From: Acorus gramineus
Taxonomy: Eukaryota > Streptophyta > Magnoliopsida > Acorales > Acoraceae
Direction of reading: 5' to 3'
Length of the DNA stretch: 64,000 nt
NCBI GenBank assembly: GCA_030737835.1
Contig: CM060857.1
Span: forward strand, 15,945,496-16,009,495
Shown here piece by piece: positions 1-64,000 of the stretch. Below the pieces are notes generated by a model. It worked only from the letters and a program-made list of their open reading frames with translations, did not search any database and was not told where the DNA came from. Every line of letters begins with the position of its first letter. Position 1 is the stretch's first letter. Position numbers and translations under genes: made by a program.

Positions 1-176
1 AAAAAATATAAAATTCGTTATTAACTACTGAACTATATATGAATATAAACCCATGTTTCTTATGTTGCTTCTGCTATTAATTTGCCAGAGTATTTTTGGA
101 AAGAGAATCCCATAATTAGTAACTTGTTTATTGGAGTACAAAGAGGAACTGACTATATACAGACACACTATATATA

Positions 177-195
177 GACACACACACACACACAC
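177..195. repeat. (CA)n microsatellite
   Basis: Short run of CA dinucleotides just upstream of a decayed retroelement fragment. No coding meaning. Confidence 0.8.
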
Positions 196-299
196 GACAA
201 CCCGTTGGTCCCGTTCTGTACCCTTAACTTGCAGAGATACTCAAATAAAAAATATCTACAAAAGTAAAATTAATTTATTACACATAGAACTCATGATCT

Positions 300-710
300 A
301 TCCCAAAGAAAATATATTTTCTACATTGAGTCCAAATCAACAAGCATTAATTAGAAATCTAATTAATAATGCTTTGGGCCTCTCCTCTAAGGGCGGAAAT
401 TGCTGCCATTCGATTAGCAGTTCAGAAAGCTCGTCAATTGGGACTTGCTCATCTTTGTATATGTTCTGATGCGGAGGTCATCATTCAAATATTAAAATCA
501 GGAAGTCCAGGTCCTCTTCCTATTCAGAGTTTTATTGATCAAATCAGACTTTGTCATAGTGCAGGTCAAGGATCCCATAGCAATTTGTAAAGTATCAAGG
601 GAGGCGGTGAAAGCTCCTGAAGTGTTGGCAAAACATGCTCGAACAACACAATCTAGTGGCTACTCTGAGGGACTTCAGGATAATAGCATTAGAAACTGGA
701 TTAATCCAGT
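300..710 (+). pseudogene. Decayed RNase H-like (RVT_3) domain of a plant non-LTR retroelement
   Basis: Two overlapping frames give pieces of one RNase H-like domain. The first reads AEIAAIRLAVQKARQLG and then LCICSDAEVIIQIL, the usual 'AE...A...A...G......SD...VV..L' pattern of this family. The second, in another frame after about position 535, gives VSREAVKAPEVLAKHA, which matches the usual end of the domain (V-R-x-x-N-x-x-A-D-x-L-A). A frameshift therefore lies between the halves, and no reverse transcriptase is present upstream. Such domains occur at the end of plant LINE polyproteins and in stand-alone RNase H-like genes. The broken frame and the lack of a proper start argue for a dead fragment. 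Family assignment is by pattern only. Confidence 0.6.
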
Positions 711-1186
711 TATATCATCAGTGTATACTTGTATAGATCAGGCTAATTCACAGGACTCATGTATTTTGGGCTATACTATATAGTTCCCTTTTTTGTTTGT
801 TTATAAGATTTTGCCCAGGGGGCTTTCTACCCAAAAAACAAAGAAAAAAAAGGCCTTATTTTATATGGCACAACCAGATAACAACACTGTAAATAATATT
901 TCTAAGCCTTTTATATCTGCAATAAATAAATAAATAAAGAAAAATATAGTAGGCATGATTCTTTACAAAAGAATATTGTCAATTTTTGACACCATTGATT
1001 AGGTAAGCAAATAAAGGTTTACCAAAAATATTGGATAGAAAACACAAGCTTTTTCTTCTTCTTTTTTTTTTGAATTTTTAAAAATTGGTGCTCTAAGGTT
1101 TGATCACTTGACCTCCTTTACGGATGGAGGAGTTCTTATAGACTTTCCAAAGTTCGGTTCACGACAAACATACATATTAAACAACA
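711..1186. other. AT-rich non-coding stretch
   Basis: Contains an (AATA)n-like A-rich run near 925-940 that could be a retroelement tail. I see no gene, splice structure or recognisable repeat ends here. Confidence 0.4.
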
Positions 1187-1871
1187 TATTGTCATGCGAG
1201 TGGAAAAGGAGAGAAAAAAAAAACTTACATGAACAATGGACGTATGTACGTTTTGGAATTTTAAGAAGTTGATTGTATGTCTTTTTAGAGGTCTTTGTGA
1301 TCCTCATAATATAGTTTGTGATGGGTTAGAACAACCATAAAAATCTGAATTAGATTGAATGGGGGTTCAAATTAAATATTTTTAAAACAATCCTTTTATG
1401 TTCCTTTCCTTGGAGCAATACGACCCTCAATGTTACCAATTTCTAATCAATAAATCAATCGTCCTTACAAATTTGGTAAGTCGATGGCCAATAATATGAA
1501 TGCTTTAACCATATATTATGATCTTGATTTTATAAAAATTATATTTTATAATTAAATATATCACCATTATTGTTTAAAATTTGGAACAAATCTTAAATAC
1601 CTTCATATTGGGTCTATTAAATTTCGGAGAAGCCAATTAATACTTTGATTTTTCTTAGATTTATGTCTTCCAAACAAGTATATACCAATAGTAGTATTAT
1701 ATTTTTAACCCATCAATATATCATATAATTTTTACCTAATCACAACCAAAACAGGAATGTAAAAAAAAGGAAACCGAGTCTCTCCATTACCCGCTGATTT
1801 TTTTGTGGCTTATTAAATAAACGGTCCAGATTGATTGAGTTCTATTATTAGGAAATCAAGCAAATTAAATT
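1187..1871 (-). pseudogene. Relic of the FLZ gene promoter and first exon
   Basis: On the minus strand this stretch matches, with many substitutions, the region just upstream of the three FLZ genes (compare 6170-6780). It keeps the first-exon segment (KTYNQLL...PKRTYVH), a following GTAAG-like donor, the block with TTTGTGATGGGTTAGAACAA and the more distal promoter. The TATA box is altered (ATATTATGAG instead of TATATAAAG) and neither zinc-finger exon follows. It is more diverged than the three intact copies are from each other, so it is probably an older partial duplication. Similarity stops near 1871, where the sequence changes to the AT-rich start of duplication unit 1. Confidence 0.6.
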
Positions 1872-3870
1872 GGTCGAGTGGACACAGTGCATGTTTGTTA
1901 AAATTTATAAGCTACATATTATAGCTTTTAGTTTAAAACAAATGGTTGTTAAATGTTTGTTTAAACTTATTAGAATTCATTTATAAGTTAAAAACAACTT
2001 TAAAAAGTCAGAATATCTAAGCGGGTCAAATGGTGCATTTCATATTATAACTTATAGATTGTTTCTTTTTAAAAGATTTGTCGGACATTATTGCCCTTAA
2101 CTTTTTTTTATTAATAACCATACTAAAAATTGTAATATTTTGAAAAATTTTGTAGTGAATTTTAACTTTTATTATTTTATATTAATTTTTCATTTAAATA
2201 TTCATAAAACTAATTTTATAAAGAAAAACCACCTATTTTATCAAAAAAAAATTAAATTAAATTTCTACATTTGAAAGGGATATATTTGACAATTAAACAA
2301 CAAAAAATTATTTTACAGCTTATTTTAACAAACATTTACTACTGTTTATTCTTTATTTTTCAACAGTTACAATAAACATGTCTCTTGCTTAAAATCTATA
2401 AACTATAATTTATGAATTAGAGCTACAACAGACATAGGCATATCTCTATTGCAATTTATGACTGGACCAATATTGGAGGCCCACGATTATACAAGATCAA
2501 CTTTTTGTGTGATGAACAAGGTTAGGTCCACGGTCTACCATATTTATTAATTAGAGTATAAAATATAATTTTTTTATAAAAATATGTATTTTATAAAATA
2601 ATTTTCTAATTTTCTTTTTTATAATGCATATGATATCCAATAAACATACAGGCTCTCTAAGTCCTTCGTAGTGCTCGCTTTAATCTAACCTAGCATATTC
2701 AAAGTAAAAATAATTTTCATAGAATTTAATATAAATTCAATTCATTGGAATAATTCTTTATGAAGTTATGTAATTCATGACAAGTATATGATTTCAAAAT
2801 GTACTGGGTGAAAAAAAAAAAAAAAACACCCGACGAGCATGGCCTTTTAAAAAAATTTCATATTAAAACATGTTGGAGCGGGCGGGATTGAAATGCAATA
2901 GACTGAAATAACTTGTTTTTCATGTTAATGATGATTTTACATGCAACCTGAGTATGTTCTTAAGTGCTTTATTTGTTTTAATTTTTATTTTTTGTAAAAT
3001 GTGTATTTTTCCATATAACATATCATATATGTTTCATTTTATATAATATAGATTAATTAGTTGACTAGCAGTACTTCACTACTTCTCCTCTTCACGAAGA
3101 AGGTCAGGTTATTAAACCCGGGGCCAAAGGAACACCAATTATCTTATTTTCTCTGGGTAACAAACAAGCTAAGGATAGTTCTTCATCGTAGTCACTAAAA
3201 GGAAGAAAAAAAGAGGGAGGTGATTATGTGAAGATGCTCTATCAAACTTCATTAAAAAATTTCAATCAATAATACAATGCACAACCAGACAAAATCTGAG
3301 TTCAGTGAGAGTTTAAACAAACAAAATCTCTAACCAAGATGCTACAACGGTTGAATCCATGCCAGAAACATTTAATTCACTAAGAAAAATTTTTTTTTAA
3401 CAAGAGTTGAAGCTCTTGCCCATTAGGTCAACTAGGCTTACTATCAATCAATTTAATGACTCCACAACACACCTGGATTTTATTTAGTGGGAGTGAATAA
3501 TTTAATGTTGTGTTAAATACTGATTCTCTACTTAAATTTAAAACTTCCAACAATTTTCTAACGGGGTGGGGTTCTGGTATGAGTTTCAAAAGGTCGTTTT
3601 GTGAAGCACATTGATGTTTAAAGGTAATTGATTGTATTAAAAACTTTGACCAATGTCTAATGATAGACTAATTATGTTGTTGAAAGGCAAATCTCTCAAA
3701 AGTATATTGAACTGAGTCAAGATGAGAAGGTGAAACATAATTGACTTTGCACTCAATATCAAGGATCACGTAATATGTGATTCTACGCATATTATGTTTA
3801 TAATTTCAAATGCGCTTTCATCCACAGCTTATACTTCTAATGAAACACGAACACAAAATAAATCAAATTC
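1872..3870. other. AT-rich intergenic DNA at the start of unit 1
   Basis: No gene seen. The segment at about 1890-2430 has weakly complementary ends (TGTTTGTTAAAATTTATAAGC on the left, a roughly complementary TGTTGTAGCTC...ATAAATT on the right) and could be an old MITE, but the match is too poor to call. The rest is shared with unit 2 (11,090-13,010), and the last ~270 bases also recur at 26,180-26,448 and 50,846-51,113. Confidence 0.5.
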
Positions 3871-3873
3871 AAA

Positions 3874-4365
3874 TCAAAGCCACCACAAATCATAAAGTAT
3901 CAAACAATCCCACAATTCCCCACACCCCATAACATCCCCCTCTCGACGGGCCGGCCCGCCGTGGCCTTCAACCCGCCCGAATCGGCCGGTCCGAACCGAC
4001 AGTGAGCTAGAATCCAAAGCGACCCCAACAATGCGGGCCCGTCGCGTGGCCCGCACGGGTCGACCGCGGGCGAAACGACGGCCCGGTTCAGCTCGGTCGA
4101 CACGTTGTTCTTTGTCGGGCCGGGCCTGGTCTGGTGGTAGAGGCTCGAGTGGTTGATGTCGGGCACGCTCACCGTTTCGGGCTGGCCCGCGCAGGATCTT
4201 TGCTTCGTGCGGGTAGATTGCGAGGAAGACGGCTTCGAAGCCCGCGTTGGGGGAGGAGGCGCGGGCGAGGTAGGCGGCGGAGAGGACGGAGAGGGAGGTT
4301 AGGAGGGTTTGGGTAAGGGTGGGTGGTGGGTTGGATTGGTTGGTGGGGTTAGTTTCATCTGACAT
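3874..4365 (-). pseudogene. GC-rich ORF of unknown function, copy 1 (probably frameshifted)
   Basis: The ORF is 163 codons in a GC-rich island inside very AT-rich DNA. It starts MSDETNPTNQSNPPPTLTQ and continues with a hydrophobic/amphipathic stretch (SLSVLSAAYLARASSPNAGF) and AIYPHEAK. After that the natural-looking continuation (AGQPETVSVPDINHSSLYHQ, then TRPGPTKNN...) is in the next frame. Removing one base in the run after AAGATC would join the two. The same extra base is present in copy 2, so the shift predates duplication. The rest of the 163-codon frame is Arg/Ala/Gly-rich, as expected from chance reading of GC-rich DNA. I do not recognise the family. Alternatives are an intact short protein in the first frame, or a regulatory CpG-rich island. 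Confidence 0.4.
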
Positions 4366-4960
4366 GGTGGTGGTGGTGGTGGTGGGGATAGAGCGTTCGT
4401 TCAGGTAGTGGGTGGCGTTGACCGTTCTTTTTTTTTTTTTTAGTTTTTTTTTTTTTTTTTTTGGTTTGCGGTTCCCCTGTATAAGGAAGAAAAATATATT
4501 AGTTTATTAAAAAAAACAGATATTATGAATTAAATATTATCGTTTATATAGAATGTGATTTTTTTTCCTAATGAAGTAAAAATCTTTCAACAGTGAGTGC
4601 TTCAATTTAAAAAAAAAAACAGATACACCGTAACATTAAACAAGAAAAAGTTTAATCAATTATTATGTATCTTTGTTAAAATTGTGATAGTAGATATTAC
4701 TATTATAATTATTTTAATACTAAGAACAAATTAATCGTGATTAATATGAAAAATTATAGTAATAAAATTAAATTTGAGACCTAACTACAATATTATTGCA
4801 TAAATACAAAAGTTAAATTATGTTCAAATTTTATTGTGTGGTCACCGAAACTAAAAAAGCAAACATGGGAACTAAGAAACTTTATTATATTGATCATCAT
4901 ATATAGACAACCAATTAATCTAAATTATCTAACAAAGAAAATTCACTCACTATTTAAACC

Positions 4961-4961
<1 letters not shown>

Positions 4962-5028
<67 letters not shown>

Positions 5029-5050
5029 GAGAGAGAGAGGGGGGGGGGGG
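4962..5050. repeat. (GT)n(GA)n(G)n microsatellite
   Basis: Compound simple repeat immediately downstream of the FLZ stop codon, so probably in or near its 3' UTR. Its length differs in each copy (14,091-14,153 and 32,178-32,204). Confidence 0.9.
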
Positions 5051-5073
5051 TGCCGAGCATCAAACCTTTTATT

Positions 5074-6050
5074 TTATTCTAGAATCTTTGCCAGAAAAGG
5101 ATCATCAATTTTCACGAATGTCAATCTACACTCTTTTGTACAAAATGCCATGTCTCTGCATTCACAAATTAAAAGTCGGTACATGAGTGGAAACATATAT
5201 GACCTTCACACATTAAACAGTATAGCATGTTTTAAGTCTCACTTCTAATAGTCGTGATTTTTGTAAAAAAAAATGTGTATATTTGTTAGATGGCATGTAT
5301 AATTTCATTATGGTTTGAAAACATATTTGTGTTTGAAAACATATTTAAGTCATTATGATTTTTCATAAATCATCATATTCAAAATGTTTCATTTGATCCA
5401 AATTTTTTAATAAAATTTATGTAAAAAATATTTTTTAGTCAACAAAAGAATTTTGTAGAAACTAACAAAAACATATATTTTGAAAAACTAATTTTAAAAA
5501 GTTTTTTAAGTGATACTATTTTTTAATCAATTATATTGTTATTTTAACATCACGTGACTTACAAAAACTCTTTCAATGAAATTGTCATAACTCATAAGTT
5601 ATATACATATTTCCGAATAAACACATGCACTCACAATTTTATCAATTTTGTATCATATAATTGGCATGAAATGAATGACCTTAACATGGGACATGCATCT
5701 TTAACACATAAGATCTCACCACTTCTTACATGGTTAATAACTCAAAATTTTAATTAATAAAAACATTATAAGACATGAAGAGTTCTCTAATTAAATGATA
5801 GTAATCAAACAATGGACAAGAAAGAAAATAACCTGTACATGTAGATATTCTTCCTCCAGGATATAGGACATATTTTCACCCCACAACCACCACAAGCTTG
5901 AATGAAATGTGGTTCCAGGTATGTTTTCTTTCCATTTTCTGCCGTTGCCACCACTGCAGCTGCCGCTGCCGCCGCAGTTGCATTTGATCCTCCTCTCCCC
6001 ACCGGAGTTCCTCGCAATCCCTCTTCTGTTGGGGCCTTCCTCTTCGACAT
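5074..6050 (-). CDS. FLZ-type (FCS-like) zinc-finger protein, copy 1
   Basis: Spliced CDS: 6050-5833 joined to 5155-5074 (218 + 82 nt = 99 residues plus stop). The protein begins MSKRKAPTEEGLRGTPVGRG, has an Ala run, then HFIQACGGCGVKICP and KNIYMYR. The intron cuts the Arg codon (CAG|GTTATT ... TGCAG|A), and exon 3 continues R-DMAFCTKECRLTF to a TAA. CxxC, IYMYR and FCxxEC are the hallmarks of the plant FLZ domain (DUF581), whose genes commonly have an intron at this position. FLZ proteins act as adaptors that bind SnRK1 kinase in stress and sugar signalling. The first Cys pair and the second FCTKEC pair are intact. An upstream exon (end 6185) followed by GTAAG, with an acceptor at 6057, forms a 5'-UTR intron. 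The ATG at 6247 is too close to the TATA box to be the likely start, though it would read in frame through that splice. The exon structure is my inference, but it holds in all three copies. Confidence 0.8.
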
Positions 6051-6256
6051 TTGTAACTGTAACCTAACATTATATTGTTACATCTCTTAAAACACTCTCC
6101 AACTATTTGAAAAAAAAGAAAAACAGAAATAAAAAACCATAAATCTAATTCTGCTTGTGGAAAAACAGAAAAAAAAAAACTTACATGAACAGTGGACGTA
6201 TGTTTTGGAAATCTAAGAAGTTGATTGTATGTCTCTTTGGAGGTCATTGTGGTCCT

Positions 6257-6265
6257 CTTTATATA
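6257..6265 (-). promoter_or_regulatory. TATA box of FLZ copy 1
   Basis: The minus strand reads TATATAAAG here. Transcription would be expected to start about 30 bases further, inside the short 5' exon that ends at 6185 with a GTAAG donor. The same box is at 15,349-15,357 (copy 2) and 33,448-33,456 (copy 3). Confidence 0.6.
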
Positions 6266-6269
6266 GTTT

Positions 6270-8040
6270 GTGATGGGTTAGAACAACCATAAAAATCAGA
6301 ATTAGATTTAATCGGGGTTCAAATTAAGTATTTCCATTTGTTAGAACATTCCTTTTATGTACCTTCCTATTTAAATTTTGGAGCAATCCGACCCTCAATG
6401 TTACCAATTTCTAACAATTGTCCTTACAAACTTGGTAAGTCAATTGCCATTAATATCGATGCTTTAACCATATATGATCTTGATTTTATTAAAAATTATA
6501 TTTTATAATCAAATATATCACCATTATTGTTTAAAATTTGGAACAAATTTTTGATGCCTCCATATTTGGCATATTAAGTTTTAGAGAAGCCAATTAATAC
6601 TTTGATTTTTGTTAGATTTAATTTAATACCTAATCACAACCAAAACAGGAATGTTAAAAAAGGAAACCGGGTCTCTCCATTAACTGCTGTTTTGTTTTGT
6701 GAGCATATTAAATGAACGGTCTAGATTGATTGAGTTCAACTATTGAGAAATCAAGTTAATTAAATGGTAGGGGTACAACTTGGACAGGTTGAACTCAACC
6801 CAACCCAATTTTTTTTACATGATTGGGCTAAGATATTTGACCATCGGATTCAACCCGATCCGAACCCGAGTCAATCCGACCAATTTGAGTTGGATTCAGG
6901 TTGATTGAGTCGGAGTTGAACTCAAATTTATTGATTATTTCTTACCGTTTGATTGATGTATCCTTATTTTAATGGTAGACTCCTTATTTTAATGGTAGAA
7001 TCAATGTGAAAGCAATAAGATGATGCATTTACAACATAACTATCAAATACAATCCATTAATTTTGTAAGATGAAATCTAAACAATTGAGTGTTCAACAGT
7101 CATCTAATATTTTTTCCATTGTTGTATGATCTCTATATATAAGAATTAATGTGACTAAATTTTCTAAGATGCTGGTCAAATGGATGCATTGATTTTTCCA
7201 TCTTGTTCTGACTCTATTAAGATACTACACCAGGGACAAATATATATACACACACATATATATAATATATTAATGCGCATGAAGCATGTAATTTCCACAA
7301 ACCTGGTCCCGAATGAAGTGCAAGTGATTTTTGTTTTTTTGTTGAGATAATTGTGTTCATATTCATTTCAACTAATAAATCAAAATAGAACACACAAGTG
7401 GTTTCATTAAAAGATATTGGTTTTGGCATTTCCACAATTCTGGTCCCGCATGCAATAGATGTCTCAATCTGGTGTTATGAATTATTTGAAGGAAATTAAT
7501 GAAGTAAGTCAAGTAACAAAAATATGGACCCACAAAATGTTTGCCAAGATTGACCAAGAACAATCTGCGCAACCTTTCCATTTCAGTTCCATAACACTCA
7601 CTTTCGAAAAGGTGGAAATAAACAAGTCATTGTGATGCAAAAATTATTTTTTTATTTTTTTTATTTTGGAGGGGGTGTTGGTTAATGGATTGTAGTCTGT
7701 AGAACCCTGGGGTTGATATTAATAGGAACTTTCACAATGGAAATTTAACTATGAGCAATGCTTAAGATACGGAAAATCAAGCCATGTGAATACATGGTTG
7801 CATCACATATATTTTAACGTTTTTTTTTTAGAAAATATGTTTCTATGTTTTTTTAACCAAAGTTGGTAATATCTAAATTTTATTAAAATTAAAGGTTTTT
7901 TACTTTTAAGTTCCATGAGCTATACAATGATCGATCCCTCCATTTTTTATACTAAAGATTAAGTCCACAGTTTGTTTTTTTTTTTTTTTATATCTAATTC
8001 TCCCCTGTTCTCCCACCCAAACAGCTTAGTAGTTAACTGT
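6270..8040. other. Intergenic DNA between the divergent FLZ and peptide genes
   Basis: About 1.8 kb between the FLZ promoter (minus) and the peptide-gene promoter (plus). It includes a low-complexity block rich in AACCC/GGTT and CCGA (6780-6930) and a segment with conserved 69-72-codon minus ORFs (7217-7581) that recur in every unit. Those ORFs show no protein features beyond the conservation expected of recent duplicates. No gene called. Confidence 0.5.
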
Positions 8041-8186
8041 AGTCAAATAATGATACCCTCTTGACGACCAGTATTCAAAATAAGTGGCTCGCCACGGACC
8101 ACATTAACAAAATAAAGTCCTCACAAAACGCCACGGGTGAAGCAATCAAGAATTTAAAGTACAAACTCACAAATACATATAAATAA
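8041..8186 (+). promoter_or_regulatory. Proximal promoter of peptide gene A (W-box-like sites and TATA box)
   Basis: Contains AGTCAA (reverse of the W-box TTGACT) at 8041-8046, TTGACG at 8061-8065 and a TATA box (CATATAAATAAAT, about 8176-8188) some 45 bases before the ATG. The block is nearly identical in front of copies B, C and F. In copy E most of it, including the AGTCAA site, is deleted. W-boxes are the binding sites of WRKY factors. Regulation by them here is inference. Confidence 0.45.
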
Positions 8187-8226
8187 ATATGAAGCCCTCA
8201 AATGCATTGTCAAGGATAATGCAAAA

Positions 8227-10038
8227 ATGTGCTCCAGGGCTTTTGTTCTCTCAGTAATTTTGGTTGCTTCGTTTCTCACATTTTCGGAGGTGGCCCAAGC
8301 CATACAAATCCCTCGGAAGTTGAATTTGGAAAGTGAGCATTAGATCTCTCCTTTTCTTTTACATTTCTTCTTCTTTGATTAAACATCTTGCCAAGAATCT
8401 GATTAATCATATATAAATCTTCCAGAGTTTCAATTTTTCAAAAGCTTTTTTTTTTGTGGGATACTTTGAAAGAAGGTTTGTAAAATTGATTTTCAAAATA
8501 AAACTGGTTTCTTCAAATCTATATAGCCACCTAAAAAACACAATTATGCATTGTATTTTTGAAGTATTTATGGGTAGATTTTCAAGTTACGGTGGCGTTT
8601 GCAAGAATCAAATCCCCAAACTCAATTTCCAAACACATAAAATGGTGCTGCTTTGTAATTAAGAAGACATAAAAACAATTTTAAATATGGAAAATGTTAA
8701 CATCATCTAATAAAATATATATTTTAAATATATAAAACAAATGAAAAAATAAAAGTTATTTTTTAAAAATGAAACAAAGACATGTTCTTCAAAAAAAACT
8801 ATTTTAAAGAATTTTAAGTGAAAAGTTCTTTTTAAAGACGTTTTCAAACTTTACTTAAGTATATAAGTACTAGGTAATAAAGTTTGCACCGCCATAAAGA
8901 TTTGAGTTATTAAAATGTGATTTGGTTAAGATTATAGTTGAGATTCATTTGAATGTGCCGGTGATGCATTGATATCTTTATGTTTCGAACTCAAATTTCA
9001 AAAGGCATTGTTTCGTTAGTTTTTTTTGCTCGATATTTTAGTTTGAAAATTAAAAGTAAATGTTAAAAATGTGTTTGAATCCGCATTTAGGAATCTTTCG
9101 TTTTTGAATCATAAAATATGCTCAAAAGCAATCCAAATGGGTTAAATTAGAAAGTAAACATAAATGATCCATTCCTTGCTACTTATATCTCACATAAGAG
9201 TCAGATTTGGATCCTCTACTTGTTTTGTGTTTTGATCAATCAGACAATCATAAATTCATCAAATAAAATGAATTCATTTATTCATTCATGATTTGATATA
9301 TTTATAATAGTTTGATTTTAATTGTAATGATGTGACAATCTCACAATAAAAGTCAAATAAGATACAAATAGAAAAAAACAAGCAGATGATCCAAATAAGA
9401 GCCTTCCACAGACCATGGCTATCCATGGGCATAGGCGACCATAAGGCCCCAAAACACAGAGGGCCTCAAGATTTCAGGAAAAAAAAGTTTTATTTTTATT
9501 TGTTGGGATATTTTTTTAATTAATTTGTTTTATTTTTAAAAACTTATTCACATATTTATATTTTGTCTTTTAATTTTGTTTTGTTCCAATTTTATTGGGA
9601 GTTGATACTATTTATTCTTTGATTTACAAAGAATAAAAATTTATTAGATCATATATAATTTTCATATTTTTATTCATTTATTATGTTTTGCTTGTTTTTA
9701 TTTTACGTTTTTAAAACAGTGTGTTATTTTTATGATTTAATTTATCTGTTTCTTTCTTTCTACTTATTTTATAGGAACACATTTTGTTAAGGTGAGTTGT
9801 GTAAAACAATTAAATTCAAATTTCAATAATTATTCAAATTTTTGTGACACTAATCATAAAAAATTTTTTTGTATAAATAGGGCCTCATTTTCCAAGTTCG
9901 CCTAAGGATCCTCCTCTCCAGACTAGTTTCCCACGCGGCCCAGGCCGAGGCCGAGGCACAGCCCCATGCCCATCATGTTGCTGTCAAAACGATTGCCCAG
10001 GAGGATGCTGTCAAAACGGGCAGTGTTGTTGTCCTTGA
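8227..10038 (+). CDS. Small secreted Cys-rich peptide, gene A (CCC-type C terminus)
   Basis: Spliced CDS: 8227-8332 joined to 9881-10038 (87 residues). Exon 1 gives a signal peptide, MCSRAFVLSVILVASFLTF then SEVAQA, with an AQA cleavage site, followed by IQIPRKLNLE. The donor is A|GTGAGC and the acceptor GTATAAATAG|GG, in phase 1. Exon 2 gives a Pro/Ser/Gly-rich linker (PHFPSSPKDPPLQTSFPRGP, then GRGRGTAP) and a Cys cluster, CPSCCCQNDCPGGCCQNGQ then CCCP, ending at TGA. There are ten Cys in 23 residues. The PH after the splice point also occurs at the same place in the diverged gene I, which supports this acceptor. Reading on past the TGA, the old tail (GCSHGLDFPVEDKVEP) is still present, now untranslated. 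I do not recognise the family. The protein is probably exported, but its activity is unknown. An out-of-frame ATG lies 8 nt upstream of the chosen start. Confidence 0.7.
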
Positions 10039-10039
10039 A

Positions 10040-10457
10040 TCACTCCAGGATGCTCGCATGGTCTCGATTTTCCAGTGGAAGACAAGGTCGAGCCTTGAAT
10101 CACTTTATCATGCTGGATGTGAAGTTTAAGTTGTATTAGTATATTAAGCTACCTTGAGGAGTTTGTTCTACAAAATAAATAAATAAAAGTGTCATTAGGT
10201 GATCACTTTAAACTTGGGAGTGTGACAATTTTATTTGAGCCAGCAGAGGTACTTAATGTCTAGTAATGGTTCGGAATTCTAATGGTCCTGGCCAAATTTC
10301 CAGGATTTTATGACTATCCATTAGCATTGATACTTACTCAATCTGTTATGTATCCCCATACTCAATTCAGTAACGCATTTATTACTGTTTTTTTATAAAG
10401 TAGTATATATTTCATTTTTTTAGTATATAAAAAATTATAAAAATTTTATTTTTTAAA

Positions 10458-10519
<62 letters not shown>

Positions 10520-11086
10520 CACATTTCATAATAATTATTGAGTGAGTATATGATTTTAGACAAAATCAAAACGGTTGGGATACATCGAGGATGCACGTGA
10601 GGTTAATGTATAATTTTTTTTTTATTGATAGAGATAAGAAAGATGATACATTCAGTCTCACGCGCAGCCCCATCCGCAATTCTCACTGTTTACTATTTAA
10701 AAAAGTTATATATTTCATGTATAATCCGCAGTCCTTAGTGTTTATGATTTTTAAAAAAATTATACAATCATCCATTGAATTACATACTATGAAATAAAGT
10801 AAATACTTAGATACAATCCCATATTTTTTTAGTTTCTTTGAAAAATAAAATAAACTTTCATGTACTATGATAAAATTTATATACTACAATAACGTAATAA
10901 TATGTACTATATCATTATAGTGCATAAAAGACGGAGTTATAAATATCAGCGATTCAGTAACCGCTATCTAAGCCCATTTGTATCGAAATTGAAATGGGGT
11001 CATCCATTTGGGATGGGTTTCCCCAATTTCAATAAAAACTGGTCAGTTTGAAAGAAAAAAAAATCATTCCAAAGCTTACAAGGGAT
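10040..11086. other. 3' flank of peptide gene A
   Basis: Shared 3' region of all peptide genes. It holds AATAAATAAATAAA polyadenylation-like runs near 10,172, the conserved GAGCCAGCAGAGGT block, then AT-rich DNA. No gene seen. Confidence 0.5.
10461..10517. repeat. (TA)n microsatellite
   Basis: Pure TA run, much shorter in the equivalent position of other units (for example 19,870-19,888). Confidence 0.9.
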
Positions 11087-13013
11087 CCAAACTTATTAGA
11101 ATTCATTTATAAGTTAAAAACAACTTTAAAAAGTCAAAATATCTAAACCGGTCAAATGGTGCATTTCAAATTATAACTTATAGATTGTTTCTTTTTAAAA
11201 GATTTGTCGGACATTATTGCCCTTAACTTTTTTTTATTAATAACCATACTAAAAATTGTAATATTTTGAAAAATTTTAACGTGAATTTTAACTTTTATTA
11301 TTTTATATTAATTTTTCATTTAAATATTCATAAAACTAATTTTATAAAGAAAAACCACCTTATTTTATCAAAAAGAAATTAAATTAAATTTCTACATTTG
11401 AAAGGGATATATTTGACAATTAAACAGCAAAAATTTATTTTACAACTTATTTTAATAAACATTTACTACTGTTTATTCTCTATTTTTCAACAGTTACAAC
11501 AAACATGTCTATTATTTAAAATCTATAAACTATAATTTATGAATTAGAGCTACAACAACAAACATGGTCATATCTCTATTGCAATTTATGACTGGACCAA
11601 TATTGGAGGCCCACGATTAGACAAGATCAACTTTTTGTGTGATGAACAAGGTTAGGTCCACGGTCTACCATATTTATTAATTAGAGTATAAAATATAATT
11701 TTTTTATAAAAATATGTATTTTATAAAATAATTTTCTAATTTTCTTTTTTATAATGCATATGATATCCAATAAACATACAGGCTCTCTAAGTCCTTCGTA
11801 GTGCTCGCTTTAATCTAACCTAGCATATTCAAAGTAAAAATAATTTTCATAGAATTTAATATAAATTCAATTCATTGGAATAATTCTTTATGAAGTTATG
11901 TAATTCATGACAAGTATATGATTTCAAAATGTACTGGGTGAAAAAAAAAAAAAAACACCCGACGAGCATGGCCTTTTAAAAAAATTTCATATTAAAACAT
12001 GTTGGAGCGGGCGGGATTGAAAAGCAATAGACTGAAATAACATGTTTTTCATGTTAATGATGATTTTACACGCAACCTGAGTATGTTCTTAAGTGCTTTA
12101 TTTATTTATTTTTTGTAAAATGTGTATTTTTCCATATAACATATATCATATATGTTCATAAAGAATGAAGTGTATATACCCTAATTTTAGAAATGATAAA
12201 TAATTATACGCTTCATTTTATATAATATATATAGATTAGTTGGTCATTACTTTTCCTCTTCACGAAAAAAGTCAGGTTATTAAACCCGGGGCCAAAGGAA
12301 CACCGATTATCTTATTTTCTCTGGGTAACAAACAAGGATAGTTCTTCATCGTAATCACTAAAAGGAAGAAAAAAAGAGGGATGTGATTATGTGAAGATGC
12401 TCTATCAAACTTAACCAGATAAAATCTGAGTTCAGTGAGAGTTTAAACAAACAAAATCTCTAACCAAGCTCGAACAACGGTTGAATCCATGCCAGAAACA
12501 TTTAATTTACTAAGAAAAAAAAAAATTTAACAGAGTTCAAGCTCTTGCCCATTAGGTCAACTAGGCTTACTATCAATCAATTTAATGTCTTCACAACACA
12601 CCTGAATTTTATTTAGTGGGAGTGAATAATTTAATGTTGTGTTAGATATTGATCATTCTCTACTTAAATTTAAAACTTCCAACAGTTTTCTAACGGGGTG
12701 GGGTTCTGGTATGAGTTTCAAAAGCTCGTTTTGTGAAGCACATTGATGTTTAAAGGTAATTGATTGTATTAAAAACTTTGACCAGTGTCTAATGATAGAC
12801 TAATTATGTTGTTGAAAGGCAAATCTCTCAAAAATATATTGAACTGAGTCAAGAACTCAAGATGAGAAGGTGAAACATAATTGACTTTGCACTCAATATC
12901 AAGGATCACGTAATATGTGATTCTACGCATATTATGTTTATAATTTCAATTGCGCTTTCATCCACAGCTTATACTTCTAGTGAAACATGAACACAAAATA
13001 ATTCAAATTCAAA

Positions 13014-13505
13014 TCAAAGCCACCACAAATCATAAAGTATCAAACAATCCCACAATTCCCCACACCCCATAACATCCCCCTCTCGACGGGCCGGCCCGCC
13101 GTGGCCTTCAACCCGCCCGAATCGGCCGGTCCGAACCGACAGTGAGCCAGAATCCAAAGCGACCCCAACAATGCGGGCCCGTCGCGTGGCCCGCACGGGT
13201 CGACCGCGGGCGAAACGACGGCCCGGTTCAGCTCGGTCGACACGTTGTTCTTTGTCGGGCCGGGCCTGGTCTGGTGGTAGAGGCTCGAGTGGTTGATGTC
13301 GGGCACGCTCACCGTTTCGGGCTGGCCCGCGCGGGATCTTTGCTTCGTGCGCGTAGATTGCGAGGAGGACGGCTTCGAAGCCCGCGTTGGGGGAGGAGGC
13401 GCGGGCGAGGTAGGCGGCGGAGAGGACGGAGAGGGAGGTTAGGAGGGTTTGGGTAAGGGTGGGTGGTGGGTTGGATTGGTTGGTGGGGTTAGTTTCGTCT
13501 GACAT
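13014..13505 (-). pseudogene. GC-rich ORF of unknown function, copy 2 (probably frameshifted)
   Basis: Near-identical to the copy at 3874-4365 (AIYAHEAK instead of AIYPHEAK). It has the same extra base that separates the MSDETN... frame from the RAGQPETVSVPDINH frame. Sharing of this shift means the inactivation, if it is one, predates the duplication. No recognisable domain. Confidence 0.4.
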
Positions 13506-14089
13506 GGTGGTGGTGGGGATAGAGCGTTCGTTCAGGGAGTAGGTGGCGTTGACCGTTCTTTTTTTTTTTTAGTTTTTTTTTTTTTTGGTTTGCGGTCCCC
13601 CTGTATAAGCAAGAAAAATATATTAGTTTATTAAAAAAAACAGATATTATGAATTAAATATTATCGTTTATATAAAATGTGATTTTTTTTCCTAATAAAG
13701 TAAAAATATTTTAACAGTGAGTGTTTCGATTTAAAAAAAAAAAAAAACAGATACACCGTAACATTAAACAAGAAAAAGTTTAATCAATTATTATGTATCT
13801 TTGTTAAAATTGTGATAGTAGATATTACTATTATAATTATTTTAATACTAAGAACAAATCAATCGTGATCAATATGAAAAATTATAGTAATAAAATTAAA
13901 TTTGAGACCTAACTACAATATTATTGCATAAATACAAAAGTTAAATTATGTTCAAATTTTATTGTGTGGTCACCGAAACTAAAAAAGCAAACATGGGAAC
14001 TAAGAAACTTTATTATATTGATCATCATATATAGACAACCAATTAATCTAAATTATCTAACAAAGAAAATTCACTCACTATTTAAACCT

Positions 14090-14090
<1 letters not shown>

Positions 14091-14151
<61 letters not shown>

Positions 14152-14153
14152 GG
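14091..14153. repeat. (GT)n(GA)n(G)n microsatellite
   Basis: Equivalent of the repeat at 4962-5050, downstream of FLZ copy 2 and shorter in its GT part. Confidence 0.9.
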
Positions 14154-14174
14154 CCGAGCATCAAACCTTTTATT

Positions 14175-15151
14175 TTATTCTAGAATCTTTGCCAGAAAAG
14201 GATCATCAATTTTCACGAATGTCAATCTACACTCTTTTGTACAAAATGCCATGTCTCTACATTCACAAATTAAAAGTCAGTACATGAGTGGAAACATATA
14301 TGACTTTCACACATTAAACCGTGTAGCATGTTTTATAGTCTCACTTCTAATAGTCGTGATTTTTGTAAAAAAATATGTGTATATTTGTTAGATGGCATGT
14401 ATAATTTCATTATGGTTTGAAAACATATTTGTGTTTGAAAACATATTTAAGTCATTATGATTTTTCATAAATCATCATATTCAAAATGTTTCATTTGATC
14501 CAAATTTTTTAATAAAATTTATGTAAAAAATATTTTTTAGTCAACAAAAGAATTTTGTAGAAACTAACAAAAACATATATTTTGAAAAACTAATTTTAAA
14601 AAGTTTTTTAAGTGATACTATTTTTTAATCAATTATATTGTTATTTTAACATCACGTGACTTAAAAAAATCTATCAATGAAATTGTCATAACTCATAAGT
14701 TATATACATATTTCCGAATAAACACATGCACTCACAATTTTATCAATTTTGTATCATATAATTGGCATGAAATGAATGACCTTAACATGGGACATGCATC
14801 TTTAACACATAAGATCTCACCACTTCTTACATGGTTAATAACTCAAAATTTTAATTAATAAAAACATTATAAGACATGAAGAGTTCTCTAATTAAATGAT
14901 AGTAATCAAACAATGGACAAGAAAGAAAATAACCTGTACATGTAGATATTCTTCCTCCAGGATATAGGACATATTTTCACCCCACAACCACCACAAGCTT
15001 GAATGAAATGTGGTTCCAGGTATGTTTTCTTTCCATTTTCTGCCGTTGCCACCACTGCAGCTGCCGCTGTCGCCGCAGTTGCATTTGATCCTCCTCTCCC
15101 TACCGGAGTTCCTCGCAATCCCTCTTCTGTTGGGGCCTTCCTCTTCGACAT
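14175..15151 (-). CDS. FLZ-type (FCS-like) zinc-finger protein, copy 2
   Basis: Spliced CDS: 15151-14934 joined to 14256-14175 (99 residues). It differs from copy 1 by a Thr in the Ala run (ATAATAAAAVV). CGGC, IYMYR and FCTKEC are all intact, and exon 3 ends at the same TAA. The acceptor is TAG where copy 1 has CAG. The 5'-UTR intron runs from 15,276 down to 15,158, and the TATA box is at 15,349-15,357. An intact reading frame across a 0.7-kb intron in three copies argues for a functional or recently functional gene. Confidence 0.78.
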
Positions 15152-15348
15152 TTGTAACTGTAACCCAACATTATATTGTTACATCTCTTAAAACCTCTCC
15201 AACTATTTGAAAAAAGAGAAATAAAAAACCATAAATCTAATTCTGCTTGTGGAAAAAGAGAAAAAAAAAAACTTACATGAACAGTGGACGTATGTTATGG
15301 AATTCTAAGAAGTTGATTGTATGTCTCTTTGGAGGCCATTGTGGTCCT

Positions 15349-15357
15349 CTTTATATA
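15349..15357 (-). promoter_or_regulatory. TATA box of FLZ copy 2
   Basis: TATATAAAG on the minus strand, same spacing to the 5' exon as in copy 1. Confidence 0.55.
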
Positions 15358-16218
15358 GTTTGTGATGGGTTAGAACAACCATAAAAATCAGAATTAGATT
15401 TAATCGGGGTTCAAATTAAGTATTTCCATTTGTTAGAACATTCCTTTTATGCACCTTCCTATTTAAATTTTGGAGCAATCCGACCCTCAATGTTACCAAT
15501 TTCTAACAATTGTCCTTACAAACTTGGTAAGTCAATTGCCATTAATATCGATGCTTTAACCATATATGATCTTGATTTTATTAAAAATTATATTTTATAA
15601 TCAAATATATCACCATTATTGTTTAAAATTTGGAACAAATTTTTGATGCCTCCATATTTGGCATATTAAGTTTTAGAGAAGCCAATTAATACTTTGATTT
15701 TTGTTAGATTTAATTTAATACCTAATCACAACCAAAACAGGAATGTAAAAAAAGGAAACCGAGTCTCTCCATTAACTGCTGTTTTGTTTTGTGAGCATAT
15801 TAAATGAACGGTCTAGATTGATTGAGTTCAACTATTGAGAAATCAAGTTAATTAAATGGTAGGGGTACAACTTGGACAGGTTGAACTCAACCCAACCCAA
15901 TTTTTTTTACATGATTGGGCTAAGATATTTGACCATCGGATTCAACCCAATCCGAACCCGAGTCAATCCGACTAATTTGAGTTGGGTTCAGGTTGGTGAC
16001 GGAGTTGAACCCAAATTTGTTGATTATTTCTTACCGTTTGATTGATGTATCCTTATTTTAATGGTAGACCCCTTATTTTAATGTTAGAATCAATGTGAAA
16101 CCAATAAGATGATGCATTTACAACATAACTATCAAATACAATCCATTAATTTTGTAAGATGAAATCTAAACCATCAATTCAATTTAATAAACCCTAGACC
16201 TAAACATTCACCTTCTCT

Positions 16219-16221
<3 letters not shown>

Positions 16222-16257
<36 letters not shown>

Positions 16258-16258
16258 T

Positions 16259-16300
<42 letters not shown>
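16222..16300. repeat. (TA)n(CA)n(TA)n microsatellite
   Basis: Compound repeat absent from unit 1 and present again at 44,102-44,180. In the third FLZ-bearing unit this position is where a 3.1-kb insertion sits (34,333). Confidence 0.85.
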
Positions 16301-16303
<3 letters not shown>

Positions 16304-17698
16304 GGTTGTTCTCACTATTGTTTTTTGAAAATATATATTAACCCATTGAAGTATATATTGTAATAAAAAGTAAAATATACACTGAAATACATTAATATAT
16401 TTTTTAAAAATAAAATAAAATAATTGATTTTTATATTATGATAATACAGTATACATTACGATAGTTCTATGCTATCATAGTGTATAGATAGCTGATGGAT
16501 CATTTTTGTAATACAGATGATATTATAAAACGGATTGAGTGTTCAACAGTCATCTAATATTTTTTTCATTGTTGTATGATCTCTATATATAATATCTGAT
16601 GTTTTCCCGTAAGAATTAATGTGACTAAATTTTCTAAGATGCTGGTCAAATGGATGCATTGATTTTCCATCTTGTTCTGACTCTATTAAGATACTACACC
16701 AGGGACAAATATATATACACACACATATATAATATATTAATGCGCATGAAGCATGTAATTTCCACAAACCTGGTCCCGAATGAAGTGAAAGTGATTTTTG
16801 TTTTTTGTTGAGATATTTGTGTTCATATTCATTTCAAATAATAAATCAAAATAGAACACACAAGTGGTTTCATTAAAAGATATTGGTTTTGGCATTTCCA
16901 CGATTCTGGTCCCGCATGCAATAGATGTCTCAATCTGGTGTTATGAATTATTTGAAGGAAATTAATGAAGTAAGTCAAGTAACAAAAATATGGACCCACA
17001 AAATGTTTGCCAAGATTGACCAAGAACAATCTGCGCAACCTTTCCATTTCAGTTCCATAACACTCACTTTCGAAAAGGTGGAAATAAACAAGTCATTGTG
17101 ATGCAAAAATTATTTTTTTATTTTTTTTATTTTGGAGGGGGTGTTGGTTAATGGATTGTAGTCTGTAGAACCCTGGGGTTGATATTAATAGGAACTTTCA
17201 CAATGGAAATTTAACTATGAGCAATGCTTAAGATACGGAAAATCAAGCCATGTGAATACATGGTTGCATCACATATATTTTAACGTTTTTTTTTAGAAAA
17301 TATGTTTCTATGTTTTTTTAACCAAAGTTGGTAATATCTAAATTTTATTAAAATTAAAGGTTTTTTACTTTTAAGTTCCCATGAGCTATATAATGATCGA
17401 TCCCTCCATTTTTTATACTAAAGATTAAGTCCACAGTTAGTTAGTTTTTTTTTATATATATATATCTAATTCTCCCCTGTTCTCCCACCCAAACAGCTTA
17501 GTAGTTAACTGTAGTCAAATAATGATACCCTCTTGACGACCAGTATTCAAAATAAGTGGCTCGCCACGGACCACATTAACAAAATAAAGTCCTCACAAAA
17601 CGCCACGGGTGAAGCAATCAAGAATTTAAAGTACAAACTCACAAATACATATAAATAAATATGAAGCCCTCAAATGCATTGTCAAGGATAATGCAAAA

Positions 17699-19502
17699 AT
17701 GTGCTCCAGGGCTTTTGTTCTCTCAGTAATTTTGGTTGCTTCGTTTCTCACATTTTCGGAGGTGGCCCAAGCCATACAAATCCCTCGGAAGTTGAATTTG
17801 GAAAGTGAGCATTAGATCTCTCCTTTTCTTTTACATTTCTTCTTCTTTGAGTAAACATCTTGTCAAGAATCTGATTAATCATATATAAATCTTCCAGAGT
17901 TTCAATTTTTCAAAAGCTTTTTTTTTTGTGGGATACTTTGAAAGAAGGTTTGTAAAATTGATTTTCAAAATAAAACTGGTTTCTTCAAATCTATATAGCC
18001 ACCTAAAAAACACAATTATGCATTGTATTTTTGAAGTATTTATGGGTAGATTTTCAAGTTACGGTGGCGTTTGCAAGAATCAAATCCCCAAACTCAATTT
18101 CCAAACACATAAAATGGTGCTGCTTTGTAATTAAGAAGACATAAAAACAATTTTAAATATGAAAAATGTTAACATCATCTAATAAAATATATGTTTTAAA
18201 TATATAAAACAAATGAAAAAATAAAAGTTATTTTTTAAAAATGAAACAAAGACATGTTCTTCAAAAAAAACTATTTTAAAGAATTTTAAGTGAAAAGTTC
18301 TTTTTAAAGACGTTTTCAAATGCTACTTAAGTATATATGTACTAGGTAATGAAGTTTGCACCACCATAAAGATTTGAGTTATTAAAATGTGATTTGGTTA
18401 AGATTAGTTGAGATTCATTTGAATGTGCCGGTGATACATTGATATCTTTATGTTTCAAACTCAAATTTCAAAAGGCATTGTTTCGTTAGTTTTTTTTACT
18501 CGATATTTTAGTTTGAAAAATTAAAACTAAATGTTAAAAATGTGTTTGGATCCGCATTTAAGAATCTTTCGATTTTGAATCATAAAATATGCTCAAAAGC
18601 AATCCAAATGGGTTAAATTAGAAAGTAAACATAAATGATCCATTCCTTACTACTTATATCTCACATAAAACCCGGTTTGGATCATCTACTTGTTTTGTGC
18701 TTTGATCAATCAGGTGGTCATAAATTCATCCAAAAAAATGGATTCATTTATCAATTCATGATTTGATATATTTATTACTATTTTATTTCAATTGTAATGA
18801 TATGGTAATCTCACAATAAAAATCAAGTAAGATACAAACATGGAAAAACAAGCAGATGATCCAAATAAAAGCCTTCCACAGACCATGGCCATCCATGGGC
18901 ATAAGCGACCATAGGGCTCCAAAACACGGAGGGCCTCAAGATTTCAGGAAAAAAAAGTTTTATTTTTATTTGTTGGGATATTTTTTTTAATTATTTTATT
19001 TTATTTTTAAAAACTTATTCACATATTTATATTTTGTCTTTTAATTTTGTTTTGTTCCAATTTTATTGGGAGTTGATACTATTTATTCTTTGATTTACAA
19101 AGAATAAAAATTTATTATATGATTTTCATATTTTTATTCATTTATTATGTTTTGCTTGTTTTTATTTTACATATTTGGAACTATTTGTTATTTTTATGAT
19201 TTAATTTATGTGTTTCTTTCTTTCTTTCTACTTATTTTATAGGAATACATTTTGTTAAGTTGAGTTGTGTAAACCAATTAAATTCAAATTTCAATAATTA
19301 TTCAAATTTTTGCGACACTTATTATAAAAAAAATTTTTTTGTATAAATAGGGTCTCCTTCTCTCCAGCCTAGTCTCATGGGCTACGGCAGGGGGGGCACC
19401 GACCCGATAACATCCGTACCTTGCGTGGAAAACAGGCAGTGTTATTGTCCAGGATGCTCGCATGGTCTCGATTTTCCAGTGAAAGACAAGGTCGAGCCTT
19501 GA
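17699..19502 (+). CDS. Small secreted Cys-rich peptide, gene B (4-Cys type)
   Basis: Spliced CDS: 17699-17804 joined to 19351-19502 (85 residues). Exon 1 encodes the same signal peptide and propeptide start as gene A. Exon 2 reads SPSLQPSLMGYGRGG, then TDPITSVPCVENRQCYCPGC, then SHGLDFPVKDKVEP to TGA. It has four Cys spaced C-x5-C-x-C-x2-C and the family tail. The linker lacks the PHFPSSPKD segment of gene A because 24 bases are missing right after the acceptor. The frame is open from the acceptor to the stop. A pyrimidine-rich alternative acceptor (TTCTCTCCAG|CC) would give an immediate stop, so the TAAATAG|GG site is preferred here, though only cDNA can settle it. Function unknown, probably a secreted signal or defence peptide. 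Confidence 0.7.
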
Positions 19503-20429
19503 ATCACTTTATCATGCTGGATGTGAAGTTTAAGTTGTATTAGTATACTAAGCTACAGTTTGTTCTACAAAATAAATAAATAAATAAAAGTGTCATTAGG
19601 TGATCACTTTAAACTTGGGAGTGTGACGATTTTATTTGAGCCAGCAGAGGTTTAATGTCTAGTAATGGTTCGGAATTCTAATGGTCCAGGCCAAATTTCC
19701 AGGATTTTATGACTATCCATTAGCATTGATACTTACTCAATCTGTTATCTGTTATGTATCCCCATATTCAATTCAGTAACGCATTTTATTACTGTTTTAT
19801 TTTAAAGTAGTATATATTTCATTTTTTTAGTATATGAAAAATTATAAAAATTTTATTTTTTAAAATGTATTAATATATATATATATATTTCACTTTTCAT
19901 AGTAATTATTGAGTGAGTATACGATTTTAAAAAAAATTCAAAACGGTTGGGGGATACCTTTAGAATGCACGTGAGGTTGGATGTATAATTTTTTTTTTAT
20001 TGATAGAGATAAGAAAGATGATACATTCATCTCACGCGCAGCCCCATCCGCAATTCTCACTGTTTATTATTTTAAGAAAATTATATATTTCACCCACAAT
20101 CCGCAGTCCTTAGTGTTTATTATTTTTTAAAAAATTATACAATCACCCATTGAATTACACAGTGTCATATGAAATAAAGTATACTTAGATACAATCGCAT
20201 ATTTTTTTAATTTCTTTGAAAAATAAAATAAATTTTCATGGACAATGATAAAATTTATATACTACAATAACGTAATAATATGTACTATATTATTATAGTG
20301 CATAAAAGACGGGGTTATAAATATCAGCGATTTAGTAACCGCTATCTAAGCCCATTTGTATCGAAGTTGAAACGGGGTCATCCATTTGGGATGGGTTTCC
20401 CCAATTTCAATAAAAACTGGTCAGTTTGA

Positions 20430-23400
20430 AAATATATATTAACCTATTGAAGTATATATTGTAATAAAAAGTAAAATATACACTGAGATACATTGATATA
20501 TTTTTTAAAAATAAAATAAAATAATTGATTTTTATATTATAATAGTACAGTATACATTACAATAGTTCAATACTACCATAGTGTATAGATAATTGATGGA
20601 TCATTTTTATAATACAAATGATATTATAAAACGGATTGGGTGTTCAACAGTCATCTAATATTTTTTCCATTGTTGTATGATCTCTATATATAATATCTGA
20701 TGTTTTCCCGTAAGAATTAATGTGACTAAATTTTCTAAGATGCTGGTCAAATGGATGCATTGATTTTTCCATCTTGTTCTGACTCTATTAAGATACTACA
20801 CCAGGGACAAATATATATACACACACATATATATAATATATTAATGCGCATGAAGCATGTAATTTCCACAAACCTGGTCCCGAATGAAGTGCAAGTGATT
20901 TTTGTTTTTTTGTTGAGATAATTGTGTTCATATTCATTTCAACTAATAAATCAAAATAGAACACACAAGTGGTTTCATTAAAAGATATTGGTTTTGGCAT
21001 TTCCACAATTCTGGTCCCGCATGCAATAGATGTCTCAATCTGGTGTTATGAATTATTTGAAGGAAATTAATGAAGTAAGTCAAGTAACAAAAATATGGAC
21101 CCACAAAATGTTTGCCAAGATTGACCAAGAACAATCTGCGCAACCTTTCCATTTCAGTTCTATAACACTCACTTTTGAAAAGGTGGAAATAAACAAGTCA
21201 TTGTGATGCAAAAATTATTTTTTCTTTTATTTGGGATTTTGGAGGGGGTGTTGGTTAATGTATTGTAGTCTGTAGAACCCTGGGGTTGATATTAATAGGA
21301 ACTTTCACAGTGGAAATTTAACTATGAGCAATGCTTAAGATACGAAAAATCAAGCCATGTGAATGCATGGTTGCATCACATATATTTTAACGTTTGTTTT
21401 AGAGAAAATATGTTTCTATGTTTTTTTAACCAAAGTTGATAATATCTAAATTTTATTAAAATTAAAGATTTTTTACTTTTAAGTTCCCATGAGCTATATA
21501 ATGATCGATCCCTCCATTTTTTATACTAAGGATTAAGTCTCGTTAGTTTTTTTTTTATATATATATATCTAATTCTCCCCTGTTCTCCCACCCAAACAGC
21601 TTAGTAGTTAACTGTAGTCAAATAATGATACCCTCTTGACGACCAGTATTCAAAATAAGTGGCTCGCCACGGACCACATTAACAAAATAAAGTCCTCACA
21701 AAACGCCACGGGTGAAGCAATCAAGAATTTAAAGTACAAACTCACAAATACATATAAATAAATATGAAGCCCTCAAATGCATTGTCAAGGATAATGCAAA
21801 AATGTGCTCCAAGGCTTTTGTTCTCTCACTCATTTTGGTTGCTTCGTTTCTCACATTTTCGGAGGTGGCTCAAGCCATACAAATCCCTCGGAAGTTGAAT
21901 TTGGAAGGTGAGCATTAGATCTCTCCTTTTCTTTTACATTTCTTCTTCTTTGATTAAACATCTTGCCAAGAATCTGATTAATCATATATAAATCTTCCAG
22001 AGTTTCAATTTTTCAAAAGCTTTTTTTTTGTGGGATACTTTGAAAGAAGGTTTGTAAAATTGATTTTCAAAATAAAACTGGTTTCTTCAAATCTATATAG
22101 CGACCAAAAAAACACAATTATGCATTGTATTTTTAAAATATATATGGGTAAATTTTCATGTTACGTTGGCGTTTGCAAGAATCAAATTCCCAAATTTAGT
22201 TTCCAAAACATAAGATGGTGCTGCTATGTAAGATGACATAAAAACAATTTTAAATATGGAAAATGTTAACATCGTCTAATTAAGTATATTTTTAAATATA
22301 TAAACAAATGAAAAAATAAAAGTTATTTTTTAAAAATGATACAAAGACATGTTCTTCAAAAAAAACTATTTTAAAGAATTTTAAGTGAAAAGTTCTTTTT
22401 AAAGACGTTTTCAAATGCTACTTAAGTATATATGTACTAGGTAATAAAGTTTGGACCGCCATAAAGATTTGAGTTATTAAAATGTGATTTGGTTAAGATT
22501 AGTTGAGATTCATTTGAATGTGCCGGAGATACATTAATATTCATTGTGTTTCAAACTCAAATTTCAAAAGGCATTGTTTCGTTAGTTTCTTTTGGTGGAT
22601 ATTTAGGTTTGAAAAATTAAAACTAAATGCTAAAAATGTGTTTGGATCCGTATTTAAGAATTTTTCAATTTTGAATCATAAAATATGCTCAAAAGCAATC
22701 CAAATGGGTTAAATTAGAAAGTAAACATAAATGATCCATTCCTTACTACTGATATCTCACATAAGAGCCAGATTTGGATCCTCTACTTGTTTTGTGTTTT
22801 GATCAATCAAACAATCATAAATTCATCAAATAAAATGAATTCATTTATTCATTCATGATTTGATATATTTATAATAGTTTGATTTTAATTGTAATGATAT
22901 GGTAATCTCACAATAAAAATCAAATAAGATACAAACAGAAAAAAACAAACAGATGATCCAAATAAGAGCCTTCCACAGACCATGGCTATCCATGGGCATA
23001 GGCGACCATAAGGCCCCAAAACACGGAGGGCCTCAAGATTTCAGGAAAAAAAAAAAGTTTTATTTTTATTTGTTGGGATATTTTTTTAATTAATTTGTTT
23101 TATTTTTAAAAACTTATTCACATATTTATATTTTGTCTTTTAATTTTGTTTTGTTCCAATTTTATTGGGAGTTGATACTATTTATTCTTTGATTTACAAA
23201 GAATAAAAATTTTATAGGAACACTTTTTGTTAAGGTGAGTTGTGTAAAACAATTAAATTCAAATTTCAATAATTATTCAAATTTTTGTGACACTAATCAT
23301 AAAAAAAAAAATTTGTATAAATAGGGCCTCATTTTCCAAGTTCGCCTAAGGATCCTCCTCTCCAGACTAGTTTCCCACGCGGCCCAGGCCCACCCTCAGC

Positions 23401-24510
23401 CCCAAGCGGCCCAGTCTCATGCCCATCATGTTGCTGTCAAAACAGGCAGTGTTGTTGCCCAGGAAGATGCTTTCCAAACGGGCAGTGTTATTGTCCTTGA
23501 ATCACTCCAGGATGCTGGCATGGTGTCGATTTTCCAGTGGAAGACAAGGTGGAGCCTTGAATCACTTTATCATGCTGGATGTGAAGTTTAAGTTGTATTA
23601 GTATATTAAGCTACCTTGAGGAGTTTGTTCTACAAAATAAATAAATAAATAAAAGTGTCATTAGGTGATCACTTTAAACTTGGGAGTGTGACGATTTTAT
23701 TTGAGCCAGCAGAGGTTTAATGTCTAGTAATGGTTCGGAATTCTAATGGTCCAGGCCAAATTTCCAGGATTTTATGACTATCCATTAGCATTGATACTTA
23801 CTCAATCTGTTATGTATCCCCATATTCAATTCAATAACGCATTTTATTACTGTTTTATTTTAAAGTAGTATATATTTCATTTTTTTAGTATATGAAAAAT
23901 TATAAAAATTTTATTTTTTAAAATGTATTAATATATATATATATATATTTTACTTTTCATAATAATTATTGAGTGAGTATATGATTTTAAAAAAAAATCA
24001 AAACGGTTGGGGGATACATTGAGAATGCACGTGAGGTTGGATGTATAATTTTTTTTTTATTGATAGAGATAAGAAAGATGATACATTCAGTCTCACGCGC
24101 AGCCCCATTCGCAATTCTCACTGTTTATTATTTTAAAAAAATTATATATTTCACCCATAATCCGCAGTCCTTAGTGTTTATTATTTTTAAAAAAATTATA
24201 CAATCACCCATTGAATTACACAGTGTCATATGAAATAAAATATACTTAGATACAATCGCATATTTTTTTAATTTCTTTGAAAAATAAAATAAACTTTCAT
24301 AGACTATGATAAAATTTATATACTACAATAACGTAGTAATATGTATTATATTATTATAGTGCATAAAAGACGGGGTTATAAATATCAGCGATTTAGTAAC
24401 CGCTATCTAAGCCCATTTGTATCGAAGTTGAAACGGGGTCATCCATTTGGGATGGGTTTCCCCAATTTCAATAAAAACTGGTCAGTTTGAAAGAAAAAAA
24501 AAATCATTCC
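20430..24510. repeat. Partial duplication unit 3 (peptide gene only)
   Basis: Corresponds to the right part of unit 2 (from 16,327) with no GC-rich ORF and no FLZ gene. Its right edge, near 24,510, runs into a SINE at a place where the SINE's left target-site copy is missing, so the edge is a recombination join, not an insertion. Confidence 0.7.
21802..23500 (+). CDS. Small secreted Cys-rich peptide, gene C (CCC-type C terminus)
   Basis: Spliced CDS: 21802-21907 joined to 23325-23500 (93 residues). The signal peptide starts MCSKAFVLSLILVASFLTF. Exon 2 reads PHFPSSPKDPPLQTSFPRGP, then GPPSAPSGPVS, then CPSCCCQNRQCCCPGRC and FPNGQCYCP to TGA. It has ten Cys. Two imperfect copies of a C-x-N-x-Q-C-x-C-P module lie in tandem. 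As in gene A, the old tail follows the stop codon (GCWHGVDFPVEDKVEP) and is untranslated. The intron is about 200 bases shorter than in A and B owing to a deletion in its 3' part. Same unknown role as its paralogues. Confidence 0.7.
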
Positions 24511-24514
24511 AATG

Positions 24515-24730
24515 TTTTTTTTTTTTTATATCGGATTGACCCCGTGGCTGATCTTATGGTCGAGCTAGAAAGGTTACCTCCGCCTGTATGTCCTGGTCTC
24601 ACGAAAAATTCTTTCGAATAATCGCCAACAAACAGGTGGATAAGCCAACGCCAAGACTCGAAACCAAGACCTATCGATAACACCACTAAGCCGTGAACCG
24701 TTGTGCTATGACCACTGGGGACTGAAAGAA
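24515..24730 (-). mobile_element. tRNA-derived SINE, family 1, copy a
   Basis: Read on the minus strand it begins near GTCCCCAGTGGTCATAGC, has a box-A-like TAGCACAACGG and a box-B-like GGTTTCGAGTC (one extra base), and ends ...ATCCGATATAAAAAAA. Other copies are at 49,177 and 54,161. The right target-site copy (AGAAATTCAAATG, 24,731-24,743) is present but the left one is gone, in line with a rearrangement at this edge. Confidence 0.75.
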
Positions 24731-25700
24731 GAAATTCAAATGTTATGATTTCTTATTTTTTATTTTTGGTTTTGCAGGGGGTGTTAGTTAATATATTGTA
24801 GGACCTTTGGGGTTGATATTAATAGGAACTTTTACAATGGGAATTTAATTATGAGCAATACCTAAGATACGGGAAATCAACACGTGAATACATTGTTTCA
24901 TAACATATAATCAAACCGTTATTTGGAGAGAAAAAATCTGTTTCTATGTTTTTTTTTTAACCAAAGGTGGTAGTATCCCAATTTTATTAAAATTAAAAGA
25001 TTCTGATAAGGTAGATAAGAATTCAAGGATTTTATCTTTTAAATTATATTATTTCTCGTATTTTGATAGAATAAACCCTGATAGTTATGTCTGGATAAGC
25101 TAAAATAAAGCCTGATAACTATTCTAAGCAAATGGTGGAATTGTTTATCAAGGCTTATCTATGTCAATGGATAAAAATATTCTTCTCTGTCATTTTAAAA
25201 AATTTATCTCACCTAACAGAATCACACAGATTCCAAAAACTGTCACATCTATCAAATCAATCATATATCTCTCACACTATTCCCAGGGGGTATAATTGTC
25301 ATTTAAAAAATCATAAACTCTTATTCATCCCCCTGTCAACCATTAATCATCCTTTTATCCAAGGTGAATTAAACAACAAAAAAGTCATTTTTACGTTTTC
25401 CAATAAGAATAACAAAAAAAACAAAATAATCAAACAAAAAGTTACTTATTCAGTCAAGATTGTTATATATCCCAATATAGTTATCGGGAGCGAATAACCT
25501 AATGTCATACCCCACACGAGGAGTTTAAATTTTATCCCGTAAAACACTTAATTTTTCATTTTACTTTTGTGCTTATCTCTAACTAACCAATAAAAGAACT
25601 TGCATTCATTGAAAGTTTAATAAAGGGATTGAGTTATCTCTTAGTTGATCTGATGAACAGAGTTTTCCCAACTGATGTTAAGGATCTCTATCAAAGGGAT

Positions 25701-25725
25701 TTGACTACGGTTTGTTTGTAGTCAA
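25701..25725 (+). promoter_or_regulatory. Paired W-box-like sites upstream of exon D
   Basis: TTGACT (25,701-25,706) and its reverse AGTCAA (25,720-25,725) form an inverted pair about 170 bases before the ATG. The same pair is in front of gene G (50,367-50,391) and gene H (55,106-55,130). Genes A-C and F keep only the AGTCAA site plus a TTGACG. WRKY control is inference. Confidence 0.4.
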
Positions 25726-25890
25726 ATAAGGATACCATTTTGATGACTAGTATTCAAAATAAGTGGCGCGCCACGGACCCACTAACAAGATAAGGTCTTC
25801 GATCGCAAAACGACCAAGAATTAATGGTACAATCTCACAAATACATATAGAAAGAAAGAGAGATTGCATTGTCTGTAAGAGTAATGCAAA

Positions 25891-25999
25891 ATGGTCTCCA
25901 AGGCTTCTGTTCTATTATCAGTCATTTTGGTTGCTTCATTCCTCTTATCTTCGGAGGTGGCCCAAGGCATCCAAATCCCTCGGAAGTTGAATTTGGAAG
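25891..25999 (+). pseudogene. Orphan exon 1 of a Cys-rich peptide gene (D)
   Basis: Exon 1 of the second signal-peptide subtype, MVSKASVLLSVILVASFLL then SSEVAQGIQIPRKLNLE, with an intact G|GTGAGT donor in phase 1. The intron is cut after about 180 bases at 26,180, where it joins the flank of the GC-rich ORF, and no exon 2 follows nearby. The next phase-compatible exon 2 is 14 kb downstream (40,318, locus E), beyond an LTR element. The same fusion occurs in gene G, where an exon 2 does follow after 1.6 kb, so D probably arose from a G-like fused gene that lost or never gained its exon 2. Confidence 0.65.
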
Positions 26000-26448
26000 G
26001 TGAGTATTAGATCTCTTTTTTGTCTTTTACATTTCTTCTTCTTTGATTAAACATCTTGCCAAGAATCTGATTAATAATAAATCTTCCAGTGTTTCAATTT
26101 TTCAAAAGCTTTTTTTTTTTTGTGGGATACTTTGAAAGAAATAAAGTTTGTAAAATTGATTTGCATAATAAAACTGGTTTCCTAACGGGGTGGGGTTCTG
26201 GTATGAGTTTCAAAATTAAAGCTTGTTTTGTGAAGCACATTGATGTTTAAAGGTAATTGATTGTATTAAAAACTTTGACCAATGTCTAATGATAGACTAA
26301 TTATGTTGTTGAAAGGCAAATCTCTCAAAAGTATATTGAACTGAGTCAAGATGAGAAGGTGAAACATAATTGACTTTGCACTCAATATCAAGGATCACGT
26401 AATATGTGATTCTACGCATATTATGTTTATAATTTCAAATGCGCTTTC

Positions 26449-27168
26449 TGTTAGAATTTCAAGTGATCAAAAATGGATATGTCCCTTTTACATTTTAATC
26501 CCTTCTAGCCGTTTTAAATAATTGTGCTAATGAACCGTTTTCACAACTATTGCATATGTTTCATTTTATAAAATGAAACTGCCAGCCACCTTGATGAGGT
26601 GCAATTAAGGTGCAATTAAATTGTGATTTATTTGCTTGCATGCGTTGGGTTCATCTCATCCTATATAAGTGACTCATACTATGTGATATAAGAACAAGGA
26701 AAATTTACTCCACCAGATCATCCTCAAGAGTCTCATCTTTTTAAGCATTGTGATAGGTTCAACTTTTGTAATCTCTCTTTTTTCCACATACTACCAAAGA
26801 GTGAGAGGTCGTGTCTATGCAATATTCAATCATCAATTTTTAGCTATTCTCTTTGATCCGGGCGTCTGAAAGGATCGCAGTCTGTTCATCGTGGTTCTTC
26901 CGTAGCTCGCACCCCGGAAGAACAAAACCTATTGTGGTCGTATCTCTCAGTGGTAGGAGCCATTCAACCCTGTGCGTGAGGGGGCCTTATTCACCGAGGA
27001 CAGAGTGTCTTCACTCGCTTCCACATTTCCGGATAAATTTTCTAATCTCTTTTATTATATATTTTAGAGTATGCATGACTATATATATATATATTTGATA
27101 TTTATATTTATGATGTGATAATTATAAGAATTTGTGTTTAGCCTAATATTTGTTTGCCACGCACAACA
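26449..27168 (+). repeat. Left LTR
   Basis: Begins TGTTAG, ends CAACA. It contains a TATA-like CTATATAAG at about 26,661-26,669, where element transcription could start. Confidence 0.85.
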
Positions 27169-30100
27169 ATCTCGGTGAATAAGTTTACACAAATTCTTAT
27201 ATATATGTGAAGAATTTAATTTTTAGTTTGTTGTGAATATGTGATAAATTTGAATGTATGAATAACATAATTTTTGTTGTTGCATGTTATTAGCAATCCG
27301 GATAGTGGAGTTTAATATAGACAAGAGAATTTGTTTATTTATTTATTGATGATTGTTAGCCTACTGTTACGTTGCTTTGTAGGCTTATTATAGATGTTAT
27401 GAATACATAGTTTCATACATTTAATCTCTGATTTTTCAAATGCTCATGCTCTATTTAAATTATGATTTACAAATCTATTTATTGTTATTTGTAAACATAT
27501 CTATTCAAATATTGATATATGAGATTATGTTCAACTTTGTGGAATATGAATAATAAATTCTTGGTGATTAATCTGTTACCATATTCGACATTTCAAATTT
27601 GAAAATTATTGTAGGGTAACTAATTTTAACTATTTAAATAATAATGGTTTCCATTATGTGCTCTATATAGGAGTAAATAAAATAATTTTGGTTGTACATG
27701 TTATTACCAAATCAGATATTAATTAATAGTATGATTTTATTTTGAGGGTATGTCGATTTTTGAATGACTAATAATGCACTCGTTCCAATTTTTATTGGAT
27801 GCATGCACGTAGAATGTAAATGTGCATGAAACAATTGCTTGTGTTAAAAATAAATAAATAAAATAAAATCAAAATACACCATTATATATTGTATTATATC
27901 CTTCATGCAGCATTGGGTTTTAACTTTTACAATTGACCCCGCATTCAAAATGCATGAAATGGGTTTTAATTACATATTGCGTTACAATTTTTATGGACCG
28001 GGTGTTGAAAGGATAATGAACTTTTATTCTCTTATGTGCTTATGAAGATATTCCTCTCATTCTCTTCCTTTCGGTCACTGTGGTGTTCCTTTATTATTTG
28101 AAAAAAAAAAAAAATGTTGGAGATAATTTTGTTGGTAATGATGGGAAATAATATATGTTAATTATTTATTAACTGAGAGGTTGTCATACCATGAATGCAT
28201 TACGTATGCACAAATAAAATTCACAGTTACATGCGTGAACAGTTACAAAACTTTGCGAATGGTTTATTGTTGTTTCCATTTATAAATGTTGTCATGGCAT
28301 GTGTGCAGTGAATTATTTTTCCATTTCATCATTTATATAATATGCATTCAGAGTTGGCATATTTATGATTTCATAATTCTTCCATTCCTGAAATCGAAAG
28401 GTAATTTATCTTTAAAGGGTTGATTTCATATAATATATAAATGTGGCTATGGGAATATAAATTTGATCATGATCTTAAAACTTCAATACACATATTATTG
28501 TGATATGTTATATTGCATGGTTTATATGAGTATCATTTAACATACCTCTTATTCTGAGATAACTTGCCATTATTAATAGTTCCTTGAAAATATTCATTCT
28601 TTTGGGATTTGACATTTCCATGGTGTTAGTGTTATTATTTATGCAGGGCACGTTTATGTATCATATTGAGATATATATTAATTTCAAGGAATGCATGATT
28701 ATATTTATTTGAAGGCTAGTGGTATTCCAATAATATTCTGGCATGAGATTGAATAAATGGAGTTCTAAATTATTTGGCCGTGGTGACTATTGGAATTCTT
28801 CTCCCGGATTTTATTATTGTGATTATCATTATTCTGGTTTTCTTGAGATTATTTATATATTATACGTGGCTGGGATAATTTCTATGATGCTGTTATATCA
28901 TTTGATGATTAAGATGTCAGTTGAGCTCTTGATGTCTAACAAAATGCAGATAGGGGTTTTCTCGGTGGTCTCCATATACCGGTTTCATGCTCTATTGAGA
29001 AAGGCTCATTATGCTAACTAATTTTCAGTTTATGGGAAATTTATATACGTTATTTGGCTTTTCTTGAGGTATTATCTGAAGAACTATCTGGATATATTCT
29101 TCATGTGGCCTTCATATTGTGTGTATTATATTATGGTATTCTAGAAGAATATTCAGTGACAAATGGTCCATCCGAGGTACGCGAGTACAAACCTAACTTT
29201 TGATTACCTTAATTATTAGTGGTTGTGTTTAACAATTTTATGGTAATCATGCACACATAAATGTCTTGGTCAATTGCATACTCTTATAGTGAAATTATGA
29301 TTAACATGCGAGTTATTATTTTGTATGCTCATGTGATGATGACCAAGTTTTATTGCTTGCATGCATAAATTAAAAATAAAATTGTGATTTATTTGTATAG
29401 AAAATTTTTGCATGCATATTGGAAATTATTTTGAGTAATCTCTAAATGTGGGGGTATTTACGAAAATAAATCATAAAAAATTACAGTGGTAATTTATATA
29501 CCCTAAAAATGTGGGGGGAGACATACCTCATTAATTATAAAAAAAAAAAAAATATTGAGAGAGAGACTACAAAATATTGGGAAAAGAAAATGAATATGTC
29601 TAGACAACTATAAATAAAACTTGAGTCAATTCACCTTATATCTAAAGGAATATAACTCAAGTTTGTGAGGTTGCAGAGAACTTCACTAAAGGACTTGCGA
29701 GATGACTCGTCCTTAATATCGAGACCGAGAGGGATATGGGTTAAGCCTATTAAATAATTACCTGCAGTGGGCTCCCTACCATTGTGATTGGAGATCCCAT
29801 GAAGATGGTTTTCAAGGGGTTAACGAAGCTGTATTGGTAAATTTGTGAGTATTGTATAGGAAAAATTCCTCTAACCCATCCCTATGGTAACAATGCTAAC
29901 TGTAGTGGAAGTAGGTTGAGCTAATGCTCTTAATGAGTTCGAGTCCTTTTCGGACAGGGTGTGGTCCACGCAGGCACCCTGGAGAACTCACCTATATGAG
30001 TGCACGGGCGTGGGGCCGCGTCCTTTGGGATTTGGGCTAAATCTCTAAGGCACTCAAGAAAGGATACGAGCACATGGCCGTAACGTGCTACCCCGCAGAA

Positions 30101-30373
30101 CATGACTCATATCCTGTACCGTGTGTGTGATCAGTGAAACCGGACTAAAGGGGTCGAGTTCAAAGACTTAGTCTACTCAGGCTTCTCCGGGGGATATGGT
30201 TTACACTAAGTGAAGGTTCAAACCCAGAAGGTACCTTCACCTATTACATGGTATAAGACGCCCAAAAATTCTTTGTTCCATTCTAGATAAATTTGTTCCA
30301 TTCCAGATCAATTTATTCTTTTCCCTCAATTATCTCTATTTTGTGTTATATACATTTTCGATCAGTGGGGGAT

Positions 30374-31089
30374 TGTTAGAATTTCAAGTGATCAAAAATG
30401 GATATGTCCCTTTTACATTTTAATCCCTTCTAGCCGTTTTAAATAATTGTGCTAATGAACCGTTTTCACAACTATTGCATATGTTTCATTTTATAAAATG
30501 AAACTGCCAGCCACCTTGATGAGGTGCAATTAAGGTGCAATTAAATTGTGATTTATTTGCTTGCATGCGTTGGGTTCATCTCATCCTATATAAGTGACTC
30601 ATACTATGTGATATAAGAACAAGGAAAATTTACTCCACCAGATCATCCTCAAGAGTCTCATCTTTTTAAGCATTGTGATAGGTTCAACTTTTGTAATCTC
30701 TCTTTTTTCCACATACTACCAAAGAGTGAGAGGTCGTGTCTATGCAATATTCAATCATCAATTTTTAGCTATTCTCTTTGATCCGGGCGTCTGAAAGGAT
30801 CGCAGTCTGTTCATCGTGGTTCTTCCGTAGCTCGCACCCCGGAAGAACAAAACCTATTGTGGTCGTATCTCTCAGTGGTAGGAGCCATTCAACCCTGTGC
30901 GTGAGGGGGCCTTATTCACCGAGGACAGAGTGTCTTCACTCGCTTCCACATTTCCGGATAAATTTTCTAATCTCTTTTATTATATATTTTAGAGCATGCA
31001 TGACTATATATATATTTGATGTTTATATTCATGATGTGATAATTATAAGAATTTGTGTTTAGCCTAATATTTGTGTGTCACGCACAACA
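30374..31089 (+). repeat. Right LTR
   Basis: Nearly identical to the left LTR. The few differences are one shorter TA run and single bases near the end (TTTGTGTGTCACG against TTTGTTTGCCACG), which points to a recent insertion. Confidence 0.85.
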
Positions 31090-31148
31090 CTTTCATCCAC
31101 AGCTTATACTTCTAATGAAACACGAACACAAAATAAATCAAATTCAAA

Positions 31149-31631
31149 TCAAAGCCACCACAAATCATAAAGTATCAAACAATCCCACAATTCCCCACAC
31201 CCCATAACATCCCCCTCTCGACGGGCCGGCCCGCCGTGGCCTTCAACCCGCCCGAATCGGCCGGTCCGAACCGATAGTGAGCCAGAATCCTGAGCGTGGG
31301 CTGCTGTGATAGACCTCCAAAGCGACCCCAACAATGCGGGCCCGTCGCGTGGCCCGCACGGGTCGACAGCGGGCGAAACGACGGCCCGGTTCAGCTCGGT
31401 CGACTTGTTGTTCTTTGTCGGGCCGGGCCTGGTCTCGTGGTTGATGTCGGGCACGCTCACCGTTTCGGGCTGGCCCGCGCGGGATCTTTGCTTCGTGCGC
31501 GTAGATTGAGAGGAGGACGGCTTCGAAGCCCGCGTTGGGTAAGGGTGGGTGGTGGGTTGGATTGGTTGGTGGGGTTAGTTTCGTCTGACATGGTGGTGGT
31601 GGTGGGGTTAGTTTCGTCTGACATGGAGTAG
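31149..31631 (-). pseudogene. GC-rich ORF, copy 3 (rearranged)
   Basis: Copy of the GC-rich region with a 28-base insertion (TGAGCGTGGGCTGCTGTGAT and eight more bases), a small deletion that removes the HSSLYHQ part (it now reads SVPDINHETRPGPTKNN) and loss of most of the N-terminal hydrophobic segment. MSDETN survives only as a short duplicated end next to 31,590-31,625. The reading frame of the last part differs from copies 1 and 2, so no single protein is conserved between copies. Confidence 0.45.
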
Positions 31632-32177
31632 GTGGCGTTGACCGTTCTTTTTTTTTTTTTTAAGTTTTTTTTTTTTTTTTTGGTTTGCGGTCCCCCTGTA
31701 TAAGCAAGAAAAATATATTAGTTTATTAAAAAAAACAGATATTATGAATTAAATATTATCGTTTATATAAAATGTGATTTTTTTTCCTAATGAAGTAAAA
31801 ATATTTCAACAGTGAGTGTTTCAATTTTTTTTTAAAAAAAAAACAGATACACCGTAACATTAAACAAGAAAAAGTTTAATCAATCATTATGTATCTTTGT
31901 TAAAATTGTGATAGTAGATGCTACTATTATAATTATTTTAATACTAAGAACAAATCAATCGTGATCAATATATAATAATAAAATTAAATTTGAAACCTAA
32001 CTGCAATATTATTGCATAAATACAAAAATTAAATTATGTTCAAATTTTATTGTGTGGTCACTGAAAATAAAAAAGCAAACATGGGAACTAAGAAACTTTA
32101 TTATATTGATCATCATATATAGACAACCAATTAATCTAAATTATCTAACAAAGAAAATTCACTCTCTATTTAAACCT

Positions 32178-32204
32178 TGTGTGTGTGTGAGAGAGAGAGA
32201 GAGA
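32178..32204. repeat. (GT)n(GA)n microsatellite
   Basis: Shortest version of the repeat downstream of the FLZ genes. Confidence 0.85.
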
Positions 32205-32226
32205 GGCCAGCGCCAAACCTTTTATT

Positions 32227-33250
32227 TTATTCGAGAATCTTTATCAAAGAAGGATCATCAATTTCCACGAATGTCAATCTACACTCTTTTGTACAAAATG
32301 TCATGTCTCTACATTCACAAATTGAAAGTCAGCACATGAGTGGAAACATATATGACATTCACACATTAAACCGTGCTGCATGTTTTATAGTCTGATCACT
32401 TTTAATAATCCTGATTTTTGTAAAGAAATATATGTATATTTGTTAGATGGCGTGTATGATTTCATTGTGATGTGTATTAACGATGGTTGGGAGACTTGTG
32501 CACAATAAGTAAGGTCAATAAAAACAGTTAAGTAGTGTTTGAAAACATATTTGTCATTATGTTTTTCATAAATCATCATATTCAAAACATTTCATTTGGT
32601 CCAAATTTTTGAACAAAATTTATGTAAAAAATATTTTTTAGTGAGCAAAAGAATTTTGTAGAAACTAACAAAAACATATTTTTTGAAAAACTAATTTTAA
32701 AAAGTCTTTTTAAGTGAAATACTATTTTTTTAATCAATTATATTGTTATTTTAACATCACGTAACTAACAAAAACTCTCTCAGTCAAATTGTCATAAGTT
32801 ATATACATATTTCCCAATAAGCACATGCACTCACAATTTTATCAATCTTGTATCATATAATTGGCATGAAATGAATGGCCTTAACAGGGGACATGCATCT
32901 TTAACATAGAAAATCTCATCACTTCTTACATGGTTAATAACTCAAAATTTTAATTAATAAAAACTTTATAAGACATGATGAGTTCTCTAATGAAATGATA
33001 GTGATCAAACAATGCACGAGAAAGAAAATAACCTGTACATGTAGATATTTTTCCTCCAAGATATAGGACATATTTTCACCCCGCAACCACCACAAGCTTG
33101 AATGAAATGTGGTTCCAGGTATGTTTTCTTCCCATTTTCTACCATTGCCACCACTGCAGCTGCTGCTGTCGCCGCAGTTGCATTTGATCCTTCTCTCCCC
33201 ACCGGAGTTCCTCGCAATCCCTCTTCTGTTGGGGCCTTTCTCTTCGACAT
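32227..33250 (-). CDS. FLZ-type (FCS-like) zinc-finger protein, copy 3
   Basis: Spliced CDS: 33250-33033 joined to 32308-32227 (99 residues). It is the most diverged of the three copies, with changes such as VGREGSNATAAT, VAMVENG and, in exon 3, DMTFCTKECRLTFVEIDDPS. The zinc ligands CGGC and FCTKEC and the IYMYR motif are kept, and the splice phase is kept. The 5'-UTR intron (33,375-33,257) has a TAG acceptor. Substitutions without any frame damage suggest that the protein has been maintained. Confidence 0.78.
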
Positions 33251-33447
33251 TTGCAACTATAACCCAACATTATATTGTTACATCACTCAAAACCTCTCCA
33301 ACTATTTGAAAAAAGAGAAATAAAAAACCATAAATCTAATTCTGCTTGTGGAAAAACAGAGAAAAAAAAACTTACATGAACAGTGGACGTATGTTTTGGA
33401 AATCTAAGAAGTTGATTGTATGTCTCTTTGGAGGTCATTGTGGTCCT

Positions 33448-33456
33448 CTTTATATA
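33448..33456 (-). promoter_or_regulatory. TATA box of FLZ copy 3
   Basis: TATATAAAG on the minus strand, same position relative to the 5' exon as in copies 1 and 2. Confidence 0.55.
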
Positions 33457-35273
33457 GTTTGTGATGGGTTAGAACAACCATAAAAATCAAAATTAGATTT
33501 AATCGGGGTTCAAATTAAGTATTTCCATTTGTTAGAACATTCCTTTTTATGCACCTTCCTATTTAAATTTTGGAGCAATCCGACCCTCAATGTTACCAAT
33601 TTCTAACAATTGTCCTTACAAACTTGGTAAGTCGATTGCCATTAATATCGATGCTTTAACCATATATGATCTTGATTTTATTAAAAATTATATTTTATAA
33701 TCAAATATATCACCATTATTGTTTAAAATTTGGAACAAATTTTTGATGCCTCTATATTTGGCATATTAAGTTTTAGAGAAGCCAATTAATACTTTGATTT
33801 TTGTTAGATTTAATTTAATACCTAATCACAACCAAAACAGGAATGTAAAAAAAGGAAACCGAGTCTCTCCATTAACTGCTGTTTTGTTTTGTGAGCATAT
33901 TAAATGAACGGTCTAGATTGATTGAGTTCAACTATTGAGAAATCAAGTTAATTAAATGGTAGGAGTACAACTTGGGCAGGTTGAACCCAACCAAATTTTT
34001 TTTTACATGATTGGGCTAAGATATTTTACCATCGGATTCAACCAGATCCGAACCCGAGTGAATCCGATCAATTTGAGTTGGGTTCAGGTTGGGAGACGGA
34101 GTTGAACCCAAATTTGTTGATTATTTCTTTCCGTTTGATTGATGTATCCTTATTTTGATGGTAGACCCCTTATTTTAATGGTAGAATCAATGTGAAAGCA
34201 ATAAGATGATGCATTTACAACATAGCTATCAAATACAATCCATTGATTTTGTAAGATGAAATCTAAACCATCAATTCAATTTAATAAACCCTAGACCTAA
34301 ACATTCACCTTCTCTTACATGTGTGTGTGTGTAGAGTTTTAATACGGTGTAAACATGCGGACGTGCTCTAAGATGCGGATCCGATTTTGACCGTTCGATC
34401 GGTGTAGATCTCATCTGACGGTTACGATTAGAAAGACCATTTGTGTTGGAGTTTAAGAACCAAAAGCTTATGCGGATCCGATCTCGACCGTTCGATTGGT
34501 GTGGATCTCATCTGACGGTCAAGATTAGAGAGACCATTTGTGTAGGAGTTTAAAAGCCAAAAAAAACCCTCTCTCTCCTCACTCATTCTCGTCTCATCGA
34601 TCTCGAACCCTAAAAATCACCGTCCGCATCTTCCTCCATCACCCGCTCCTCCTCCGGACTTCCTCCTTCCGGCAACGCAAATCTAAGGCGACGGCGGTCC
34701 CTTCCTCACCGCGGCCCCTTCCTCCATCTCCGGCGTACTCCACTGCGGCTCCTTCCACCTTTGAATCCCACGGTGATACAGCCGGATCTTTTGCTTTGTT
34801 AATGAGTTATGGAATATTATATCAGAATATCAGTTGTTATGTGTGTGTTGTGAGAGAGAGTGGGGGTGAATAGGGAAATCTTCTGATTTGAAGGGATTTT
34901 GGTGTTTTATTGCATTCTGTATATTGTATAACATTAGGATCATTTTAAGCTGAGTTTTTTTTTCTTTCCTATTTTTGTACATCTCATTTTTATACATCCA
35001 TGACATGTATTGGTGACATATTAGTGTTGATTGGATTTTATTCAGCATTTGTGCTACAATATGCCATTAACACTTTTAACATGTCAGATTTCACCAAAAA
35101 AAAAAAAAAAAAAACTTTTAACGTGTCAGATTTCACAAATAGATGTCAAACTCGAATGGATTTTTTTTGGGTAGATTTAGGTTGTTTGCTTTTCAAGTGG
35201 ATCCCCTCTTCTTTCAATTTTTTTTTTCTTTTAGATATAGGTTGCTTGCTTTTTTGAATTATACTACACTTGT

Positions 35274-35564
35274 ATGGAATTGAATGAGAGAAAATGTAAA
35301 TTTTTTGAATGGGTATATCTGTATAATGGTGTGGAATATACCAACAAGCATGGGGAAGCTCTATCAAATCAAGAAGAATCACCAAGACAAGAGGTGGGAC
35401 TTTCTCCTAATCCATTTTCAAAGATGCATAGCCAACTTGTGGAACTGAAGATTGCCCAAGTTTTAATGAAGTCGGCTATAGAGGATATAAGGAGCGTATT
35501 AAAGCTTGTGCTTTTGTTCTTACTTGTTGTAATTTGTGCAATTTTATTTAGAACAAATGTGTAA
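35274..35564 (+). pseudogene. C-terminal fragment of a GRF-type zinc-finger protein
   Basis: The ORF holds ERKCKFFEWVY, the end of the GRF zinc finger seen in many short plant proteins (...C-x-FFEW), then a middle part ending in a likely helical segment (QLVELKIAQVLMKSAIEDI) and a C-terminal hydrophobic helix (LVLLFLLVVICAILF) before the stop. That order, GRF finger then helix then membrane anchor, is typical of the family. The first half of the finger (CxCG...) is not found upstream in frame. It may be the last exon of a gene inside the insertion, or a captured fragment. Confidence 0.5.
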
Positions 35565-35986
35565 CTTTTAGTCATATTGTTATCATTTTGAATGTTGGTT
35601 CAGATTATGTATTGTTGTTGATTCAGATTTTGTAATGAAACTTGATGGTTCAGCTTATGTAATAAATGGAATGTGTTATTTCTAAGCTCCCAAAAATATA
35701 TTCTTGAATTGTTCTTTGCATGTTTATCTACCTATTTAGATGAGAATTGAGAAAGAGGGAGGAATTGCAATGATTTAAAATGCCTTTTGAAGTTCATCAA
35801 ATTTGGTCAATTCCAAGTTTCCCCCAATCTGTCACATGAATTCCCAAATAGGTGGGTACTTGATTTGTTACCAGGAGTTGCAATTCCAACCAAGTCTCAT
35901 GGAATTCGAATTAAATGTAATTGTGTGTGAAATTAAATGTATGCAGACTGTAGTTAAGGGTTGTATAATTATAGCCAGTGTTTAAG

Positions 35987-36205
35987 TTGGTAGTGCAACA
36001 CCTGGAGAGTTGGCATATGCAATCCTTGGCTCTTTGAGCTCTATCAATTTAGATTATAGGGTGATTTTTTTTGTTTGTTGCACCAGAAATAAAAAGTCAA
36101 ACTTGGTAGTGCAGCACCTGGAGAGTTGGCTTGTGCAATCCTTGGCTCTTTGAGCTCTATCAATTCAGATTATATGATGATTGTTTTTGTTTGTTGCACC
36201 AGAAA
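35987..36205. repeat. Tandem duplication of about 103 bases
   Basis: Two copies (35,987-36,089 and 36,103-36,205) share TTGGTAGTGCA, CACCTGGAGAGTTGGC, CAATCCTTGGCTCTTTGAGC and TTTGTTTGTTGCACCAGAAA, separated by 13 bases. It lies inside the insertion. Purpose unknown. Confidence 0.7.
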
Positions 36206-38718
36206 AAATTGTTCTTGGGTTCATCTGTATGATGCTCAGAGGGACTGAGCCAATTCAGGTGCACTGGAGAAATAGAAAAAGCATGTGTTCTGATGCATTT
36301 ATCAATCCAAGAAACCAAAATGTTCAATTTGATTAAGAAATACTACATCCCACACAAATGAATGAAATGAAACAACAAAAGAACAAAATGAATTTTCGAT
36401 TCCGATTCCGATCCAATCTCCCCCAAGTCGCCCTCTCTCGCTTCACCTCCACATTTGGTCTCGACTCCGCCTCCTCCACCGCCTCTGTCGCAAGAAATCT
36501 CTGTCACTTCCCTGAGGAGGAGGAGGAGCTAGTGGAGGCTGCGGTGGGGGTGCTGGATGTTTTGGGAGAGGGATAGAGAGAGAGAGGAGTGAAAGATATG
36601 TTTGGTGGGTTGTTTTGGGACTGGCTGACTGGGTATGGTGGGTTTTTTTTAGACTGGTTGACTAGGTATACAGTTTCCTTCTTTTTACTTTTTTTTTTAA
36701 ACACTCACTGTGAGTTGGATCAACGGGTCTCTAATCCAACGATCATGCACCACTGCCGCACATCCGCACGAGCTGCACCAAATCAATTCTCTCTCTATAT
36801 ATATATGTATATGTATGTATGTATATATGGTAAAGTTTTGTAGACACGACCTACGTATGGCATGATATAAATTGCATCCCCGAATTAGATATTAATTATG
36901 ACATAAAAATTAGATGTAGGGCCAGTTTGGTGTTATCATAGCATAAAAATGGTTAAAATGGTTAGTGACCCATGTGGTTCAACACTATCACACAGTACAC
37001 ATGGAAGTCATGCACGGTGAAGACCTGAAGGGCTTGGAACCCAACGGTGTTATCATTTTGTAGACTTGCATCGTATATTACACACTACACACGAACTATT
37101 TATGACGTAGAAGTAAAATGACAAACATAAACTTGTTTATAATCCCACCTACACTCCATACATGAATCTATTTGAATGAGATATGTGTTTTTTTAAAAGA
37201 TGAAACATATAACGTCCGTACAAGCAAATTATATGCACCCATTTTTTTCCAACGAAGTATTTCTCCTTGGATAACTATTGTGATGTATAGATACCAGGGA
37301 GTGTGTGTAATAGTGTTCATTGTAGATTGTAACAGTGTCTGAATTAGACTAACAAATGATAAATAAATTAATAAAGTGCCTAGGAGATCAAGCACTAACT
37401 TATACTTCAATTTCAAAATAGAACGAGGTTGGACTTTATTAAGGGATCATGGACCATCTTGTTATATATATGTCGGTTGTTCTCACTATTGTTTTTTGAA
37501 AATATATATTAATTCATCAAAGTATATACTATAATAAAAAATAAAATATACATTAAAATATATTGATATATTTGTTCTTTAAAAAAATAAAATAATTGAT
37601 TTTTATATTATGATAGTACAGTATGCATTATGATAATTCTATGCTATCATAGTGTAATAGGTAGCTGATGGATCATTTTTGTATTACAGATGATATTATA
37701 AAACTGATTCAGTGTTCAACAGCCATCTAATATTTTTTCTATTGTTGTATGATCTCTATATATAATATCTGATGTTTTCCCGTAAGAATTAATGCGTGTG
37801 ACTAAATTTTCTAAGATGCTGGTCAAATGGATGCATTGATTTTCCCATCTTGTTCTGACTCTATTAAGATACTACACCAGGGACAAATATATATACACAC
37901 ACATATATATAATATATTAATGCGCATGAAGCATGTAATTTCCACAAACCTGGTCCCGAATGAAGTGCAAGTGATTTTTGTTTTTTTGTTGAGATAATTG
38001 TGTTCATATTCATTTCAACTAATAAATCAAAATAGAACACACAAGTGGTTTCATTAAAAGATATTGGTTTTGGCATTTCCACAATTCTGGTCCCGCATGC
38101 AATAGATGTCTCAATCTGGTGTTATGAATTATTTGAAGGAAATTAATGAAGTAAGTCAAGTAACAAAAATATGGACCCACAAAATGTTTGTCAAGATTTA
38201 CCAAGAACAATCTGCGCAACCTTTCCATTTCAGTTCCATAACACTCACTTTCGAAAAGGTGGAAATAAACAAGTCATTGTGATGCAAAAATTATTTTTTT
38301 ATTTTTTTTATTTTGGAGGGGGTGTTGGTTAATGGATTGTAGTCTGTAGAACCCTGGGGTTGATATTAATAGGAACTTTCACAATGGAAATTTAACTATG
38401 AGCAATGCTTAAGATACGGAAAATCAAGCCATGTGAATACATGGTTGCATCACATATATTTTAACGTTTTTTTTAAAGAAAATATTTTTCTATGTTTTTT
38501 TAACCAAAGTTGATAATATCTAAATTTTATTAAAATTAAAGATTTTTTACTTTTAAGTTCCCATGAGCTAAATAAGTGGCTCGCCACGGACCACATTAAC
38601 AAAATAAAGTCCTCACAAAACGCCACGGGTGAAGCAATCAAGAATTTAAAGTACAAACTCACAAATACATATGAATAAATATGAAGCCCTCAAATTCATT
38701 GTCAAGGATAATGCAAAA

Positions 38719-40469
38719 ATGTGCTCCAGGGCTTTTGTTCTCTCAGTAATTTTGGTTGCTTCGTTTCTCACATTTTCGGAGGTGGCCCAAGCCATACAAA
38801 TCTTCTTCTTTGATTAAACATCTTGCCAAGAATCTGATTAATCATATATAAATCTTCCAGAGTTTCAATTTTTCAAAAGCTTTTTTTTTGTAGGATACTT
38901 TGAAAGAAGGTTTGTAAAATTGATTTTCAAAATAAAACTGGTTTCCTCAAATCTATATAGTGACCTAAAAAACACAATTATGCATTGTATTTTTGAAGTA
39001 TTTATGGGTAGATTTTCAAGTTACGGTGGCGTTTGCAAGAATCAAATCCCCAAACTCAATTTCCAAACACATAAAATGGTGCTGCTTTGTAATTAAGAAG
39101 ACATAAAAACAATTTTAAATATGAAAAATGTTAACATCATCTAATAAAATATATGTTTTAAATATATAAAACAAATGAAAAAATAAAAGTTATTTTTTAA
39201 AAATGAAACAAAGACATGCTCTTCAAAAAAACTATTTAAAAGCAATTTTAAGTGAAAAGTTCTTTTTAAAGACGTTTTCAAATGCTACTTAAGTATGTAT
39301 GTACTAGGTAATGAAGTCTGCACCACCATAAAGATTTGAGTTATTAAAATGTGATTTGGTTAAGATTAGTTGAGATTCATTTGAATGTGCCGGTGATACA
39401 TTGATATTCTTTGTGTTTCAAACTCAAATTTCAAAAGGCATTGTTTTGTTAGTTTCTTTTGCTGGATATTTTAGTTTGAAAAATTAAAACTAAATGTTAA
39501 AAATGTGTTTGGATCCGCATTTAAGAATCTTTCAATTTTGAATCATAAAATATGCTCAAAAGCAATCCAAATGGGTTAAATTAGAAAGTAAACATAAATG
39601 ATCCATTCCTTACTACTGATATCTCACATAAGAGCCGGATTTGGATCCTCTACTTGTTTTGTGCTTTGATCAATCAAACAATCATAAATTCATCAAATAA
39701 AATAGATTCATTTATCAATTCATGATTTGATATATTTATTACCATTTTATTTTAATTGTAATGATATGGTAATCTCACAATAAAAATCAAATAAGATACA
39801 AATAGGAAAAAACAAGCAGTAGATGATCCAAATAAGAGCCTTCCATGGACCATGGCCATCCATGGGCATAAGCGACCATAGGGCTCCAAAACACGGAGGG
39901 CCTCAAGATTTCAAGAAAAAAAGAAAGTTTTATTTTTATTTGTTGGGATATTTTTTTTAATTAATTTGTTTTATTTTTAAAAACTTATTCACATATTTAT
40001 ATTTTGTCTTTTAATTTTGTTTTGTTCCAATTTTATTGGGAGTTGATACTATTTATTCTTTGATTTACAAAGAATAAAAATTTATTAGATGATTTTCATA
40101 TTTTTATTCATTTATTATGTTTTGCTTGTTTTTATTTTACATATTTGGAACTATTTGTTATTTTTATGATTTAATTTATGTGTTTCTTTCTTCTTTCTAC
40201 TTATTTTATAGGAATACATTTTGTTAAGTTGAGTTGTGTAAACCAATTAAATTCAAATTTCAATAATTATTCAAATTTTTGCGACACTTATTATAAAAAT
40301 TTTTTTTGTATAAATAGGGTCTCCTTCTCTCCATCCTAGGCTCATGCGCCGGGGCGCCCCCTCGGAGCCATCCGTATATTGCGGGGAAAACGGGCAGTGT
40401 CCATGTCCATCTCCTCAAGGATGCTCGCATGGCGCCGATTTTCCAGTGGAAGACAAGGTCGAGCCTTGA
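38719..40469 (+). pseudogene. Cys-rich peptide gene E: broken exon 1, intact exon 2
   Basis: Exon 1 starts normally at 38,719 but a 57-base deletion (relative to gene A 8311-8367) removes its end and the splice donor. It now reads ...AQAIQIFFFD and stops. Much of the proximal promoter is also deleted near 38,570. Exon 2 (40,318-40,469) stays open in the family frame: SPSLHPRLMRRGAPS, then EPSVYCGENGQCPCPSPQGC, then SHGADFPVEDKVEP to TGA, with four Cys. Exon 2 shows no decay although exon 1 is dead, so the break is recent, or exon 2 is used from another exon 1. Exon D at 25,891 has the matching phase but is 14 kb away. Confidence 0.65.
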
Positions 40470-41786
40470 ATCACTTTATCATGCTGGATGTGAAGTTTAA
40501 GTTGTATTAGTATATTAAGCTACCTTGAGGAGTTTGTTCTACAAAATAAATAAATAAATAAAAGTGTCATTAGGTGATCACTTTAAACTTGGGAGTGTGA
40601 CGATTTTATTTGAGCCAGCAGAGGTTTAATGTCTAGTAATGGTTCGGAATTCTAATGGTCCTGGCCAAATTTCCAGGATTTTATGACTATCAATTAGCAT
40701 TGATACTTACTCAATCTGTTATGTATCCCCATACTCAATTCAGTAACGCATTTATTACTGTTTTTTTATAAAGTAGTATATATTCCATTTTTTTAGTATA
40801 TGAAAAATTATAAAAATTTCATTTTTTAAAAAATAATAATTTATATAGATATATATTTCACATTTCATAATAATTATTGAGTGAGTATATGATTTTACAA
40901 AAAATCAAAACGGTTGGGATACATCGAGAATGCACGTGAGGTTGGATGTATAACTTTTCTTTATTGATAGAGATAAGAAAAATGATACATTCAGTCTCAC
41001 GCGCAGCCCCATCCGCAATTCTCACTGTTTATTATTTTAAGAAAATTATATATTTCACCCATAATCCGCAGTCCTTAGTGTTTATTATTTTTTAAAAAAT
41101 TATACAATCACCCATTGAATTACACAGTGTCATATGAAATAAAGTAAATATTTAGATACAATCGTATATTTTTTTATTTAAAAAATAAAATAAACTTTCA
41201 TGGACTATGATAAAATTTATATACTACAATAACGTAGTAATATATACTATATTATTATAGTGCATAAAAGACGGGGTTATAAATATCTAAGCCCATTTGT
41301 ATCGAAGTTGAAACGGGGTCATCCATTTGGGATGGGTTTCCCCAATTTCAATAAAAACTGGTCAGTTTGAAAGAAAAAAAAAATCATTCCAAAGCTTACA
41401 AGTGATCAAAATAGACAATGTTTATTATCTTTAAGAAAATCATAACGGTTAGCGATAGATTATGTGCACGTGAGTTGCGATGTCTTATCGTCTTTTGTCT
41501 ATAGAGATAAGAAAAATAATACATTCAGCTATGCGTGTAGCCCCATTCATAGTATTCACTGTTAATTAATTTTTTTTTTAAATTATACACTCCCAATGTG
41601 AAATATATATTTCATATGAAATGTAGAATATACTGAGTACAATAGCTTTTTTTCTTAAAAAAAAAAAAATTCTTATATGCTATGACAGTGTTCATATATT
41701 ACAATAACGATAACGCAGTATATACTACGCTATTATGTTGAATGAGCCCATAAATGGAATTATAAAATGGACTGAGTGTACAGTGC

Positions 41787-41952
41787 TTTTTTTTTGTAGA
41801 CAAGACCCACAGAGGACAAATACACTCAGGCGCAAGGTCTGAAACACATCCCATGAAAGGGGGATACACCCCGGGCTCGAACTCTGGTCGTCCACGAGGG
41901 ACTCGTGCAACTCTTCCACCTCACTAGGCGAGGGGACGTGCGAGCGTCCCAA
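41787..41952 (-). mobile_element. tRNA-derived SINE, family 2, copy a
   Basis: On the minus strand: GGGACGCTCGCACGTCC, a box-A-like CTAGTGAGGTGGAAGAG, a box-B GTTCGAGCC, then a body ending in TTGTCTACAAAAAAAAA. The A-tail and tRNA-like boxes define it. I see no target-site duplication, so it may be old. Other copies are at 48,791 and 53,713. Confidence 0.65.
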
Positions 41953-42175
41953 TTTTTAATGAAGGCAAGTCTTTAAACAATTAGTTATGAATTATTTGTA
42001 GTAATTGTCTCAATATGAGGCTATGAATTATTTCTAGGAATAAAGTAAACGTCTCAATCTGGGGCTATGAATTATTTCTAGGAAAGTAGTGAAGTAACAA
42101 AAATATGGACCCACAAAAGGTTTGTCAAGATTGACCCAGAACAAATTTTTGATGCCTCCATATTTGGCATATTAA

Positions 42176-43545
42176 GGTGGTGTTTGGCAACGGCGGAAAG
42201 AGGATTTTAAGTGCTGATTAATAAGTGCAGAAAAATGTTATAATGATAATCTTTAAGAGTTTTGGAAAAAAAGTGTTTGGTTCAGTGAAAAATATTAAAC
42301 AGTTATTTAGATAAATGTGTTTGGTTGACCATTTAACATATGTGCTTATTGGAAGGGTATTTTGGACCATTTTATAAGTGCTAAATGTTATTTTGATGTT
42401 TGGTTGAAATGAAGAAAACATACTTTATTTGGAGATATTAAAGATTATTCTTTTTTAATATGTTAAAAATACATCAACCATTCAATGCACTTTTGATTTG
42501 GTCCAAAACAAAATTCAAATGGAATCATAAATGTTTCAAATGCTGTTAAAAGTCTGTGTGTAAACAATAGCAACACAAGCTCATAAACCATAAATTCTAC
42601 ATCCCCTTGCATGGTAGCTGCAATGTTCAATAAAAGGAAAACTACATCCAGACAAAGAAGACCTCCACATACAGTACTAATTGAACAAGACCACTGCTTG
42701 TCAACATATGAAATACTGTATCTAAATAAGATAAGCTTGTTAAATCACAACTCTTCAATCAGGAAGTAAATCAGTATTAATTCAATCAAGAGTTATAAAT
42801 CACAACTCTTCAATCACAACTCTTAATCCACCCAAATCATAGTTAGCCACACAAAAAAAAATTGATAGTGATGAGCATGAATGACAGAAATAATTCACGT
42901 CGGAGCGAGTGGGTTGAAACAAAGGAGGTTCGGAGGTTGGGAGGAAACGGGAGATGGTCAATGGGACTGTATTCTTGCTCTTCGGGGTGTTTCGAGATGT
43001 TAACAATGTCTGTGGATGGAGGAGGCGCCGATTCAAGGTTGTTCTCGGACGGTGGAGGGAGTGGTCCGCAACGGTGGAGGGTGGTCCGTCGATTAGGGTT
43101 TCATGGAAACTGTTTGGCGTCGGGAGGAGGTAATCTAGGTCGGGTGTTCCGTGACGGTGGAGGTGTCGGGAGTCGACGGAGGAGGGGCCGGGAGGTGATG
43201 GAGGAAGGAGATCCGCCGATTAGGGTTTCGTCGAGGTGTTTCGAGTCGAGCAGAGGTGTTTCGAGGAGATGATGAAGATGTGAGGAGAGAGAGAGAACAG
43301 GTCGAAATTTTGGTTATATACCCCTCGTAATTAAGTCGAAGTAGCAGGGGTATGATCGTCTTTTCACAGACGGGTATGTGTAAGCCGATTAATAAGTGCA
43401 ACATAGATAGCTGAAAATTTCCGATCTTAAATGTCTTAACGAGGAATGTAATATGTGCTTATTTGAACACTATCAAACACAATTAAAGAGGATTTTAAGC
43501 TTTAATCTAAATAAGCACTGATTATTAGTGCAACCAAACACCCCC
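42176..43545. mobile_element. Non-autonomous PIF/Harbinger-like element (1.37 kb)
   Basis: The ends are inverted: GGTGGTGTTTGGCAAC on the left and, read in reverse, GGGGGTGTTTGGTTGC on the right. A TAA target duplication flanks it (42,173-42,175 and 43,546-43,548). Sister sequences (for example 6566-6590) run GGCATATTAAGTTTTAGAG without it, confirming the empty site. Subterminal AATAAGTGC/GCACTTATT motifs recur near both ends. These are the marks of Tourist-like or PIF/Harbinger elements. No transposase is present. The middle (42,860-43,280) is unusually GC-rich and may be captured gene sequence. Confidence 0.75.
42862..43272 (+). other. GC-rich open frame inside the Harbinger-like element
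   Basis: A 136-codon frame rich in Gly, Ser and Arg (GGGADSRLFSDGGGSG and similar), with repeated CCGATTAGGGTTTC on the same strand. An overlapping minus frame is also open. No domain recognised. It could be a captured gene leader or chance reading of GC-rich DNA. Confidence 0.25.
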
Positions 43546-44098
43546 TAAGTTTTACAGAAGCCAATTAATACTTTGATTTTTGTTAGATTTAATTTAATAC
43601 CTAATCACAACCAAAACAGGAATGTAAAAAAAGGAAACCGAGTCTCTCCATTAACTGCTGTTTTGTTTTGTGAGCATATTAAATGAACGGTCTAGATTGA
43701 TTGAGTTCAACTATTGAGAAATCAAGTTAATTAAATGATAGAGGTACAACTTGGACAGGTTGAACTCAACCCAACTCAATTTTTTTTACATGATTGGGCT
43801 AAGATATTTGACCATCGGATTCAACCCGATCCGAACCCGAGTCAATCCGACCAATTTGAGTTGGGTTCAGGTTGGGGGTCGGAGTTGAACTCAAATTTGT
43901 TGATTATTTCTTATCGTTTGATTGATGTATCCTTATTTTAATGGTAGACTCTTTATTTTAATGGTAGAATCAATGTGAAAGCAATAAGATGATGCATTTA
44001 CAACATAACTATCAAATACAATCCATTGATTTTGTAAGATGAAATCTAAACCATCAATTCAATTTAATAAACCCTAGACCTAATCATTCACCTTCTCT

Positions 44099-44100
<2 letters not shown>
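43546..44100. repeat. FLZ-upstream segment without an FLZ gene
   Basis: Matches the promoter-distal flank of the FLZ genes (6575-7080). Its left side joins SINE-bearing DNA at about 42,141, where both parents contain GAACAA, so the FLZ gene was removed by a microhomology join. Confidence 0.65.
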
Positions 44101-44101
<1 letters not shown>

Positions 44102-44156
<55 letters not shown>

Positions 44157-44180
44157 ACACACACACACACACATATATAT
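44102..44180. repeat. (TA)n(CA)n microsatellite
   Basis: Same position as 16,222-16,300. Confidence 0.9.
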
Positions 44181-45577
44181 GTCCGTTGTTCTCACTATTG
44201 TTTTTTGAAAATATATATTAACCTATTGAAGTATATATTGTAATAAAAAGTAAAATATACAATAAGATACATTGATATATTTTTTAAAAATAAAATAAAA
44301 TAATTGATTTTTATATTATAATAGTACAGTATACATTACGATAGTTCTATGCTATCATAGTGTATAGATAGCTGATGGATCATTTTTGTAATACAAATGA
44401 TATTATAAAACGGATTGAGTGTTCAACAGTCATCTAATATTTTTTCCATTGTTGTATGATCTCTATATATAATATCTGATGTTTTCCCGTAAGAATTAAT
44501 GTGACTAAATTTTCTAAGATGCCAGTCAAATGGATGCATTGATTTTCCCTTCTTGTTCTGACTCTATTAAGATACTACACCAGGGACAAATATATATACA
44601 CACACATATATATAATATATTAATGCGCATGAAGCATGTAATTTCCACAAACCTGGTCCCGAATGAAGTGCAAGTGATTTTTGTTTTTTTGTTGAGATAA
44701 TTGTGTTCATATTCATTTCAACTAATAAATCAAAATAGAACACACAAGTGGTTTCATTAAAAGATATTGGTTTTGGCATTTCCACAATTCTGGTCCCGCA
44801 TGCAATAGATGTCTCAATCTGGTGTTATGAATTATTTGAAGGAAATTAATGAAGTAAGTCAAGTAACAAAAATATGGACCCACAAAATGTTTGCCAAGAT
44901 TGACCAAGAACAATCTGCGCAACCTTTCCATTTCAGTTCCATAACACTCACTTTCGAAAAGGTGGAAATAAACAAGTCATTGTAATGCAAAAATTATTGT
45001 TTTATTTTTTTTATTTTGGAGGGGGTGTTGGTTAATGGATTGTAGTCTGTAGAACCCTGGGGTTGATATTAATAGGAACTTTCACAATGGAAATTTAACT
45101 ATGAGCAATGCTTAAGATACGGAAAATCAAGCCATGTGAATACATGGTTGCATCACATATATTTTAACGTTTTTTTTAGAGAAAATATGTTTCTATGTTT
45201 TTTTAACCAAAGTTGGTAATATCTAAATTTTATTAAAATTAAAGGTTTTTTACTTTTAAGTTCCATGAGCTATACAATGATCGATCCCTCCATTTTTTAT
45301 ACTAAAGATTAAGTCCACAGTTTGTTTTTTTTTATATATATATATCTAATTCTCCCCAGTTCTCCACCCAAACAGCTTAGTAGTTAACTGTACTCAAATA
45401 ATGATACCCTCTTGACGACCAGTATTCAAAATAAGTGGCTCGCCACGGACCACATTAACAAAATAAAGTCCTCACAAAACGCCACGGGTGAAGCAATCAA
45501 GAATTTAAAGTACAAACTCACAAATACATATAAATAAATATGAAGCCCTCAAATGCATTGTCAAGGATAATGCAAAA

Positions 45578-47394
45578 ATGTGCTCCAGGGCTTTTGTTCT
45601 CTCAGTAATTTTGGTTGCTTCGTTTCTCACATTTTCGGAGGTGGCCCAAGCCATACAAATCCCTCGGAAGTTGAATTTGGAAGGTGAGCATTAGATCTCT
45701 CCTTTTCTTTTACATTTCTTCTTCTTTGATTAAACATCTTGCCAAGAATCTGATTAATCATATATAAATCTTCCAGAGTTTCAATTTTTCAAAAGCTTTT
45801 TTTTTTGTGGGATACTTTGAAAGAAGGTTTGTAAAATTGATTTTCAAAATAAAACTGGTTTCCTCAAATCTATATAGTGACCTAAAAAACACAATTATGC
45901 ATTGTATTTTTGAAGTATTTATGGGTAGATTTTCAAGTTACGGTGGCGTTTGCAAGAATCAAATCCCCAAACTCAATTTCCAAAAACATAACATGGTGCT
46001 GCTTTGTAATTAAGAAGACATAAAAACAATTTTAAATATGAAAAATGTTAACATCATCTAATAAAATATATGTTTTAAATATATAAAACAAATGAAAAAA
46101 TAAAAGTTATTTTTTAAAAATGAAACAAAGACACGCTCTTCAAAACAACTATTTAAAAGCAATTTTAAGTGAAAAGTTCTTTTTAAAGACGTTTTCAAAT
46201 GCTACTTAAGTATGTATGTACTAGGTAATGAAGTTTGCACCACCATAAAGATTTGAGTTATTAAAATGTGATTTGGTTAAGATTAGTTGAGATTCATTTG
46301 AATGTGCAGGTGATACATTGATATTCTTTGTGTTTCAAACTCAAATTTCAAAAGGCATTGTTTCATTAGTTTCTTTTGCTGGATATTTTAGTTTGAAAAA
46401 TTAAAACTAAATGTTAAAAATGTGTTTGGATCCGCATTTAAGAATCTTTCGATTTTGAATCATAAAATATGCTCAAAAGCAATCCAAATGGGTTAAATTA
46501 GAAAGTAAACATAAATGATCCATTCCTTACTACTGATATCTCACATAAGAGCCAGATTTGGATCCTCTACTTGTTTTGTGTTTTGATCAATCAAACAATC
46601 ATAAATTCATCAAATAAAATGAATTCATTTATTCATTCATGATTTGATATATTTATAATAGTTTGATTTTAATTGTAATGATGTGACAATCTCACAATAA
46701 AAGTCAAATAAGATACAAATAGAAAAAAACAAGCAGATGATCCAAATAAGAGCCTCCATGGCTATCCATGGGCATAGGCGACCATAAGGCCCCAAAACAC
46801 GGAGGGCCTCAAGATTTCAGGAAAAAAAAAAAGTTTTATTTTTATTTGTTGGGATATTTTTTTTAATTAATTTGTTTTATTTTTAAAAACTTATTCACAT
46901 ATTTATATTTTGTCTTTTAATTTTGTTTTGTTCCAATTTTATTGGGAGTTGATACTATTTATTCTTTGATTTACAAAGAATAAAAATTTATTAGATCATA
47001 TATAATTTTCATATTTTTATTCATTTATTATGTTTTGCTTGTTTTTATTTTACGTTTTTAAAACAGTGTGTTATTTTTATGATTTAATTTATCTGTTTCT
47101 TTCTTTCTACTTATTTTATAGGAACACTTTTTGTTAAGGTGAGTTGTGTAAAACAATTAAATTCAAATTTCAATAATTATTCAAATTTTTGTGACACTAA
47201 TCATAAAAAAAAAATTTGTATAAATAGGGCCTCATTTTCCAAGTTCGCCTAAGGATCCTCCTCTCCAGACTAGTTTCCCACGCCGCCCAGGCCGAGGCGG
47301 AGGCACAGCCCCATGCCCATCATGTTGCTGTCAAAACGGGCAGTGTTGTTGCCCAGGAAGATGCTGTCAAAACGGGCAGTGTTGTTGTCCTTGA
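45578..47394 (+). CDS. Small secreted Cys-rich peptide, gene F (CCC-type, 12 Cys)
   Basis: Spliced CDS: 45578-45683 joined to 47228-47394 (90 residues). Exon 1 is the gene A type. Exon 2 reads PHFPSSPKDPPLQTSFPRRP, then GRGGGTAP, then CPSCCCQNGQCCCPGR and CCQNGQCCCP to TGA. The module CCQNGQCCCP is present twice, and the DNA repeats the same 36-base unit in tandem (TGCTGTCAAAACGGGCAGTG...). It has twelve Cys in 26 residues, the densest of the family. The old tail (GCWHGVDFPVEDKVEP) follows the stop and is untranslated. The clean internal repeat suggests that this is the source or latest form of the CCC type. Confidence 0.7.
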
Positions 47395-48790
47395 ATCACT
47401 CCAGGATGCTGGCATGGTGTCGATTTTCCAGTGGAAGACAAGGTGGAGCCTTGAATCACTTTATCATGCTGGATGTGAAGTTTAAGTTGTATTAGTATAT
47501 TAAGCTACCTTGAGGAGTTTGTTCTACAAAATAAATAAAAGTGTCATTAGGTGATCACTTTAAACTTGGGAGTGTGACGATTTTATTTGAGCCAGCAGAG
47601 GTTTAATGTCTAGTAATGGTTCGGAATTCTAATGGTCCTGGCCAAATTTCCAGGATTTTATGACTATCCATTAGCATTGATACTTACTCAATCTGTTATG
47701 TATCCCCATATTCAATTCAATAATGCATTTTATTACTGTTTTATTTTAAAGTAGTATATATTTCATTTTTTTAGTATATGAAAAATTATAAAAATTTTAA
47801 TTTTTAAAATGTATATATATATATATATATATATATTTCACTTTTCATAATAATTATTGAGTGAGTATATGATTTTAAAAAAAATCAAAACGGTTGAGGG
47901 ATACATTGAGAATGCACGTGAGGTTGGATGTATAATTTTTTTTTTATTGATAGAGATAGAAAGATGATACATTCAGTCTCACGCGCAGCCCCATCCGCAA
48001 TTCTCACTGTTTATTATTTTAAGAAAATTATATATTTCACCCATAATCCGCAGTCTTTAGTGTTTATTATTTTTTAAAAAATTATACAATCACCCATTGA
48101 ATTACACAGTGTCATATGAAATAAAGTATACTTAGATACAATCGCATATTTTTTTTAATTTCTTTGAAAAATAAAATAAACTTTCATGGACTATGATAAA
48201 ATTTATATACTACAATAATGTAATAATATGTACTATATTATTATAGTGCATAAAAGACGGGGTTATAAATATCAGCGATTTAGTAACCGCTATCTAAGCC
48301 CATTTGTATCGAAGTTGAAACAGGGTCATCCATTTGGGATGGGTTTCCCAATTTCAATAAAAACTGGTCAGTTTGAAAGAAAAAAAAATCATTCCAAAGC
48401 TTACAAGTGATCAAAATAGACAATGTTTATTATCTTTAAGAAAATCATAACGGTTAGCGATAGATTATGTGCACGTGAGTTGCGATGTCTTATTGTCTTT
48501 TGTCTATAGAGATAAGAAAAATAATACATTCAGCTATGCGTGTAGCCCCATTCATAGTATTCACTATTATTTAATTTTTTAAAAAAATTATACACTCCCA
48601 ATGTGAAATATATATTTCATATGAAATGTAGAATATACTGAGTACAATAGCTTTTTTCCTTTAAAAAAAAAAATTCTTATATGCTATGACGGTGTTCATA
48701 TATTACAATAACGATAACGCAGTATATACTACGCTATTATGTTGAATGAGACTATAAATGGAATTATAAAATGGACTGAGTGTACAGTGC

Positions 48791-48955
48791 TTTTTTTTTT
48801 GTAGACAAAGTCCACAGAGGACAAATACACTCAGGCGCAAGGTCTGAAACACATCCCATGAAAGAGGGATACACCTCGGACTCGAACTCGGGTCATCCAC
48901 AAGGGACTCGTGCAACTCTTCCACCTCACTAGGCGAGAGGACGTGCGAGCGTCCC
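48791..48955 (-). mobile_element. tRNA-derived SINE, family 2, copy b
   Basis: Same body as copy a, in the same flanking DNA, so it was duplicated with the unit and was not inserted independently. Confidence 0.65.
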
Positions 48956-49176
48956 AATTTTTAATGAAGGCAAGTCTTTAAACAATTAGTTATGAATTAT
49001 TTGTAGTAATTGTCTCAATCTGGGGCTATGAATTATTTCTAGGAAAGTAGTGAACGTCTCAATCTGGGGCTATGAATTATTTCTAGGAAAGTAGTGAAGT
49101 AACAAAAATATGGACCCGACACCCACTTTTGAAAAGGTCAAGAGAAACAAGTCACAGTGATGCAGAAATTCAAATG

Positions 49177-49394
49177 TTTTTTTTTTTTTTAATATCGAAT
49201 GGACCCCCGTGGCTAATCTTATGGTCGAGCTAGAAAGTTTACCTCCGCTTGTTTGTCCTGGTCCCACGAAAAATTCTTTCGAATAATCGCCAACAAACAG
49301 GTGGATAAGCCAGCGCCAAGACTCGAATCCAGGACCTATCGATAACACCACTAAGCCGTGAACCGTTGTGCTATGACCACTGGGGACTGAAAGA
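49177..49394 (-). mobile_element. tRNA-derived SINE, family 1, copy b
   Basis: Flanked by a perfect 13-base target duplication AGAAATTCAAATG (49,164-49,176 and 49,395-49,407). The A-tail is on the left in this orientation, with box-B-like ATTCGAGTC and box-A-like TAGCACAACGG. The target copies make the element boundaries certain. Confidence 0.85.
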
Positions 49395-50553
49395 AGAAAT
49401 TCAAATGTTATGATTTCTTATTTTTTATTTTTGGTTTTGCAGGGGGTGTTAGTTAATATATTGTAGGACCTTTGGGGTTGATATTAATAGGAACTTTTAC
49501 AATGGGAATTTAATTATGAGCAATACCTAAGATACGGGAAATCAACACGTGAATACATTGTTTCATAACATATAATCAAACCGTTATTTGGAGAGAAAAA
49601 ATCTGTTTCTATGTTTTTTTTTAACCAAAGGTGGTAGTATCCCAATTTTATTAAAATTAAAAGATTCTGATAAGGTAGATAAGAATTCAAGGATTTTATC
49701 TTTTAAATTATATTATTTCTCGTATTTTGATAGAATAAACCCTGATAGTTATGTCTGGATAAGCTAAGATAAGGCCTGATAACTATTCTAAGGAAATGGT
49801 GGAATTGCTTATCAAGGCTTATCTATGTCAATGGATAAAAATATTCTTCTCTGTCATTTTAAAAAATTTATCTCACCTAACAGAATCACACAGATTCCAA
49901 AAACTGTCACATCTATCAAATCAATCATATATCTCTCACACTATTCCCAGGGGGTATAATTGTCATTTAAAAAATCATAAACTCTTATTCATCCCTTATC
50001 AACCATTAATCATCCTTTTATCCAAGGTGAATCAAACAACAAAAAAGTCATTTTTACATTTTTCAATGAGAATAACAAAAAAAACAATATAATCAAACAA
50101 AAAGTTACTTATTCAGCCAGGATTGTTATCTATCCCAGTATAGCTATCGAGAGCGAATAACCTAATGTCATACCCCACACGAGGAGTTTAAATTTTATCC
50201 CGTAAAACACTTAATTTTTCATTTTACTTTTGTGCTTATCTCTAACTAACCAATAAAAGAACTTGCATTCATTGAAAGTTTAATATCAAAGGGACTGAGT
50301 TATCTCTGAGTTGATCTGATGAACAGAGTTTTCCCAACTGATGTTAAGGATCTCTATCAAAGGGATTTGACTACAGTTTGTTTGTAGTCAAATAAGAATA
50401 CCATTTTGATGACTCGTATTCAAAATAAGTGGTGCGCCACGGACCCACTAACAAAATAAGGTCCTCGATCATAAAACCAAGAATTAATGGTACAAACTCA
50501 CAAATACATATAGAAAGAAAGAGAGATTGCATTGTCTGTAAGAGTAATGCAAA

Positions 50554-52379
50554 ATGGTCTCCAAGGCTTCTGTTCTATTATCAGTCATTTTGGTTGCTTC
50601 ATTCCTCTTATCTTCGGAGGTGGCCCAAGGCATCCAAATCCCTCGGAAGTTGAATTTGGAAGGTGAGTATTAGATCTCTTTTTTGTCTTTTACATTTCTT
50701 CTTCTTTGATTAAACATCTTGCCAAGAATCTGATTAATAATAAATCTTCCAGTGTTTCAATTTTTCGAAAGCTTTTTTTTTTGTGTGGGATACTTTGAAA
50801 GAAATAAAGTTTGTAAAATTGATTTGCATAATAAAACTGGTTTCCTAACGGGGTGGGGTTCTGGTATGAGTTTCAAAATTAAAGCTTGTTTTGTGAAGCA
50901 CATTGATGTTTAAAGGTAATTGATTGTATTAAAAACTTTGACCAATGTCTAATGATAGACTAATTATGTTGTTGAAAGGCAAATCTCTCAAAAGTATATT
51001 GAACTGAGTCAAGATGAGAAGGTGAAACATAATTGACTTTGCACTCAATATCAAGGATCACGTAATATGTGATTCTACGCATATTATGTTTATAATTTCA
51101 AATGCGCTTTCATCCACAGCTTATACTTCTAATGAAACACGAACACAAAATAAATCAAATTCAAATCAAAGCCACCACAAATCATAAAGTATCAAACAAT
51201 CCCACAATTCCCCACACCCCATAACATCCCCCTCTCGACGGGCCGGCCCGCCGTGGCCTTCAACCCGCCCGAATCGGCCGGTCCGAACCGACAGTGAGCC
51301 AGAATCCTGAGCGTGGGCTGCTGTGATAGACCTCCAAAGCGACCCCAACAATGCGGGCCCGTCGCGTGGCCCGCACGGGTCGACCGCGGGCGAAACGACG
51401 GCCCGGTTCAGCTCGGTCGACTTGTTGTTCTTTGTCGGGCCGGGCCTGGTCTCGTGGTTGATGTCGGGCACGCTCACCGTTTCGGGCTGGCCCGCGCGGG
51501 ATCTTTGCTTCGTGCGCGTAGATTGAGAGGAGGACGGCTTCATGCGCGTAGATTTCGGGCTCACCATTTTATATAAACTAATAAGAAAAATATATTAGTT
51601 TATTAAAAAAAAACAGATATTATGAATTAAATATTATCGTTTATATAAAATGTGATTTTTTTTCCTAATGAAGTAAAAATATTTCAACAGTGAGTGTTTC
51701 AATTTTTTTTTAAAAAAAAAACAGATACACCGTAACATTAAACAAGAAAAAGTTTAATCAATCATTATGTATCTTTGTTAAAATTGTGATAGTAGGGCTC
51801 CAAAACACGGAGGGCCTCAAGATTTCAAGAAAAAAAGAAAGTTTTATTCCTATTTGTTGGGATATTTTTTTAATTAATTTATTTTATTTTTAAAAACTTA
51901 TTCACATATTTATATTTTGTCTTTTAATTTTGTTTTGTTCCAATTTTATTGGGAGTTGATACTATTTATTCTTTGATTTACAAAGAATAAAAATTTATTA
52001 GATCATATATGATTTTCATATTTTTATTCATTTATTATGTTTTGCTTGTTTTTATTTTACATATTTGGAACTATTTGTTATTTTTATGATTTAATTTATG
52101 TGTTTCTTTCTTCTTTCTACTTATTTTATAGGAATACATTTTGTTAAGTTGAGTTGTGTAAACCAATTAAATTCAAATTTCAATAATTATTCAAATTTTT
52201 GCGACACTTATTATAAAAAATTTTTTTTTGTATAAATAGGGTCTCCTTCTCGCCAGCTTAGTCCCATCCCCGGCGAAACCCCGACGACATCCGCACCTTG
52301 CGAGGAAAACGGGCAGTGTTATTGCCCAGAATGCTCGCATGGTGTCGATTTTCCAGTGGAAGACAAGGTGGAGCCTTGA
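50554..52379 (+). CDS. Small secreted Cys-rich peptide, gene G (fused locus, 4-Cys type)
   Basis: Spliced CDS: 50554-50662 joined to 52240-52379 (82 residues). Exon 1 is the MVSKASVLL subtype with donor G|GTGAGT. Exon 2 reads SPSRQLSPIPGETPTT, then SAPCEENGQCYCPECSHGV, then DFPVEDKVEP to TGA, with Cys spacing C-x5-C-x-C-x2-C. The 1,577-base intron is chimeric. It begins as a normal peptide intron, switches at about 50,846 to the flank and body of the GC-rich ORF (minus strand), and returns at about 51,796 to the peptide intron. Splice sites and phase are kept, so a mature mRNA is possible. The whole middle could instead make this a dead fusion. Only transcript data can tell. Confidence 0.6.
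51166..51567 (-). pseudogene. GC-rich ORF, copy 4 (inside the intron of gene G)
   Basis: Matches copy 3, including the 28-base insertion and the shortened SVPDINHETRPGPTKNN segment, but the upstream (N-terminal) third is replaced by rearranged DNA near 51,540-51,600. Here RAGQPETVSVPDINH is preceded in frame by Ser/Thr/Arg-rich residues that are not part of the original protein. It lacks the LTR element found next to copy 3 and so preserves the empty insertion site at 51,106-51,116. Confidence 0.45.
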
Positions 52380-53712
52380 ATCACTTTATCATGCTGGATG
52401 TGAAGTTTAAGTTGTATTAGTATATTAAGCTACCTTGAGGAGTTTGTTCTACAAAATAAATAAATAAATAAAAGTGTCATTAGGTGATCACTTTAAACTT
52501 GGGAGTGTGACGATTTTATTTGAGCCAGCAGAGGTTTAATGTCTAGTAATGGTTCGGAATTCTAATGGTCCAGGCCAAATTTCCAGGATTTTATGACTAT
52601 CCATTAGCATTGATACTTACTCAATCTGTTATGTATCCCCATATTCAATTCAATAACGCATTTTATTACTGTTTTATTTTAAAGTAGTATATATTTCATT
52701 TTTTTAGTATATGAAAAATTATAAAAATTTTATTTTTTAAAATGTATTAATATATATATATATATATATATATTTCACTTTTCATAATAATTGTTAAGTG
52801 AGTATATGATTTTAAAAAAATATCAAAACAGTTGGGGGATACATTGAGAATGCACGGGAGGTTGGATGTATAATTTTTTTTTTATTGATAGAGATAAGAA
52901 AGATGATACATTCAGTCTCACGCGCAGCCCCATCCGCAATTCTCACTGTTTATTATTTTAAGAAAATTATATATTTCACCCATAATCCGCAGTCCTTAGT
53001 GTTTATTATTTTTAAAAAAATTATACAATCACCCATTGAATTACACAGTGTCATATGAAATAAAGTATACTTAGATACAATCGCATATTTTTTTAATTTC
53101 TTTGAAAAATAAAATAAACTTTCATGGACTATGATAAAATTTATATACTACAATAACGTAGTAATATGTACTATATTATTATAGTGCATAAAAGACGGGG
53201 TTATAAATATCAGCGATTTAGTAACCGCTATCTAAGCCCATTTGTATCGAAGTTGAAACGGGGTCATCCATTTGGGATGGGTTTCCCCAATTTCAATAAA
53301 AACTGGTCAGTTTGAAAGAAAAAAAAATCATTCCAAAGCTTAAAGTGATCAAAATAGACAATGTTTATTATCTTTAAGAAAATCATAACGGTTAGCGATA
53401 GATTATGTGCACGTGAGTTGCGATGTCTATCGAGATAAGAAAAATAATACATTCAGCTATGCGTATAGCCCCATTCATAGTTTTCACTGTTAATTGATTT
53501 TTAAAAAAAATTATACACTCCCAATGTGAAATATATATTTCATATGAAATGTAGAATATACTGAGTACAATAGCTTTTTTCCTTAAAAAAAAAAAATTCT
53601 TATATGCTATGACAGTGTTCATATATTACAATAACGATAACGCAGTATATACTACGCTATTATGTTGAATGAGACTATAAATGGAATTATAAAATGGACT
53701 GAGTGTACAGTG

Positions 53713-53876
53713 CTTTTTTTTTGTAGACAAGTCCACAGAGGGCAAATACACTCAGGCGCAAGGTCTGAAACACACCCCATGAGAGGGGGATACACCCCGG
53801 GCTCGAACTCGGGTCATCCACGAGGGACTCGTGCAACTCTTCCACCTCACTAGGCGAGGGGACGTGCGAGCGTCCC
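53713..53876 (-). mobile_element. tRNA-derived SINE, family 2, copy c
   Basis: Best preserved copy. Box B reads GTTCGAGCC on the minus strand (53,800-53,808). The surrounding DNA is the same as for copies a and b. Confidence 0.68.
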
Positions 53877-54160
53877 AATTTTTAATGAAGGCAAGTCTTT
53901 AAACAATTAGTTATGAATTATTTGTAGTAATTGTCTCAATCTGGGGCTATGAATTATTTCTAGGAAAGTAGTGAACGTCTCAATCTGGGGCTATGAATTA
54001 TTTCTAGGAAAGTAGTGAAGTAACAAAAATATGGACCCACAAAAGGTTTGTCAAGATTGACCCAGAACAATCTGCGCAACCTTTCCATTTCAAAGTTCCA
54101 TGACACCCACTTTTGAAAAGGTCAAGAGAAACAAGTCACAGTGATGCAGAAATTCAAATG

Positions 54161-54376
54161 TTTTTTTTTTTTTATATCGGATGGACCCCCGTGGCTGATC
54201 TTATGGTCGAGCTAGAAAGTTTACCTCCGCCTGTTTGTCCTGGTCCCACGAAAAATTCTTTCGAATAATCGTCAACAAACAGGTGGATAAGCCAGCGCCA
54301 AGACTCGAACCCAGAACCTATCGATAACACCACTAAGCCGTGAACCGTTGTGCTATGACCACTGGGGACTGAAAGA
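54161..54376 (-). mobile_element. tRNA-derived SINE, family 1, copy c
   Basis: Target duplication AGAAATTCAAATG at 54,148-54,160 and 54,377-54,389. Box B is a perfect GGTTCGAGTC (54,302-54,311, minus) and box A is TAGCACAACGG (54,345-54,355). It is in the same site as copy b, so it was inserted before that duplication. Confidence 0.85.
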
Positions 54377-55295
54377 AGAAATTCAAATGTTATGATTTTT
54401 TATTTTTTATTTTTGGTTTTGCAGGGGGTGTTAGTTAATAGATTGTAGGACCTTTGGGGTTGATATTAATAGGAACTTTTACAATGGGAATTTAATTATG
54501 AGCAATACCTGAGATACGGGAAATCAACACGTGAATACATTGTTTCATAACATATAATCAAACCGTTATTTGGAGAGAAAAAATCTGTTTCTATGTTTTT
54601 TTTTAACCAAAGGTGGTAGTATCCCAATTTTATTAAAATTAAAAGATTCTGATAAGGTAGATAAGAATTCAAGGATTTTATCTTTTAAATTATATTGTTT
54701 CTCGTATTTCCGCAATTTTTAAATTAAAAATATGATACAATAGATATAACTGAAATGTCTTTTATAAAACCGATATGAGGTTGACTCTTTCACTAGAGTC
54801 ATGGAAGATTTTTTAAGTCCCAAATTCAAATAATAATTTGTAAGGTTTGTGTGTGATTTTATGTAATGATGTTTTTTTTTTAATAAAATTGTATGCAAGT
54901 GATAAATCCATGCATTCTATAACACTTTAAATTTTATTCCGTAAAACACTTAATTTTTCATTTTAATTTTGTGCTTATCACTAACTAACCAATAAAAGAA
55001 CTTGCATTCATTGAAAGTTTAATATCAAAGGGATTGAGTTATCTCTGAGTTGATCTGATGAACAGAGTTTTCCCAACTGATGTTAAGGATCTCTATGAAA
55101 GGGATTTGACTACAGTTTGTTTGTAGTCAAATAAGGATACCAATTTGATGACTGGTATTCAAAATAAGTGGCGCGCCACGGACCCACTAACAGAATAAGG
55201 TCCTCGATCGCAAAACGACCAAGAATTAATGGTACAAACTTACAAATACATATAAAAAGAAAGAGAGATTGCATTGTCTGTAAGAGTAATGCAAA

Positions 55296-56517
55296 ATGGT
55301 CTCCAAGGCTTCTGTTCTATTATCAGTCATTTTGGTTGCTTCATTCCTCTTATCTTCGGAGGTGGCCCAAGGCATCCAAATCCCTCGGAAGTTGAATTTG
55401 GAAGGTGAGTATTAGATCTCTTTTTTTTCTTTTACATTTCTTCTTCTTTGATTAAACATCTTGCCAACAATCTGATTAATGATAAATCTTCCAGTGTTTC
55501 AATTTTTCGAAAGCTTTTTTTTGTGTGTGGGATACTTTGAAAGAAATAAAGTTTGTAAAATTGATTTGCATAATAAAACTGGTTTCCTCAAATCTATTTA
55601 GCGACCAAAAAAACACAATTATGCATTGTATTTTTAAAATATATATGTTAATTCATTTAGATTCTTTGTGTTTCAAACTCAAATTTGAAAAGGTGTTGTT
55701 TTGTTATTTTCTTTTACTCGATATTTTAGTTTGAAAAAACTAAAACTAAATGTTGAATATTTGTTTAAATCCGTATTTAGGAATCTTCTGCTTTTGGAAC
55801 ATAAAATATGCTCAAAAGAAATCTAAACGACTTGATATCTCACATAAGAGCCACCTCTCAAACCATGACCATCCATGGGCATAAGGCATAGGGCCCCAAA
55901 ACACAAAGGCCTCAAAATCTCAGAAAAAATATTTGATTCCTATGTGTTGGGATTTTTTTGTTTTGTTTTTCATTATTTTATTTTATTTAAAAAAACTTAT
56001 TCACATATTTATATTTTGTCTTTTGATTTTGTTTTGTTCCAATTTTATTGGGAGTTGATACTATTTATTCTTTGATTTACAAAGAATAAAAATTTATTAG
56101 ATCATATATAATTTTCATATTTTTATTCATTTATTATGTTTTGCTTGTTTTTATTTTACGTTTTTTGAAACTGTGTGTTATTTTTATGATTTAATTTATG
56201 TGTTTCTTTCTTTCTACTTATTTTATAGGAAATACATTTTGTTAAAGTGAGTTGTGTAAAACAATTAAATTCAAATTTCAATAATTATTCAAATTTTTGT
56301 GACACTAATCATAAATAAAAAAATTGTATAAATAGGGCCTCATTTTCCAAGTTCGCCTAAGGCTCCTTCTCTCCGGACCAGTCTCCCATCCAGCCCAGTG
56401 CCCCCATCCGGCCCTTCCCCACGCACATCCGTATTTTGCGGGAGAAACGGGCAGTGTAATTGCAATGGATGCTCGCATGGTCTCGATTTTCCAGTGGAAG
56501 ACAAGGTCGAGCCTTGA
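55296..56517 (+). CDS. Small secreted Cys-rich peptide, gene H (4-Cys type)
   Basis: Spliced CDS: 55296-55404 joined to 56336-56517 (96 residues, the longest). Exon 1 is the MVSKASVLL subtype. Exon 2 reads PHFPSSPKAPSLRTSLPSSP, then VPPSGPSPRTSV, then FCGRNGQCNCNGC, then SHGLDFPVEDKVEP to TGA. The linker is strongly Pro/Ser-rich and the Cys pattern is C-x5-C-x-C-x2-C. The intron is short (931 bases) because of a deletion between about 55,650 and the conserved 3' part. It combines the long linker start of the CCC-type genes with the 4-Cys tail, so it may be close to the ancestral form. The downstream competing CAG acceptor seen in other copies is CGG here, leaving the TAAATAG|GG site as the best one. 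Confidence 0.75.
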
Positions 56518-57464
56518 ATCACTTTATCATGCTGGATTTGAAGTTTAACTTGTATTTTAGTAAAATATGTACTCTAACGAATTAAATAAATTTTGACCAA
56601 CTAATTTTATGTATGTATCTTTTCTTGTTTTTTTTCCTTTGCCTTGGTCAAGCTCCCTTCTTTTATTTCCTTTTAATCGCCATCCTTGTTTTATCAAATT
56701 TTAAATTTTGTAGTACAATATATTCTTAATACAATCGTGATAGTATTGTCTTAACTTTGCTTAAGAAAAAAATTATTTAATTTTTAAGTAGGTACCATAG
56801 TATGTAGATAGCATTTTAGTTGAAATTGGGCTTATATTGGCTCATATTTATGGTCTTCATCAAGTGGACCCTCATGCATCTAATATCATGAATTTGGAAA
56901 AATGTTAGACTCTTATCTTTTTTACAGTTTAAAAAATAGATCATATATGTTTTTATTTTTTAAAATAATAAACTACATATAATAAATAATATGACGCAAA
57001 AGCTTTATTAGATTTATCACGATGCAAATAAATTAAATTGTCTTATATGTAGTAAAAAAAAAATTGAATTCAATAGCCCCCGCATTGATTGCATGGATTT
57101 ATGCAAGAAAATGATGGGAAATGTCTAGCATGAGGGCCCATTTATTTTTATTTTGCAGTACTTGTGCGTGTTTTTCTTGTTGAATATTGTTAAATCAATC
57201 CCTTAGCATCAAGTGGGTCAGAGAGCTACGATCTGGACTCTGACACCTCTGAGAAATAAATTGATGACTTTAATCAAAGGGTCTACCATGAGTGGGTGCA
57301 CTCATGCCTCAAGGCAAATGAACTTTTCAATGCATTTTATTTATTAATATTGAAATACAATTAAATAGTTAAATTTCGGTTCATTCTTATTTAATTTATT
57401 TTAATTTTAAATTCAATTTAACATATAAAAAAAATATATAAGTCTAAGATATAAATCATGTATC

Positions 57465-57506
<42 letters not shown>

Positions 57507-57895
57507 GCCTAAGATTTTTCGTGACCAAGTACGGTGGAGACGTGATATATACCATGTCATTTTATGATAGCACTGGTCAAATGTTAATTTTTTGCAAATA
57601 TTCAAAAGCTAATTAGGTTATTTATGTTAATATTAAAAAAATTAAAGTTATTTTGCACCTGAAGAAAATAATTTGTTTCTTAGTTTATCTTTTAACCAAA
57701 GTTGGTAGTATCCTAATTTTATTAAAATTAGAAGACCCTGATTAGGTAGATAAAAATTTAATGATTCTAGAACTCATTTGGTGTTCATTCTTATTTTCAT
57801 TATACTAAAACACCTAGAAAAATTACGTTTGGAATCTTTTTTCTGAATCAAAGTTATCAAATTAGCCTTTAAACTCTTACTTACATGCATGTTTC
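56518..57895. other. Unique AT-rich intergenic DNA
   Basis: The tandem array ends shortly after gene H. I see no gene. There is a TA microsatellite at 57,468-57,502 and, around 57,690-57,760, a short match to the ACCAAAGTTGGTAGTATC block upstream of the peptide genes. Confidence 0.5.
57468..57502. repeat. (TA)n microsatellite
   Basis: Pure TA run. Confidence 0.9.
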
Positions 57896-57898
57896 CAG

Positions 57899-58390
57899 CA
57901 AGGGCGGACCCAGGATTTAGAACAAGGGGGGGCCAGAGACCAAACAATATTCTTGAAATTAAAAAAAAACATTATAACAGAATATAAATATGAAGATGAT
58001 AATTTAAGACAAAAATATCAAAATTCAAGTCATTTATTAATAAGTCAATGCAACAATGAAGATCTCATAGATAATAGAAAAATAAACAATAAATTACATA
58101 TTTTCTACTTCAGTACGATTTTTCACTGTATAAAATTCATCTACAATCATGTCATTATTAAATTTTTCAGTTATTTCTCTTTCAAAATATAAAATAAATT
58201 TTTTTGCAAGAAATTCATTCTTCATCTTATTACGAAGTCTTGTTTTAACAAGCTTCATAGCTGAAAATGATTATTCGGTAGTTGTTATTAAAACTGAAAG
58301 AATCAAAACAAGATGAATCTATCAATGAGATAAAACATCTTCGACTTTTCTGTTTCAATGAGTGCTTGACATAATTCAAATATTCCAAAC
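57899..58390 (-). pseudogene. C-terminal remnant of a hAT transposase
   Basis: The minus-strand frame through 58,300-58,000 reads VLILSVLITTTE, a stop, SFSAMKLVKTRLRNKMKNEF, then LAKKFILYFEREITEKF and a stop. This is the hAT dimerisation region (…TTERSFSAMKLVKTRLRN-M…), with the expected Arg replaced by a stop codon. The outer sequence at 57,897-57,920 (CAGCAAGGGCGGACCCAGGA) looks like the terminal region of such elements. The rest of the transposase is missing, so it is dead. Confidence 0.7.
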
Positions 58391-59262
58391 AAATTTTGTA
58401 ATCTTTCATGAGAAAGGACATCAAACTCGTAATGTTGTAACTGATATCTTAACATTGTAATTTCTTACTCTATAAAATAAATAAATAAATTCTAACAAAG
58501 ACATTTTATCAAAATATATACCTCGTTAATTTAAATATATGTTTCGATGATTTTCTATTGACATATGGGGTCTGAGATGTCACCTGAGACGACGTCACGA
58601 TGTGACACAAAATTTATTTTTATTTTTATTTTTTTCCAGTGGGAAGGGGTATTGTTATTATTATTATTATTTCAATGGGTTTCACATGGTCACCTGCCCC
58701 CCACACACCTTACATATCAACTACTCTTTCATGGGCTAATGGGTTAGAATTAATTGATTTAAAATCATATAAAATGCATTATGCATGGCCACTAATTAAA
58801 AATGAGGGCTGCGCCACTAATTAAAAATGAGGGGCTGCCCCCCCCCCCCCCCTTTCGGGTATTGCTTAAATTAAAATTTGATATCATAATGACAATGTAC
58901 ATGGATTGTGAGTGATCTTAATCAATTAGATTTTTCAAATAATGTTGAGGCTCTGCGTAAAAAAAATAATAATATATCTTGTTTGGAATTATAAGTTGAT
59001 AAATTGCATATACGAAGGTGGTGGACCATTCTTTAATCATAAATTCCTTCACAGTCAAATGATATCCACTTGATGATTAAAGCGGTCAAAGTAAGTGGCT
59101 AACAAACCACAGAATGACAAAACCAGTTCTTATTATATAATAATAATAATAATAAAACATTAAAAGCACCACTGGTGAAGGTTGTGTCCAAGTCACACAC
59201 ACACATTAAAAACACCACTGGTGAGAAAGAGAGAGAGAGAGACAGGGAGCCAGTACATTATC

Positions 59263-60535
59263 ATGGCAAAAATGTGCTCCAAGGCTCTGGTTCCCTTGGT
59301 TATTTTGGTTGTTTCATTTCTCATATTTTCGGAGGTGGCCGAAGGCACACAACTCACTCGGAAGTTAAGCCTCGGTTCAGGTGAGCGTTTGATTTTTTTA
59401 AAAAAATATTATTATTGTTTACATTTCTTTGTTTTAGATTAAACATCTAGCCAACAAAGGGGTTTCAATTTTATTAGGCTCTTTTAATTTGTGGGATTCT
59501 TTGCATGAAGGTTTTGATTTGTTTTTTTGAATTTGTTCAAATCTGAGGAACATTCATGCATGATTAATTTGGGAAATGCTTTGTTGAATTATCAAATCTA
59601 AAGAAATTAAGAAAGTAATGAAGTAACAAAGACATGAGCACACAAATGTTTACGAAGATTCACCAACAATAATAAATTGTTGAGTAAAACACTTTTTAAG
59701 TTTTTTGTGCTTATCCCAGTAACCAATACAAGAATTTGCTTACATAGAAGTTTAATATATAGAGATAACTATAATGTCTTGTTTAGAAATTTACAGTGTT
59801 GGCTCTTTGATTAGAAGTTACTCTCCCCGATTTGTTTATAGATAGCTAGATAGATATGAAACACTGTCAAGAGTAATGCACAATGTGTGCTCCAAGGCTT
59901 TTATTCTCTTGGGTGCTGTTTGGAATAGAGAGAGAATAAGAGGGAATATGGAGAGAATAAACCTAAAAACCTATTTGGGTGGAAGGAATATATAAGTATT
60001 CAAATATTTCAATTTTCGTCCAAAATTTCAATTTTTTTTTTTTTTTTTTTTGGCTATGAAAGGAAGTTGTGAAAATTGTTAATGTTTCAAAATAAAACTG
60101 GCTTTTCGAAATATATGTAGCTACCCAAAAAAACACAATCTTACATGATTATATAAATCATATATATACAAAAACAACTTTTGGTAAATATTCTTTTTAT
60201 GCGGTCATGTGAGAATGGTCCACCGTGAGCGAATTACTTCTAGCCATCCGATCAAAAATTCCATCGACAAGATGATAAATGAAGGATTATAATAAATATT
60301 TTCTTAACTATTCGATCAATGGAATCTCAATCGAACAGCTAGCAGAAAATTTGTTAAGATTCTGATTGAGATTTAAATGGGAAAAGTAAACCTAATTGGT
60401 TCATCTATTACTGCAGATGTCCCACACAAGGGCCTGCCCTCGAGACCATCTTTATTTTGCTCGATTAACAGATGTAATTGCATAGGATGCTCACATGGTC
60501 TCGACGTTCCTGCAGAAGCCAAGGTGGAGCCTTGA
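59263..60535 (+). CDS. Small secreted Cys-rich peptide, gene I (diverged 4-Cys member)
   Basis: Spliced CDS: 59263-59380 joined to 60417-60535 (78 residues). Exon 1 reads MAKMCSKALVPLVILVVSFL, then IFSEVAEG and TQLTRKLSLGS. Exon 2, after a normal CTGCAG acceptor, reads DVPHKGLPSRPSL, then FCSINRCNCIGC, then SHGLDVPAEAKVEP to TGA. Cys spacing is C-x4-C-x-C-x2-C. It lies outside the tandem array and differs throughout, yet the splice phase, PH after the junction, the four Cys, SHGLD and KVEP are all kept, which shows that the family frame is real and selected. It is the nearest member to the receptor kinase gene. Its ATG GCA AAA ATG start suggests that the array genes lost one G and with it this upstream start. 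Confidence 0.8.
59876..59912 (+). pseudogene. Broken second exon 1 inside the intron of gene I
   Basis: AATGTGTGCTCCAAGGCTTT resembles the start of exon 1 (ATGTGCTCCAAGGC) with two extra bases, then is cut after CTCTTGG by GGTGCTGTTTGGAATAGAG, which looks like a MITE end. The preceding bases (ACTGTCAAGAGTAATGCA) match the usual 5' flank. It is a trace of an earlier tandem copy. Confidence 0.5.
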
Positions 60536-60823
60536 ATCTCTTTTTTCATGTTGGAACTGAAGTTGGAGGAGCATTAAATATATTATGGTACCATGAGGGA
60601 TTCTGTTCTACAAATAAAAAAGTGTCATTAGTTGATCGCTTATTTAAACTTGGGATTGTATGACAATTTTATTTGAGCAAGAGCATGTTATACTACAGCA
60701 GTGCAATATAATGATTCGGAATTATAATGGTTTTGCCATTCATTAATACAACATGATAAGAAAAATATAAACTTCCTCTTCATACACCCACAAATCTGAT
60801 ACATTAAGCTTCTACTACCTCAC

Positions 60824-63800
60824 CTATATGATAACACCCATCAATTCATGTAGTTTCAATGTTTGGAAATCATCCATTAAAGGTCTCACATTGCAAGTGG
60901 CCAGCTCTTTGGACACCTTGTGCATAGTTGGCCGGGCTTGTGGGTCGGTCCGCAAGCAAGCAAAAACAACAGAAGCTGTTAACACAACCTGATCGGTGAT
61001 CCGCCCCGCTGCTGGAGGACTTAAACGGCGATCCAACACATCCTTCAATAGCATATCTTGGCTTTCGATCGTCGACAAAGCAGAGATGAGCTCTCCAGGA
61101 TGCCTTCCCATCATCACCTCCAACGCCACGACTCCAAAGCTGTACACGTCGCACCTTGTATTCACTATCATTGTATAAGCAAGCTCTGCATTGAAAGGAA
61201 AGGAATAAAACATGAATCAATATTGTAAATTAATGTAACACGTCTAATTAACTACTATAAGGTTTATGTACCTGGTGCGACGTATCCATATGTACCAGCA
61301 AGGGTAGTCCAATTGGAAGAGTCAGGCTTCAAGAGCCTAGCAGTGCCAAAGTCTGAGACACAAGCCTTAAATTCTGAATCTAGCAAGACATTGTTGCACG
61401 AAATATCGCGATGAACTATGGGCGGGTCGCAGTCGTGGTGCATGTAAGACAGAGCATTAGCGACATCTTTGATGATCGACAACCTCTCGTTCCACTTCAG
61501 TTTCATAGCAGCTTCACCATCTCTCAATATTGCAGACAAGCTTCCATTCTCCACGTATTCATACACTAGAAACATGGATCGAGGACTCAAGCAAGAACCA
61601 TAGAACTTCACAATGTTCCGGTGCCTTAATTCAGTCAGTGCCTTGATCTCACTCATGAATGTTTTCTCGTTGAGTCCTTGTTCGCCTTCGAGGGGATGCA
61701 GCTTCTTCACAGCTACCACCAACCCCGATGAGAGCTTTGCCTTGTAAACGTTTCCGTATCCGCCCGAACCTATGCGATGTGTTTCATCGAAATTATCGGT
61801 TGCTTTGATGATATCTTCATACGATATCTTCTCTTCCGCGGTCCATATCGAATTTTGGCCTTCCCTTATCACACCTTCATCTTTTTCCCTGTTCCGCCTT
61901 CTCTTGTAGCAGAACAAGAGAACTCCGGACACGGATAAGAAAACCAACACGCCAAGTATAGGGATCACAACAACTAGAACAACTTTGAAACCACCGATTC
62001 TTGTTCTATTGGACGAATCACATAGAGGAAAACCCCTAACATGGCCACAGAGACCTTTGTTTCCGATGAACGACTCAACCGATGCATTACGAAAGAATTT
62101 AGAGTCAGGTAGAGGACCTTCCAGGTCATTGTATGACAAATCAATCGCAGTTAAGCTTTGCAAATCTTTGAAGGAAGCTGGGATTGAACCTGTGAGATTG
62201 TTGTGGGAGAGATTTAGCTTTTCTAACATCTGAAGATCCCCGAACTGCGATGGAATACCTCCGGTGAGCGAGTTATGGCTGAGGTCTAGTACTTCTTGCA
62301 GATAGATCAGCTTCCCTATCTGATATGGGATCTCCCCATTCAAATCATTTTGGCTTAGTTTCAAGCTCCAAAGTCTCGAGCAGTCCCCGATATCCCCCGG
62401 AATTGATCCTGTCAGATTATTCTCTGACAGATCAAGCTTTTCAAGGTTGTGGAGTTTCCCGATCTCGGAAGGTATGTCTCCCGAAATTCGGTTGTGACTC
62501 AGAATCATATATCCCAAAGAAGACATCCCACCCAATTCTTTTGGGATGCCTCCCAATAAGAGGTTGGAAGAGAGATCCAACACGTGTAGGCTGGAGACTT
62601 TACCGATTTCGTTTGGTATCTCCCCTGTAATTGCATTCCCAGACATATTTAGACTTGTCAGATTCCGGCATTCCCCCCAGTTTGGAGAGACCTCGCCGAA
62701 CAGTCTGTTGAGACTCAAGTCTATGTACTCAAGGTGAGGGTACGCTCCGAAGTCTTCAGACACATTCCCTTGGAATTGATTTCTTTCAAGACGAACTCTT
62801 ATCAAACTAGTACAATTTCTCAAGCTTTTGGGTATGGGTCCTGTGAAATTATTGTCGGCGACGAGCAAGAGTTGGAGAGATCCACCTTTGCATATTTGGG
62901 AAGGTAACTGTCCGGTGAAACCATTGTCGCGCAGATCTAGTGTCTCCATGTTTGTTAGTCTCTCCATCTGTTGAGGCAGTGGACCGGACATTTGGTTTCC
63001 GAACAATAGGAGATCAATCAGACTAGTCAGATTGCCAAAAGATGAAGGTATGGGTCCGGTGAGGTTGTTGTAATACAATTCAAGGTCGGAGAGGTTTTGG
63101 AGGTTTCCAATCTCTCGGGGTATGGATCCTGATATCATATTTTCGTAGAGGTACAATTGTTTGAGTTTGGTCATGTTGCCTAATGAAGGTGGGATGGGAC
63201 CGGTGAATGAATTCGCGCAAAGGTGTAGCGCAGATAGGCTTTGGAGGCTCCCAATCTCTGGAGGGATGGATCCGGAGAAATGATTTTGGGTGAGAGACAA
63301 GTAGTTGAGGTTTGCCAAGTTGCCTAGTGTGGAAGGTACAGGACCAGAGAGGTTGTTGAATGAGATGTCTAGGAAAAACAGTTCGATCAAGTTTCCTAGT
63401 GTGGAAGGTATTGGACCAGAGAAATTGCTGCATGACATGTCTAGCACTCCCAGGTTGATCAGGTTCCCCACCTCCCTTGGAATGGATCCTGAAAGCTTGT
63501 TCTCCGAGACGCTCAGTATCCTCAGCTTTGTCAAATTATACAGAGACATTGGGATTGTTCCGGTGAGGTTGTTCTTTTGTAGTGCTAGCCAAGCCAGGTT
63601 TGTCAAGTTGCCTAACTCGGGAGGGAGTGAAGAATTCAAATGGTTTTCGAAGAGTCGCAATTTCTGAAGTCGGAAGAGCGATCCAATCTCGGGTGGGATT
63701 GGACCGGTGAGTTCGTTCTGTTGGAGTTCAAGCGATGCGAGTTCGGTCCAATTGCTTAGGACTCGAGGGGATATGGTGCCGGTCAGATGGTTAGATGAAA

Positions 63801-64000
63801 GGTCAAGATTGATGAGTGTGGAAAGTGTGCCTATGCTAGGAGGGATAATCCCATAGAGTGAATTCATGGTGAGGTTGAGACGGGCAAGGCCGGGGAGGGA
63901 AGAGAAGTCGAGAGCGTCAAGATTACCTTCCAAGCCCGCGTTGGGTAGATTTATTTCAGCAATGGCTGTTTCTGATGTGATGTTGTTGTAGCATGTTATA
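60824..64000 (-). CDS. LRR receptor-like kinase (MIK2-like), 5' end beyond the window
   Basis: Exons on the minus strand: 64000-61272 (open past the edge) and 61185-60824, with an 86-base intron inside the APE motif (CACCAG|GTACAT ... TGCAG|AGC). The part visible at the edge reads [20 protein letters not shown], the usual end of the N-terminal cap. About 25 tandem LRRs of 24 residues follow (pattern LxxLxxLxLxxNxLxGxIPxxIGN), then a membrane helix ([20 protein letters not shown]) and KRRRNREK. The kinase has a P-loop [17 protein letters not shown] lysine, [16 protein letters not shown] and APE-LAYT, then DVYSFGVV and RPTMHKV, so all catalytic residues are present and it is an RD kinase. It ends LMGVII. 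It is a plasma-membrane receptor for an extracellular ligand. The closest named relatives I recall are MIK2-type receptors. The true start is not in the window. Confidence 0.92.

Follow-up and report, generated by a model that had tools for sequence, protein, structure and literature searches.

The 64-kb window analyzed here, a stretch of DNA within the 398.6-Mb genome of Acorus gramineus, contains repeated copies of two short exons, which raises the question of whether these copies encode small secreted peptides, and what accounts for a second exon that varies strongly between introns and flanks that are nearly identical. The data point to a tandem array of Acorus-restricted, rapidly diversifying genes for small secreted cysteine-rich peptides (CRPs), perhaps serving defence or recognition, and we regard this reading, which is drawn from sequence comparison, as likely. 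The peptide family is new and so far known from Acorus alone; small secreted CRPs as a kind are already known.

Copies, exons and gene models

A combination of tblastn and motif searches located nine copies of exon 1 and eight copies of exon 2 within the window (Table 1), which bears out the first-pass annotation, where the same numbers had been given and the exons had been paired by a phase-1 junction. The phase-1 GTGAG donor is kept in 8 of the 9 exon 1 copies and lost in E, and in all eight exon 2 copies a phase-1 AG acceptor leads into a frame that stays open up to a stop. The phase-1 intron joining the two exons measures 931-1577 bp, and splicing of the seven phase-1 pairs gives products of 87 (A), 85 (B), 93 (C), 90 (F), 82 (G), 96 (H), and 78 (I) amino acids, in agreement with the range of 78-96 residues reported earlier. 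A tRNA scan run with the bacterial code found none.

Two earlier claims held only in part. The seven loci A, B, C, F, G, H, and I had been described as looking intact, and all seven pairs do splice and read open, but in A, C, and F a stop codon falls ahead of the 16-residue conserved tail. The open exon 2 frames had also been offered as evidence, and the frame is indeed open in 8 of 8 copies; however, an alternative frame through exon 2 (offset 0) stays open for longer in 6 of the 8, so openness alone proves little. The predicted gene models rest instead on in-frame gaps and on agreement with deposited gene models. Taking all loci together, we consider it very probable that the genes of the array are protein-coding and specify predicted secreted CRPs.

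Table 1. Positions of array members and neighboring features within the window (a slash marks the splice site).
Feature	Position	Strand	Remarks
Member A, exon 1	8227..8332	+	Signal-peptide-like; donor A/GTGAGC, phase 1
Block before exon 2 of A	9434..9907	+	3' end supplies acceptor TATAAATAG/GG and first exon 2 codons
Member A, exon 2 to first stop	9881..10038	+	10 Cys in predicted mature part; conserved tail in frame behind stop, 10048-10095
Member B, exon 1	17699..17804	+	
Member B, exon 2	19351..19502	+	4 Cys; tail present
Member C, exon 1	21802..21907	+	
Member C, exon 2 to first stop	23325..23500	+	10 Cys; tail behind stop
Member D, exon 1	25891..25999	+	Without own exon 2
Member E, exon 1, broken	38719..38802	+	Exon end and donor missing
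Member E, exon 2, open frame	40318..40469	+	
Member F, exon 1	45578..45683	+	
Member F, exon 2 to first stop	47228..47394	+	12 Cys; tail behind stop
Member G, exon 1	50554..50662	+	Encoded protein identical in D and H
Member G, exon 2	52240..52379	+	B/E type; 4 Cys; tail present
Member H, exon 1	55296..55404	+	
Member H, exon 2	56336..56517	+	4 Cys; tail present; A. calamus relative P0003
Member I, exon 1	59263..59380	+	In-frame ATGs at 59263 and 59272
Member I, exon 2	60417..60535	+	Acceptor TGCAG/AT; 4 Cys; tail present; A. calamus relatives P0001, P0002
MIK2-like receptor kinase, adjoining member I	60824-63933	-	Best solved relatives are MIK2 structures

Predicted peptides and their relatives in Acorus

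Exon 1 encodes a signal-peptide-like stretch, its hydrophobic run judged by eye, and exon 2 encodes a Pro/Ser-containing linker upstream of a Cys-containing end. A cleavage-like site (AQA, AQG, or AEG) is present in 7 of 7 products, and the predicted mature parts comprise 50-70 amino acids. The core C-x(4,5)-C-x-C-x2-C-SHG occurs in B, G, H, and I, and in E with five residues before the last Cys. Four Cys are invariant in an eight-row alignment (A2) that leaves out A, B, C, and F, and inspection of this alignment places SHG or KHG after the Cys tetrad at the common end. The tail, GC[SW]HG[LV]DFPVEDKVEP, is encoded in the same frame in A, C, and F but behind a TGA. The precursor would be secreted and cut after AQA, AQG, or AEG, and the mature peptide would form disulphides and act outside the cell. 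An AlphaFold model of the A. calamus protein P0003 (six rows) had a mean pLDDT of 54.8 and contained a signal helix only, at residues 2-26. The three matches that the A2 profile produced in a search of PDB sequences (E about 1) all belong to one methyltransferase and were read as chance.

Relatives in the genus share this gene structure. P0003 is 84% identical to H and P0001, also from A. calamus, is 97% identical to I, both with the same exon junction; three protein searches located an H-like and an I-like A. calamus protein on CPA09 and again on CPB21, as well as one protein on CPA10 of the type found on A. gramineus contig C32. The latter contig carries a second A. gramineus cluster, whose paralogues a and b retain the Cys core and an intron in phase 1. 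The deposited protein QJS04_geneDACA023258 is identical to the splice prediction in this cluster; the spliced prediction for paralogue b (C32b) equals P0005, and P0007 agrees with the frameshifted C32c. The gene sets of both species were built partly from transcriptomes, as PMC10282084 describes them. At E up to 10, these searches yielded Acorus proteins exclusively: A. calamus relatives and three proteins whose contig matches C32 in length, with none encoded in the A. gramineus window. The number of family loci is at least that counted, as it comes from one exon-2 protein search that missed A, C, and F.

A Pfam scan of 11 proteins (C and F products left out) matched no family at its cut-off, and a literature search on Acorus together with cysteine-rich peptide found no paper. 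These results agree with the first-pass annotation on three points: its statement that it did not recognise the family fits the Pfam scan, its description of the array as hidden from ORF searches fits the absence of window proteins from searches that did return A. calamus and C32 relatives, and its outline of two-exon precursors, read here as a signal-peptide-like exon 1 and a Cys-containing exon 2, is supported by the A. calamus junctions, the C32 cluster, and the in-frame gaps described below. Short two-exon genes for secreted peptides are easily missed, and here the whole array of the window is absent from the protein records searched. Acorus is sister to all other monocots (PMC10282084), and the family therefore bears on peptide origin and turnover in an early-branching lineage.

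Divergence of exon 2 relative to its flanks

Exon 2 forms an island of difference among the copies, reaching 29% per 20 columns compared with 0-2% alongside (10% in one A/T run). When the six same-type pairs were summed, 109 of 1110 exon 2 columns differed, compared with 2 of 747 within the 140 columns upstream, plus 11 of 110 in the A/T run adjoining the acceptor, and 4 of 1034 within the 180 columns downstream. Of the 15 pairs among six copies, 14 differed between core and flank at p <= 0.0014, the pair AF showing no core excess (4/167, p = 0.49), and the intron and 3' flank of same-type pairs differed by 0.3-4.6%. Furthermore, every one of the 10 gap intervals in exon 2 is a multiple of three, vs. 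2 of 38 intervals in the three stretches of flank compared (Fisher p = 1e-8); the exon 2 count is based on seven copies, with I left out, and the intervals are not independent.

Exon 2 of the six same-type pairs, pooled by hand, holds 23.4 synonymous differences in 242 sites and 98.6 nonsynonymous differences in 806 sites, and the flanks hold 152 in 5952. The dN/dS ratio, counted as if the sequence past the stop codon in A, C, and F were coding, is 0.92-2.02 per same-type pair and 0.37-1.15 in the other 15 of the 21 pairs, falls below 1 in 13 of the 15 cross-type pairs, and is about 0.29 for H vs. I. An excess of nonsynonymous change in exon 2, and with it positive selection, is not proven, because synonymous differences are elevated as well and most dN/dS values lie close to 1 or below it. 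Member G consists of an H-type 5' part and a B/E-type 3' part, and exchange between copies therefore occurs. By analogy with plant defence and recognition peptides, the best fit would be selection for diversity of the mature part combined with exchange that keeps the flanks alike; the copies would arise by unequal exchange, which would also reshuffle exon 1 and exon 2 types, as in G. On balance, we favor the view that exon 2 diversity is maintained by selection, and we hold a role of the peptides in defence or recognition to be about evenly poised. The presence of a variable coding exon against near-identical flanks makes peptide diversification directly testable by resequencing one locus.

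The same pattern could arise with no selection for diversity if exon 2 were an old divergent cassette whose flanks had recently been homogenised by gene conversion, or if it were a local mutation hot spot. Such an origin is possible, if less than probable: it is consistent with the rise in synonymous as well as nonsynonymous change, with the low cross-type dN/dS values, and with the exchange evident in G. However, the boundary is sharp on both sides of exon 2, and conversion tracts that repeatedly miss exon 2 are hard to expect without selection, while gap intervals that all keep the reading frame are not what a hot spot by itself would leave.

It is unlikely that the array is mostly a graveyard in which H and I, or one of them, are real genes and the rest are recent copies in decay, with an exon 2 that is free to drift. 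In favor of this view, an early TGA ends A, C, and F before the tail, D lacks an exon 2, and E has lost its donor, so that some copies may be decaying; additionally, the A. calamus searches yielded, apart from the C32-type protein, only H-like and I-like proteins. Yet free drift would neither outpace the change in intron and 3' flank, nor hold every gap interval in frame, and the phase-1 frame is open in every exon 2 copy.

Selection on the mature part together with exchange, the preferred reading, invites comparison with the conotoxins, in which Cys codons are kept site by site (PMC3823881). In the five four-Cys exon 2 copies (B, E, G, H, and I), as read by eye, the first, second, and fourth Cys are encoded by TGC, TGT, and TGC in 5 of 5 and the third by TGC in 3 of 5. 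The likeness is an evolutionary analogy only, consisting in a conserved signal part and hypervariable loops between conserved Cys; the sequences are unrelated, the Acorus peptides are of plant origin, and no homology is claimed. A bolder extension, for which we see little probability, would be that diversification is confined to the mature-peptide exon by an exchange of cassettes or by local mutation directed at it, with a filter on reading frame, and with introns and flanks left near-identical, as a plant counterpart of the conotoxin style in which the Cys-doubled, tail-less A, C, and F would constitute a newly made peptide class.

Known peptide families and the exon 2 boundary

We know of no family that the Acorus core fits, with its spacing C-x(3,5)-C-x-C-x2-C, mostly followed by SHG, and its PVEDKVEP-like or VNLHN end, and Pfam GRP, SCOOP, and DEFL/NCR were each considered as homes for it and not accepted. 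Like DEFL, NCR, and LURE genes, in which exon 1 holds the signal peptide, the Acorus copies, whose exon 1 is signal-peptide-like, use exon 2 for a variable mature part that contains Cys, and lie in tandem, lineage-specific clusters; a two-exon layout with the intron after a signal-peptide-like exon 1 is likewise shared with DEFL/NCR genes. Pea NCRs, as described in PMC9515463, mostly have two exons with the signal peptide on the first and four or six Cys, and AtLURE1 is reported as a species-specific tandem cluster (PMC3525529). Unlike DEFL/NCR peptides, those of Acorus have no Pfam match above cut-off, and no defensin-like or late-nodulin match was returned for the 11 proteins at E up to 10, a search in which the HMMER filters drop most very weak matches.

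Class II glycine-rich proteins (GRPs, PF07172) are described in PMC5852109 as proteins with a signal peptide whose C end is Cys-rich, and as defined by [GG(X)3GG]n glycine-rich repeats. That the Acorus peptides are degenerate members, with the glycine repeats lost and both ends kept, is distinctly improbable. Their signal-peptide-like stretches are of similar type, and G, H, and P0003 gave weak PF07172 matches of 17.2, 17.1, and 14.1 bits over the first 25-26 residues only; with a curated cut-off of 30 bits, membership was rejected. Glycine makes up 7-12% of the mature parts, GGxxxGG is absent in 7 of 7, and a PF07172 match of any strength was found in 3 of the 11 proteins scanned (C and F products left out).

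A true acceptor lying downstream by another 17-46 nt (at ccag/ or ctag/), which would give another frame and a Cys-poor product, is very unlikely. AG dinucleotides do follow pyrimidine-rich sequence there in the A-H copies, but translating A, G, and H by hand indicates that these sites, joined to the phase-1 donor, would shift the Cys frame, P0003 and P0004 contain residues upstream of those sites, and the 24-nt gap of B, E, and G, a multiple of three, falls in this interval.

It is least credible that the peptides are ligands of the adjoining MIK2-like kinase, as a monocot counterpart of SCOOP signalling: both systems involve small precursors, secreted or predicted to be so, part of which is variable, the best solved relatives of this neighbor are MIK2 structures (8web, 1.4e-162), and MIK2, which perceives SCOOP peptides, was first linked to the Cys-rich LURE1 peptides according to PMC7846792, but related kinases are numerous in this genome, chiefly on C7, with none on C32, which carries the second peptide cluster, among the 132 matches listed (51 of 1520 candidates scored), and the conserved Acorus end consists of a Cys tetrad with SHG or KHG after it, unlike the Ser/Gly-rich 13-residue epitope by which the same source defines SCOOPs.

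The block that precedes exon 2 is possibly an inserted element, which is a guess. In A-H its ends have the look of inverted repeats, but terminal repeats are not supported, as local alignment of the two ends scored 13 and the best of 300 shuffles scored 15, and an inverted-repeat search of three stretches gave no pair linking the two block ends. The block has no match at I; its counterparts lie at exon 2 of A, B, C, E, F, G, and H, seven loci in all.

Structure of the genes in the array

Searches of the window by tblastn and by motif recovered nine copies of exon 1 and eight of exon 2, all on the plus strand, the same counts as those which the first-pass annotation had paired in phase 1. A phase-1 GTGAG donor ends exon 1 in eight of the nine copies (it is gone in member E), and an acceptor giving phase 1 is present in all eight exon 2 copies, reading TATAAATAG followed by GG in seven (A, B, C, E, F, G, H) and TGCAG followed by AT in member I. 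The seven complete pairs (A, B, C, F, G, H, I) have introns of 931-1577 bp and predicted spliced products of 87, 85, 93, 90, 82, 96 and 78 aa, respectively, in agreement with the 78-96 residues proposed earlier. Member D has exon 1 only, the next exon 2 downstream being that of member E, 14 kb away. The bacterial-type ORF list of the window was uninformative for such two-exon plant genes.

The seven loci previously called intact are indeed complete as pairs, but A, C and F carry a TGA before the conserved 16-residue C-terminal tail: 12 bases that are extra relative to B, G and H, and similar to the gene's end, bring in the stop, and the tail then continues in frame behind it. The predicted mature part holds 10 Cys in A and C, 12 in F, and four each in B, G, H and I. 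In member F the 12 Cys fall within 26 residues encoded by exon 2, a stretch that includes a repeated CCQNGQCCCP unit and has a metal-binding-like look.

Upstream of exon 1, a TATA-like ATATAAATA begins 50 nt before the start codon, and in A, B, C and F this codon is closely preceded by ATGs that are not in the exon 1 frame. Within the intron of member I lies a relic that resembles the 5' region and exon 1 start of other copies, with intron-like sequence downstream of it, an arrangement that looks as if two copies had been fused through a deletion.

Features of the window and of related loci, with positions in the window unless a contig is named
Feature	Position	Strand	Remarks
Upstream region with out-of-frame ATGs	8189-8226 and counterparts		
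Member F exon 2, Cys repeat	47228-47394	plus	
Member I intron, relic	59837-59910		
Intron-like sequence	60016-60165		
LRR receptor kinase gene	60824-63933	minus	best solved relatives MIK2
Repeated ORFs	3874-4365, 13014-13505, 51166-51567	minus	163, 163, 133 aa
Lone exon-2-like stretch (L014)	C11:16138922-16139014	minus	Cys core and CSHG; E = 0.65, weak alone
Second peptide cluster (L006, L007, L010, L011, L013)	C32, 4.11-4.42 Mb		

Evidence for the coding frame

The phase-1 frame of exon 2 is open, as first noted; openness alone is nevertheless no evidence for coding, because the offset-0 reading stays open longer in six of the eight copies (A, C, E, F, G, H). Three other results do count as evidence, namely gap lengths, independent gene models and a second cluster.

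Exon 2 was aligned for seven copies, member I being too divergent to include. Each of the 10 distinct gap intervals has a length divisible by three, versus 2 of 38 over three flank stretches: 1/18 in the 3' flank (A, B, C, E, F, G), 1/15 at the intron end (A, B, E, F, G, H; member C was excluded for a large change there) and 0/5 at the intron start (A, B, C, F). Terminal gaps were not counted, and the Fisher test of exon 2 versus flanks (p = 1e-8) is a guide only, as the intervals share history.

Three protein searches gave 2, 4 and 8 matches at E <= 10, in Acorus only and to eight different deposited proteins in total, with weak matches to P0007 (5.3e-3) and P0008 (0.094); no A. gramineus protein encoded in the window is among them. 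The A. calamus proteins P0001 and P0003 are 97% and 84% identical to members I and H, respectively, and span the same exon junction, and P0002 and P0004 look like the counterpart pair on CPB21 of A. calamus.

A search of the A. gramineus genome with exon 2 returned 11 places at E <= 10, five inside the window (I, H, E, B, G; copies A, C and F were missed) and five on another contig, C32 (E 3.8e-5 to 0.27). Two of the C32 places repeat two others ~237 kb away at a nearly constant offset, through a genuine duplication or through an artefact of the assembly. Members C32a and C32b of this cluster have a different yet similar signal exon with the phase-1 donor kept, and a core of GxPSxPSxxC-x4-C-x-C-x2-C-SHG; the third, C32c, has HHG and a frame out of register, and this frameshift recurs in deposited P0007. 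The spliced prediction for C32b is matched letter for letter by P0005, and QJS04_geneDACA023258 is an A. gramineus protein probably from C32. The eleventh place, the lone exon-2-like stretch at 16138922 on the contig of the window (C11), has the Cys core, and a search for an exon 1 belonging to it identified none.

Exon 2 as an island of difference

The most striking pattern is how far exon 2 departs from the sequence around it. In six same-type pairs taken together (AC, AF, CF, BE, BG, EG), differences occupy 109/1110 exon 2 columns, with a peak of 29% per 20 columns, compared to 2/747 in the 140 columns before exon 2, 11/110 in the A/T run beside the acceptor and 4/1034 in the 180 columns behind. 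Core and flanks differ at p <= 0.0014 in 14 of the 15 pairs of six copies, AF being the pair without a core excess (4/167, p = 0.49); member H, in which the sequence behind exon 2 is unlike that of the others, was excluded from both comparisons. The exon 1 protein, identical in A, B and F and likewise in D, G and H, contrasts with this variable exon 2.

In the same six pairs, synonymous (23.4/242 sites) and nonsynonymous (98.6/806) differences in exon 2 both exceed those of the flanks (152/5952), these being sums by hand over pairs that are not independent, and dN/dS per pair is 0.92-2.02, with 0.37-1.15 in the remaining 15 pairs and ~0.29 for H versus I. Exon 2 therefore looks either older than the sequence around it or quicker to change at every site, with a filter that preserves the frame. 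To our mind the best fit is that selection would maintain different exon 2 versions while exchange would homogenise the remaining sequence; the main rival, still plausible, is a hot spot of mutation or an exon 2 that conversion missed by chance. Exchange between copies is visible in member G, whose 5' part is of the H type and whose 3' part is of the B/E type.

Family status and predicted peptide

That the family had not been recognised at first is borne out by a Pfam scan of 11 proteins, which gave no family at its cut-off. The glycine-rich protein family (GRP, PF07172) gave a weak match confined to the signal peptide of G, H and P0003, and the repeats of class II GRPs are absent from the mature parts. 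On these two grounds we file the peptides as a new family within a known kind, the small secreted cysteine-rich peptides. Restriction to Acorus is suggested by the three protein searches; as a match in these requires words of five residues in common and a protein that has been predicted, there could be relatives that are distant or lack annotation. Within the literature library searched, no paper joins Acorus with a cysteine-rich peptide.

Predicted cleavage after AQA, AQG or AEG would leave 50-70 residues, and the peptide is presumably apoplastic and held by disulphide bonds. Both the four-Cys core and the end are common to H, I and their A. calamus relatives, and partly to the C32-type members; P0006 has SND instead of SHG. 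In its turnover in tandem, its restriction to one genus and its hypervariable mature part, the family resembles peptides of defence or recognition such as NCRs (PMC9515463) and LUREs (PMC3525529); the LURE paper reports no evidence for positive selection in that family.

The MIK2-like kinase gene and member I stand tail to tail, the kinase gene ending ~0.3 kb away. We regard a pairing of this receptor with the peptides as ligands as unlikely, because no kinase match lies on C32 among the 132 listed matches (51 of 1520 candidates scored). A Pfam scan at E up to 0.1 left the repeated ORFs at 3874 and 51166 without a match; the C-terminal part is common to all three repeated ORFs.
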